From Capitulum mitella (lineage: Eukaryota > Arthropoda > Thecostraca > Pollicipedomorpha > Pollicipedidae): a stretch of DNA of 64,000 bases. Both the position numbers and the translations under genes were made by a program. Shown here piece by piece: positions 1 through 64,000 of the stretch. Every line of letters begins with the position of its first letter. The stretch's first letter is position 1. The notes under the pieces are model-generated. The model worked only from the letters and a program-made list of their open reading frames with translations. It did not search any database and was not told the origin of the DNA. The DNA lies in NCBI GenBank assembly GCA_030062745.1, contig CP099850.1:6076001-6140000 (forward strand), given 5' to 3'.

Positions 1-87
1 CATGTGCGGGAGTTAGGCGCTCCCGACAACACGTTTAGCTGGCCGCCCGTGCTTGGCCCTGCTCTCGTGGCAAACAGGGCGCGTCCG

Positions 88-523
88 TCTCCGTCCCGCC
101 GGCGTCAGACGAAGCCGGAGCCATTCGTCTCGTCGGTGTCGACGTTTGACGCGTGCCGCCGTGAGCAGGCCTGTCGTTACCGGGGAATGCGCGTGCGGTG
201 CCAGAGGCGGCCCGTCGAGCCGCCGCCGGCCGGCACCGGCGGCCAGACGGACAGCCGCCGCCGGCGTCACCGCCGACGGCCGGCTATATTTTGTAGCCGC
301 CCTGTCCTACAAGCGCCGGTGGCCGGGGAACACGTGTATTAATAAGCCCCGGGGGCGTGTCCCGGACGGCGGCGGCCGGCGCTGATTGGCCGCCACCGCC
401 GCGGGGGCGTGCACCTGTGCACGGGTCCTTGTAATCGATCAGCGCCCGTGCACGAACACGCTCATCGATCAGCGGCGGAGCGACATGACGCCCCGAGCCG
501 CGGCCGCCCCGTGAGTCAGCCCG
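88..523 (+). repeat. Mirror block A, left copy (conserved noncoding)
   Basis: Matches 61,686-62,122 as reverse complement with almost the same length (436 against 437 bp) and few substitutions. It is GC-rich and holds two copies of ATCGATCAGCG (434-444 and 464-474), 30 bp apart, both kept in the partner; ATCGAT is a Cut/Onecut-type site. Homology stops abruptly on both sides. Several frames are open because the sequence is GC-rich and poor in stop codons, but none looks like a known protein. Probably a cis-regulatory element; this function is inferred. Confidence 0.85.
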
Positions 524-2119
524 CCGACCTGCTAATGACGGTAGAAATTCCGACGCCCGCAACCCGCGATTCGGCCCATCACCCCCTTCCCCTTGAAACG
601 CACCCGAGAGCGACGTCCCGGAACGCCTCCGACGACAGCACAACGTGCAACGACGCCGCGAAAACCAGTCCCACCGGGCTGTGGCGCCGTTCTGCCGCGG
701 GCAGCGCACTGTGGGACTGAGGAGATCGCGGCGGCCAGAGACGGTCCGACTAAACGCTTGGATTTCTCCAGGTCCCACGCTGACTTGCAGGCAGGCTGGC
801 GGCGTGCGGCAAACTCGCCCCTCTCTCGTCACCGCTAATCTGCCCTTTGTCCTTTCGAATGCATGAAGTAGGTGAGCTTGATCACGATTATTTTTGAAAA
901 ACGAAAAAAACCGCTGCTTTCAGCATGGACTCCTGACAGTGTGGTGTGGAAAGGAGTACAATGGGTCCGGAAAGACCTTATCTTGCAGGAAGGCAAGGTC
1001 AAAGCCAAGAATGTATGCAATGCGCCTCATATTTGTGATGGTAATCCGTAATGTTAATGAGTCGAAACACGCATGTACTTGCTTTGTTTTCGAACAAGTG
1101 ATCTGGGTTGCTGGAAACGTTCGAACGATTTTGCATAGCTCGGTTTTCAGGCGTGTTGGCCTTCAAATCATGAATTGTAAATGTGTGTTTGTTGGTCTGA
1201 GATTTGGCCGAAGACAGGGATGTCTATCGGCTGGCAACAATAGGCTGAGTTTCTATATGTACCCTTCAGCGGTGTCAGAGGAGTCGTCCGACAATGACAA
1301 CTCGGATCGAGGCCCAGAGGAAAGCTCCTAGCGCCGTATCACAGAGACCCAGAAAAGTCGGCAGCGCGGGTGAGGCTGCAGCATCCGCGACCGTTGCGTC
1401 AGCCAAAAATATCAGACATTTATCACCGTCCGGGCAAACATGTTCCCATCATCGCGCCATGCATCAGGACGAAGATTGCCTCCGAAACTGCATGTCGCGC
1501 GTCTGGGCGAGAGCGGCCCGCGCCAGACCAGGCCTAATTAAACAATGTTGCACCTACGCCGAGTAAATGGACCAGACACGGCCCGCCTCCAGCCGGCGAT
1601 TGATAACTCGTGTCCGGCGCCAAATTCGCCTCCGGTAGTCTCCAGGTGAAATACGAGGCCGCTAATGCGGTGGAGCGGCTCGTTGCCAGCGGCGCCCGGC
1701 TGTGGGACGGCCTGAACGGAACCGGGACTGAGACGGGACGGGACCGGGACAAACCGCGACCAGGAAGGGACGGGACCGGGACGGACCGGGGCGGCGCCGG
1801 GACGCGGCGCCGCCGACGCCAGAACTGCGACGGCGTTCGACGTGGCGGCCGTTCCCTCGCCAGGCAATCCATGCAGATCCTGTTCGTGGGCTCACCGGTC
1901 CGGGAGCGTTGTCCGAAAACGGCGTCCTCGTGACACTCACAGCGAGCCAATCCTACCATTCTATGCGAGAATAGGCCGCCTGCTCCAGCGATGAATTCAT
2001 TCACCAATCGAAGAACCCACACCGGTTACGTCACGTGACGTAACACTGCGAGTGCTGTTCGCCGGATGACTCATGATAGGTACGATGTGTGACCTCAGGT
2101 TAAAACCGGCTACCGCAGA
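524..2119. other. Non-conserved spacer between blocks A and B
   Basis: About 1.6 kb; the partner spacer in the right arm is only about 0.2 kb. No gene was recognised. It contains a GGGACGGGACC-type degenerate tandem stretch around 1,720-1,795 and a 20-bp palindrome at 2,025-2,044, listed separately. The middle part (850-1,290) is AT-richer. Confidence 0.6.
2025..2044. promoter_or_regulatory. Perfect 20-bp palindrome combining two CRE-like half-sites and an E-box
   Basis: GTTACGTCACGTGACGTAAC reads the same on both strands. It overlays TTACGTCA and TGACGTAA (CREB/ATF/PAR-bZIP type) on a central CACGTG E-box (bHLH-Zip type). It lies about 75 bp outside conserved block B and has no visible counterpart in the right arm. 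The sequence is certain; binding is inferred. Confidence 0.5.
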
Positions 2120-2300
2120 ACGCCCAAGACGTACAATAAATGACGTCACCGTCTGCCGCCCGTCCTGCTGAACTATCGCCGGCGTCAGCCGCAATTAGCC
2201 GGAGCCAGGACCGCACCATCATTGGCGATTATTCAGCTGACGCGGCCGCGACGGCCGCCAATTTGCCAGCTGTTGGGCCAGAGAGTGGGCCAATTTTTAC
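2120..2300 (+). repeat. Mirror block B, left copy
   Basis: Matches 61,304-61,488 in reverse complement. The inner 120 bp (from the CAATTAGCCGGAGCCAGG motif to GGGCCAATTTTTAC) appear virtually identical; the outer 60 bp differ at several sites. Carries a canonical TGACGTCA CRE at 2,141-2,148 and a CAATTAG homeodomain-type site. No coding signal. Confidence 0.85.
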
Positions 2301-2791
2301 GAGCGGTCACAGCTGTCTGCTTTGTCGGAGGCTCTAGTGCCCCTGTAACGAGTACATTTGTCCGGCTCGGGTGCCGTTTCGCCCGCCGTCGCTTTTTCCC
2401 CGTTGTTTTCTGGTGACGCTGCACGTGTCAGCTAATCGATCGCCACGCCGCTGTTCTCGCCTGCCGCCTCACTGGACCCAGAGTGCGGCCCACCACCTGT
2501 TCTCGCCTGCCGCCGCGCTGACCCCGCTGGCAGCTTCAGAACCATCTTCACCGACATTGCAGGATGACGTTTATAGCACTTTGTCTTTTCGGTGCCTGCG
2601 GAGGCGTCACCAGTCTCGGGATTCCTCGCCTCTCCTCCCGCGCCTGGAAGGCAGGCAGTAACCGAGTACCGCACCAAAATAGGACGAACCCCTCGTCTGC
2701 TCCCCAGCTGCCGCATCAAAGGATTATCCAGCCGCGGCTCCGACTGCCACTTCTGAGCGGCTTTGCAGGAGGTAGGGCGCGCAACATTTGT

Positions 2792-2930
2792 GCAAGATGA
2801 ATGCACTAGCCGCGTTTCCGTCGAGCTGACACGATTTTCGCATTTCCTCGACGAAGCGGCGCCGACGGGGCGGCTGGCAGCCGGCGGGCGCCATTTTTAA
2901 CGGGCTGTTATGTTGACGACACCAGGCTGC
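2792..2930 (+). repeat. Mirror block C, left copy (moderately diverged)
   Basis: Aligns with 60,811-60,946 reversed, from GCAAGATGAATGC at the outer end to ACGGGCTGTTATGTTGACGAC at the inner end. Identity is visibly lower than in A, D, J or K and small gaps are needed. Its place in the mirror order supports homology. Confidence 0.6.
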
Positions 2931-3547
2931 AGCTGGCCGTCGTTATCACCAGACGCGCCAGCGACGAGCGCTGCACTTACCTGGCTCGTTAATTTCACGA
3001 TCATGTCTACAGCGCGATGACAAGCGGACAGATCTGGCACAATATCGGCAGAGATGCTTTTGCTTGCATCTGCAGTTTCAGACTTAGTTTGCAGAACTAA
3101 GGTCGGTATGAAATAGAGTTTTTGTCAATCTGCTTGGCGAGACGGGAGCCAGCCACGATTTTGCACGCGGCCGCGGCCACAAAAGTCCTAGGCAGGCGAT
3201 TTTACTCTCAGATTATTGCATCGGTAAGGGTGTCGTTTTTTGGTAACCATGTGACCATCCCGGGTGACTGCAAATTCCAATAAATGCTTACATCACGCAT
3301 TGCATCTGTCGCGGGCGACACAATGGATGTCTGCTCCAAATGGCCATCGCTGACGTGGGCCATCCTAATCATGCAGGCCGAATCCACTAGTGTAGTTTGG
3401 GAAACGACAGAAGACATTACTCAGGCACAAGGTTAGAGCAAGAAACGCACGACAGTAAGCTTCAGATGCTTGTCAGATGCAGATGGCGTGTAGAGGGCTC
3501 AACACCTCGATGTTGCGGTTCAACGTTTCGACGTTCACGGCGCGGGG
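2931..3547. other. Non-conserved spacer between blocks C and D
   Basis: About 0.6 kb, unmatched in the right-arm counterpart (60,084-60,810). No gene, tandem repeat or transposon end recognised. Confidence 0.5.
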
Positions 3548-4212
3548 TGCGGCGTTTGTGACATCCGGCTCCGCCGGTGGTCGCCGCCGCCTCACGATGC
3601 GGCGGCGGCGCGCTGCCGCTATCTGCGCACCTGATCTGGGAGCCGCAGATGAAGAGGCCGCGGACCACACGGGCGCCGGCCGGCCCACAATGACCACCGA
3701 CCGCTGCCGGAGCGGGCCGCTCCAGTAAATAGCGCGCCGCTGAATGGAACACGCGCCCGACCCCGCCGACGCTCATAATTAACGCCGACAAAAGACGACG
3801 CCAGTTCTGCCTGGCCAAACGGGGGCGAGACCACCGCTGTGTTTGTGGGGGCGAGTCGGCGGCGCGTTTTTACACGTGTCGGCCGTTGTGAGCCGGCTCT
3901 GCGGACAATCGCGGCCTGACGTCGGCCGGTAGTAAGACGTGCGGTCGCCGTCGCTGCAGTGTTCAGTTCATAACATCAGAGGGCCGACCTCACCCACTGG
4001 CCGTCACAGGACCGACGCGGTCGGGCTATCTGTCCGACCATCCGGACAGCAGGCCCGACACTATGTTATACACCGGTTGACATTAATGTTACGGCCACTA
4101 AATAAATTCTTATCTCCATGAATTAGATGCAGGGACAGGCGGTGCCTGCGGAGACACGCTGCGTGCGCGGCGGGGCGCCAACATGGCTGCTGGTGCGCCA
4201 CAAATGTCGCCA
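3548..4212 (+). repeat. Mirror block D, left copy (near-identical, 665 bp)
   Basis: Matches 59,418-60,083 in reverse complement with essentially no indels. Over about 290 bp compared base by base (3,661-3,950) I see a single substitution, and 3,939-4,121 appears identical. Homology ends sharply at 4,212. Contains CTCATAATTAACG and CATGAATTAG homeodomain-type cores and a TGACGTC half-CRE. Open frames exist on both strands but resemble no protein family I know and seem to be by-products of base composition. Confidence 0.9.
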
Positions 4213-5799
4213 CTTGGTAGGGACGTCGTACGGCGAGGCATGCTTTCGTCGTAAACAAGTGAACATGGGTAGAAGAAACACTGTGTAGCGTGAGATTCGG
4301 GGCCGGTTTGAACATGCATAACGTAGTCTTCGTATGGACAGTAAAGCCGATTTGCGTCGAAAGGGACATACTTTGGAAGAAACGCCGTTCTACGTTTCTC
4401 GCCAGGCCATCCTCCTGGTCCTGCGGCCGAGCAGCGTGTAAGACGCACTGGTTGAAGTGGTCCGCGCATACCACGTTTGCTGCACCCGGGTCACGATCGG
4501 ATAGTGATCACTGCTGCAGGGCAGACGCCTTCGCTGTCACGAAAGAAATGTAGTCTCAGGGAAAGTGGTGTGTCAACGGTAACGTAAAAACCTGACGACG
4601 CGCGTACCAACACTTTTGCTAGGTATCAGATGTTTGGAGGAAATTCTATCAGGAGAGTCCATGAGCGGAATTTCGGACCTGCCAGACCATGGAATCGAGA
4701 GATGCTGAACCAATTACAGCGTCTGCTTCAAAACGTCCGACTGCCTCCGTCACGTGCTACTTGCGCTGGCCGCAGAGTGTCCACACAAGCGCCAATCAGT
4801 CTCTGTTGATACGAGAACAACAAAGAGTCATTTATCACCATCATCGAACGCATACCGACCGCCTGATTCACAGCACCAGCTCCACCGTGACCCGGCGTGC
4901 CGCGTCGTAACGCGGCATCGTCACGCGGCTCCGGCGTGACGCCGCCGCACGTGCCGGGCGCGGCCTGCCGGCGGCGGCGCCGGAGCGCTGGCCCAGAGAG
5001 GGGGTACAGCGCCACGTGGGAACAGCGGCAGCACACCTGTGCGGCCGAGGCTGAGCCGGAGCCCATTCAGCGCGAGCGGACGTGGACCACTGATCCACGA
5101 GGCGAGCAGCTGTTTCGCCTCATGGCGACCCAGTGGCACCTGACCCACAACAGGTGTAAGCGTGTAGCTATTGTTTGACGAACAATAGGGAATGCGAAGA
5201 GGTTTTTCCTTCTGACGTCCTTAGCGCATTGTGGTTTATGGCTTGTATTTCCCCAAAACTGTTTGCCGAATGTTTTTAATGAATGGTTTGGAGGGAAGCC
5301 TCCATACAGGTTTCTTCATAGGAACTTCATTATTCATTGATGGTACACAAATCACACAGAGGACGATCTTCTTCCAGCTTTGAGCCGATAGGCCAACTGT
5401 GTTGTTTTGGTAAAGGGACTAGAGTGTTAATGCTGAAAAACGGCCTGCAATCCTATTGATAATCTGCAGTGAATATAAGAAATGTCGTACACTGATTCTA
5501 GCCACTGAGTCGGCTTTTCACTTTTGTCCTTCACCCAGTCCTGCAAAAACAAGTATCGGACCGCCAAAGTGCAACCAACTCGGGGTGTTCGTCAGCCATC
5601 CAGTCTCGTGGACCAAGCAAAAGCAAACAAACACCCGGCGTCATTCTTACCAGTATTCTGCAGCCATTGTTGCCACAAATAGCACATTCAGCTGTCCGTC
5701 GGGACACCCCTTCCCGTCCGGTGGAGACCGTGCGCGGAGGCATCAGGCCCGCCCGCCCAGAACTGAACGTCTCCGGGCATTCCTTAAACCTCATGCTGA
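4213..5799. other. Non-conserved spacer between blocks D and E
   Basis: 1.6 kb with no match in the corresponding right interval (56,257-59,417). A GC-rich patch at 4,890-5,150 has open frames but no recognisable product or partner. Nothing else identified. Confidence 0.5.
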
Positions 5800-7275
5800 C
5801 AGTGGAACTGTTTTATTATGCCGTTATGCTTCTATCCGGAAAGCCTGTAGCCTTTTTCGGTGAAATGTTCGCGGCCGGGGTTGGCGGTCGAATTTCCACA
5901 GCGGTCTCGCTGCGTTTGATGGCTATTTATTGGTGAGAGGCTTGTCGGGCCGCTCCCCGGCTCCACGGCGGCCTTCCCAGCACCGGCCGCACGTGCCGGT
6001 CGACGTTTTTACTGCGCGCACCTCCCACGTATATCGGCATCCGACGAGCTGGCCGCTTCCGGCCGTTTTTACGGCGGCTGCGGCGCGGCCGGCAGCCCCT
6101 GCCGGGCTGACCCACGGCCCGTGACGTCATCGGGACAGAGGCTCGATCGGCGGCCGGCGGCTGACCCCCTATCGCCGGGTCGACGGGTCGCCGGGCGCCG
6201 CGTGTGCCGGACTCGGAGGCCCCGCCGGGCTGGGAATTTGATTGGCCGCGGCCGCAGCGGGAGGTGACGCTGCAGTTTACGATCGCTGCCACGGCGAGCG
6301 ACGCCCGATCTCGGCCGATCTAATGCCGTTTGACGGCTCCATCTGGTCGGCTGCCGCCGGTTGCCACATCAACGTCCGAACGGTGCAGCGGCCTGCCCGT
6401 CCACCGGACAGACGGCCGACGCCCCACGCTATTTCGGGGTACGCGGGGATCACGTGACAGGCAGAGGCCCGACCTTGCGCCAGAGCTGTACGCAAAAACG
6501 CACATCTTGGCCGGCGTTTTCATCCGTTTTTCTGGTGATCACCGTACGTCTGACTCAACCGTTGGACGTAAACCATAGACATGGGGCAGACCTTCCGTTC
6601 AGATGTGTGGTTCCAGAACAGCACTGACTCCTGTGGTCCCCGGACCACTCCTGACTCCGGTGGTTCCCGGACCAGTTCTGACTTCGATGGTCCCCTGGAC
6701 CAGACCTAACCCCTGCGGTGCCCTGAACGAGTTCTGTCTCCAACGGTCCCCGACCATTCTTGACTGATGGTCCCCGGGTTAGTCTTGACTGAAGGTTCCC
6801 CGGACCAGTCGTGACTCCGGAGGTCCCCTGGGCCAGTTCTGACCTCAGTGGTCTCGCAGACCACTAGTAACTCCTGTGATCCCCAGGACCAGCCGTGACT
6901 CGGGCGGCGATCGGTCCGTCTACGGTCGGTGCTGTCCGGTGGTGGCGGCAGGGACAGTGTGCGGTGCGGAGGCCGCCGCTGCCGCCCGTACAACTGGAGC
7001 GTCCATCCGTGAGTGGGACCTCCCGCAGGCCCAGACAGAGGCCCGCTGTCAGGCACCGCCGCCGTCTGACATGGACACAATGTGCGCCAATGACACGGGC
7101 ATTTTTTAGCGGCCGCCCGGCCGGCCAAAGGCTTGCGGTGCGCGCCGGAGAGGCGTCGCGGCCTGACGCTCCCTATGACCGATTGGAGACGGCTGCCACC
7201 GGCGTCGTCCAGTGACGTCACTTTTTGTCGGCGCCGGCTGCCACCCTTTTGTTCCGGCTCGGCAGGCAGGGAGAG
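5800..7275 (+). repeat. Mirror block E, left copy
   Basis: Matches 54,850-56,256 reversed. The outer part (5,850-6,600) and inner part (6,895-7,275) are highly similar; between them sits a degenerate minisatellite (6,615-6,895) whose copy number and sequence differ between arms. Includes the GTGACGTCAC CRE at 7,211-7,220. No coding signal. Confidence 0.9.
6615..6895 (+). repeat. Degenerate minisatellite of about 30 bp inside block E
   Basis: Repeated cores of the form GGTCCCCGGACCAGTCNTGACT, spaced roughly 27-33 bp, about nine to ten units with heavy divergence. The same array, reverse-complemented and cleaner, lies at 55,235-55,455, so the array predates the inverted duplication or has been exchanged since. 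Confidence 0.75.
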
Positions 7276-7814
7276 ACGCCGCGTGTGCACTTTGTCTAAC
7301 GGTGTCATGTGTGGGGGCAATGTTGCGCTAATGGTATGATTTATTTGACGTGATACCAGAAATGCACGAGATAATTGATGGCCACTGTTGAATTTTCTTT
7401 CCTTCTCCATTGGTATTCGTTTAACTCGTCGTAGTTCCGGGCCTCGTGAGATTCTCATGTGCGTCGTGGAGCTTCATTACGTTACAAAGCGGGTTCAGTT
7501 GTTTACTCTTTTCGGTCGAGGGCGGGCTACTTAATGCGTCGAATTTTTGCTCTGCTTTGCAGTAACTGATCTGATCTGGCTATGGAAGCTGATAACTCCA
7601 TACTCTCTAGCTTACTTAGCTTCCTAGGATTATGATTTCTGAAAATACATATGTTATGTTAAGTTACTGCAATGTCTTGCATTGCGCTGTGTACGTGTAT
7701 TTTCAAAGATGAAACCCTGCGGACCCAGTCGTGACGGGGACATCAACTCACGTCAAACGATGAGACTTGCGCCCTCCTGTTTGTGAAACCTGGGGTCGCC
7801 GCTCATTCCAAGCA
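7276..7814. other. Non-conserved spacer between blocks E and F
   Basis: About 0.54 kb against 0.44 kb on the right (54,409-54,849), with no similarity detected by eye. No feature recognised. Confidence 0.5.
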
Positions 7815-8325
7815 ACGCCGTAACCCATCGGGATGTCGGAGTTGTTCACAGTCGCCGGCGTTTCATCACCGTCCGTCCCATCTCCGTGTGTATGCAGTTT
7901 GTTTACATACCCCACATACCTGGGCGCAGAGACAAAAAGTCGCCACATAGTTCTCAACACGAGCGGCCACTGTTCCCACGACAAATAAATACAGCGGCTA
8001 ATGATAAGAATCAATTACCTGGCGGGAGGGTGGGCCGCTCGCTGCAGAGGGCGGCCCCCCGCCGCGACCCCACATTGTGCGCCCCTCCCCCCCCATTGGT
8101 GGCCGGTCGGCCGGGATGTGGCCGGGCCGCTGTTTGTTTTCGGCGGCGACAGCTATTTCCGACGACAGCCGAAGGCGGCGTCAGAGAGTTACGGCGTCGG
8201 CCGTCGGCGCAGCGTCAGCTCCGCCCCGGCACTGTCCGACCCCATTTGTACGGCCGACCATGAGCCGCTGGGAAACACAGAGCCAGACGGCCGTCCGACG
8301 GATGTAAAAACCGGAGGAAGTGGGA
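7815..8325 (+). repeat. Mirror block F, left copy
   Basis: Matches 53,903-54,408 reversed, with high identity except for small indels in the C-rich tract near 8,085. Contains the AT-rich core TAATGATAAGAATCAATTA (about 7,999-8,017), which holds PBX/Hox-like ATCAATTA and GATA-like TGATAAG sequences. No coding signal. Confidence 0.9.
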
Positions 8326-9544
8326 TATGACGTGCCGTTTCCTGTAGATTATCTGGGAGATAAAATAAGCCACTTGCCCGCTAGGAAACAGAATACCGTT
8401 ATGCTTCTAAGCACCGCGGCATACGCAAGTTTGGTTTACTGTGTGATGTGCATCCAAATTGTATCAGTCATAGGCCTCTCCAGTGAAACGGAAGCCACCA
8501 AAACGTCACTAGTAAGTCTAAACGTAGGTAGCTTATCGTCAAATCTATAAGAAGAATTGAACTTCATGGCCTGTACAAAACCATTCCTGAGATAGTGTTT
8601 CGATCGTCGACATTCCGTCTCTACTGCGTTCTGATAAAAAACAAGCAAATGAATAAATAAAAATAAAAGATAAAAAATGGATAAAAAATGGACGTCTTCG
8701 AATTTCACCGAGAATAAAATATTCTACTTAATGTGCATATACAAGAATTAAAAAAGAAAGGTAAAGGGGGGGGGGCGGTCTTCAAACCATTACCCAATGC
8801 ACCGCTGGCGGTTAATAAGTCTTGAGACGAAAGCCCATATCTAAAGCCGCGCTTCATGTCGATACGAGAGGCGACGTAAGTCATAACGCCGTGGACAGAC
8901 CCACGTAATTTTCACCAGCCGTTATACAAACGCGCAAACACATCTGGCCACAGGCCGGCCGGTGATACTGGGCCGAGGAAACATATGTGAGCTGGTTAGA
9001 CACGGGTTAAACCAATGTTGAACGGACAGCCTCAGCCAAAGGCGCAAATACTCTCTCCGTGTCATGGACTGTCCCGGTCCACGGGCGCCGGACGAAGCGG
9101 GCTCTGACCAGGGTACGGGGGGGGGGCGGCCCACACTACGCGGCAAGAGCTAGCCATCCGCCGGGTCACCACAGCGCGAGTCAAAGGTCAGGTCAGTCGG
9201 CCGTGACCTGGTCGGCTGGTCGGGCGAGGTTCGCAAGACATGCTTCCACTTCATATCGTGAAATGATTATCCGCACGGTGCTGATTCCCATTTGTGCTAC
9301 ACCAGGCTATGGCCAGGATATGGCTCTGTTCCAGTGATAAAACAAGACATAAAAAGCAATTTGAGAAGAATAGGGAAGTTATGCTGAAAAATATAATCAT
9401 TTAAATCGCAACAACGTATAGAAATAAATTAGCCAGAGGAGTCCAATCGAGCCGGAGAACGTACATCGCTTTCCTGATTCCGCCTTCTCCGTGATCTTGG
9501 AGTGAACTTGCCGTGACTCACGCTACCAGTCAACGGCTATTTCG
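8326..9544. other. Spacer between block F and the 9.5 kb minisatellite
   Basis: No gene recognised. Holds G tracts at 8,767-8,774 and about 9,117-9,126, an AT-rich stretch (8,630-8,760), and a cluster of AGGTCA half-sites at 9,181-9,209 listed separately. Confidence 0.5.
9181..9209. promoter_or_regulatory. Cluster of nuclear-receptor-type AGGTCA half-sites
   Basis: TCAAAGGTCAGGTCA is followed nine bases later by TGACCT, giving two direct and one inverted AGGTCA-like half-sites in 29 bp. Such half-sites bind nuclear receptors in general; no particular receptor or activity can be inferred. No mirror copy was found. Confidence 0.3.
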
Positions 9545-9800
9545 CTACCCCTGGACCCGGGCTCAGCATCGCCCTTTGTCCGGGGTCCAACACCACCCTC
9601 CTGCCCGGTGACCCGGGTTCAGTACCACCCCGCTACCCGGTGATCCGGGTCCAGCACAACGCTGCTACCCCGTGGACCCGGGTCCAATACTACCCGGGCC
9701 CAACACCACCCCTCTACAAGATGACCCGGGTCCAGCATCACCCTTTCTACCCGGTGACCCGGGTGCAGCACCACCCTTCCACCCGGTGACCCGGGTCCGG
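9545..9800 (+). repeat. Minisatellite of about 30-33 bp, C-rich
   Basis: About eight degenerate units built on GTGACCCGGGTCCAGCACCA, each with the palindromic core ACCCGGGT. Abuts mirror block G. No equivalent array was seen at the right copy of G, so it is specific to the left arm or lost on the right. Confidence 0.75.
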
Positions 9801-9922
9801 CTCCGGCCGCCTGCCGCCCGACCGCCGCTGCCTGATTAATGACGCCGCCGGCCTGATCCGACCGCTGATACGCCGGCAACACCGAGCATCGCTCGTCGTT
9901 AATAACCCTTCGCTTCATTATG
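9800..9922 (+). repeat. Mirror block G, left copy (weak)
   Basis: Aligns with 49,373-49,500 reversed. Shared landmarks in order are CCTGATNAA, a GATCCG(A/G)CCG core, and CTCGTC(G/A)TTAATAACC. Identity is roughly 70%, well below that of the main blocks. Position in the mirror order is the main support. Confidence 0.5.
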
Positions 9923-11294
9923 CGGCGGCGCAAGAGGACGGGCGCGGCGGGCGCGGCGCCGCCGACCCGCGCCGCCCGCCGCAGCGCGCCACCGTCCGCC
10001 TCCGCCCCGCAGCCGGGTTCGCGCCCCCTGGCCGGCCGGTGCTGTTTGTTTGCTTTCTCCGTCCGCCGGCGAGAGTGTTAATTCGAGCTGACAATGAGTC
10101 CATTTGCCGGCGAGCGCGGCGTCGGCGGCGACCGGGCGGAATGAGCGATGAGCTGCGGCGCCCACCCGCGCCACCCGTCTCGACAAGGCCCAAAAACTGG
10201 TCCCAATTAACGTTCAGCAACCTCGCCTGGCGCCGACGGTTGAGAGCACCGCCCCGTCCGGGTTAACACAACACCGCAGGGCCCGCACGGTAAATCTTAC
10301 TGGCGTTTGGGCAAATTGTACGGCCGGCGCCGGCCCCCAGCGTTTTACCAACGCTGTGTCCTATTTTACGGTACACGACTCCGATATTTATTTGACATCG
10401 ACTGCACGGCGGTTGTACGTTGTCGCTTGCCCTTGTAGCCAGCCGCTAATCGTCTGGCCTAATAACCATATAAATCCCCAATTTCACACCCATCAGCCGT
10501 TTGGCGGACGCAAACAAGACAGAACCTAACGGACGACCCTGAGGTACCCCTACCCCCTCTCCCGTTCATGTACTACAAGGTACGAGAAGAATTAGGAGGG
10601 CTTCCCCATTGACGGCTGCCTGTAACGCGTGTAAAGGCAAATAGCGTCCAACGTTTTTTCAGTCCCTTATTTCTTTTAAATGTACAAAGGGCAGAGATTT
10701 TTTGCGATAAATTTTCCTGAAGCTCCCGTGCCCGTTTCTATGCTCGAAATTCTTAAAAAGTGTCGGTGGTCTCAGCGGAGACTGCCAGCACAAACAAATA
10801 ATGTAAATAGAAATGAACGGAATGGAATTAATATTCTGCATTTCAATTATCATTCTTCATGTCTCAAGGTTTTCCGGGCTGGCGATTAATGTTGACCTCG
10901 TGGGGATGTAAATATGACGAATCATTTATTTGTGCATTTTGTTATTATTTTGTTTGGATGTATTTCATGTCATCTTACGCATTCAGTTTTTACTGAACAT
11001 CGCAAATGGACATTTCAGTAGTATGGTACGTATTCCATGGCGTTTGTTCTGTATCCTACATTTATTTCCAAAACGTATCAGAAATTGCAAGAAGGACATG
11101 CTTATTTTCAGAAGAGATCGCATTCCATCAGCCTTGTGTCCACTGCCTGTCACGCATCCAGGCGCTTCAGTTTCGAAATCCGTTTTCGGTGCGAGGCACG
11201 TCAGATTGCCCACGCAGTGCTCGCAGGACGCAGAACCGGGCGGCACCGGCCGACCACTTCCCACCATTGGTGCTCGCGTCGCGCGCCCCGTAAG
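9923..11294. other. Spacer between blocks G and H, left arm
   Basis: 1.4 kb, against about 14.3 kb in the right arm. GC-rich at 9,930-10,270, AT-rich at 10,640-11,130. No transposon end, gene or RNA gene recognised, so the left arm may approximate the state before insertion. Confidence 0.5.
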
Positions 11295-11385
11295 GACAAT
11301 GCAGCTGACACGGAGGCAAATGGCCGACCCTGCAATGGCGTCGCCCGTGCAGTGTTGCACGTGCACCGGCCGGAGTGCGGAACAC
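11295..11385 (+). repeat. Mirror block H, left copy (weak to moderate)
   Basis: Aligns with 34,985-35,080 reversed through GGCAAATGGCCG, GCAATGG and GCACGTGCACCG, with a few small gaps. Identity about 75-80%. Contains a GCACGTGC E-box palindrome kept in both arms. Confidence 0.6.
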
Positions 11386-12314
11386 CTGGCGGACGGGACC
11401 GCGGCCTCTGCTGTCCGTGGGGACCCCAGGACCCAGGTCCCGCGTGACGCCGAGGAATGCACCGCCGGGACGACGTCTGGACATCATCACGCTGGACAAA
11501 TGAGCAGGGCGCCTGCACCGCGACGATGCTATCATTACACCAGCCGGCGCTCGAAAAGCCACGTGCCACCCGTCGATAGCCTCCCCGCAGAGGACGCCTC
11601 CGACCGCAGCTACGCGTCGGCGCTGACGCGGGCTCGACGGCGGCGGCGACGTCGGCGGACCGGCGAGCGGGCGGCGGCGGCGGCAGGCGTCGCGTGACCG
11701 GCGGCGACCTCGGCGCAATTAGCAGTATCGCGGCGACACCCGGCTGTCCGGTCGGCCATCTCGCGCGCCCACCGCTTTCATTAGCCCCCGGACGCGGTAT
11801 CGCGAGGCCATCTGGACGGCCGCGCGCCGATAGGCCGGCGGCCCGGTCCGCTCCCGCGTGACGCGTGACGACCCGTTCGGAAGTCCATCCTGCCCGTTTT
11901 GTCCAATGACTCCGTTTCATGTGCTCGTCAGTCGGATTCCATTGTGTGCCCCAGGTTCTCCAAGTCTAATAACTTTTAATTATGTTTAATTATCCTATTT
12001 ACTTGCTGCATTTTACTTTTTCGCCAATGACTTGCATGACGATGTGGAGGGAACAGCCAAGTGTTTCGCAGCCCAGGGGTATGCGTGAGTTGCATATGAA
12101 ATATGTTTGCAACGAAAAACAGGAAAAAGAGAAAAGGCAAATAAAAATAAACAAACGCAGTGACGTCATTTTCTCCATTCTGCACCGCCGGGTATCAAAC
12201 AAAATCTTCACGAGCTGGCGCCACGGACACGGCACGGGGGAGAAAGCGGCGTTCGTCCCTGCGTCCGTCGGCCGGCGAGACAATTGACGGGCCGAGCGGT
12301 CAGGCCGGGAGGCG
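11386..12314. other. Spacer between blocks H and I
   Basis: GC-rich until about 11,900, then AT-rich. The GC-rich half has long open frames in several phases but no recognisable protein. The right counterpart (34,216-34,984) shows no alignment I can defend. Confidence 0.45.
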
Positions 12315-12470
12315 CTGACCTGACCGCGCCAGCGGACGACGGGTCGGCCTGAGGCAGATGACGGGCCGGCCGGTGCCGGGCAGCGATTGAGCGTGTCCGG
12401 CCGAAAGGCGCCGGAAATTGCACTTGCTCTGACGGCCGGCTGGCGCCGGCGAGCGAGCCAGATTTCCGCC
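12315..12470 (+). repeat. Mirror block I, left copy
   Basis: Matches 34,062-34,215 reversed, about 85-90% identical, including GATTGAGCGTGTCCGGCCG and GGCGCCGGAAATTGC. Only about 95 bp separate it from block J in both arms. Confidence 0.8.
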
Positions 12471-12565
12471 ATTTAGTCGGAGCCCATCTCATTGCCGTGC
12501 CGTCCCCGCCTCGCACCCATTGCTCAAAGCCGTCCCGCTCGTGTATTGAATTTCACGGTTCCATT

Positions 12566-13306
12566 GAACGGAGCGTCATAAATGTGTCACATTTGCCCGG
12601 TAATTTTACTTAAGGTGCAGGAACGTATGATTAGGCGCCGACAAAACGCCGCTCTAATCACTCTTTCCGTTCGGTAAAAAACAAACACGCCCCGCCCCCA
12701 TTGGCCACTCATCTCGGCCGTCGAGCCGGTACCCGACAATTACTCTCGGCACACTGTCCAATAAATCTTGCGTGAAATTCGCCTGTAATAACACGCTGTT
12801 CGGCGACGAATTGATTAGAATGGGCCGGTTTTCCGTGGGCGGCGGGGGGCGGTGCGCCCCAGACCCGCCGCCGCCGCCGCCGCCGCCGCCGCCCCCGCCC
12901 ACCACCGGCCGGCATAATTGACCGTCATCAGCTCCACTGTGTCGACAGTCCCCCTCGGTAACGTCTGTGTTCGGGGAAGCGGGTACAGACCGGACCGGTA
13001 GCTCGTCGATGACAGGGCGCCCTCTCCGGCCACTGACCGGTCAGGCGGTCTCCCACCGGACAGCCGTCTCCGTCGAGACGAGCGGCCGTCTCCCTGGAGA
13101 CCGGCTGTCTCCGGTCTCCGGGGAGCCGTCCGTCGCCATGGTAATGAGTGGCATTATCATTAGCGGCCGGCCGGCTGATCCATCAATAGTGTAAATGAGA
13201 CGGCGGCGGCCGGCCCGCCGGAACCGTCGCCGACTGACCGCTCTGTGGGAAAATCGGCCCCGGCCGCCCGGTGGGGCCGTTACACGGACCCATCGAGACC
13301 TGATCG
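12566..13306 (+). repeat. Mirror block J, left copy (near-identical, 741 bp)
   Basis: Matches 33,226-33,965 reversed (740 bp). The stretch 12,580-12,850 appears almost identical. The main length difference is a (GCC)n tract (12,866-12,900), shorter and interrupted on the right. Homeodomain-type cores include GAATTGATTAGAA, ATTATCATTAGC and CTAATCACT. The only substantial spacer-free neighbour is block I. No coding signal. Confidence 0.92.
12866..12900 (+). repeat. (GCC)n microsatellite inside block J
   Basis: About ten GCC units followed by a CCCCCGCC interruption. The mirror position (about 33,640-33,665) has a shorter, interrupted GGC run, as expected for slippage after duplication. Confidence 0.85.
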
Positions 13307-16107
13307 CGGCAAATTACACGACACGCGTAAAAGTCCGTCACCGCGAGTACATATTTATGTTTTTGTGCTGTGTTATCATTCACGGAGTACTTGCGCAGGT
13401 AAAACAGAGGCAAAGTCGGAGTGAGACTGCTGAAGTGAATTAGACGTCGCGTAAAACAAACGAGAAGATGTTTTCTCCGCGGTGGGAAGTACGTGGAAAG
13501 GCTCGTACTGCGCCACCTGACCGGCTGCCAACCAATAACACGCACGTGTGCCCGGCGTGATAATCGGACGTGGGTCTGGCTGGAACCAGAGTTCACTGGC
13601 AGTCGATTCTCAATAACTGCAATACAGATCTGTCTGTAAATGTTTCTACGTTTCCTTACTTGGGTTATTGCTATAGCGCCAAAACAGTGGCCAAAATCAT
13701 GAGACGCAATGAATGTCTTTAAAGGCGTTTACTAAAGAGCCCTCACGTCACTCGCAAATCACTTCCTTTGTCGTAAGGTATTTCTTCCTTTGCCATATTC
13801 TTTGGCTTTCAATGGCTGTTTTTCGTAGATGGGTCTTAGGCGATGCAGAGGGGGATGATCATGTGGTATGACACAAAGTACGGTATGATTAATGGCTTAA
13901 AATACCGTAACGTTACTGAGTCGTGCCGTGAGCTAAACTACAAAGTTTGGAACATCCAGCACGTGGGCAGAGGTAACTTTACTGTTGCTAAAAATCACTA
14001 GACAGTACGTGCTATTTACCACGGGCAGAGGCAAACAAATAAACTTATTCTCATGGGGTGTAGGACGAGTGATTAAAAATAGAATCTGAACTAAAACGAA
14101 TCAAGCTCTGCCTAGAAAACGAATCGATTTCGTATGCAGCTGGCGTGAGGAAAGGACAGCCCGCCACGATGGCAATTCATCTAAGTTCCGTGTGAAGTGG
14201 GCTAAATTCCTCCTGGCAACTCAGTCAACAGAATAAAGAGGAATTTTCAAGATATTTGCTGGCTCCAATCTTTTAACATGCAAAGATTTAAGATTAACAT
14301 AGCTGTTTTGTCGAAAGACTGAATACTTAAGATTTTTACAGCTAGCAGAATAGGTGTTATAAGAAGGCGATTAACTATTACGATGACTCCGAGGTAAATG
14401 TTCCGTTACCGCCGAAAAAGAGACTTTTTGATCGCTCACCAAACCTGACAAAATATCATCGATTTTTGGGGAGTAATGTTTGTGCCATGACCCTAAGCTT
14501 AATTTTGTTGTACTGTTTTTTTGCCTTGATTTGACGGCCTTACAAATGGCCAGTAGAAAGCTCAGTTCAGCTACTAAGGATAAGACAGAAGCCCCACCAT
14601 TCTGTGCGTTCATGGGAAAAGGGTAAAATATCACAGCTCAGTAGAACAGGCTAAAGCCATATACTGCCCTTGAAGAAGATTCTAGTGCTGTTTTGTGTTT
14701 GTGCGCCATAAAGGATGGGTTACATTTTTTCGTCTGTTTCTCATCCGTCTCTGCATAGCCTTATCTCATGCGGACAGGGCGTACGATAATTTGGAACATG
14801 GAAAAGTAAAACTGTAATGACGTTCAGAGCCAATTACGACTATGCATTTCTTTACGTCAGACTCAGCATGCTGAAATCTGAACACAATCTCCAATAAAAA
14901 TAGCTTCACTGCATTTAAAATCCCTGGCGAAAGCGGAAGTCCTCAGCAGGAATGCTCAGCATCCCAAGGAAGACCATCAGCATTAACCACCTCATCATGC
15001 CTCCATTCTGCAGTTGACCCCCTTCCCTGTCGGCCGCCGCCCGCCCTCGCAGCACGTCTCCGCGCCCTAACAGCGGCCGACGTTGCGGAGAACGCAGCTC
15101 CTCTCGAAGACAGGCCGAAAACCGTCGCGCCCGGTAGACCGCGCGCCGCACGGTTCCGCGGGATATCACTCATTACCAGCACAGAGTCCGCGCCTCCGGC
15201 CGGCTTTGCCGCTCAACACCGAAATGCACTTACCGCCGGGAGAAAAACGCTCGCGCTCCGTCCGTGATTGATTGAGCTAATACCCACCGAAAAGTGCGGA
15301 TCGATGCGGCCATTGATAGCTGGTAAAAATCGACTTTATCAGATTACCTTTCCAATTGTGCTGGCCAGTCTTATCTTCAAAGCAACGGTTGAACATTAAT
15401 TTACACACGTCGCCGGCTACTGCACCTTACGGCGCCCGAGCAGCACGAACCGCAACAGCTTCTGAACGTGTGTAAGCAGCTGTTGACGCGCTGCCGGTAC
15501 ACTGCGGTTTCATTAGCCTCGCAGCGTTGACTGCAGCGGCACTGGCGCACGCGGCGGAAATGGACCGAGCAGCGAAGATTGCTACGCTGATGGCGCTGCC
15601 ATGTCGGCTGGGTTAAAAATGCTGGTATCCAGCTGACGAGCGCGAAAAAATCGCGCCGCAGGAGAGGGGCGTGCACGGACGGGGCGGGCGATTGGTCCAG
15701 GCAGTCCGCATTCCCGCCACGCAGCCCGGCACTGCCAAATACGGCAATGCAACCGGGCAGCCCACCGTCTGGATTATCGGGTCCGGTCCGCGGTCCTGTC
15801 CGGATTATCGAGTGACGGCGGCGCCGGCGTTCCCCGAAGGTGTTTTCGAATTTCGCCGGCGGAGTCGGCCGCGGCGGGCCAAAAAGTCGCGATCAAAAAC
15901 GGGAATTCCGCGGCGCTGCGGGCCGGGTGTCACGACTGGGTGCGGCGGGCAGGACCAGTCACGTGCGCCGCGCCGCCAGACAGAGTGGTGGCACTGCGGG
16001 CCTCCGGCAACATGGACGCCGACCGGCACCACGGCGCCGAGTCGTCCCATATAGCTGCCGACGGCGAGCCCGCAGGGCGACCGGTACCGACTGGCAAAAA
16101 CTCTGCG
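13307..16107. other. Left-arm spacer after block J, first part
   Basis: AT-rich from 13,600 to 14,900, GC-rich from 15,000 to 16,100. No gene, splice-consistent coding exon or transposon terminus recognised. GC-rich frames in 15,540-16,250 are open on both strands without family resemblance. Confidence 0.45.
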
Positions 16108-16217
16108 TCCGCCATCGACCAACGAAAATTCCACCGTTGACCAACAGAACATCTGCCACTGACCATCAGAACTTCCGCCAGTTGTCAGCAGAACCTCTGC
16201 CGCCAACCAACAGAACC
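16108..16217 (+). repeat. 22-bp minisatellite, five units
   Basis: Five consecutive 22-bp units of the type TCYGCCANYGACCAACAGAA with no length change between units, followed by a decayed sixth. Not present at the mirrored position. Confidence 0.8.
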
Positions 16218-16744
16218 TGCCACCAATCCGCAGCCGCTGAGTAAAAAAATCGGCTCATTGTCGCAAGATTTGATATGGATTCATTCGGCCAAAATTGTTT
16301 GTAATGAGAACACAGAAAACCTTAGTCATGGACGCCCAGTCCTTAAGATGCCAATAACCAATTTCACACAGGTGGTCACCCACAACCAACATGAAAAATC
16401 TCCTAAAGAGAAATTTCGCAATCGTGGATACAGCGGCGGCTAGGTGCTAATCACCCGAAGTAAACTGAGTCGGGCGCAGTGACGCGACTGCAGAAACTAT
16501 GCCAGGGTCATGGAGATATACCACGTCTTCGCACGTGACAGCCAGACGGATGACATCTGCACTGCACGCCCAGATTGTTTGATGCGGTCCGCTGACCACG
16601 TTTTATCAACAAAACACTCACTTCGTCAAATCCGGGATGTTTAAAACTACTGAATTGCAAGGTTCGGCGAAGCGAAACATCGGCATCCATGCATTCAGTC
16701 CGCGCCGTGTGATGCAATTAGCCCCCTGTGTACGGTGTTTTGCT

Positions 16745-17568
16745 TGATATTTCCAGTGTTTTTAAAGCATCTTAACGAAACTTGGTCACTTTGCCTACCT
16801 ATTCGTTCTACGCATTACACCAAATGTTCCTAATTTTATTCTGCCTGGGGTCAGAGCCAGGTCAAGTCTTTTGAAGGCACCTCTGGCTATTTTTGACATT
16901 TGAAGACAGAAGAAATGACTATCAGTAATGAAATGTTTCATATAGAACTGAAAACTTAGATATGTCACTGTGTGTCTACAGCTATTTCTAAAAGATAAAG
17001 AAAATGTCATAGTGTATAGATGTCGCTGAGCAACAATACACAACCATTTTTGTTGACCTGAGATCGCGTCACAATGTCAGTCAAAAGTTTCAAATTTGGG
17101 TTTATAGAAGTACTTTTCACTGATTTTCAAAATGAGTAGTACGGAATGCATTTCACTCAGCATGACGTCCCATTTCCACAGCACAGCATGTCCAGTTGAT
17201 TAAATTTCGCTTCATGCCAATTGCACCAAAATCGGCCCAGAAACAATGGATTTAATGACAAGCGAAAAATCCCCCTTTTCTGACGTTTTCCCTATTGTAT
17301 CCACCTTTATAAGATTTTTGAAAGATCTTCATATGGAAATGTGGTTTACATCATGGTGAACTGACTACCTTTTCTTGCGGTCAAACCGAACGGTTCGTTG
17401 AGTTCTCGAAGAGCCCGCTGGATGATGGTCTGCAACATTCTTGAAGATCGTGGTGTTGTGTTCCGTATCCTGTGGCTCGTGGAGAACGAATAGTTCTGGA
17501 TGCGAATAAGCGCCCCTCCCCCCACATGGGAATGTTTCCTCCCTCTGTGGGGACGGGAATAAGGTTAA
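16745..17568 (-). mobile_element. TTAA element copy 3 (piggyBac-like, truncated)
   Basis: Minus-strand copy of the family also at 29,766-30,872 and 56,921-58,181. Its intact end is at 17,568 (reverse complement begins TTAACCTTATTCCCGT). Shared internal segments include GGGCCGATTTTGGTGC and a CCAAGTTTCGTTAAGATG block. The other end has lost the terminal CGGGAATAGGGTTAA, so homology stops near 16,745. No transposase frame, so it is non-autonomous or dead. Confidence 0.65.
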
Positions 17569-20280
17569 CCGGCGCGAAAACTGCCAAATAAAACATACAA
17601 CTTAACCGATAACAAATACTTTCTGCAGCGTATGTCGTTCTCGTAAGACTTATGTGTCTATGCAAGAGTGGTATGCCCTTGGGTATGTCTCTCAGTTTAT
17701 ATCCACCATGAGGAGTAAGCAGTTAAATTGGCTGGGGCGTTATCTGGTGCTTGTGACGCTTTCCTCAGTTTCGGCTTATATAGCCTTCTGACGTGAATTC
17801 GGCCAAGACCGGATGCTGAAAACACATCGTTCCAGTCGCAGATCCAGGTACTAATATGTTGTGTCTTCCTTGTAATTCTTCATCTTTCAGTTTATCCTGA
17901 GACTCAAAGTCGGAAAAACATTGCTCCGGCTCAAATAAAAAAAAATGACGCCACCTGTAAGTGGCAGGATGAGTGGAACCCGAACGGAAAAGTTCACGTT
18001 ATGATTCCAATTGCTTACTGACTTTGCTTGTTATATATCCAATTGCTTATCCAACTGCGCATAGAGATGTGATTAGCTGCCACTCTGAATGCTCTGAATA
18101 CCGTGACACGGGTTTAAAAATTGCGTCACCCTGGCGCGACCATTCGTCGAATGTTATTGAAAATGAAAAGGCAAATACCCCTTACATGATTGCGTCAAAT
18201 TTCTTGGCGGGGCATCAGGCTGAAAGGCAGTTGCAGAAATCGCCGACAGTCGGTGGCTCGGTGGCCTTCCAGCCTTTAAAATGTGCTTCCTTTGGGAAAA
18301 ACGAGCGACACGAGTGCTAGGATCGACTTGCGCTGCAAAAACGGTACGACGGACTGCCACTGCCACCAGCGGCCTGCAAAATCTGGCAAATGCATAAGAC
18401 AGGGTGTGGTAAAAATCGTCCTGGTCGAAGTGGACAACAGAGCAACGGAAACGTTAAAAGCGTCTCACAGATTATTGCATTATAGCACATGCACTGCCTG
18501 CATGCGGCGTCGAAATTCCTCTAGCCAGCAATATGCGTTTCATTGCAAAGCAAAGACCAACGTTAGAAATGCTTGAGTTCAATTTCATGCATAGAAAACT
18601 AATTGAAAATGCCACCAAACGAAATATTTACGTGAAGAAATCTGTTTTATTCTATTCCCAATAAGTCCGAATATTCGATATGAAATAAAAGAAGACAAAG
18701 TGTCTGAAAAACTTCCCATACCGTTACGCTCAAGCAAACCTAATTTTCGTGCCAAAAATCCATTGAGAAGAAAGTACCAGCTGCAATGCATCAGCCGATG
18801 TATGAGCTGAGACACAACATAACCGCGACATGTCAGGGACCGCTAGTGAGTCGGTAGCGATCATCAAATCGGACGGGTTCGAGCTGTTGGCAGCTCTCAT
18901 TTTAATTTATTTCGAGGGTCTCGTGGGAAATCAGCATCACGCTTCACCAGTGGATTTACTAGACTGAGTTCTCAAAAAGTCTCAAGGAGATTATTATGTC
19001 GAGAAGACAGTGTGCAAATATAATTCATTTTCTCTATCGTGCAGGCAGTGTCCATCATCAGTCGATGTCTCCAGATCATGGTGTTTACCATAAATGATCC
19101 ATCAGTGCAATCTAAAAATAGGCAAAAATGGAAAGCAGACTGTTCACTGGCAGACGACCCGGCTAATCACCCTGTACTTACAGCCTCAATAGCTTGTAAC
19201 AATGGCCAAACCGACGGAAGGCTCTTGGCCTTCGGCCAGCATCGCACAATGTCCGGAGACCAGACACCGACCAAACTGATTATCGGCGCGATCAACAATG
19301 TCATCCCGACGAACATGTGTTCCATCGCAATTCTGACAGCTCATAACAGATCGCCTCGGCGCTGCTGCTCGGCTGTCGGGACCCGGAGCCGCCCAGTTCT
19401 TTACCCTGCGTGGGCGCCGCGGGCTTCGGCAGCCCCAGCCCGCGCCTCGGCTGCCCGGCCGCCGCCGCCGCCGCGGCCGGGACGGGCGCGACGGCGGCGC
19501 CTCGCCTCGTTAGCGGCCGCCGCCGTTGTGCCGCGGCGCCGTCGATGCCGACGGGTACACGGGTCCGGCGTCGACTCGGACGGGCGTGAGTGGCGGCCGG
19601 GCGGCGGCGCGGGCCGCGGCAGCCACGCGCGCCGCCAATCACGCCGTCCGCGGCCGTGCGGCACCGCGGACGGCGCGCCGCCGCCGCCGCCGCCCGGTTT
19701 ATTTTAGCGCCGCGGCGGCGTATCCAGCGCGAGCCGTCTGGTCTTTGTTCTGGTTCGGATTGTTTTTGTTCGGTGTCGCTTTTTGGCGGCGCTGGTCGCT
19801 GATCGGTCGGTGACAGCTCCCAGAGGCCGGCCCTAGTGGCGCGCCCGCGACGTTAACATCCTGCCGGGATGCGCCGCACAGCTGCACGGCCACAGCCAGG
19901 TGCAGCTGGACAGCCACGCTGGAATGCAAAACAACTTTGCACTAATTATAACGAAGACATGTCAAGTAAGGTCCCTTTGGAGAGTGTTCGGGGCTCTTAT
20001 ACAAGTTTACGAGGACAATTCCAGCAGTGCACGGATATTGTTCCATCTTTTTGTTCGTTCGTTCGTTCCGTTCATCGACATCCTTCCACATCTTTTCATT
20101 TGCTCACATGTCTCTTCTTGTTTTTCTCCCAAAATCTCTGTTCCCAGTCCGCCGTTGTGAGAACGGACATCAGGACGCAACGGAAACGACCGTACAATAT
20201 GTGACCAACTACTGTCTTATTGCTGGAGTTCACGGCGCACCGCTGCTGCAGCACGTGCTGCAGCCGCACACACACCCTCG
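17569..20280. other. Left-arm spacer after block J, second part
   Basis: AT-rich until 19,200, then a strongly GC-rich island at 19,370-19,720 with GCC/GGC runs. The island has open frames in all phases, as expected from composition, and no mirror partner was found. A possible tRNA-like sequence lies at 18,838-18,893. Confidence 0.45.
18838..18893 (+). other. tRNA-like internal promoter (possible SINE head or tRNA relic)
   Basis: TAGTGAGTCGGTAGCG resembles an A box and GGTTCGAGCTG a B box, about 30-35 bp apart as in tRNA genes and tRNA-derived SINEs. I cannot build a paired acceptor stem, so this is not called a functional tRNA. Confidence 0.25.
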
Positions 20281-20380
20281 ACGGCGCGAACGTCTCCACG
20301 TGCCGTCAGCTGTTTATGCCCGGCGTCGCCTCGTGGGACGCTCGCTTAAGCCGTCTCCGTCTGGCTAATTACTGGCTCTG

Positions 20381-20408
20381 ATTAATCACCGCTCGGACGG
20401 TGATTAAT
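20381..20408 (+). promoter_or_regulatory. Hairpin K1: inverted ATTAATCACCG motifs
   Basis: An 11-bp perfect inverted repeat, ATTAATCACCG and CGGTGATTAAT, with a 6-base loop (CTCGGA). The mirror copy is 27,581-27,608. As DNA it offers paired TAATCA homeodomain-type sites in opposite orientation; as RNA it would form a stable stem. Only the symmetry is certain. Confidence 0.65.
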
Positions 20409-20412
20409 TAAC

Positions 20413-20431
20413 GGACCGTTTGATACGGTCC
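20413..20431 (+). promoter_or_regulatory. Hairpin K2: GGACCGT inverted repeat
   Basis: A 7-bp perfect stem (GGACCGT and ACGGTCC) with a TTGAT loop, starting 5 bp after hairpin K1. The mirror copy is 27,558-27,576. The two stems in tandem are unchanged between arms. Confidence 0.5.
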
Positions 20432-20705
20432 TAATGTCTGAGCGCCATCTGATCAGCTGGTCTGAGCGGAGTGGCCTCTTCCCGTTCTCCCTCCCGTCTC
20501 TGAACCCGGCCCCTATCGCCACCAAGAGATTTCCTTCAACGCGAGCGTCAGGCTTCCGTAAACGTAAGGTTACAGTTGTTTAGTTATTGGCTTGTCGGTA
20601 TTCTTCCTGCAGAGCACCACGAACGTGCAAGTTTGCAAATGGAACTGCGGTTATGAGGTTTCCGACAATTTCCAGACGCGGATGCACGTTGTTGAGCGCG
20701 CGTTT

Positions 20706-20835
20706 GCTGTCGGTGGCTGTTTACCCAACGCTATTGGCGAGATCTCGGTAATCCAAACAAGCGACTTGTCGACAAACCTTTTTCTGGCGTCGACTGTGTT
20801 TTATCGGCGCTGGCTTCGGAGTGCTGCCATATCTC
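20706..20835 (+). repeat. Mirror block L, left copy (innermost, about 75% identical)
   Basis: Aligns with 27,145-27,275 reversed through TCGGTAATCCAAACAAGCGACTTGTCGACAA-type sequence (positions about 20,745-20,777), then TTTTATCGG and a GATGCCAT-like end. Clearly more diverged than K, only about 180 bp away in both arms. Confidence 0.7.
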
Positions 20836-22973
20836 CGCGTCGGCGGCTGCTCGGTGCCGCGCCCGTGTTGACTCGGGTCACTGGCGGCGGAGCTGCAGCG
20901 GGGCCATGGCTGCGGCGGCACCGAGCCGGCCGGAGACCGCGAAATTATCGCCGGATCTGCGGCCCAATGGCCGCCGCCGCGACCGCGTACAGTAGCGCCG
21001 CAGCGTCCGGCCCGCCGTAAGATGGCTGCCACGTTACCGGCATGCGCTACCATGGCAGGCCGAACCAGCACCTCAGGCCCTTATCTCAGGTTCATGGAAA
21101 CGTTTTTTTGTCGTGTTCACGGCCGCCGCTGCCATTGTGTGGAGAGATTAGTCCCTTGTTCTCGGCGGACGGGCAGCACGAATTTCGTCTCAGGCTGCCT
21201 GGCTAACGAAGAGCACGCCGGAACACGTCTCCTGTGTGATCACCTGATAGCGGAGTGTTGACAGAAAACGTTCTATGGCGAACAACACCGCAGGCATTTT
21301 GACATCTGGCCTTATCTTCTCGTGATCGATGAATGAAATGTGGTAAGTGGGATAACACTGTACATGCTGTTATAGGTTTAGACGTCTTCATGCAAGACAT
21401 CGTTACTTACAATGAACAGGTTCATAGGCGCAGCCAGGATTTCGTCACGGAGAGGATCAAGACCAACTTGGACCCTCAAAACTGAAAACTCCTCAGGTTT
21501 TGGCCACTTTATTTTCGAGTTGCGAAAAACTGCATTGTTTCCCTTTTGTTGTATAAAAAACAAAGGAAGGTTACATTTTTAAGAGGTAATGCCCCCTTGA
21601 CTGTCATTGCCTAGGCCCATGAATAAATATGAACGAATAGCATCGCATGATGTAATAAATAATAATTATTTATAAGAATGGCATAGAACAGTTGCACGAA
21701 AACCCTGCCTACCTTACCGTACTGTTCGCGAAATAACTGGTTTGCGGGTGTTAGATCAATATTTCACAACATTGTAAGCGCAGTCTCGTGCACGCAGTTA
21801 TTATTACCTCCAAATCAGTCACATTGACCCTGTCCTGGGGAGTTCCCTTCGGTCTCCTAAAAAAGCTACAAAGTTTTATGTTTTGTCTTTCAATATTACA
21901 CGCATTTAATAATTGCATGCGGTATGTGTGGAGATAAAATATCCCAACGAATCGTATATCGTCAGACTTGCACTATGTCTTGGTTTCGGACACTGTCAGG
22001 ACACTCTATACGATGTCATTGGAGATGTCACTGAGTGACATGTCCAGTGTGTAGCTTGTCAAAAATCGCCTTTTTGTTTGGAAGAAGGGCCTTTTTCATA
22101 ATAATCATGCGACTATTACTGCTAAGAGCAATAATAGTACGGGAATGTTAATGATTCATGTATAAACAGTTAATATAAGTATGTGGTATACATACATATG
22201 TACATATAGATACATATTATCGTATTTTATCATAGACAGAAAAGAATGGAAATATCTGTGATATCCAGGCTTGCGGCGTAGGCGGGGCCCCAGTTTTCAT
22301 AAATCTGGATTCCACCCTGATACCCTCCTTACGGTAAATCGAAAGGCACGGAAAAGTCAGAAAACGACATGGAGGCCACGTCCGTCGCTGAGTACGCCGC
22401 TCTGCACGACTGACGGCCGGGAACGTCCACCTGTATCGTTAACGTTCCGGGCGGTTGACGACGGTCCGGACTGAGGCCAGGGTGCTCAATGCAAACCCAG
22501 CCCCTGTGCTCGAGGAATGCGCGGGGAAGGCCGGACGCCGGACTACAGGGCAGCATGACTATGGCCTAAAGAAGACGCCGACGTCGTTAAAATAAACAAT
22601 GGCCTGTTAAGCGACTTTAATAGGCCGTAACCACTAATCAATCAAGGCCACACGCAAACGGCCGCGTCCATTATATAACGTAGATGATGGTAAGGAGCAA
22701 TTAAGATCAGTTGTACACTGTTGGCTGGAACGAAACCAAAGCAGAAACAATGGGTAGTGGCGGACAATTTATCATGCTATGAATATGCCATAATAGGTGC
22801 AAAAATACGCTGAAATAATTACAGCACACTGGTCCTTGGACGAAAACAGCACACACGTAAGGAATACATCCCGTAACAATTGGTTTTGTCAGGTGGAAAA
22901 CGAATTTGCGTAAGCCGCGAAACATCTTGCACAACCATCTGTTCCTACAATCTAAAAAATCGATGGTCCGGCC

Positions 22974-22998
22974 CAGGGGCGCAGTCAGGATTTTCTCG
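22974..22998 (+). repeat. Dispersed-repeat terminus (GGGGCGCAGCCAGGATTTT family)
   Basis: CAGGGGCGCAGTCAGGATTTTC. Related ends occur at about 21,426-21,445, at 37,062-37,080 (a short MITE with both ends) and, on the minus strand, at 40,280-40,305. Where both ends exist the sequence forms a terminal inverted repeat, so this is probably a fragment of the same MITE family. Confidence 0.45.
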
Positions 22999-23074
22999 CG
23001 GGAACGGAGATCAGTGTGAAGGAGCCCCGGCCCCCGACCCCCCCCCCCCTTCTTGTTTGTGCCGGTGATCCGGA

Positions 23075-23267
23075 CTATCTTAACATAAAGTGCAACACCA
23101 TGGGGGCCCTGTGTACAAAGGTGGCCAAAACGTCCTGCAAAGACGCGATACCGGCATTGAACCTGTCAAGCATGGCGTCCCGCAGATCAGAGAGGGTATC
23201 ACGTTCTGCAAAATAATGGTCAGGTCACCAGGGCCCGGCGAACTCATCACTCACCATCGCTCTCCAT
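23075..23267 (-). CDS. Possible two-exon short coding fragment, function unknown
   Basis: On the minus strand an ATG at 23,267 starts MESD, then a strong donor (GATG|GTGAGT, exon end 23,255), a 49-bp intron, and a good acceptor (TTATTTTGCAG, exon start 23,205). The phases match and the frame runs to a TAG at 23,075-23,077, giving about 47 residues (RDTLSDLRDAMLDRF, then LQDVLATFVHRAP). The second exon looks amphipathic and protein-like rather than random. It may be the tail of a longer gene or transposon, since the frame stays open about 60 bases upstream of the ATG. I do not recognise the family. Confidence 0.25.
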
Positions 23268-24049
23268 GGGAGCTGCACCATGGGCCGCTAGTTCGAACAC
23301 CAAAAGCCTCGCGGAAAGAGGGGTTCAAGCCGCCAACATTCTGCAGCTAGCACGGTGAGCGATTGGAGCAACTTGCTGTCTTCGGTCCTGTCAGCCTGTC
23401 AGAATATCGTTGGACATCTCAAAGCGTGGGCTGGATAAGCGGTGGGCGGGGATTAGACATTCGATGAACGGAAGTGGAGAAGAAATGATCAAAGCACCTC
23501 GATAAAAAGACGTGAAAGCTACAGCCTGTTCTGCGTCATAAGGCCTGTCTCTTCTTCATGGGCGCAGCAGCCCATAACGCAAGTAAGTTGGCAGCCGTAG
23601 CAACTTTGGTCGATTTTGAAATGAGGATTTGATATTGCACGGAAAAAACTGTTTCAGAATGGTTTTGGCTACGTCAGTTTTGAGCATCTCCAGCGCGTAT
23701 GCTCTTCTTTATATTTGCACCTCCCTAACGACAATTTTCCAGGGAGCCTTAGATCCTAAAAAACAGTCTCTCGTAAATTTCGACTTCAAATACAGCTTGG
23801 ATTGGATTGGATTGACGTCGCACATAGCATTCAAACTTATAAGAAATAAGAAAATGAGTCACACAATACAATACAATCACACATTTGAGACCCACGAAAT
23901 TGCAGAGACCGAGACAACGCAAATTCAGCATTGTTCCCTGTACAAAAGGATAGATGACTATGCATCACCCATCACCAGTGCAGGGACAGGGTTGCCCCCC
24001 CCCCCAGGTTTTTCGCAAGTTGACTGCTTTCGACTGCTTCGATCGTTCT

Positions 24050-24790
24050 GAAAGATTTGAATTCCGAACAGTGAATCTGATTCTGAATCCGAGTCATACG
24101 TGAAAAAGCGATTCGTGAAAAACAGCTCATTCAGAGTCGAGTCCGTGACGACAAGGCCTGAGCCCGAGTCTGAGTTCGAGTCATGTCTAAAGATGGCAAG
24201 GACAAAGGGAGTTCCAACGCGTCAATGCTCTTTCATTGCTGCAATGTCACGTTGTGTGAGTTTTCAGCTAAAAGCTGTAACAATATACAACCGGGCCGCA
24301 TCAGTTAGCCTGCCCAAAGGTATGCATGGTCCGTTTAATAGTAAAGATTTGTATTTACATTTGCATTTGCACACATCAAGGTTTCCACATATTTTTATCG
24401 CTCCTCCAGCAGATTTCATCGCTTTGTCTGCCTTCTGCTGTTCGTTGTGGTCTCTTGTCCTTTTCTGAGGTTTGGTGTTTCTGAATACTAGTGTAGTTCA
24501 AAATGAACTTATCTTCGAGCCAGATCTGGGTCTCACTCAGCTTGGTCTGGGCATGAATGTCAGTCTGTGTTCAAATGAAGCTGGCTTGAGTTTGAGTCTG
24601 AGTCCGAGTCCAGCATTATACGATTCCGCGGGTCTGAAACTGATACATATTTGAATGTCCTGTGGGTTTGTAAGTCCGAGTCCAATGCAGTCCTACGAAA
24701 TTTTGAATAGATTTACATGAGTCCGAGGCAAGAAGGCTTCTGAGTGCAGAGTCGAACCCGAGTGGAGTCCAACTCAAACCCAGGTCTGCT
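24050..24790. repeat. Degenerate GAGTCC/GAGTCT hexamer-rich region
   Basis: Many imperfect GAGTCC, GAGTCT and GAATCC hexamers, dense at 24,060-24,185, 24,590-24,612 and 24,672-24,780, separated by other sequence. Looks like decayed satellite-like DNA; no coding content. Confidence 0.4.
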
Positions 24791-25995
24791 CCATGCATGA
24801 CGCACTCCCCAGAACCACAACCATACCGGAACATCTCGACATCGCACCCACCCCCGGCACTTCAAGACATCACTGCCTGTCCCGACGTCACATCCGCCCC
24901 GGCACCTCCCACCGCCCCCCCCCCCCCGGACACCTGAGCCGGGCGGGGGCGGCGCAGGGTTCCGCGTGACTGGCCGCCGGCCGCCGCCCGACACGGTGCA
25001 GACGCCGGCTGGGCAGCCGGTGCAGCGGAGCGCGCAGCGGCCGGCACGGGTCCACGCCGGCCGTGTCACGAGCCGGCGCTCACCAGCCGGGGACGGCTGA
25101 GAGCGCCGGCATCCGGCGCAGGCGCCGCGGGAAGTTTGTTGTAGCGCCGCTGGGAGTGGCGCGATTCCGATTATCGAAAGCGACACCGCAGACGCCTCGC
25201 TGGCCGCGCGATGTTGTGGGCGTGACGCTCCTATGCAGCTGAAAACACGCAGCGTATCCTGCCCGGCCGTACACTACTTGAAATCCAGAGGATCAAATTG
25301 TACAGCTTGTTATGGTGCTAAGCCTTCTGAGACGAAATGCCTGGGCCAGACAAATCCTACGTGCTGCAATGTTGTGAAAACATTTCCAGATGAAGCTGAC
25401 TGAAGGAATCGTGTACAAACTGCTCATTCATAACGCTTTCGTTTCAGTCGGTATGCGCCGACAGAAAAGTGACAGACACAGAAAAGAAAAATATTATATA
25501 ATAATATCTACACGCAACAGATTGAACGTGCTGTCGTGGCTTTTCGCTACGCCACTGATGGGTGTCTTTTTCCTTTAACTGCAGTGACGGCAGAGATAGT
25601 TTACCGCATTCTCGAAATTCCTGTGTTTCTATTCATGAGACATTGTTCCCTTTTTATTCGCGCTAAAATTTTGGGCCTTTTTCCTGCCAACATTCCTTGC
25701 AATATCATGATTCGGAAATTACCCATGGCCTGGCCCACGAGGTGCTATACATAGGTTCGCCATTGCAAATGATTTTCCTCGATGTGGAGATGGAAGCACC
25801 ATTGTAACGTTTCAAGCGCACGTTTTAAAAAGAGGCAACTCATGCAGCTGTCACCCTCGAAATGTCTCTCTCGGAAACATTACAACCAGCGTGACTGAGG
25901 CTCAGCCTCCCCCCCCCCGTCTCCCCTGGCGACAGCGTCTTTACTCGGCCGGAGTCGGCCAGGGCGTCTCGTCGGGACCTGGCCGTCCGTCACAG

Positions 25996-26121
25996 GTCAC
26001 GTGACGTCGGTGGACTGCAGTCACGCCGCCAGGCGCCGCCAGACCATGCGTATAAACAGGCCGGGCGTGGCACGTGACCCGCGGCGGCCGCTGCGCCGGC
26101 GCCGGCCGGCCGTCACGTGAC
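25996..26121. promoter_or_regulatory. Three CACGTGAC E-boxes in 126 bp
   Basis: GTCACGTGAC at 25,996-26,005 and 26,112-26,121, and CACGTGAC at 26,071-26,078, in a GC island. GTCACGTGAC is the preferred palindrome of USF/MITF/TFE-type bHLH-Zip factors. There is no mirror copy in the left arm, and promoter function is not shown. Confidence 0.35.
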
Positions 26122-27144
26122 CGTGTCGGCGCCGGCCGGCCGATAAGGTGTTAATTTGCGCCGACGCGGCGGCCCGCAAACAGGCCGCGGCGCCGGCCCT
26201 CCGGGACCGCCCGCGGCGGCGGCGGCGGCGGCGGGCAGCCAGACGGCCGCCCGGGGCCGGCAGAGGCGCGTCCAGAGCGGCGGCCGCGGGAGGCGGGGGC
26301 GGGACAGGTCCAGACGGTCGATAAGCAGTCGGCTGAGCTGGCGGAGCAAACCCGATAGATCGGGGCCCTTCCAATCGTTGTTTGCGGCACCGCTCGAGGA
26401 AAACTGATAGCAACCCTGCAGGGCGACGAGAAGGCGCCTCTGTTGCAGTTTATATTCTGTTTATTTCCTACATCAATTGCATATACCAACGAATTCCTCT
26501 CTTATTTGAAGGATTTTGTAATTCCCTTTTGTAATTTTTGGGTCCCTTTTGGCTGTAGCTGGCCTTCGATCGCTCCTGTTCCGGTGCCCTTTGAGAAGTT
26601 TGCCTCAAACCCTAGACTGACATTTGAGCGTGATTCTAGCTCCTGAGGCACAGAGAGCGTCCAGAGCCACAGAGAAAACTGAGCAGGGCAGAAGACTGAG
26701 TAAGATAACCACTTGCTGCTCAGCTCCAAATGCGCCCCGCCTTGTTTTCAAAGGGCGGATAAAGTGAAGATTGTTCTTCGAAAGCCCTATCGGCCCAGAG
26801 ACGAACAACTGCGATGTTGACGGAAACGTTGCTTCAGACTGCTACATGGTTTTATAATAAACCGTTCATTTTGGTGAGGTATCGCATGACAAGCAATATT
26901 GCTCCCTATTTCTTGCTGCAGCAAGTCGCTTTAATTCGGGGAGAGGGAGAGTGTAGCCTCCCAGAATTGGCGTTATCAACACCTGTTCCCACCTGCGTGA
27001 GACAACGTCTAAATCTGCGCCGGGCGACCTGGTAGCGTCGCGACAGACAGCCGTACACGGCAAAGCTCCCAGTAACGCGCCCACAGGGAGGCGGCTGGGT
27101 AAACAGCGCGGCACTCGGGGGAAAACAAGCGACTGCCAGCGCGA

Positions 27145-27275
27145 CGATGGCATCAGTCCCGAGCCTGCACCGATAAATCGCAGATTGGCACCATAAAAAC
27201 GCTTGTCGACAAGTCGCCTGTTTGGGTTACCGACGCTCGCCAACGGCGCTAAATAAACACTGCCATCGAGAGCAG
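27145..27275 (-). repeat. Mirror block L, right copy
   Basis: Inverted partner of 20,706-20,835. Shared core GACTTGTCGACAAG and flanks at about 75% identity. Confidence 0.7.
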
Positions 27276-27463
27276 ATTCCTGGTGCGACCCGACGCGGCG
27301 GCTACACCTTAACCAAAGTCTCGTTAAATCAGAAACTCGTGCTAACACTGGCCTGACACGCCTTCATCGTGTGCTCTTACCGCCGTTCCCGTGGATGACA
27401 AGAAGCCAAACATTACAAACCACGTGTCTACACGGCTACAACGTATGCGAAATCACGGGCATG

Positions 27464-27708
27464 TTGGCGGCGATAGGGGCCGGGTGCAGGGGCGGGAGGG
27501 AGAACGGGAAGAGGCCACTCCGCTCAGACCAGCTGATCAGATGGCGCTCAGACATTAGGACCGTATCAAACGGTCCGTTAATTAATCACCGTCCGAGCGG
27601 TGATTAATCAGAGCCAGTAATTAGCCAGACGGAGACGGCTTGAGCGAGCGCCCCACGAGGCGACGCCGGGCATAAACAGCTGACGGCACGTGGGGACGCT
27701 CGCGCCGT
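27464..27708 (-). repeat. Mirror block K, right copy (ultraconserved)
   Basis: Inverted partner of 20,281-20,525, same length. Both hairpins are present (27,581-27,608 and 27,558-27,576). Substitutions sit only near the two ends; the 149-bp middle is unchanged. Confidence 0.92.
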
Positions 27709-29765
27709 CCGCACGGACGTGGCTCGTGAATAGCACGAACGTCCGGTGAGCGAGGAGCCACGGTGCAGACTACAGCGGTAAATGGTTACGACTCGTTACA
27801 CAAGTCAGACTGTTATGGTATCGTATATGTCAAGATGGAGTGATGGTCACGAAGAGCATGACGCAGAAAGATAAGAGGCAGAGGGTAGGGATATGTAGAG
27901 TGAGTTAAACATTAAGAGAGGGAGAAAAAGACAGAGAGGGAGAACGAGAGAGAGAACGGACATACAGGCACGAGAAGATAAACACACAAACAGATATACC
28001 GACAGATAAACAGGCCGGCAGACAGACATACAGACAGATAAACAGACAGGCAGACAGACGGAAACAGACCCAAGGGCCACTCCTTAACCGAGGCTGGTGA
28101 TCAGCGGTTACCAGAAGCCGTGTCGGCGATCTGTTAACATCACCGGTCGACACTGACCGAGGCGTCTCTGTCCCTCCAACGCCGTAGGCCGTGTCCCCCT
28201 CCCCCTGTTCCGGCTGACGGAGGCCGTGCGGACGGCAGGTGCCGAGGGCAGACGGCCGCCGACAGACAGTCGGCCGTGGTCCAGGGACGCGTGTCCGGCC
28301 TGTGGCCCTTGGCAGCGGCCAGGCTGGGCCGACTCGGCTGCCGGACAGACGCAGAGGTGGCGGACGCTGCGGTGACTCACGGGCCCGCCGGCAGCGGCCT
28401 CCTCCCCCCCCCCCGGACGCGGACCGAGAGCTCGGCACCAAACGTGTAGCGTCGTACCAAGTGTGGCTTCCAGAGGCGGGAACCGGGAAACAGCGTTGCG
28501 GGAAATTTCAGTGGAAGGAAATGGAATGGGAAATATATATTTCATGTTCCAGTTATGCAACTTTAGGTGATCACAGGCCGCTTCAGAGCACGGCGAACCA
28601 ACACGACATATCATTGGTTGGGCCGAATTATTACGGTAAGTGTGGTCGTGGCTTTTGTCATATTTGCTTTGCATTCGCCTCTATAGCGGCAATGCTGAAA
28701 CTATTCAAAATGAGTGAGGCCGGCGGTCGAACTACTTTGTCTAACCTGGCGCATGCATGAGGACTAGTTTTACATGGAAGCATCCAGTTGCTTCGCAGCA
28801 TATTGTCAAGTTTGTCAGGCGGCAGCGGACATCGTCAGCCAGCCTCCAGCTGGCAGGCGACGTTTCGTTTGCCTTCTCCCCATCGTCATACCCCGAGTGC
28901 TCTGACGAGCAATAGCCAGCTTTGCAACGCTTGAGCACTGAATAATTGGAATAGGCAGCCGTGACCTGCCAAAACTTGCGAGGTAAGGAGGAAGAATTTA
29001 CGACAAGCAACAGTCGTCTGTGTATGTCTTCTGCCGAGAAAGTGCACAGGCAATTCTCATAGTCATACAAGCCTTGTCATATCTATTTCGTCGTGTTCTT
29101 CCTTTCTGTCATCTCGAGTGTTGCCAACACTCATTGTCTGCCTGACCATCAAACTAGTTCAAGCGGAACAAAAACATCCTCTTCATAATAATGGATGCTC
29201 AACTACGACAGAGACAAGACCTGAAGTCCATCGCAAACAACCTACGGTCACAAAACGCTCGACGAGCCATTGTCGATTTCTGGCCGGTTCAAGGCTCAGA
29301 TAGACCTCTCCGCGATTGCCGCTCGAGTGTGCCAGCCCGCCGGGTGTCGAGTGGTCTGTGGGCGGCCGCGGGCGGGACGAGAGACGGCATCGCCGCTCAG
29401 GCGAGGTCAGAAAGCCCGGCGGCGGCGCGAGACGACGGCACCGAGACGCCCAGTCCTGTGCTGGAGAATAGTAGCCCGGGCAGGTGTTCGGAAACGTTGT
29501 CCAGTCGTCGGCTTTTAAACGTCGATCAGGGAGGTCTTGCCGGCGATTACTGGTCGCAGGCTGCGCGACCATAGTGGCACCTGAAAATGCAAGAAGGCAC
29601 ATGAATGCATCTCCAGAACAGCCGGCCAGATGTCAGTCGTTCGACAGGACAATGATTACGATTTCATGCCTTTCGTGACAATTCAGACACCAACAAGGTA
29701 AAAAAAGGTTCATCCTGGGATGCCACGAAAGGAAACGACATTTTACATACGCCGGTAGACATGTT
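27709..29765. other. Right-arm spacer after block K
   Basis: Contains a purine-rich tract (27,855-27,960) running into a GACA/CAGA microsatellite (27,960-28,070), a GC island at 28,140-28,440 with a C tract near 28,405-28,414, and a second patch at 29,290-29,470. No gene recognised. Confidence 0.45.
27960..28070 (+). repeat. Imperfect (GACA)n / ACAGAC microsatellite
   Basis: Imperfect runs of CAGACAGACA and GATAAACAGACAGG after a GA-rich tract. This produces an artificial cysteine- and serine-rich reading frame on the minus strand, which I do not call. Confidence 0.75.
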
Positions 29766-29928
29766 TTAACGTTCTCCCCGTACCCATAACGCTAAGACGC
29801 ATTCCCGTATGGGCATGCGTCCCAGTTGGCATGAATCAAAAGTGAATCGATGGGACTTTTCCTCTGGCCCATGCGTTTTAAATTTTGAGAAAATTCAGTT
29901 GCGTTCACAGGGCTCGGAAAATAGGTGT

Positions 29929-29931
<3 letters not shown>

Positions 29932-29983
<52 letters not shown>
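29932..29983 (+). repeat. (TA)n microsatellite
   Basis: About 26 uninterrupted TA units within TTAA element copy 1. Confidence 0.95.
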
Positions 29984-29986
<3 letters not shown>

Positions 29987-30540
29987 AAAACTGAGTTAAC
30001 ATCAAGTTTAAAATCTCTCTTTGGCTTTTACTAGCCATTTTAGGCCTACGAAGTTTAGTCATTCTAAATCTTGGAATGACTATCTACACGTATTACATCG
30101 CATATATATACCAGGGGCATGAAAAACGGGGAATGCCATGGTCGCATGCTCATCAGGTCAACTTGCTTACAACACTTACTTACAACTCACAACTTACTCT
30201 TTTAACCCCCCCCCCCCGTGACTTCAAATGCGCTCAAAGTCACTGGCCACAATGGAGTGGCCTTGGGTTCATTTCAGAGTATTTGAAAACGTTTCCAATT
30301 ATCTGAATTTACTAGATTTCTGTTAGTTCTGTCAATGACTGTCGCAATGAAGGATGCACGCGCTAGCATTTTATTCCATAGCTCTGTGCTCCGACCTGAT
30401 TTCGACCTGAAACATGAAACATGATCAGAGGACATTGTGCTAAGTCATATAGGTCCCGGATTTTTTATTTGGAAAATCAGCGGCAAAAATATTTACATAT
30501 AACCTAATTCTGACTCCAGTTTTTCTTCATTGTTGGGCAG

Positions 30541-30592
<52 letters not shown>
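30541..30592 (+). repeat. (TA)n microsatellite
   Basis: About 25 TA units with one CA interruption, also inside TTAA element copy 1. Confidence 0.95.
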
Positions 30593-30872
30593 GAAGTCTT
30601 AAGTTCCGCACTAAAAACCCGATTTTTGACAGTCATTCCGGTTTTACCTTCAATAATGCCAAAAAAGCTCGAGGCAATTCCCAAAAAATTGACCTGGTTC
30701 CGCCCTTGGATGAAACAAAACTACAAAATTTGGCATAATACGTGGAAAGAATATATACGTACGAGGCCAAACAAAACAGGGGAATAAACCGGGCGACAAC
30801 CCTGCAAATGGCGAGCAAAAAAGTCGGAGGGAAGCTTCTAAAGCCCCCCCCCCCATATGGGAATAGGGTTAA

Positions 30873-33225
30873 AGCGACATTCTACACTAATTTTAATTTC
30901 ATGAGTGGAGAACACCAGATGTGATATGGGATGATGCACTAACCCTGCGGTCAAGGCGTGATCGAGACTTTCCATTACCGAAAGAGCGCCGCGGCCCCGG
31001 GTTACTGGACCTACCTTCTGGAGGATCTGGGGAAGGACGTTATGCCATACCCCCAAAGCGATCAACACAGAGACCAGCATGTCTTTTGACCCCTAATCCT
31101 TGGACAAACTACATATAGGTTCTTTCCTTTCGGCTTTAAAACGGAAACACGTGTAACAGCTTAGACACCTCGTGCATTTCAAGGACTTATGATAAGGAGA
31201 TAAAACCAAAACAATGCATTTGTTCCATTTTCGATTTGGGTACAAAAGCACAATTTCAGTTTTTTTATTTATTGCTTCGGTATATTTTCTTCAAAACGAT
31301 GAAATAAAATGGTCGAAATCCGAAAACAAATTGAGGGTATGTGCGGTCTCCTTGAACGCAAGTTCGCCCTTATTCAAACTCGTCGTCTGGATCTGCCAGC
31401 GAACCTACCAGGGTGTGCCCATCCCACAACCATGCCCACTCACACCTCCTGTCCATGTGGGTGAGCCAAACAGGGCCATCGTCCCTGATGCTGCAGCGAG
31501 CTACAGCCGGACTCCCGCAGTGCGAGTAATTCATTGCCCCGGCCTGGCGCCGCTTTGAATGGAAGCGTGCGGGACCGGGGAGCCGGCTCAAAAATGTCAC
31601 GCGCTGGCGCCGGTAATTTGGGAATCATGTACCCAGCAACGCAAGCACGCCCGCGAGTCGTTAAACACGATGATAAAGTAGGTCGCATAACTCTTGCTGG
31701 TCGTGCCCGCGGGCGGAATGGCTTTTTGCCGCCCCCAGCGAGTGACGCGGACAGCGGGCCGAGAAAGTGAAAAACCGACGGCGGCGGCGACCGCCACATG
31801 CTGGCGTCGTTCATGGAGGTGATTTTTCCTTCCGGGCACTCCGCCGTGCACTTATTTCGCTGCGTCCTCAGCATTTTTGAGCGCAATGACACGGCTCTCA
31901 CATTTCTGCCGTAATCCGCAACGGCTCAGCCGCTCCCGTAGGATTTGGAACGGACTAGCAAAAACGGGGAGAGGCAGGGCGGCCAACTGAGACAGTTTCC
32001 GATTGGAAAAACAAGACGAGAAGGAGCCTCCCCGAGATGTGTCAGTCGTTCCTGTTGCAAGCGTGCAGGATGACTTGCGTTCACGACAAAAATAGGATCT
32101 GAAAGCTGCACTGGCAAACGTTCCGATACCAGTAGCCATGCACTGCGAAGCGTTTCCAGAATTGAGGGTGATAAAAGCCAAATTGAAGCCGATTTCTTGC
32201 TTGCAGCGCTATAGGGCTCGATTAAAATTCCAGTTTACGGGGATGGGGCAATGGCTCCCACACTCCCCCTCCCTTCCACCGTCCCTGACAGAAGCTACGG
32301 TAAGAACCTGCATTTGATCACAACTGAGTGCTGTGTGAGAATGATCTTACATCAGGAGGTCAGGCGTTCCCGTACCGTCTACGGCAGCGCAGGAATTCGG
32401 TCAGTGCCCGGGCCACGCCAAGCGGCGCTCTGCCCATATTTAACCTCGCCGTCGCCGCGATAACGGCCCACTCGAAACCACCTGGCGGTGGCCGTCCACG
32501 CCCGTAAAAACGGCCGCGACAAAGTCCAATAGGCGGCTATCTTGTTTGCAGATTCATTCCACTTACAGCGGAAAACATGTTGACGCGGCCGGCGCCGCTG
32601 TTCCTCGGCCGGCCGTTACACGCCGCCCTCGTGCCGGCCAATCGTCATGGCTATCTGGAGCGCCTCGCCGACCGGCGCCGCGTGTCGACGTTAGTGGCGC
32701 GATAGCGCGCCGCGCAATGTCGCCGGACGAGCGGCGCGGACAGGTGGCGCCCCCTGGCCGGCGCGGACGGTCGAGGCTCAGCCGGCCCGCCCGGGTGGCC
32801 GTGCGCTGAGGCGGGCATTCACTTGTGGTCGGTGGAATTGGCCCGCAGGGCTTTTGTGGTCGATAGGTATATAGGTTTGTGGTCGATCACATTTGTAACA
32901 AATGACGTTTTTTAACACCGTCTGATCGTGTTAAACATCAAGCGCAGCTGGACGGGTGGTTTTCTTGACTGGGGCTGAGAAACCCAATGTAGCCGATTAC
33001 CAGAGCTCTCAGCAACCTTCATATGATCTCTGTTCTTCAATCTCAGATGGGTTTCTTCAGTGCCGACGTCAAATTTCTTGGGCAACAGGGAATGCGAATT
33101 AGAGCCACATATAAATCTTCTTCGACAACTGGGGCGCAAAATTACTACACCTGAGGGAGCACCCACGGACTCTAAGTATCGCTGACCCATCTCTATGATG
33201 GACTATCTGCATAGCAATTCGTCGA
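30873..33225. other. Right-arm spacer before block J
   Basis: Mixed composition, with GC-rich patches at 31,380-31,830 and 32,380-32,810. No gene, transposon end or mirror block was found in the parts I compared with 13,307-20,280. Confidence 0.45.
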
Positions 33226-33965
33226 TCGATCGGGTCTCGATGCGTCCGTGTAACGGGCCCACCGGGCGGCCAGGGCCGATTTTCCCACAGAGCGGTCAGT
33301 CGGCGACGGCTCCGGCGGGCCGGCCGCCGCCGTCTCATTTACACTATTGATGGATCAGCCGGCCGGCCGCTAATGATAATGCCACTCATTACCATGGCGA
33401 CGGACGGCTCCCCGGAGACCGGAGACAGCCGGTCTCCAGGGAGACGGCCGCTCGTCTCGACGGAGACGGCTGTCTGGCGGGAGACCGCCTGACCGGTCAG
33501 TGGCCGGAGAGGGCGCCCTGTCATCGACGAGCTACCGGTCCGGTCTGTACCCGTTTCCCCGAACACAGACGTTACAGTGGGGGACTGTCGACACAATGGA
33601 GATGATGACGGTCAATTATGCCGGCCGGTGGTGGGCGGGGGCGGCGACGGCGGCGGCGGCGGCGAGTCTAGGGCGCACCGCCCCCCGCCGCCCACGGAAA
33701 ACCGGCCCATTCTAATCAATTCGTCGCCGAACAGCGTGTTATTACAGGCGAATTTCACGCAAGATTTATTGGACAGTGTGCCGAGAGTAATTGTCGGGTA
33801 CCGGCTCGACGGCCGAGATGAGTGGCCAATGGGGGCGGGGCGTGTTTGTTTTTTACCGAACGGAAAGAGTGATTAGAGCGGCGTTTTGTCGGCGCCTAAT
33901 CATACGTTCCTGCACCTTAAGTAAAATTACCGGGCAAATGTGACACATTTATGGCGCCCCGTTCC
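33226..33965 (-). repeat. Mirror block J, right copy
   Basis: Inverted partner of 12,566-13,306 (740 against 741 bp). Near-identical through the segment with CCGCTCTAATCACTC and through the CATTATCATTAGCGG segment; the GGC run is shorter than on the left. Ends abruptly at GATCGGGTCTCGA (33,228). Confidence 0.92.
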
Positions 33966-34061
33966 ACAAATGCCAGCAAGTGCAACGTACGGCGGACGAA
34001 CGCTGCAGCGCGGACAAAGCGGGGCCGCTGCGGCGCCGCGCGTCGCCGGCCGAATCGCAGA

Positions 34062-34215
34062 AACCCGCCGGCTCGCTCTCCGGCGCCGGCCGGCCGTCAG
34101 AGCCGGCGCAATTTCCGGCGCCGTCCGGCCGGACACGCTCAATCGCCGCCCGGCACCGGCCGGCCTGTCATCCGCCTCAGGCCGACACGTCGTCCGCCGG
34201 CGCGGACTGGTGGCC
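34062..34215 (-). repeat. Mirror block I, right copy
   Basis: Inverted partner of 12,315-12,470, about 85-90% identical. Spacing to block J is the same (about 95 bp) in both arms. Confidence 0.8.
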
Positions 34216-34984
34216 GCGACTCGGGACCGGATTCAGCTCTGCAGACCGGCCATGGTACGGCGGCACGTCGCGGCGGACCGTCTCGGCGGCCGCTGCGTGT
34301 GGCGTAACGGCGCGTCGTAATGAGATTAGTAGTCCGGCTGTGCGAGTTCGGGGCCTCAGGGTATCGCACGCGCCGCCCGAGAGGCCGCCCGAGGTCCGGC
34401 AGGCGGCTGTCCGGTCGGCGCGTCAAGATGAAACCCCGATACGGCGTTACACGACGGCTTATTAACGGGATGTCCGGCCGGCCCAGCAGTGGAAGGTGTC
34501 ACCTCGAGGCTGTAACTCTTTCCTCGCGAGGTGGTCGCTGTGACCTTGTAGGGTGCCTTCATGCAAAGCTGTCCGACCTAATGGTGCGGCAGTTGTTCTT
34601 GTACGTCGCGGTAACAGACCTCGTCTTTTAAATTGCCTCCTTGGGGACGATTTTTATGTCTGTGTGTCAAATTTTGCGTGATTTCCCGCACATAAAAAAT
34701 CACGTCTTGGAACCTCCACCGCCCTTCTTCATAAATCACCACTGACTTACATCGGTAATAATCTTTCAAAGTCCTGTTTCTATGCTAGTTGCTGCCACCA
34801 TCTCGAGGAATAACTCTCAATAGTGTCAGCTTCCACCCCACGGGCTTAAACCGTCCTTTGCTACAGCCACACTACACGATTTCCATTCAGCAATGCAGAC
34901 CAAGAATGACGAAGCGTGTTCACGGCGAGCTCAGCACCGGCAGGCTGGGAGCTGTCGCCCAGCAGCTCGGAGCCTCTTCGGTCG

Positions 34985-35080
34985 AGCCGCAAGGCCACTC
35001 GGTGCACGTGCACAGTTGCATGGGGAGCCACCATTGCGGGTGCCGCGGCCATTTGCCCCAGTGTCGGCTGGGTCGTGTAA
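34985..35080 (-). repeat. Mirror block H, right copy
   Basis: Inverted partner of 11,295-11,385; CGGTGCACGTGC and CGGCCATTTGCC mark the alignment. The transposon-rich expansion of the right arm begins just beyond it. Confidence 0.6.
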
Positions 35081-36524
35081 CAGCCGGTCTCACGCGTCCA
35101 ACAGCGGCGAGAGGTGTTCACCAATTTGAACGTCGGCACTAACGGCGCCGACACGGGCGTCCAGTTTAGGTAATGGCGTCGTTTCACGCGCCGATCGCCT
35201 GGTATCACGAACTGAGATTTCCGCTCTTCCATGTGGGCGGGCTGTGGGCGGTGATTTCCGCTTTGTGGTGCTCACATTTATGGGTTCTGCCCAGTGTTTC
35301 CAGGCTGTGGTGCCTCCAAGTCTCAGTTACAGGTTAAACACAGAGGTTCCTATTTTGTGACGCTCGCAGGTAAGGACCAACATCCTAATTTCCGCTCTGT
35401 GGTGATTCCATTGTAAGTCTGCGCTGCGGTGCTCGCAGTTATCTGTCCGACAAAGTAATTTTCGTTATGAGTTGCTCGCAGTTGTAGATCTGACACAAAG
35501 ACTTCCCCATTATGGTGTTCCCAGTTTGAGTCCGACACAATAATATCCACTCTGCCATCCGTTCCACGTTATGTATCCAGCTCGCGGTGTTTGCAACTAC
35601 AAGCTCAAGGGGCGCCATAAACCAATCTGTTTTGTCCAGCAACGGGCGGCAGTCTCTTATTCAAAATTGAAGGAACTGAGAGCGCGCTTTGCACGCTTTT
35701 AGCGACTGAGATTTCACGCATGGAGGTCGCTCGGAGAAGTTGAGATCAAAGGTATCTTGGTTCAGATCGAGGTGTTTGTCAGTGTGTCAGTCTGTGTCCA
35801 AACTTCGGAGTCTGGCGCCCGAACGCACCAGCCGATCACAACACAAATGGCATTGTCGGGTGAGCCGACTCGGCGGACAGATTGTGGTGCAAGTTCTAAA
35901 GCGATTCGTGGCGTGTGGCATATGCCCCGTGGCGCGAGCAGGACTTCTGCAGAATTCAGTTAACAGCAGGGACGGGTTAAACGTCGGCTGCTGTTGACTC
36001 AACACTTGATGACAACATGGGTCCCACTTGTGTGTATTCGCTCTTGTGATCGGCAAGAAACATGCGACCTATGTGGCGATCTTCACATGCGTGTTTCGAT
36101 TTGGACTCGGGGACCTTCCAGTGCCAGAAGCAGTAGGCGGTTGTAATTTGGTGGGCAGACAGACTAACACTATGGCTATCCAACGGTACACCATATGATG
36201 GGCAGGCAATGTACCTGTCGATCGCGTGCAGCGCGCATTGCGACTCTTTAATGGACCCGTTACTAGAAACGAGCAGTGCAGTTTACTTGAGTGGTCCCAT
36301 CCCAGACAGTCCATTGTCGCCGTGAAAACGTGGTCCATTGGTCATAGCGTCTAGCTTGTAAGCAGGCAACCCTGGTTCGAGCTTCGCCGACTCCGCTTTT
36401 CATAGCTCATCGTTTTCATACAGATTTCTTTCGCTGTGCAAATTTGTCGCTGCATGAATGCGAATATGGCTTACGATTGTACAGCTACGCTTGCGAGTAT
36501 CTTTTGCTGATGACTGATGGTAAT
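35081..36524. other. Right-arm insertion zone, proximal part
   Basis: No left-arm counterpart. No gene recognised apart from a weak tRNA-like sequence at 36,318-36,400. Phrases of the type GTGGTGNTCNCAGTT recur loosely at 35,260-35,540 (TTTGTGGTGCTCACA, CTGTGGTGATTCC, GCGGTGCTCGCAG, TATGGTGTTCCC), suggesting an old tandem array with units of about 55-70 bp. Confidence 0.45.
36318..36400 (+). other. tRNA-Thr-like relic or SINE head
   Basis: TTGGTCATAGCG (A-box-like), AGCTTGTAAGC (anticodon-arm-like with TGT in the loop) and CCTGGTTCGAGC (B-box-like) occur in tRNA order and spacing, just outside the hAT-like element. The anticodon stem is mispaired and I find no matching acceptor stem, so it is a relic or a SINE head. 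Confidence 0.3.
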
Positions 36525-39033
36525 AAGAGGCCTTGACGGGTAGGATGCTTTACCCATACCCACCCGCTAACCGCCATTCAGAAAATTTATCCACCTCTTA
36601 TCCATGCATTGCAGAATTTTTACAGGTCCCCACCCGCTTCCCGTCAATGATCAGTGACAGAAATTTTACTCATATTTTACCTGTTATTTGAAAAACTGCC
36701 CCAAATAGCACCTGGTATAGTCACAATCCACACAGCTGCAGGACATACCTCACAATGCAAAAGGGCCAGTTAGCTAGGCAGTGAAGTCTTAATGTCACTG
36801 CTCAGTTCCTTTTTGCAGCTGCATGTTTTTTTCTCATTTGAAAACCTATCCTGCACTGCAAGCCAGACATGGAAATCTGCACCTGCCCTGTAGAAATTCC
36901 TCACCCAGAATACCTTCACATGTCTGCAGATCAAATTCATGCAAAACTGAAGTCCGAACATGTAACATCCTGCATTTTTTATAGCTGAACTGTTTTTTTA
37001 GTAACTAGATAAATGAACATACTGCATTGGGGTTGTAAGATTGTTTTTGACAAATATATTCAGGGGCGCAGCCAGAATTTTCTTAAGGGGGTGGGGGAGC
37101 TCAGTAAGAATTTAAATCGTACGAAAACTGCCTGCTGGGAGGAAGATTTGCAATGATTTTCGCCAAAAAATGCAGGCCTAATGGTGGCCCTTTGGCTGCG
37201 CCTGTGAACATGTACATGCTTAATGATGCACAACACACTCTACACTGAAAGCAATAAACAGCAAACGATACACTCCTCTACTTGGGCATCAATATTTAAT
37301 CATACCCTGGTAACACACATCAGGTTTCGATTACATTTCAGGAGTAATTTTCTGCGATTGCCACACTTTTGCACCATTCACCAGCCTTGGAAACTTGGCA
37401 CAGCAACTGCCATGCGCAACGTGCTGAATTCATTTCAGTATTATCTGCCAATCCAGTGAAAGTGCAGACAAATAACAATTCAGGAAACCAACATCATCCA
37501 TGTTCAAGTCATCTACAGAAGTACCAGTCACCAGATTAGTGCACACCACAATAGCCTCAAGCAGGAGTAAGGCGTGTTTATAAGGCCTTGGCATCAGTAT
37601 CCAATGCATTTGTAAATTCCCATGCTGAGCTAAATAAAAGTACCATATAGTTTCGTCTGCTTCCATCCGATGGAAACCGAATGAATGATTGCGCACTAAA
37701 TCGTATCCGCCATAATGGCCGCTGTGCCAAGCAAGTTTCATCCATTTTTCAGTAGGCCAGCATTGCTATAAATCGAAGTTTATGAAACAAATGTTCACTA
37801 ATGTCACATATGTGTTAAATTCCCGAAAAACATAACTAACTCTGATGACACCAGCTATGTTGTATTTTGTATACTTTTCTTCACTTTCAAACAATTTCCG
37901 ACACGTTCTGTCTCGTTTATCTTGTACTGTATGTGTCAGCAATGTTTTATCCCCCTCAGGCCGGAGGGCGCTGTAGGTTTCGGCGTTGATTTTGGGCACG
38001 GATCTTTGGGTGTTTCCAGGCTGATTTTGAGGAAAGTATGGTTTGCGCCATGTATGGCTTGCATTAAGCGCAGTGTAAGCCATTTCTTCCCTTACGACAT
38101 TTTCATTCACCTTAGGTATGGTATACGTAGTCAGTGCTTAAGCAATCCTGAAAGTGATATAAAATGCCATCATTGCCAGAAAACAGGTAATATGTTTATT
38201 TGTAATGTGTTATGAATCTCATACCGTGCTTCTCGTGGTATCGTGCGGTTCATGTCTTGTCGTTTTGTACGAAAATCATGTTTTCAAAATGGCTCCTTCC
38301 TGCTTCACTATATCAGTACTGAGACATCCACCAAGCCTTTAAATGCAACATTTTATCTCCTCTAAAGCAATTTTGTTAAATTAAATGTCGTGATTTTGCG
38401 ATACACAAACTACACAAGGATTATTTCATGCCCTACGAGCAAAAAACATCAGTGCAAAAGTTGCGTTGCCATTCAAAAAAAAAAAATTAACTTAAGAGGC
38501 ATGAGAACGTATTACTTGGCATGACTTGACATACCGCGAGGTTTTCATGGGTACAATCATTTTGGTTGGAGTGTTCTCCTGTAGGCGTTGTGATAATTTT
38601 GCTTTGCATTCCTAGGAAAATAGAAGTCCTCCAGCACATGTGGCTCTGTCAAAGCCGAAATTGCCAGATGACATGTTGGAACTTTCAGGTTTTGGATTCA
38701 AAAGTGACAGCTCTAGACTTCTTGATAAAGCTAACTTAGTAAATGGTCTTTTGTTAGTAGAGTATTGCTACAATAGGTGGAAAATCTACTAATATCGTAC
38801 ATCAAGTGCGTACAAGTAATTTTTGAGCGTGAATGTGTCTTTGATAAAAACATTATTTTCTGTTCAAGTCTTTAACTTTAATTTCTTACCCGTAGCTTTA
38901 CCCGTGAAAAGCTAGCTTCGTACCCGTTACCCAACTGTTGCCCCTTTTATTTTGCATGGCTGTGCTCGTACTCGCAGATTTACCCATGGGTAACGCGTGG
39001 GCAACGGGTAAACCCACCCGCTGAAGGTCTCTA
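36525..39033. mobile_element. hAT-like element 1 (non-autonomous or decayed, about 2.5 kb)
   Basis: Left end AAGAGGCCTTGACGGGTAGG, right end reversed TAGAGACCTTCAGCGGGTGG. Both ends carry subterminal ACCCRT/TTTACCC repeats, as in many hAT elements. Flanking 8-mers ATGGTAAT (36,517-36,524) and ATGGTAGT (39,034-39,041) look like a target duplication with one change. No recognisable transposase. A 145-bp MITE is nested at 37,062-37,206. Terminus YARNG and 8-bp duplications are hAT hallmarks; boundaries are uncertain by a base or two. Confidence 0.55.
37062..37206. mobile_element. Short MITE with CAGGGGCGCAGCCA ends
   Basis: About 145 bp bounded by CAGGGGCGCAGCCA and, inverted, CACAGGCGCAGCCA. 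No clear target-site duplication is visible. It lies inside hAT-like element 1. Fragments of the same family lie near 21,426, 22,974 and 40,300. Confidence 0.6.
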
Positions 39034-39136
39034 ATGGTAGTACTGGTGCTAAGCGGGTGCACAGGTCTGCGCGCGGTACAAAGCTTCGACTTGACCCAAA
39101 ACCAACAAAGTGACTCGTTGGCTTGCCTCTAGTTAT

Positions 39137-39145
39137 ATGCGCCAA
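39137..39145. repeat. Target-site duplication, left, of hAT-like element 2
   Basis: ATGCGCCAA, identical to 43,021-43,029, directly abutting the element ends on both sides. Confidence 0.8.
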
Positions 39146-39640
39146 CAGGGTCCGTCAAAAAAACACTTTTTTTGAAATCCATTTGTTTTCGCACGTTTTC
39201 CCGTGCTATCGACCATGACATTTATGAAAATAACAAAATTATTTTTATGGGACAATGGGAAGACCGCCCGCTTTTCGATTGAAAGTTCGCGATTTTTGCC
39301 TTTTCCTGGTAACTTCACGTCTTTTGTTGATTGTAGTGCATATATAATATTTAACTATTTTGTTCCCCTAAATGAAATGTTAAGAAGTAGACGATCAGTT
39401 AATTGATAAACCGGTTACGACTTTATTATAGAGCAAATTATGAGTAAAATTTCTTAGACCTGTCCCCCTCCCAACACACACACCCCTGCAGATTCGTGGA
39501 ACTTCAGCATTCAGTGTATGTGTTTCCAACTCAAGCCAATTTCATTGAACTCCATCTATGTCTGCATTAAAGCGAATGCGACTTTGCATTCAAAAGAAGA
39601 AGCCCGTTGGTATCCAAGGTAGCCACTAGGTTGCCATGAC
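39146..39640 (+). repeat. Left long terminal inverted repeat of hAT-like element 2
   Basis: About 495 bp, matched in inverted orientation by 42,506-43,020 with small indels (mostly near 39,460-39,530). The outer 190 bp are the most similar. The inner limit is near GTAGCCACTAGGTTGCCATG. Confidence 0.8.
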
Positions 39641-39949
39641 AGAAATGCTAGTAGTAGTATGCATGACAATAATGATAGTATGCATGACAGTAGAGAGTAA
39701 CTCTCTGTAGCGGAAAAGCTACATCCATTATTTCTTCCGCAAAACAACACGACTGTTCGATGCATGGATGTTCATTCCAGAAAGATACACACACTCAAAC
39801 CATTTGGAGCCTTGATCAGCAGATCCTGCACGCACGTGACATATGCATTGTGCATGTCCCCCCACGTAATGCACGTAGTCATTGCGCTCACTTTCTTTAC
39901 TTATTGAGCGTGCACTTCTTAAAGTTCCCGTACTGCCTTCGGCTCAACT

Positions 39950-40130
39950 CTACGCCCTAAAGAAGCCACTGTCTCTTTTTTCATCATTTGTGAAGATCGT
40001 AGCGTAGTCACTGATAAGCTTGACGCCTCTCTCAGCAACGTCGTTCATAGTCTTGGCAGTTCTTACGAACTCCTTCGTTTTGAGGAAGTTGGGGTCCTGC
40101 TCCCACTCCTCGGGCAGCTGCTTCAGCCAA
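39950..40130 (-). CDS. hAT-like transposase, exon 3 (C-terminal)
   Basis: Minus-strand exon of about 60 codons starting after the acceptor GGCACAG. The first base T completes the AGT codon left open by exon 2, then WLKQLPEEWEQDPN, TMNDVAERGVKLISDY and TNDEKRDSG follow to a TAG at 39,950-39,952. The NDVAERGVKLI stretch resembles the conserved C-terminal segment of hAT-type transposases, which lies in the dimerisation region. The matching phase and protein-like content are the support. Confidence 0.7.
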
Positions 40131-40149
40131 CTGTGCCAACTTCAGCCAA

Positions 40150-40305
40150 TAGATGAGGCCCCGGCAGCCCAGGGCGGTCAAAGAAGCATTTGAGGGCCGA
40201 AGGCCAGCGAAATTTTTTGCGGGGGACCCCTTGGGCTCCAGTAGGTGAGGCCCCTTCAGGTCGTGCCCCCCCCCCCCACTCACGAAATCCTGTGTGCGCC
40301 CCTGT
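40150..40305 (-). mobile_element. MITE fragment in the last intron of the transposase gene
   Basis: On the minus strand it begins CAGGGGCGCACACAGGATTT, has a run of 13 Gs, and ends near GACCGCCCTGGGCTGCCGGG, just before the exon 3 acceptor. The start matches the GGGGCGCAGCCAGGATTT family. Its position in an intron would leave the coding sequence intact after splicing. Confidence 0.45.
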
Positions 40306-40439
40306 CGTTATATGCCTTCTGTGTTTGGTAAAACTTTAATTCTTATTCATTTGCAATAGGGGTGAGCCGGTGAGCCATTATGTAAGATTATGAAACACTT
40401 GATTTTATATTTATCACTTATGGGTAAGCTACTGCATAC

Positions 40440-42022
40440 CTGTAGAAGAACAGCTGCTGGTACAGTTGTAGGTCGTTCACGGGCGCGTCAGCCCCGTAGC
40501 CCGCCTTGAGGAAGTACGGCACGTAGATGAGGGACAGGAAGGTGACGATCCGTTGCAGGGCCATCAAGGTCTCCTTGCTGTAGGTCATCTGCTCCGAGAA
40601 CAGGTACATCTTGCAGGCGTAGATGGAGAAGTTCATGAACCTCGCTCTGTGCGTGGCGCCAGGCTTCAGCCATGCGACGTGACCGCGCGGAGGAGCTTCT
40701 CCGAGGACAGCCAGGCTGAGTTCAGCTACCTCACGATAGTCGTCACGAGGGAGGGCGTCGGTCCTGTACTTCTGGCCGAGAGTCCCCTGGTAGAACTCGA
40801 TGGCAGTCTCCTTCAGCCCGGTCAGGGCGCGACTCCTCACCACCTGGTTCAGTCGCTTGACGGGAGCCTCAGAAGAGGTGTCAAGATCGGCCCAGCGCTC
40901 CTTGAACTCTTGGAAGAACTTGTTGTCAGGGCTCAGATCTTCGGTAAAGAGCTCATACCACACGGCTTTAGCAATTAGCTCCGCAAAGTGATGACGGCAG
41001 CCGAAGAACAAGACGGGCCTTCCCAGCCACAGCTGCAGGCGGATGGCGGCACCTTTCTTGCTCCCAGTGTTTGATCCTGTCGTATCAAACACCAGAGCAA
41101 CCACGCTGTCCTCCAGCTCGTACTCCTCAATCAGCTTCTGTGTTGCTTCGGCTTGGGCAGTGCCAGTGCTGGTGGGGTTTCCGTCCTTGTCACGGAGAGT
41201 GGGTACGGCCAGGAGCTTTCCCTCCGTGTGGTGTGGGCCTCCACTGACCAGGACGGCCAGGCGTTCATCTTTGGTCCCAAGGACGTTGTCAATCAATTTT
41301 CCGTCCCAGTGGAGGACACAGGCAGGTGGCTTGTGCATTCTGAAGTCCTCCTTGATGGCGGCAGCTGTGGCCTCTCTATGCCTGTCAGAAGTGCGCCTCA
41401 TTGTGCTCTCGCTGAATACAAAGCCATTGAGATTGGCATTGGCACCCTTCAGAATGGCAGAGACGACACCAAGCGCAGCAGTAGGGGTGGTCTTTGTCCG
41501 GTCAAGCATTGATACAACATTAGGATTATCAAAGACCTTCTTGGGCATTTCCACAGTAACTGTTTCTCTTCCTCTGTTCTGCATCTGCCTTGGCTCTGGG
41601 ACGAACTCTTCACAGTCATCCAGCCCATCTTCATTATCGGTCCCATCCTCCAAAGAAACTGCCTGCTTCTTCGCGAGCACATCCAGCTCATTGCTCTTCT
41701 TTTTCTGTTCCTCTTCCTTCCTTCCTCTTTCGGCTCTCTGTCTCTTTTTCCTCACTGATTTAACGTATTTGAAGTCTGTTCCACCGATGCTTCCCCGCCT
41801 GGGTCCACGTTGATCCTGCAGGAAGAGGATGTCCTCAGAGACAGAGGCTTTGCTGAGCAGGCGATTCCGTAAGAGCGCCGCCTCTGCCTGCGGAGAGGCC
41901 ACATCCCACAACTTCTTAATATCTTTTTTGAACGTCTCCCTCTTGGTCTCCTCCAGACTACTCTTCTTTCTGATGTCCTTCATCAGGGCGTCACGCTTCT
42001 TCACCACTTTCAGGAGTTTATT
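40440..42022 (-). CDS. hAT-like transposase, main exon (exon 2)
   Basis: About 527 codons on the minus strand. An N-terminal lysine/glutamate-rich, coiled-coil-like region (around residues 1-150, with KKRQRAERGRKEEEQKKKS) precedes an RNase H-like core: HWDGK (first candidate catalytic Asp), VFDTTGSNTGSKKGAAIRLQ (second Asp) and CRHHFAELIAKA, which fits the C/DxxH signature of hAT transposases. It would cut and rejoin DNA in the nucleus by binding the element's inverted repeats. The frame continues a few codons past 40,440, but CTACAG|GTATGC is a good donor and exon 3 is in phase. The acceptor near 42,022 (ATGAAG|AATAAA) is my choice; an independent ATG at 42,028 is the alternative. No internal stop. 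Family placement as divergent hAT is by motif only. Confidence 0.75.
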
Positions 42023-42093
42023 CTTCATGTTCGCAAATGCTTTCGTTTATGTTATTTCGGCTATGTTTGCCAATTTTCAAAGTTTTGTCACCT

Positions 42094-42337
42094 CGCCGAT
42101 CACATACTCCGCGATGTGGTCTCGCTTCCAGTTCTTCATTTTCTCACTCCCCCTGCAGAAAAAGTAAAGTTGGAGCGCCTCCTCCTTGGTAGGCAGCTGA
42201 ACTTTGCCTTTGAAGGGAACCAGCAGGCTGATGCTAACATTATCCTCGATAAAAGCCTGGTGCCATCTTGGGTTCAAGACAGATGAGGGTTGCCCAAGCA
42301 AAACTTTCTCAGCTTCAGAACGTTTTCTGGGTGGCAT
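42094..42337 (-). CDS. hAT-like transposase, exon 1 (N-terminal)
   Basis: Open frame from ATG at 42,337 (MPPRKRSEAEKVLLGQ, then FKGKVQLPTKEEALQLYFF and RDHIAEYVIGE). It would be joined to exon 2 by a short intron of about 70 bp using GGCGAG|GTGACA. Without splicing it stops six codons later, 49 bp before the exon 2 ATG. No zinc finger is visible, so a BED domain is absent or unrecognisable; total length with exons 2-3 would be about 670 residues, in the hAT size range. Confidence 0.55.
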
Positions 42338-42505
42338 GCTGTGGCGTGCAAATACGTCAGTTCATGTCTACTCCTCCCCCTCCCCCAAAAAACGTCCAAA
42401 ACGCGAAATTCTGCCCCTGACTCAGTTGCGCGAAGCGCGCGATGACTGCCCTGAACTGGCCTGAACTACCTGTATCGTTTGTGGTCTTGGCTTCCCGCCA
42501 GTATC

Positions 42506-43020
42506 CATGGCAACCGCTAGGTTGCCGTGGATACCGACGAGCTTCTTCTTTTGAAAGCCAAGGAGCCCCGTCAAGTTCGCTGTAATGCAGACGTGGGCAG
42601 AGTTCAATGAAGCTGGCTGGAGTTGGTAACAAATGCGAATGCATTGTACACTAATGCACTGTACGCTAAAGTTCCATGAATCTGCAGGGGTGCGGGGCGA
42701 CACGTGTCAGAAACTTTACACACAACTTGTTCTATAATTAAGTCGTAACTAGTTTATCAATTAGCTGATCTTCTCCTGCTTCTAAATACTTAATTTAGGG
42801 GAGCAAAATAGGCAAACATTATGCATGGACTAGAATCAACAAAAGTAGTGAAATTACCAGGAAAAAGCACAAATCGCGAACTTTCAATCGGAAAGCGGGC
42901 GGTCTTCCCATTGTCTGATAAAAATAATTTTGTTATTTTCGTAAATTTCATGGTCGATAACACGGGAAAACGTGCGAAAACAAATGGGTTTAAAAAAAAG
43001 TGTTTTTTTGACGGACCCTA
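42506..43020 (-). repeat. Right long terminal inverted repeat of hAT-like element 2
   Basis: Inverted counterpart of 39,146-39,640, ending GACGGACCCTA at 43,020. The inner limit is near CATGGCAACCGCTAGGTTGC. Confidence 0.8.
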
Positions 43021-43029
43021 ATGCGCCAA
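43021..43029. repeat. Target-site duplication, right, of hAT-like element 2
   Basis: ATGCGCCAA, identical to 39,137-39,145. Confidence 0.8.
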
Positions 43030-43879
43030 TCATCGCTATGCCCGGTTTTCTAGATCAGCGGACACTGTAGTGTACCACTTATCTTAAAAATGTTCATGGA
43101 GTGTCTTTGTTCCGGTAAAGATGGCAGAAATCCTACTCAACCCTCGTCGGACCTAATGGTTTCCACGTATGCGCCAACGGTCGGTGGTTGCCACCCCCTG
43201 CCCATTTCGCTCCTAAATCTGATAGAGCGATGAAACAAAACAAACGTATAGATCATAATCTTCTGGTTCCATTGACATCCGATGGAACCATATAACCATA
43301 CAAATACCTAAGGTTTTCAGGTCATGGTTTAACCTTTCAGGTCACTGCGAAAAAATATGCTGCTGGCCGTCTTCGCCGTCACAGCAGTAGTTTTCTAGCA
43401 GTTTACCTGCAAGTCATGCTTCTGTAGCGATTTGGCTTTGAAAGTGATCATCCTTGTATTCAGCGGCTGCCTATTTTTCCGGGTTGTTTCCTCTCGTTTT
43501 TGTCCTTCGTCTTTTGTCTGTCTGACCTCCGGATCAGGATCAGGTCAACAAGATGTCGAATATCATTGTCATCTTTTATGGCGCGGCTAATGGCAAAGAC
43601 TATGTTTTGTTAGGATAGAATAGTGTTCTCATCACTGAAAGGTGTAAATTGTCTGTCACCGCTTAAATCAGCGACAGCACTTACTGTGTAATCGGTTCAA
43701 ATGCATTTTCAGGCCAAATAAGGGCAATGACGTCACTTGACCTTGGGAACGTCACTGGCCTTTCAAAGCCAGATATGGTGTCAAGCATACGCTAAAACAG
43801 TCAAACACAGAAAATGCCATATGTTGCCAAACTCCTGAGAAAAAAAAGCCAAAACCTAGACGATCGGCTGGCAAAATTT
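43030..43879. other. Spacer between hAT-like element 2 and the retrotransposon remnant
   Basis: About 0.85 kb of AT-rich sequence with no recognised feature. The AGGTCATGGTTTAACCTTTC and AGGTCACTG phrases near 43,320 are probably chance. Confidence 0.4.
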
Positions 43880-44920
43880 CGAGAATGAAGTCCAGTCGAG
43901 ATTTTGATCACGTTGACTACGGCGTCCTCCTGACCAGACTGCAATGGTATGGCATCGATCCACTGAAAGGTGGTTCGCTATCCCTTCCCTTGTCTCACGG
44001 TATCCCCAGGGGTCTCTGATGAACCCAGTCCTCTTCAGCATCTTCTCGAACAACCTTCCATCCTACCTACTGCATGGGCGTCTGATACCTTACGGCGACG
44101 ATACCGAGCTCCTCGACTTCACACCGACCCCACCCCGACCATCTGCCTGTCCTAAAGTCCCGACAGGAAGAACCATCCTTGCCGCCCTATCCTACTTCAC
44201 TACCAATTTCTTGAAGATGAACCCCACTGAGACTACCCTGTTCCTTCTCAGCAACCCTAGACCATTAAAAAAGATCATGCCTTCATTTTGACGTCTCCAA
44301 CTACATAAGACCCCTTACCTTCCGTGAAGATCCTGGGAAATACCTATTGTCCGTACCCTGCCCTAGGAGGAGCACATGTCTAAGATAGCCAAAAAGCGCA
44401 ACTCCATAATGTTTTTAAGTATAACATTTGTCACCACCTGACATCATAGACCCGCAAACTCCCTATCCAGGCCCACGTTTTCCCTCACGATTTGTACTGG
44501 CTCTCAATCTTGGGCGGGGCCGCCACCTGCTATCTTAGCCGGGTGCAAAATGTGGCGCATTGCGCGGCCACGGTCGTCTATGGAACGCGGGATCGAGACC
44601 ACATCTCGCCGGTCGTGGAGTCGCTGGGCCGGCGCGGCATGCGTGACCTTGTCACACGCCGCGACCGCGTTGGCGTCTTCAGGGCACGGGATGACCCCCC
44701 GCGCCCCGGTCGCTGTTCACCCCTCGCACCGCTGTGAGTGAGTCAGGAGGTCGGCGGCGGCCGGAGCTTTGGAGCTGCCCTCCTTCCGGCTTTCTGTGTC
44801 GCGCAGGGCGTTTTCGCATCGTATGGCCTCGTCCCGGAAACGCATGCCGCCAGCCAATGTCGTCTCTCGGAGCCGTGCTCCGTTCATACCTAAACTTGAC
44901 CAATGTGAGTGGTGAACTGG
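43880..44920 (+). pseudogene. CR1/Jockey-like non-LTR reverse transcriptase, 3' remnant with frameshifts
   Basis: Plus-strand remnant of a reverse transcriptase that copies its own RNA at a chromosomal nick. Recognisable pieces in order: FDHVDYGVLLTRLQWYGIDP (43,897-43,956), a GIP/PQGSLMNPVLFSIF box broken by a frameshift in the CCCC run at about 44,004-44,007, YGDDTELLDF in place of YADD (about 44,091), NFLKMNPTETTLFLLS, then the C-terminal LSRVQNVAHCAATVV and RDRDHISPVVESLG (44,535-44,628) and, in another frame, GALELPSFRLSVSRRAFSHR (about 44,765-44,825). The intact protein is much longer, so this is a 5'-truncated dead copy. The catalytic box has Ala replaced by Gly. Confidence 0.75.
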
Positions 44921-45102
44921 TGAATTTGCCGCCTGAAGGGATCCACCTATTCATCGGGTTAGTGGAAAACCTACGCCACCGTGGACCTCGGGCCAACACG
45001 GACCGTCGCGGCAACCATCTCATCTGCGGAGCTTTTGTTCAACAGCATGCTACTCTGCCAGATGCCCAGCGTCCCGGCTGGGCCCCACTGTGCGCGTCGC
45101 GC

Positions 45103-45125
45103 CACGTCACGTCACGTTACGTCAC
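45103..45125. promoter_or_regulatory. Tandem ACGTCAC / CRE-like half-sites
   Basis: CACGTCACGTCACGTTACGT carries three to four overlapping ACGTCA-type bZIP half-sites just downstream of the retrotransposon remnant. Regulation is inferred only from sequence. Confidence 0.25.
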
Positions 45126-45342
45126 CTTGCCTGAGCGGCGGTCGTCAGGTGGATGGAGCCCGTCGCTGGTGAGCTGTGCCACGGTTCGCACTCGTGCACG
45201 TGTCCATGGACGAGCCGGCGTGCGGCCCGGCCGCGTGGTGCAAGCACACAGTGGCTGGCGCTCGACAAAGTGTCGGCAGTTCCGAACAGTGTAGTCACTG
45301 CGTCCACGTGCAGGACGGAGGGCGCCTTTGTCACGAAGGTGC

Positions 45343-45375
45343 GATAACTGCTGTCGCACCACGACAGCAGTTATC
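45343..45375. repeat. Perfect 14-bp inverted repeat with 5-base loop
   Basis: GATAACTGCTGTCG and CGACAGCAGTTATC separated by CACCA. A further CTGCTGTCGTACC follows directly, allowing an alternative pairing with GGTGCGA. It may be a transposon subterminal hairpin; no poly-T follows, so a terminator is unlikely. Confidence 0.6.
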
Positions 45376-48300
45376 TGCTGTCGTACCTACAGCAGTGGGT
45401 CTAGAAGGCTTCTGCAGGCCTTGCACGACACAAATAATAGGCCAAATTGCATTGGAGCGTCATCAGCGTGAACCCACTTCCAATAACGAAACTCTTCGAA
45501 AATTTTGATTGGGGAAGGAGGGGGCAGATGAGCTTCTGGAGTCCATTCTTTTCAGTCGACGCCCATATCTTTCCAGACGACCCCTGTTAAATATCTGTTA
45601 CTTGGGGGGGGGGGGCAATGGCGCGAGCCCCTCCGAAGTATATTTGAGTTCTTTCCCTGCCCACTTCAGAACAGAAGGTCACTGAATCAGCATACCAGTT
45701 GTCAGGGAACGTACCCAGAGGAGGCTCATTTCTAAGGAATAAATTTCCCATCAGCCGAGATAATCTGCATTAACACCGTCATCAATGAATTCATAATTGC
45801 AGATGTTTTGATTAAGTTTAAGAAAATCTGCTATAAATCATTTGCAAAGCAAACTACCAAATAATTTATAGACACTTCTAAGCATAGGCATGATAAACAT
45901 AGTGTAGAAATACAAGCGATACTTAAAATCAAAAGGGGGGTTAATCATTCATGAAGTATGCAAGCAATTCGTAGACATGTAATTGAATTAGCTGGTGAGC
46001 AAAACTTCAGGGGCGCTCAGGTCATTATGTATTTACAGAAACAGAGAAAAATAGCGCCGCAGAGTTCTGCGCCTGTCAGACCACGAATAAATACGCTTTC
46101 AAAGCATTCTTGTTGCGCCACTCATTGAAATTACAGAGTTCTGTATGTTTTTCTGCTACTTTACAGCTGTGAAATTATACGTCATGGCTTACGCTAAATG
46201 GCTGCAAATCTTCTACCTAAACAACGATCCCTTTTGAGCTATTGCGAGGACGCCGATTAGGAGCAATCTGCGCCTCTTTGATGAGTGCAATTTGAGCCAC
46301 TAATTTACCCTAGTTTGGGCGTACAACGATGATTTTCTTGGACGAAGGAAGGCCAAACCACTCCCACGTAGTTTCCAAGCTGGTTATTGCACCTAAATGT
46401 GCTCCTAGTTGTTTAGTAGATTTTCTTTATGGAATTCATCCTGAGGACCACCATAACAATGTTCACAGCTGTAAAATATGGCCGTCACCAAGTTTGTTGA
46501 ATAAGATCCACTTGAATGCTCCTTTTTTTAATAGGCGACGCAAACAACCAACGGCAAATAGCTGGTCTACGAGCTAGTTTCAACTGTGGTATCCATGTCC
46601 AGTTTGACATAGCTGTTCTCGAAACATAACTATGCATCCTAATTTTTGGTACATTCAATATTCTTGAAAATGATACGGCAATGACAAACCCCTTTATTTT
46701 CTGCGGCCTTGCGTCACTCGCCAGCTTTTGGCAAAATTTTTCCATTGTTCATAATCTCGATTTGTCGTAAATAGACACCATTTTTCAAACAACCCCCGAT
46801 AAACATGCACGACACGATGTCGAAAGCAATCTAGTTGGTGATGATGACGCTAGTGATCAGGGTGTCATAGCACCAAAATGGATAAAGAATTTAGGACGGG
46901 CTAACAGATGTATAACATTTATTTTTTAATTAGAAATGATAAATTATCCAGCAGTCGACGTGACCTAATATCCAAAGCAAGTATTGCACGCGCGTCATAT
47001 CAAAATATATTGAATGTTGCGATTCGTAATTTGCATTATTCGTTGACATCCTATAAACACTACCATACTTCGTGAGTTTTCTATAATTCTGCACTCGTGC
47101 GAGAAGAGAAGATGAAGAAAGAAAATGCACCATGAGAAGACAACATAAAACATGCTGGAACACATTCATGATTCAAGCTATGGGAACGTGATGGCCAAAT
47201 TTCTTATGGACCAATTGGTAAACGAATTATTAAGGACAAAAGTAAGGTAGATGGCGCTGGGCGCCAAGGAGACAATTTTTTATTGCGCAGGAGTTTCATA
47301 TAAAGCACCCTTCTCGACATATTGGCAAACATACACATAACATGGGTCACAGATACATTGACGATTGGTATACAACTGGCATACGGCCAGCATATCCAAT
47401 TTTTTTTTTTGCTGCACATTTTTAATGTGAAGAATGCGTAATTTTTATAGCCGAAGTACTTTGCTGGTAACTGAATACCAAGAGCATGACAAAGTTTAAG
47501 TCCAGAACTGCATCAGAATGCACATCCTTAAAAAATGAAGCTTAGTGTTGTTGCTTGTCTGCTTAAATGAGCTGCTTTCGATAATCTTCTGATCGCGCCA
47601 ATTTTCGAAGCACATGCATAAGATTTGTTACAGCAGTTTATCCTTCTTGTCCAGCATTTGCCTCGCATTTGCACGAAACGTAGGTGCAATAAAGGTGCAT
47701 TTTCTAAGAAAATACAATGATATCAAATTTTAAGGTATAAAATTAAAGAATGATTATTAGCATGAAAGCTGAATAGATATGCATGACATCCTCTCTCATA
47801 TTAATGTTTTTTCGAGGCTTTGGCACGCAGAGTCATCTGACGGCTGGAGTTTTGCTCGAACGTCCCATTGGTAGTTGTTAATCATTACCAGCTAGGTAAA
47901 CGTGAAAAAAAATTACTCAGATGGAAGTAACCAAACATGAAAATGTTAGTTCCGGCCATTCCTCATAGACTTAGCAAAGCAAAGGACAGAGTAGTAGCAA
48001 GAGCTTTGGTATCAAGGGATTGTACGAGTATCAGAGCGTATCAAGGGATATCAAGGGATTTTATCAAGGGGTGTGATTTTTTTCCGCATGTTGGCTTGCT
48101 TTTGTCTGCAGCGTCCATGCCCAACATGCACACTATAGTGTATGTCTAAAGACAAAATTACACTGCTTGTTTCCGAGAGTTATTCGAGCCTCAGTCGTAG
48201 TCACGCATCGTTTGTACTGCTCAACACCAGAGAAATGCACGTAGACTTACAGGGCTAATCCGGTATGAGAGATTTCAAACCAAATGAGCAGAAAGTTTGC

Positions 48301-49372
48301 AGTCGTTTGGAAAAAGTCAATAGCCGACTATTCCGATATACTTTTCCATGAATTTCCACAGATCATGTGTCTTGCAGGCTGCTCGTGAATCTTCAAATCT
48401 TCAGATCTTCAGGCTAGAAACTGTGTTCGTAAAAAAATGGTAAGTGAAACCGTTTCCCTCCAGCAAAATACATTGAAAAGCCATTCAATATTTTTTCTGT
48501 ACGCGTTTAGAACAAACCTCCGTCGCCAGAAGCGGCGGACCAGAAACAAGCTACACTCGAGATTCTATCATTCTTAGGAATGTCCGCAACACGCCGGGCA
48601 GCACGAAATCATACGATCAGGACGTGACAGTTCCACCACGAAGACAACGGCTGAAACCACGCATGCCATTAGCATGACTCACAGCCGTCGCGCACAGTAG
48701 GCTCCATACGCGTCAGAATGCGTGCGTTTTTTTTAACTCAGATCACGACAGGCACCTGCCAGGCGTGTTTGGCTGTCTCCATACTGCTCTAAAGATAGAT
48801 AAGGATTTGAGTCGGCGAAGTCCACTTTGGTTAAGTTCAACCACTCTCATGGTCCCCAAGCATAGTTTTTTATTTCAGTAATGCAGGATTTCCTGTCCCT
48901 GTGGTAAAGGTCAAAAGGCCAAGATAGCACAAAATTCTGCAAGCAAATGTAACGCACCCAACTCAAATAAAGGAAAAACAGTTTTCTGCCGCAGAGTAAT
49001 AAAGTTTTTTCCTACACAGCCTCAGAATTACTTGACATAAAGGATATTTTCAACTCAATGGTTAGGCAAAAGCAGTAACCTCAGGAATGTAGCAAAGAAC
49101 GATGGGAAAAAACTGCCAGTAGGTACTGGGTATTTAACGATGATGTATTAAGCACCTGGGACCGCTTGGTTGTTTTTCAGCTAGCTTTCCACTTCTGTGG
49201 GCGTCACGCATTAGACATCGTCTAATAGGCCACCACTCTGAACGCAGCGGGCACGGAGCGGTCAATACCGACACAGGCTGGCTATGCAGGCCCGGCAGCT
49301 GCCACCCCCGGCGGGGGGGGGGGGCGAGATTGAGCCGTCAGCTCGCCCGGCGCGCGCCCGCGCCGGCCGCCA

Positions 49373-49500
49373 CCGAGCGGGGCCGGTTATTAATGACGAG
49401 TGATGGCCCGGTTTTTGGGTCCGGCTATCGGCCGGATCTGGGCGGCGATCGTTCATCAGGCGGCGGCTCCGGCCCGGGGAGCCCGGCTCCGGCCCGGGAG
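49373..49500 (-). repeat. Mirror block G, right copy (weak)
   Basis: Inverted partner of 9,800-9,922 with about 70% identity; GGTTATTAATGACGAG and GGCCGGATCTGGGCGG are the anchor segments. It lies next to a run of about 12 Gs (49,313-49,324) and marks the far end of the right-arm insertion zone. Confidence 0.5.
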
Positions 49501-51489
49501 CCGGCCGCCCGTCTGCGTCAGGTGGCCGCGCCGAGGGCAGACTGGGGTCAGCAGGGCCATCACTGGTTCCAGGATCGTCAGGCCACACTCAGCAGCAGAC
49601 TGGAACCAGAAGGCAGCAGAGCCAGGTCCAACTGAACTGCCAAGCTAAAGAGTATGTGAGGGATGAACCATATATGGGTCGTCGTGGATCGTCTGGGGGT
49701 AACAGAAAGCTATGGAGAACCTTTTACGTTGTATCATAGTTCTAAGAGTTCGCTAGCACGACTAAATCAATAACTTCCTGTCGATGGAGTTGCGGATTTC
49801 GGAGTTATATGGCACCGATACCAATTCATATCCAACAAACGCAGGTCGCAGATTAAGGCATAGGGAGGAATCTCAGTAAGTCCCCATGGGTGGGGAAAGG
49901 AAACGACTCGCTGATCTCTCCAAGACTTTAGCTGAGATCAAGAAAGAAGAAAAAATATGGACGTATGGTATATTTGTTTGCATATATTGGGCTAGAATCC
50001 ATGCCCAGGAATGGTTATTCTGGAATTGCGTCATAACAGAAGCACGCAAACATGCACAACTTTGAATTGAAAATGCACTTCAGTTGGACTAACACAAGAA
50101 ACAAAGTCGCCAAAAGTGGTATGCATCAGCCAAGATAAAACAAATGACGTGCGAACAGTTTAACCTACCAGCCTTCAGGCCAATCCCGCAAAGCATCCAC
50201 CAATGCAGCGCGAGAATACTTGCTAGCTGCTACTGAGGGCCACGATTCCTCGATCCAGTCACACTTTCTGAAACGAGAACAGCCTACGCTTTGGCAGCTC
50301 GAGCCGGCCGCTTAGCACAAAGCGAGTGGCACGTTGCGTCACAGCGGAACGGACCACAAACATGGCTTTATCGCCGTCGGTCGGGCTCGTTTCAGCAAGC
50401 CTGGTATACGATGATCATGCTGCTCTCTTACGCCAGCCGCTCCGCCGAGGTCCAGTCCGGGATCAGAGCCGATTGACCTCTGCGGAGCGCTGACGCATCC
50501 CCGCCACGGTCGCGGCCGCGAAATCTGTGGCCCTGGGATTACGATGCGCATGTTTTTTTCGGCCACTCCACTCCAGGCCGGAGGACAATAGAGCTGCGGG
50601 GAAAAACATACGTTTCCACAAGAAGTTTCAGAATCTGCCGAGTGAACTAGTGTCGAAATCGGCGACGGGGAAACAAAAGTGCGGTTCATTTCTAGAATGT
50701 TCGCAAATTGTTCACCTCTCAGGAAAGGACAGGACTCATGACGTCTCACTAAGTTTGACTTTTTCATTTTCCCTGGTTCAATCGGTGATTTATTCAAGGA
50801 AACGTGTGACTGATTTTGAGAGCTCAACTTGAGCGTCTGGACGGCTGATTTTGTTTTGAAGTCGAGTCTATCTGATAACATAGATCGGAAAATGTGTGCC
50901 GGACGACCTATCATACATCATGACAAGCACTTTTATGAGTGTTTTCCGTAAACAACTTTTGAGGATCGAGTCTCTTTGATAAGTTTATGTAGATTCGAAA
51001 ATATGTGTCGGGCAGCCCATACGAATCTGAAACACACCAATGCAAAATCCGCAAATCGGTGGCGATTTCTATTCGTTAGAACACCAAATACGCACACACA
51101 GACATGTGCTTGGATCCCAATGGAATGCAGGGTGTCGCCGTTGTGTGTCGAACCATTCGTCGGCCCGGTGTTGCCCCCGCGTCACCTCGGAAAGGTCGTG
51201 TCCCGCCAGAGCAGAACGGTGCCGATGTGACGCAACACTCACCCTGGTCAACTTAGAATCGGACGCGACACGAGCATAACCCGCGTTCCGTCGGGATTGA
51301 GGCACATGCCTGCGTATCACATGGCGCAGAGTCAAATGTGGGCAACTACAGTTTGCAACGAAGCATGGCTTTCGATGTTGCCCAGCCGGTAATCGGATCG
51401 TCAGCGGGGCCTGTCTTCTGTTTCCAGCCTGGAGTATGTATTCCAGCCTGGAACCTGGAGTAGGACCTGAATAGAGTGGAAACCTCTTC

Positions 51490-51590
51490 CTGATTCGGAA
51501 CTCCATCGAGTGAAGCACTCCCTCCATCGATTTAACCATAACTAGGTGTGACGACCAGTCGGCTTCGCTACGTTCAAGCACAAACATCCA
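51490..51590 (-). pseudogene. Possible Ty3/gypsy-like reverse transcriptase fragment
   Basis: On the minus strand, LERSEADWSSHLVMVKSMEG, then FRIRKRFPL, resembles the start of the gypsy-type reverse transcriptase domain (a WxSPLVxVKKKDG-like motif followed by a basic R-FPL segment). The conserved Pro after SS is His here and the spacing is short. No further domain or LTR is seen. If real it is a tiny, dead relic; chance resemblance is possible. Confidence 0.25.
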
Positions 51591-52020
51591 TTACACCGGG
51601 TACAGCTCCAGTTTGGAATAATGAATGATGCGCATCCGCTATTTCGTACTGGCGTCATGTAACGACCAAAACTTTTTTAGTGGTAAATGCGGTAGCATTT
51701 GACGTCGGTCGTAGCTTGTTGCGCGCAGTCGCGAGTCAAAGCGCGAATTTCATGGTAAATATGACCAGTATCCAGAAACCTGGCAGTGGATCGCTCATGT
51801 GAATTTGCGTGCCGGCAGGGATCTGGAATGATTATGCTAAGCAGCCAACAATCATTAAGTACTGCAATGCGCTTACCGCACTTGCTGGCAGCATTATGCT
51901 TCAGATGCTGGAGACCTAGTCGGAAAGGCAAAATTTCAGAGGCCTTTCGTTCATTGTGCAAGGTATACCCCGCATGCAAGGCCAATGAACAACAGCAATG
52001 AAGATAATATTGTATGAATG

Positions 52021-52092
52021 GATATATATACATGTATATATATACATATATATATATATACATATGTGTGTGTGTGTGTGTGTGTGTATATT
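52021..52092 (+). repeat. Compound (TA)n(TG)n microsatellite
   Basis: TA units with CA/TG interruptions passing into about nine TG units. Confidence 0.9.
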
Positions 52093-53902
52093 ATAGCATT
52101 AGAACTGCCCGAAACACAAACTCCTCGAAAAACTACTACGGCATCCAGATAAGCACGAGTTTGTTTTCAAGAATTTGATCCGAATGTCTGACGCGAGGGC
52201 CTTGGCATCCGAATCCGTCCGGAGACGACCTTGGTGCGCTATCCCCACCACCTGGCCCGGTCACCAGAGCGGGGCCAGATAAAGGTTAACGGGGCACCAG
52301 CCGTCCTTCAAGAGTGGCTATGAGGTCTTTTGGCCCTTATGTTTGGGGCAAATGGCGCTGGCAGCTGAAAACTAAGTCATGTTACCTACCGCTCATTGGT
52401 TTGGTAATGACCAAAGCATCCTAGAATAAAGTCGATGTAACAGTGTTATTCGGTGTGATACGCAGTTTGGTCGACCACCGTTTAAATTAACTTTCCCATA
52501 TCCCTCACTCACCAAACGTACACCCCGAAAGGCATAACTACCCTGCAGGTGAGGCACAAATGCCCGGGCGATGTGCAGTTCTGAAGTCGTTTAAAGGTTT
52601 CACACGATCGCGCTTCACTCATTTGAGCAACATACCGAGGTAAATTCCTTCTACATGTCTCGTTGTTTTTTGCGCAGCTTTGAATGTTCCCACGCCATCG
52701 AGTCTCAGTAGGGATCTTTATTTATTGCAGAACAAGTGGGAAAACACGAGAAAATGGGACGCTATTACAGTTGACCTCTGACTTATAGATAGTTATGACA
52801 GCTTTCAGAACAAAGACACATCCGGATATAATGACTTCGTTACTAAAATATCGACCCAATCCTTGCCTACCAACGGCGGTCAAATTCAAGAGGTTACAGG
52901 TTCAACGTTCAAGTCTTTCGAAAAATCCTGCTATGGTTCAGCAAAACTGCACGTATTCGCTTCATTTGAAGCGAACAGGTGGAATTCTGCTCATTTTCCC
53001 GATATTTGCACTTCATTTCATTGTTCAAATGCAACGGTTCCATTCAAAAACATCGTGAACTCCGTTTCCTCAGTTAGTTTCAAACCTGGTCGCAAGTTTC
53101 CTAATGTGCGACCCTGGCATACGATTTCGCCCAGTAGCACCGTAACCGTCAGCTGATCGCTGGCAGGAATGCCTTACGCCTATAACTGTGTTGCGTGATT
53201 GCCAGATGCGCCACTCGCAAAATTAGCCGGCTATGTAGGCAAAACTTTTCATTTATTTTTAAACCCCGTCAACGGGAGACACGTATGAGGAAGTTTCAAA
53301 CGTTTCTGAGGTATTTTTCAAAATTCATGACAGCTTTTCGGGCGTTTTGCTATTGAGGACGCTTGCTAAAGTCATGTATATTCCCTTGCATTTCAAAGGG
53401 TCGCAACATGTGACCCAGACGACCCTCTGGCCACTGCACTGGACTTGGAGCTCTGGAGCTCACAGGTTAAGTGCTTCCCATGCGTTTAGAGGATTCATTC
53501 AAAATGTACCTCAAATCTTCTTGACTTGGAACCTTCCTGTGCTAATCTTTAAAAAGATATTCAGCCTATTATCAGATGTCAACGTCACTGTTAAGATGAA
53601 TTTACGTGTTATAGTGCTTGATTTTTTATTGTTTCACACACTGCTTTCCGAGGTCAATTTTGAAAACTAAAAACAGTTTACTGCCATGCCCTTCATTCTA
53701 CAACTTCATGGTTCGAAATATGCATCAACAGCTGCGTGATCGGTAACAATGGCGGTTTGCCTGAAATGGCATGGCGTTTCCGTTCCCATGTTCTGCGCAG
53801 ATCGCGTTTCACTTTTGGCTACGATTCGTACCTTCGTGAGAATCGCCGCGTTTTTCCAGATCTCCAGAACTCATGCATGCTCAGGATCTGTCGCCTGTCC
53901 CC

Positions 53903-54408
53903 ACTCCCCACAGTTTTTACATCCGTCGGACGGCCGTCTGGCTCTGTGTTTCCCAGCGGCTCATGGTCGGCCGTACAAATGGGGTCGGACAGTGCCGGGG
54001 CGGAGCTGACGCTGCGCCGGCGGTCGACGCCGTAACTCTCTGACGCCGCCTTCGGCTGTCGTCGGAAATAGCTGTCGCCGCCGAAAACAAACAGCAGCCC
54101 GGCCACATCCCGGCCGACCGGCCGCCACTGGGGGGGAGGGGCGCACAATGTGGGGCCGCGACGGGGGGCCGCCCTCTGCAGCGAGCGGCCCACCCTCCTG
54201 CCAGGTAATTGATTCTTATCATTAGCCGCTGTATTTATTTGTCGTGGGAACAGTGGCCGCTCGTGTTGAGAACTATGTGGCGACTTTTTGTCTCTGCGCC
54301 CAGGTATGTGGGGTATGTAAACAAACTGCATACACACGGAGATGGGACGGACGGTGATGAAACGCCGGCGACTGTGAACAACTACGGCATCTCGATGGGT
54401 TACGGCTC
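53903..54408 (-). repeat. Mirror block F, right copy
   Basis: Inverted partner of 7,815-8,325; homology stops sharply at about 53,903 after the shared GTTTTTACATCCGTCGGACG segment, and near 54,408. Confidence 0.9.
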
Positions 54409-54849
54409 GTTACTCGGAGAATGAGATGAGCCTCCAGGTCAGGCGGGTGGTACGGTAGGGGACGAAGCATAGTCCCAGTTGATAGCTTAAAACCAATGTC
54501 TTGTGCTGTGGTGACGCTGACGATATACGTCAGATACGACGACTGCGGATGTGTTAAAATCTTGCGACGCACAAAGGACCGAATAATGTGACGCATCATT
54601 GCAAGAACTTTTTTAAAGTTCGCAGTGCCAGGGCAATGATTAGGTAATTTCGTCCCATGAAATACGATAGAGCTAATGCCAAAATTACCCAAAGCTGGTA
54701 GGGGCAACGCCAGTTCGGTACGGTCGCTGTCTTACCCGCCTCATGGGATGCTACACAAATGCTGTCATGATTTGTTCTAAACAATCTTCGTTTCTTCATC
54801 AATAGAGGCGGTGGACGGAAGCAGTCCACCTCGACAGAAGAGCGTCGCT
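54409..54849. other. Spacer between blocks F and E, right arm
   Basis: 0.44 kb unrelated to its left counterpart (7,276-7,814). No feature recognised. Confidence 0.45.
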
Positions 54850-56256
54850 CACCTGCCTGCGGAGCCGGAACAAAAGGGTGGCAGCCGGCGCCGACAAAAA
54901 GTGACGTCACTGGACGACGCCGGTGGCAGCCGTCTCCAATCGGTCATAGGGAGCGTCAGGCCGCGACGCCTCTCCGGCGCGCACCGCAAGCCTTTGGCCG
55001 GCCGGGCGGCCGCTAAAAAATGCCCGTGTCATTGGCGCACATTGTGTCCATGTCAGACGGCGGCGGTGCCTGACAGCGGGCCTCTGTCTGGGCCGGCGGG
55101 AGGTCCCACTCACGGATGGACGCTCCAGTTGTACGGGCGGCAGCGGCGGCCTCCGCACCGCACACTGTCCCTGCCGCCGCCACCGGACAGCACCGACCGT
55201 AGACGGACCGACCGCCGCCCGAGTCACGGCTGGTCCTGGGACCTGGAGACCACAGGAGTTAGCAATGGTCCGGGGGGACCACCGAAGTCAGGACTGGTCC
55301 GGGGGGACCACCGGAGTCAGGGCTGGTCCGGGGGACCACCGGGGCCAGGACTGGTCCGAGGGACCACCGGGGCCAGGACTGGTCCGAGGGAATCGCCGGT
55401 GTCACGGCTGGTCCGGGAACCACATGAGTCAGGACTGGTCTAGGACCAGACCCCGAACTGAGGTCTGTCCCATGTCTATGGTTTACGTCCAGCGGCTGAG
55501 TCAGACTTACAGTGATCACCAGAAAAACAGAGGATAAAGCCGGCCAAGATGTGCGTTTTTGCGCACAGCTCTGGCGCAAGGTCGGGCCTCTGCCTGTCAC
55601 GTGATCCCCGCGTACCCCGAAATAGCCTGGGGCGTCGGCCGTCTGTCCGGTGGACGGGCAGGCCGCTGCGCCGTTCGGACGTTGATGTGGCAACCGGCGG
55701 CAGCCGACCAGATGGAGCCGTCAAACGGCATTAGATCGGCCGAGATCGGGCGTCGTTCGCCGTGGCAGCGATCGTAAACTGCAGCGTCACCTCCCGCTGC
55801 GGCCGCGGCCAATCAAATTCCCAGCCCGGCGGGGCCTCCGAGTCCGGCACACGCGGCGCCCGGCGACCCGTCGACCCGGCGATAGGGGGTCAGCCGCCTG
55901 CCGCCGATCGAGCCTCTGTCCCGGTGACGTCACGGGCCGTGGGTCAGCCCGGCAGGGGCGGCCGGCCGCGCCGCAGCCGCCGTAAAAACAGCCGGAAGCG
56001 GCCAGCTCGTCGGATGCCGATATACGTGGGAGGTGTGCGCAGTAAAAACGTCGACCGGCACGTGTGGCCGGTGCTGGGAAGGCCGCCGTGGAGCCGGGGA
56101 GCGGCTCGACAAGCCTCTCACCAATAAATAGCCATCAAACGCAGCGAGACCGCTGTGGAATTCGACCGCCACCCCAGGCCGCGAATATTTCACCGAAAAA
56201 GGATACACGCTTGTCCGACATTAGCATAACGGCAGAATAAAACAAACCCCACTGTC
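54850..56256 (-). repeat. Mirror block E, right copy
   Basis: Inverted partner of 5,800-7,275. The flanking 380 and 750 bp are near-identical; the internal minisatellite (55,235-55,455) is about 60 bp shorter than on the left, which accounts for the length difference. Confidence 0.9.
55235..55455 (-). repeat. Minisatellite of about 30 bp inside block E, right copy
   Basis: Seven to eight units of the type GACTGGTCCGGGGGACCACC. Units are more uniform than in the left array, suggesting more recent homogenisation. Confidence 0.8.
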
Positions 56257-56920
56257 ACCACGCGGGGTGAGGAATGCGTCGTGGAGGATTCTCATGCACT
56301 GGCCGAGCAGACAAAAAAACTGAACGGAAGGCGGCGGGGAAAACTGGCAAGCACCCCGGACTTTGAAACTCATGGCCTGACCCCACGTGTCTGTTTGTTT
56401 GCTTTTTGATCGAGAGTCCATCCATATGGTGCACGTGTGAGTGGGAATCCCACATTCTCATTGTCAGTCTCACATTCGTGGGAATCACTGGAGAAACGAT
56501 GCGTTTTCACCACGACCTTGGTCGACTTTTCATAAACAGACTAAGCTGGTCTGAAAGGTGTCGCTGAAAACGTTTTCAGAAATCATTTTGTAAAAAAATG
56601 CCTACAATTTTCAGAAAATGAAACAGTTAAGCCTATATTCTGTAGTCATCCGCCGATATGACGTCAAACGGGCCTGCACAGCCCAATAAACGCTAACGAT
56701 CATTGCTCTGGGTCTGCTCATGACGTCACGCAACAGCTGTAAATAGGGCACGGCCGAACGGAACAAACGGGAAAACGGGCAAACCGTGAGAAGTCGTTTA
56801 AAATATCTGTAAGCGCAAAATTTTGATAGGTAATGCCTATCGCCGATTGACTTGTAAAACCACAGACGACAGATTGGGTGTGTCGATTGAGATGACACGT
56901 GTTAAGCTAATACAGTTCTC
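56257..56920. other. Spacer between block E and TTAA element copy 2
   Basis: No recognised feature. Contains scattered TGACGTCA-like sequences at 56,659 and 56,721. Confidence 0.4.
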
Positions 56921-58181
56921 TTAACCTTATTCCCGTACCCATAACGCTACGGCGCATTTGCCTGTCGGGAAAACTTATTTGGTCCCCTGAGGTCTCGAGA
57001 ACTGCCGACAGATTTCATTGCAATAAACGGCACTGACGTATACTGGCGCAATACTGATTATGGCAGTTCTTCGCCATGGTGCGAACTGCATTTAAAAAAA
57101 AAAGGTTTTGAAAATCTCGGAAGGTTCGGATGAAGGAGCGAAAAAGTCACCAAGTGGAGTATTATCTGACTAGTTATAACTCCGTTGTTTATGGGCCGAT
57201 TTTGACGCGACTAGCATGAATCGAGAGACAATAGATGGGAACTTTCCCATTAGTCAATACGTTTGAAATTGTGAGAAAAATCATAAGCGTTCCCAGGGCT
57301 TAGAAAATGAAAGGATTAACATAAAAGTTAAAAACACTGTGTAGCTTTCACTGTTAATTTTATACTTAAGAAGTACAAATTGCGTTACATTGTTTTTACA
57401 ATAATGGCAAGGGCGGCGCCATGGACATGAAAAATGGGGAACTTTCGTGGTCGCATGCTTATCATGTCACCTTGCGGTCTTTGATCTAACATGACCTGAA
57501 ATGATCTTTGAGTCGCATGACATGGCTTTGAGTTCATTTCATAATGTTTTAAAACGTTTCCAGTCATCTGAGCTAAAGAATTTTCTAAATGTCTTGTTAT
57601 GGCCGTCGCGATACATGGCACGCGCAAAAATTTTGGGTCATAGTCCCTTGGCCCGAACTGATATAAAGATCAGGCTTAAAACGCAAGTACAGAGCACTGT
57701 GCTTAGTCACACATATTCCGGCTTTTGCATTTTGGAAATTATCGTCAAAACGATTACATAAAACCAAATTTGGGATTTTTGAGCTTGACCTGGCCTTTTA
57801 ATGGGACTCCAGATCAACAAAAATATTGTTGTTCGTTTGCCCACTTATTTACCTGTTAGAGGTATTTATTCATATCAAGTTTTAAGTTCTTTCATTCATA
57901 AGAATTTTGTTTTGGGTGTCATTTTTGTTTTACCTTCAACAGTGTCAAAAATGAGATGAGATGCCTCCAAGAAAAATGTGACCTGGCTTGGCCCCTGAGC
58001 GAAATGCAGTTATGAACATTTGATGTGATACGCTTAGGAATAATAAGTAAAAAAGTTGTCAAGTTTCGTGAAGATGTTTCCAAAACCCTGGAAATGGCGA
58101 CATGGCGAGCAGAAAACTGGAGGAAGTTCTGTAGCACCGCCCCCCCCCCCTTTCCCCCCACACACACGGGAATAGGGTTAA
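56921..58181 (+). mobile_element. TTAA element copy 2 (piggyBac-like, non-autonomous, best preserved)
   Basis: Starts TTAACCTTATTCCCGTACCC and ends ACACGGGAATAGGGTTAA, giving inverted 16-bp ends including the TTAA target site. Length 1,261 bp, no transposase. A run of about 13 Cs (58,138-58,150) precedes the right end, as in copy 1. The shared internal segments with copies 1 (29,766) and 3 (16,745-17,568) define the family. Confidence 0.75.
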
Positions 58182-58620
58182 TTCGTCCTTTCGTTATGCA
58201 ACACCATAGGGTTATTTTTGAACGTCCCAAGTTATGGTTGGCACTTTTTTCAAAGCCTCCCTTCCCCCTCTCTTCCGCCCATAATGCTCCCAGTAGCCAA
58301 AATCAGCTGAGGGTATGCTGGATTTCATAGGTCAGGCCAGCACTAAATCTCATTGAAAACTTAGTCATCCACCACAACGGAATCTTCTGCTTATTGTGGT
58401 TGCCCAGAAGTGTTGTCAGACACCCTGGCATACGCCTGTCTCAGTCGGACCACGCAGTGAAATGCTTCAAAATACGTCCAAGTCTAAGATGTTCAGCACC
58501 GTCCGACCAGTGGTAAAACAGCTGTCGGCCTGTTCCTGTCCAGGAGACCGAGATGCCAGGCGGGGCGCTCAGCAGCAGCTCCCCTGACGTCAGACGGGGC
58601 GGCAGCAGCAGTCGGCCGGG

Positions 58621-58847
58621 CCTGTCTGCGGACGGTAGATCGGACCAGTCTGCGGACAGTAGGTCAGACCTGTCTGCTGACGGCGGGTTGTAACTGTCTG
58701 CGGACGGCAGTTGGACCTGTCTGCGGAAGGTAGATCGGACCTGTCTGCAGACGGTAGGTCGGGCCTGTCTGCGGAAAGTCGGCCGGTCCTGTCTGTTGAC
58801 GGCAGGTCGGACCTGTCTGCGAACGGTAAGTTGAACCTGTCCGCGGG
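58621..58847 (+). repeat. 24-bp minisatellite, about nine and a half units
   Basis: Units start CCTGTCTGCGGACGGTAG. All but one are exactly 24 bp (one is 23 bp). Because 24 is a multiple of three, most of the array keeps open frames on both strands (eight-residue repeats such as ADRSDLPS), but there is no sign of a real protein. Confidence 0.9.
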
Positions 58848-58966
58848 CACCATGGGTAACGACGACAAAAATAAACTAAGGCATGTCAGACTCCGCAACT
58901 GTGTTTTTAGTTCAGTCGTTGACTGATAACTTTTCCTGAATATGCGTGAGTCAGATGGGCTCAGTG

Positions 58967-59104
58967 TTACAAAAAGCCCGCATATTTGAGCACCTGACAT
59001 GCCGTAGTTCGTGGAATCAGCCCGAATCCTGTAGATCTGATAGCGATCAGTCCCACTGACGAAGGCATGTCAGGTTGCGCCGAAATATTTGGGCTTTTTA
59101 TAAC
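58967..59104. repeat. Imperfect 38-40 bp inverted repeat around a 61-bp centre
   Basis: Arms 58,967-59,003 and 59,065-59,104 share AAAAAGCCC, ATATTT and CCTGACATGCC (inverted). The centre includes CTGATAGCGATCAG, itself a small hairpin, and CACTGACGAAGGC. A further GGCATGTCAGACTCCGCAAC copy lies at 58,881. Probably a small foldback element or retroelement terminus. Confidence 0.5.
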
Positions 59105-59417
59105 ATGAAACCTGTTTTACTCACATATACCTTGAAAACCTCATGCACCAGACCTTGTGAGACATGTGTAACGCAGGCGAAGAACGCCACCACAGGGCCA
59201 ACTACAACACACCGAAATCCCAGCAGACAGTGTCACATGCTCCGATAATCCATTCCAAACACTCGCCTCATCCAGGACGAAAATGCTTCACCTCTCATGA
59301 GTGCGTCAAAGCTCGAAGCTTTCACTCTTCGCCACCATGGGACCTGAGCACGTACCTCTCGGTCCCCCACAGTCACCACTCCGAAATGGCTTGCCCGTGC
59401 GCTCGCGACAGCAGGCG

Positions 59418-60083
59418 GCGACATTCGTGGCGCACCAGCAGCCATGTTGGCGCCCCGCCGCGCACGCAGCGTGTCTCCGCAGGCACCGCCTGTCCCTGCA
59501 TCTAATTCATGGAGATAAGAATTTATTTAGTGGCCGTAACATTAATGTCAACCGGTGTATAACATAGTGTCGGGCCTGCTGTCCGGATGGTCGGACAGAT
59601 AGCCCGACCGCGTCGGTCCTGTGACGGCCAGTGGGTGAGGTCGGCCCTCTGATGTTATGAACTGAACACTGCAGCGACGGCGACCGCACGTCTTACTACC
59701 GGCCGACGTCAGGCCGCGATTGTCCGCAGAGCCGGCTCACAACGGCCGACACGTGTAAAAACGCGCCGCCGACTCGCCCCCACAAACACAGCGGTGGTCT
59801 CGCCCCCGTTTGGCCAGGCAGAACTGGCGTCGTCTTTTGTCGGCGTTAATTATGAGCGTCGGCGGGGTCGGGCGCGTGTTCCATTCAGCGGCGCGCTATT
59901 TACTGGAGCGGCCCGCTCCGGCAGCGGTCGGTGGCCATTGTGGGCCGGCCGGCGCCCGTGTGGTCCGCGGCCTCTTCATCTGCGGCTCCCAGATCAGGTG
60001 CGCAGATAGCGGCAGCGCGCCGCCGCCGCATCACGAGGCGGCGGCGACCACCGGCGGAGCCGTGCGTCACAAACGCCGCATTC
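59418..60083 (-). repeat. Mirror block D, right copy
   Basis: Inverted partner of 3,548-4,212, indel-free or nearly so, with identity in the high 90s. Homology begins abruptly at 59,418 and ends at GTCACAAACGCCGCA (60,083). Confidence 0.9.
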
Positions 60084-60810
60084 TGCACCGTGGATTGCGA
60101 ATAAACACGGTAGGAGAGCCCTCTTGTGTCACTCCAAAACAGTAATCCGACATATAATTACTGTAAGTCATCGTGCGGACCGACTGAAACTATTCAACTG
60201 GTTTCAGCAGTGTTGTTTGTCATGAGCTTTTTTCAATCCCATAGCAACGGGCTTGTCCTCCGGGCGGTTGGTATGCCAATAGATCTGATGTTATGTGAGA
60301 CATTAAAAGAAGATAATAATGCACTCCGATATCCTGATACACTTGGGACCATGAAAGCATGTCTTAATTCGGTTATCTCATTAATGCGGCTCTCCCGTTT
60401 CTGAGCACGTATGGCTGCGCTGCCATGCTTCAGCCATATGTTCGCTGAAATAATTTTTACCTGACACGTACCAGGCACTGTGGGCAGACCACAGTTTGCG
60501 TTCGACCTTGAATGTGCGAGGCGGTCATGCAGTCTTGCAGCGGTGACCCGTATCTGTTTTCGGAATTTCTGCCAATACTCTGTCGTACAAATGGACATAA
60601 CTGTTCTTGTGGAACCGGCTCTATGACGGTGTACGCCAGCTCGTTCTCACCGATCCCTAGGCCTTTTGCAGTGTTTTGCATAAGCCCCGCAGGCGCGAAC
60701 CCGCGCCTTGAGTGTGACAACGCTGTAAACCGATGACGCTGTCACACCAGACGCGACTAATGCTGCGACAACCGCGCTGGACCTTAAGGGACAGGCGGCG
60801 AATAAAATTT
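60084..60810. other. Spacer between blocks D and C, right arm
   Basis: 0.73 kb without recognised features; similar in length but not in sequence to its left counterpart. Confidence 0.45.
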
Positions 60811-60946
60811 GCATGCTAAGTCGCCAACATAACGGCCCGTCAAGGCGCCGCGTCCAGTTGGCGGCGCTCTAAAGTTGGCGCGCCGCCGGCTCAAATGGGA
60901 AAGTCGTGTAGAGCGGCCGGGACACGGCGCTGGCATTCATCTTGCG
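60811..60946 (-). repeat. Mirror block C, right copy
   Basis: Inverted partner of 2,792-2,930; GTCGCCAACATAACGGCCCGT is the best-matching segment (60,820-60,840). Confidence 0.6.
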
Positions 60947-61303
60947 CCGGCCGGCGGCGGCCGGGTGCGCTGCAGGCCTGCTCGGCTTGCAGCCAGCGCG
61001 GCGGCCGGTTAGCGGACCGATTCACTGGTGCGTTGTTCGCACCTCGCCGGCCATCGCCTGGCCGCGGGTAACACTCGCCGGGACTCGGCTGGGGCCAGGT
61101 CCGCCCAGCCTGGCCAGCGCGGACCCGGTGGCCGGCGGGACCACGGGGCGATGAAATAAAACAGAAAGTTTCGCAAAACTTCGGTAAAATACCAACAGAA
61201 GGATTCGTTTTGCATTAGTGGCGTACAGGCGTGTTGTCTTTTTTTTTGTTTTTTGCAGTGTAGATGAGATTTGGATGCTTTCCATCCGACGTACCCAGCT
61301 CCG
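60947..61303. other. Spacer between blocks C and B, right arm
   Basis: GC-rich at 60,940-61,140, AT-rich with a T tract at 61,241-61,255. No match in the left arm and no gene. Confidence 0.45.
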
Positions 61304-61488
61304 GTAAAAATTGGCCCACTCTCTGGCCCAACAGCTGGCAAATTGGCGGCCGTCGCGGCCGCGTCAGCTGAATAATCGCCAATGATGGTGCGGTCCTGGC
61401 TCCGGCTAATTGCAGCTGACGCCGGTGATAGCTCAGCAGGACGGCCGGCAAGCGGTGACGTCATTCACTGTACGTCTTTGGCGCTCTG
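61304..61488 (-). repeat. Mirror block B, right copy
   Basis: Inverted partner of 2,120-2,300. The TGACGTCA CRE and the CAATTAGCC motif are conserved (reversed). Confidence 0.85.
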
Positions 61489-61685
61489 CATCAACTTAAT
61501 TTACCTGGCATGAGCTCAACGGTAAGGATTCCTCATACCGACTGGCGCCAGTTTTTTTCGAGTGCGGTCATCTTTTCCGTAGTGCACACGAGTGGAAACG
61601 GCTTGGATGACGGTATTGCCGGCAAGGTAAGCAGGCCGGGTAGAACAGATCCCGTCCGTCGTTAGCTGGCCAGCTGCGCCGTCCA

Positions 61686-62122
61686 GCGGGCTGACTCACG
61701 GGGCGGCCGCGGCTCGGGGCGTCATGTCGCTCCGCCGCTGATCGATGAGCGTGTTCGTGCACGGGCGCTGATCGATTACAAGGCCCCGTGCACAGGTGCA
61801 CGCCCCCGCGGCGGTGGCGGCCAATCAGCGCCGGCCGCCGCCGTCCGGGACACGCCCCCGGGGCTTATTAATACACGTGTTCCCCGGCCACCGGCGCTTG
61901 TAGGACAGGGCGGCTACAAAATATAGCCGGCCGTCGGCGGTGACGCCGGCGGCGGCTGTCCGTCTGGCCGCCGGTGCCGGCCGGCGGCGGCTCGACGGGC
62001 CGCCTCTGGCACCGCACGCGCATTCCCCGTTAACGACAGGCCTGCTCGCGGCGGCACGCGTCAAACGTCGACACCGACGAGACGAATGGCTCCGGCTTCG
62101 TCTGACGCCGGCGGGACGGAGA
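61686..62122 (-). repeat. Mirror block A, right copy (outermost)
   Basis: Inverted partner of 88-523. The spacer to block B is only about 0.2 kb here. Both CGCTGATCGAT motifs are conserved. Confidence 0.88.
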
Positions 62123-63772
62123 CCATGTTTGGCGTGTTTTGCGCACTTCACGTGACAATTAGGAAGCATTCGAGCATGTGCGAGAATGTTCCTTCCGCCG
62201 TGGAAAGCGTATCCAAGCAGGTTTTCTTCATCGCATCAGTGGAGTAGCTTCGTACGTTTCGCAAGCCTTTGTAACCCAGGAACATTGCACTTGAACAGCA
62301 GATAATAATAGATGCTTTTTTTTTGCTAGACTGCGCATAACATTCGGGATTTTTTGGGGCCGCAAGAAGGTTAGGTAGGGTATAAGGCAGGAGCGGCGCG
62401 ATCTGCAAGATGAACCGTTTATTTTTTCCCTTGCATTTCTTCGTACTTTCAGAGAAAGAACAATTCTTGATGGAATGTCTTCTTGCTAATCAGCCTGGCA
62501 TTTAACTAGCATGAATTCATTTCTCCGGTTTGCATTCTGTTTCATTTTGCCTCTCACATTCCTTACTTAAAATGAGCTCATATTTCTTAAAATTTTAGGA
62601 GGAATTTCTGGTCAACATGAGTACGATAACAATGATGGTACCAGGGCTGTTCTGAAAAGCAAGCGGAATTCGTCATGATTGGGGGAAGGATCTGCTGCCT
62701 AAAAATAATTCAAAGATAGCATAAATGGAATGTCGTTTTTCAAGCAAAATGTCAATGACAGTACATTTTCCTTAGCATGCGAGCCAGTGTGAAACCATGC
62801 ACATTCTACCCTATCTTCACCGTTAGCGTACCACTTCTTCCACACGCAACACCTCATCTCTACTTATTACACCGCAGGTATGTCCTTTCCAGCCCAAAAT
62901 AATCTGCAGCAAGATCAGTGTAGTTACAGTAAAGCCACGATATTGCGGTGGACGTCCACATTCTGTGAGCCTGGCCTATCACGAATTTGTTGCTAGTTGC
63001 CTGTCGTATCTTCACATTGATCTGTACTCTGTCATAGCGACCTTTCGCCCAAGTAGACCAAGTTCAGTTTGCAGTGACATGCGGAGACATTTGTGTTTGC
63101 ATTTTTCATTTCTTTTGCGAAAATAATGAAGGGGTCCGAAATGGTACATGAAAACATAAACTCCCCAAATGCAAGCTTATCAGCAGATTTGGATCGCTTT
63201 CTTTGGCGGCAGGACGCATTTTTCAAAAAAAGGATTTGCAAGAAGTAGCAGCTTAGCAGCAAAGCATTTCACTATAGCACCAATAGCTGCAGCTTCAAGG
63301 ATTATCTACATGAGTATTTGGGTGTCAACATGCATTTCAAGAAACGTCATGAGGGAAACACATTTCTCGCCAAGCGTCATTTTCATGTTGTTTTCGGACA
63401 TTGCCACTGACTTGAGCCATGCTCGAAAGGTGACTTACGGTGCGCGGAGCCGAGTACCGGAGCCCAGACCACTAAAGGGGCTCATAGTGTCTTGAAAGAA
63501 ATATAAGATGTCCCCCTCCTGCCTGTATTAAGGTCTAGGGTAAATCAGGGTTGATGATGGATGGGATTACGGAAACATGCAACGGTTGCCCCTTTCCAGA
63601 ATGGGCGTCAGCAAAGTTGTTTGTTTTCGGATGCATCCCCTTGTATCGACAGAAAAAAGTCAGCCAAGGTTTCCAAGTTAGTTAACAGTTTTCGAACTTT
63701 GTAGACTCTGCTCTTTCGGCTAGCGCCGGCAGTGGCGGACGCGTCTGAATGTTCGTCTCTGAGATCCTGCGC
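62123..63772. other. Unmatched right flank
   Basis: AT-rich sequence outside the outermost mirror block; any left partner would lie before base 1. No gene, repeat or transposon end recognised. Confidence 0.45.
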
Positions 63773-63890
63773 GGCCCGGTGGTGGTCACTCCTGCTCTGA
63801 GGCCTGGTGGCGGTCTCTCAGGCTGCTCTGAGGCCCGGTAGCGGTCACTCCTGCTCTGAGGCCTGGTGGCGGTCTCTCAGGCTGCTCTGG
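63773..63890 (+). repeat. Two-level tandem repeat (59 bp, two copies)
   Basis: Two 59-bp units (63,773-63,831 and 63,832-63,890), each made of two related halves of about 28 and 31 bp that share GGCCYGGTGGYGGTC and TGCTCTGAGG. The second unit differs at a few sites. Confidence 0.85.
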
Positions 63891-64000
63891 GGCTCCGTGG
63901 AGGCCGTCTGCGGCCGGGTGGGCGGGCGGCAGGGGTCGGGGTGCGGACGATGCTGTCGGGCTGTGTCGCCGACTCCCCGGCGGGTCCCAGAGGACATGAC

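Follow-up and report, generated by a model that had tools for sequence, protein, structure and literature searches.

What makes a stretch of chromosome mirror itself only in islands, and what keeps those islands alike? The question is raised by a 64-kb stretch of barnacle DNA (the window), for which the original prediction claimed twelve noncoding blocks, A to L, in exact mirror order between about positions 88 and 62122.

The palindrome and its two Irx genes

Comparison of the window with its own reverse complement reveals the expected antidiagonal series of matches, running from 87 at one extreme to 62123 at the other, but counts only eight nested inverted pairs. The 62-kb mirror is real, but it is not the whole: with the flanks included, the nest comprises 36 pairs and spans 245 kb around a 6.3-kb central spacer, from the outermost pair at -71713/173731 to the innermost at 20705/27274 (window coordinates). 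The window is the middle part of this broken palindrome; 28 of the 36 pairs, and both Irx genes described below, sit outside it. Three pairs are Irx coding exons and 33 are noncoding, with 22 of the latter at least 90% identical and 11 below that value. Aligned columns total 13.9 kb, the arms themselves measuring about 96 and 150 kb; near-identity along whole arms, in the style of mammalian sex-chromosome palindromes, was not found.

Chance had been dismissed as an explanation, rightly so. The 324-kb region read contains no N and holds 27 inverted matches of at least 88% identity and at least 150 bp, against two direct matches more than 1 kb apart; none of three shuffled 324-kb sequences gave an inverted match of at least 150 bp. 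Within the chain, which is the best nested series and was chosen as such, fall 24 of the 27 strong inverted matches, and the other three also lie at mirror places. One strong inter-arm match is direct rather than mirrored (-35513/91110).

From the outside inward, the window contains these noncoding islands, with left-arm copies on the + strand and right-arm partners on the - strand: 87..524 and 61686..62123 (99.3% identical over 438 bp, gapless, with no comparable third copy in the genome); 2115..2300 and 61304..61489 (94.6% over 186 bp); 3536..4211 and 59417..60092 (98.4% over 676 bp, with a longest exact run of 508 bp and two copies genome-wide); 5777..7279, which has an internal tandem-repeat array, and 54842..56277 (88.7% over 1508 columns); 7788..8324 and 53900..54439 (95.0% over 541 columns); 12318..13306 and 33227..34211 (91.2% over 998 columns, with an exact run of 283 bp); and the innermost strong pair, 20280..20525 and 27464..27709 (96.7% over 246 bp). 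The pair with the repeat array is mostly 90-100% identical once the repeat and the first 100 bp are set aside, and its left copy has no comparable third copy in the genome. For 12318..13306 the mirror partner is the sole match among those listed, which do not include the query's own place; a third copy is possible. Innermost of all is a weaker pair, 20705..20830 (+) and 27147..27274 (-), 76.7% identical over 129 columns, which encloses the spacer (20831..27146; no N).

A further inverted pair (39147-39638/42506-43019) lies outside the nest and flanks a transposon-like element; in the window, only 39147-43019 resembles a transposon with long terminal repeats. As the cause of the mirror such a transposon is rejected, since the nest runs to 36 levels and the blocks that were tested occur in two copies. 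Bacterial-style ORF calling gave 24 ORFs of at least 150 aa in the window; no Pfam family was found in the eight ORFs scanned, and Rfam (at gathering scores) and tRNA scans returned no matches.

Near the outer ends of the nest lie two divergently oriented Irx homeobox genes, L and R. Their homeodomain exons, at C12:6009586-6009828 (-) and C12:6243622-6243864 (+), are 234 kb apart and head-to-head; the original prediction had named a search for oppositely oriented paralogous genes within 200 kb as its test, and this pair is present. The homeodomain of L is 98% identical to that of R, and exons 1 and 3 also match. PF05920 (TALE-class, KN-type homeodomain) is found in R (E = 4.6e-18) and in gene T (5.1e-18); we take these genes to be Iroquois members from their residues. 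A genome search with the homeodomain gave ten matches, five of them strong (E <= 7.3e-33), and four of these five cluster within 420 kb (C12:6009586-6429778). The 245-kb broken palindrome is inside an Iroquois gene cluster. A further Irx gene, O, lies on another contig, C10, and may derive from the barnacle genome duplication, which one account dates to more than 247 million years ago (PMC11331182).

Islands and the DNA between them

Genome-wide searches that recovered the query itself covered 15 of the 36 pairs: 14 noncoding pairs and coding exon 1. Apart from the mirror partner, the 14 noncoding pairs matched only tandem copies next to themselves, plus short stretches of no more than about 115 bp; exon 1 also matched other Irx genes. 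Copies at many unrelated loci, as dispersed mobile repeats would give, were thus absent for these 14 of the 33 noncoding pairs. The claim that the blocks are not mobile repeats holds for the 15 pairs searched. A control search just outside the palindrome, in which the query itself was absent from the matches listed, gave only repeats (66-86%).

Mismatches within the noncoding islands follow no codon phase (pooled chi-square p = 0.79; 3 of 33 pairs below 0.05), whereas those in the exon blocks concentrate in one phase. In 17 of the 33 pairs, neither arm has an open frame running the full length. The 33 pairs, of 36 in all, that fall outside the three Irx exon blocks lie close to a gene for a developmental transcription factor. 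The longest exact run exceeds expectation in 18 of 29 blocks. Identity at block edges is lower than in the core in 20 of 29 blocks, higher in seven, and equal in two, a contrast that local alignment itself favours; pooled edge and core differences are nearly equal (7.9% versus 6.5%). The blocks are richer in GC than the gaps (0.650 versus 0.496), an effect that GC-biased conversion would produce. The exons of the C10 gene, however, are equally GC-rich at third positions, and many other GC-rich stretches here lack a counterpart in the opposite arm; no sound sign of such a bias emerges.

The arms are mostly unalignable between islands. Among 35 gaps, 22 were tested, and three reached z = 4 in a global or local test. 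Intron 2 is the clearest case: it measures 310 bp in R and 303 bp in L with a transposon set aside, and the two show no similarity (z = -0.3). In one simulated control copy, with 50% of bases changed, similarity was still detected (z = 5.9). The exon that follows this intron is 97.7% identical between L and R. Two gaps contain identifiable transposon insertions, of about 1.04 kb (intron 2 of L) and about 270 bp (160217-160485), and other gaps contain old or young transposons; many gaps hold unrelated DNA on both sides, not one. Simple relocation of gap DNA was considered and rejected: gap DNA in 1-8400 shows only short matches elsewhere.

Duplication, probable conversion and their alternatives

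The anatomy shows that L and R have mirrored upstream regions through inverted duplication. The inverted duplication of a regulatory landscape that had been predicted is thereby backed by the Irx gene pair, with the regulatory role of its blocks still putative. The duplication is also shown to be old: the tested intron and intergenic DNA have mostly diverged past recognition, partly through transposon insertions. We consider it probable that this old duplication of an Irx gene with its landscape has been followed by patchy arm-to-arm gene conversion that keeps the islands alike. An ancestral Irx gene and its upstream region were duplicated in inverted orientation, giving the divergent L and R; the islands, comprising exons 1 and 3 plus 33 noncoding stretches, would stay alike through ectopic conversion between the arms. 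Probably selection on coding and cis-regulatory function preserves enough similarity in the islands for conversion to go on, whereas unconstrained DNA would lose homology and drop out of exchange.

Silent sites support gene conversion in exons 1 and 3. Between L and R, exon 1 differs at 1 of 68 silent sites (dS 0.015) and exon 3 at 11 of 215 (dS 0.05), compared with 15.5 of 55 in the homeodomain exon (dS 0.35, and 0.58 over a longer stretch). At fourfold sites, 7 of 226 differ, versus 10 of 28 in the homeodomain exon (Fisher p = 6e-7): the silent sites of some tracts have been homogenised, those of other tracts have not. Because the silent sites of two exons are near-identical and the neighbouring intron has no similarity, gene conversion is indicated. 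The original prediction held that important parts had been preserved; the islands are indeed alike, though probably not through selection alone, given these silent sites and the lost intron similarity.

Gene O provides an outside comparison. It shares 66% of aligned residues with L and R in exon 1 and 54-55% in exon 3, and its dS from either gene in these exons is 0.35-0.45. O differs so much here that the near-identity of L and R must go beyond constraint alone. In the homeodomain exon, dS is similarly large throughout (L-R, 0.58; R-O, 0.71; L-O, 0.75), which places R slightly closer to L than to O. In its acidic tail, R resembles O and not L. The homeodomain-core tree neither backs nor rejects L and R as sisters (support 42/0), and the contrast in this exon is one of distance, not a resolved branching order. 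Near-identical stretches flank the homeodomain core, so it may, instead of having escaped conversion, have been replaced by sequence from another Irx gene.

Could constraint do all the work? An old inverted duplication whose exons and ultraconserved cis-regulatory islands are held by purifying selection, without conversion, is a rather unlikely account, although it has in its favour that the islands are noncoding and surround developmental genes, and that their cores are often exact matches. Irx loci are among those with clusters of extremely conserved noncoding elements. Such clusters are described around developmental genes in general (PMC5585340). Against this account, L and R are near-identical at silent sites in exons 1 and 3, where between a third and almost half of the residues differ in the C10 gene, and of the three coding blocks it is the homeodomain exon that is least alike, although the strongest constraint would be expected there. 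Moreover, all 14 noncoding pairs searched lack any match at the C10 gene, where exon 1 matches at 78%, and 8.6 kb of the C10 locus matches the region at the three exons only; C10 may, of course, have lost its landscape.

Age and assembly offer two other escapes. Exons 1 and 3 and many strong islands are similar in identity, and two gaps hold the transposon insertions noted above, as a recent inverted duplication (2-5% divergence) would predict if insertions and deletions later replaced the DNA between islands. This is highly improbable: intron 2 has kept the same length in both genes with no similarity, many gaps are unrelated on both sides rather than one, and silent divergence in the homeodomain exon is far greater. 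When an animal is highly heterozygous, its assembly sometimes retains both haplotypes, and two divergent haplotypes of one locus might have been joined head to head. We regard such an artefact as extremely improbable, with no N in the 324 kb read and no near-identical fold-back border at the spacer (the bordering pairs are 96.7% and 76.7% identical). Neither the total dissimilarity of a 300-bp intron nor a 7- to 11-fold difference in silent divergence between neighbouring exons is expected of alleles.

Old duplication with patchy conversion thus remains the preferred reading. Conversion presumably extends to the noncoding islands, where the comparison is between arms of one genome and does not directly separate it from constraint. 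The islands sit upstream, within introns, and downstream of the two divergent Irx genes. Most likely they are enhancers and promoter elements of both genes; as switches, they would keep the regulation of both in step. Opinion can be evenly divided on the wider proposal: that conversion between the arms homogenises some 22 to 33 cis-regulatory islands one at a time across 245 kb, and that two Irx regulators thereby keep one co-evolving switch set.

If true, DNA between switches turns over while two developmental regulators share one set, and self-alignment of one genome is enough to read the map of regulatory elements that the chromosome itself bears. Duplicated enhancers would be expected to diverge, yet these two old inverted Irx copies retain a long series of similar noncoding islands (22 of 33 at 90% or more), next to intron and intergenic DNA whose similarity is gone. 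If conversion is responsible, concerted evolution of regulatory DNA can span hundreds of kilobases, a point relevant to the redundancy of duplicate developmental genes and to the upkeep of their enhancers. In practical terms, folding the locus on itself reveals candidate Irx regulatory elements from one genome.

Comparison with known systems

Inverted paralogues kept alike by conversion are already known; a mirrored Irx landscape is unreported in the literature searched. The Drosophila amylase genes Amy-p and Amy-d likewise form an inverted paralogue pair, and Hsp70 genes are called similarly palindromic in the same account (PMC3924832). Concerted evolution of the melanogaster-group Amy pair is described there as confined to coding sequence, in contrast to the 33 noncoding islands over 245 kb found here, and the barnacle islands surround a developmental regulator. 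For one D. kikkawai Amy pair, noncoding DNA is also reported as homogeneous, through conversion or new duplication (PMC3924832).

In the annelid Capitella teleta, a pair of Dlx homeobox paralogues is likewise linked in inverted orientation and shows gene conversion in patches (PMC3199776). They are arranged tail-to-tail, whereas Irx L and R are head-to-head. The reported Dlx conversion tracts, of 150 and 31 bp, lie within and next to the homeobox; in the barnacle pair it is the homeodomain exon that has been homogenised least. The abstract and gene-conversion section of that paper report no mirrored regulatory landscape.

Palindromes of the mammalian X and Y chromosomes are likewise large inverted repeats kept alike by conversion between arms, but those arms are described as more than 99% identical (PMC8981503, PMC3723533); in the barnacle only islands are alike. 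Finally, Irx genes are likewise clustered in the Iroquois complex (ara, caup, mirror) of insects and crustaceans, for which linkage to the ankyrin gene CG10632 (sowah) has also been described (PMC2674049). What sets the barnacle locus apart from the complex so described is that two of its Irx genes stand head-to-head, with mirrored islands.

Nested inverted pairs

The window, part of contig C12 in a genome of 477 Mb and 16 contigs, was analysed together with 100 kb of left flank and 160 kb of right flank. This 324-kb region contains no N and has its right limit at C12:6300000; coordinates beyond the window continue its numbering. Self-alignment of the window displays an antidiagonal series of inverted matches, as the original prediction had claimed; its outermost limits are 87 and 62123. 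The twelve mirrored blocks counted there stand as to their nested inverted order but not as to their number: within the window, 8 pairs form one nested chain.

Across the region, the best nested chain comprises 38 links; its outermost two were discarded, being distant repeat matches that lie well away from the diagonal (78% and 68%). The 36 remaining pairs run from -71713..-71291/173307..173731 inward to 20705..20830/27147..27274, and span 245 kb around a central spacer of 6.3 kb. The outermost right-hand pair lies 50 kb short of the region's right limit. Identity ranges from 75.5 to 99.3%, reaching at least 90% in 24 of the 36 pairs. By place, assigned by hand from chain and gene coordinates, the pairs comprise three coding blocks (exon 1, the homeodomain exon, and exon 3); 25 upstream blocks; six in the first intron; and two downstream of exon 3.

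At a threshold of at least 150 bp and 88% identity, the region holds 27 inverted matches, 24 of them chain pairs. Two of the three outside the chain are tandem-repeat registers in one block; the third, 283 bp adjoining the homeodomain block, sits at the mirror position. Direct matches at the same level and more than 1 kb apart number two: the homeodomain exon of the right-hand gene (R) with a third Irx gene; and -35513 to -35364 with 91110-91259 (150 bp, 97.3%), contrary to the mirror orientation. The shuffled region yielded no inverted match of at least 150 bp in any of three trials.

The Irx genes

A scan for codon periodicity located three homeodomain frames: the left-hand gene, L (-66513..-66091, minus strand); R (167547..168008, plus); and the third gene (about 218 kb, plus). 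The Pfam family Homeobox_KN is matched by the right copy (E 4.6e-18) and the third gene (E 5.1e-18). From recognised residues, we take these homeodomains to be Iroquois (Irx). Of the ten homeodomain matches listed by a whole-genome protein search, the strong ones are five: L (C12:6009586-6009828, minus); R (C12:6243622-6243864, plus); T (exon at C12:6294188-6294373, plus); M (exon at C12:6429545-6429778, plus); and O, on contig C10 (C10:22888118, minus). L and R are thus the oppositely oriented paralogous pair that had been anticipated in the flanks. T and M are two more Irx homeodomain exons within the same C12 cluster. Among the five genes, O and M have the closest homeodomain silent sites (dS 0.14).

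Translation and similarity together suggest how the exons of L and R are arranged. Exon 1 lies at C12:6021452-6021755 in L and C12:6222448-6222751 in R; it was also recovered for O, with weak matches at positions fitting T and M. Exon 3 was recovered for L, R, and O, its block occupying -68681..-67817 in the left arm and 168240..169110 in the right. Because L and R are divergent, the 201-kb interval separating the two first exons lies upstream of both genes, and the window falls entirely within it. Also upstream of R, in the right arm, is a long open frame that matches Frag1/DRAM/Sfk1 (PF10277, E 1.9e-8; 102524-103420); no partner for it was found among the listed frames of the left arm.

Islands and the DNA between them

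Thirty-five gaps separate the 36 pairs, and 22 were tested for similarity between the arms, the remainder being too long, too short, or absent. Only three scored z 4 or more by either the global or the local test, and a fourth scored 3.9. Transposons account for part of the gaps, but not for the remainder. A young, high-copy element of 1037 bp (-67598 to -66562; 96–98% identity to the 39 copies scored among 13455 candidates) is inserted in intron 2 of L. With this element set aside, the L and R copies of intron 2 measure 303 and 310 bp, respectively, and still show no similarity (z -0.3), so transposons are not the whole cause; in a control, one simulated copy with 50% of its bases changed scored z 5.9. 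An older transposon of about 270 bp (160217-160485; 76–79%) separates two islands that adjoin each other in L.

Other elements were noted in the region. An inverted pair outside the nest (39147-39638/42506-43019; 78.4%, ends of about 500 bp) encloses a 536-aa open frame without a Pfam family (40421-42028, minus), and 39147-43019 resembles a transposon bounded by terminal inverted repeats. The right arm also carries an old interspersed repeat (43894-44908; many copies on other contigs, mostly 67–75%) and a retroelement fragment with a reverse transcriptase/RNase H match (PF17919, E 5.6e-20; 127342-128031). AT dinucleotide arrays occupy 29932-29983, 30542-30592, and 52022-52065.

The blocks have a GC content of 0.650, compared with 0.496 for the gaps and 0.534 for DNA outside, and many GC-rich stretches are unshared between the arms. 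Mismatches concentrate in one codon phase in the three exon blocks, whereas the 33 noncoding pairs show no such phase (pooled chi-square p = 0.79; three pairs below 0.05); in 17 of the 33, a full-length open frame is absent from both arms. Exact runs between the arms extend up to 508 bp, and the longest exceeds expectation for scattered differences (p <= 0.05) in 18 of the 29 blocks that are 150 bp or longer, a set that takes in the three coding blocks and some tandem-repeat blocks. Edges of these 29 blocks are less alike than cores in 20, more alike in seven, and equal in two, a bias expected from local alignment; pooled differences are nearly equal (edges 7.9%, cores 6.5%).

When 14 noncoding pairs were searched genome-wide, with each query itself recovered, the mirror partner was found for every pair. 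The only other matches were adjacent tandem copies (for some pairs) and short stretches of at most about 115 bp. Their position, uniqueness, and persistence suggest that the noncoding islands most likely serve as enhancers and promoter elements for the two Irx genes.

Probable gene conversion and comparison with known systems

At silent sites, the divergence of L from R varies sharply by exon: exon 1 has 1 difference in 68 sites and exon 3 has 11 in 215, but the homeodomain exon has 15.5 in 55 (dS 0.58 over a longer stretch of it). Exons 1 and 3 together differ at 7 of 226 fourfold sites, whereas the homeodomain core differs at 10 of 28 (Fisher p = 6e-7). Exons 1 and 3 are not slow-evolving: O shares only 66% of aligned residues with L and R in exon 1 (dS 0.35–0.37) and 54–55% in exon 3 (dS 0.44–0.45). 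For the homeodomain exon, distances are comparable throughout (L–O, dS 0.75; R–O, 0.71; L–R, 0.58). R carries an acidic tail that resembles the tail of O and not that of L. Adjacent exons of L and R therefore look recent and old, and the simplest explanation is that two old copies have undergone patchy gene conversion. The homeodomain-core tree gives no clear branching order, so this contrast is one of distances and not of tree topology. Since stretches near-identical between L and R border the core, another Irx gene may have overwritten it, likewise by conversion.

Does conversion extend to the noncoding islands? None of the 14 pairs searched genome-wide has a match at the C10 gene, although exon 1 does (78%), and in 8.6 kb of that locus the three exons are the sole matches to the region. 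The islands, alike between the arms but without a match at the more distant C10 copy, thus repeat the contrast seen in exons 1 and 3, which favours gene conversion for them too. Nevertheless, the landscape may have been lost from C10, and purifying selection could account for the likeness of the islands.

Irx clustering is described across most bilaterians, with ara/caup plus mirror as the ancestral set for crustaceans and insects (PMC2674049). No prior report of a mirrored landscape, with dozens of noncoding islands between divergent Irx-type copies, was found in the literature searched. Mammalian sex-chromosome palindromes are reported to keep their arms more than 99% alike (PMC8981503, PMC3723533). 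Inverted gene pairs in concerted evolution are already known, as in Drosophila amylase (PMC3924832) and the Dlx pair of Capitella teleta (PMC3199776). In the melanogaster group, homogenisation of amylase is reported to involve coding sequence only (PMC3924832).
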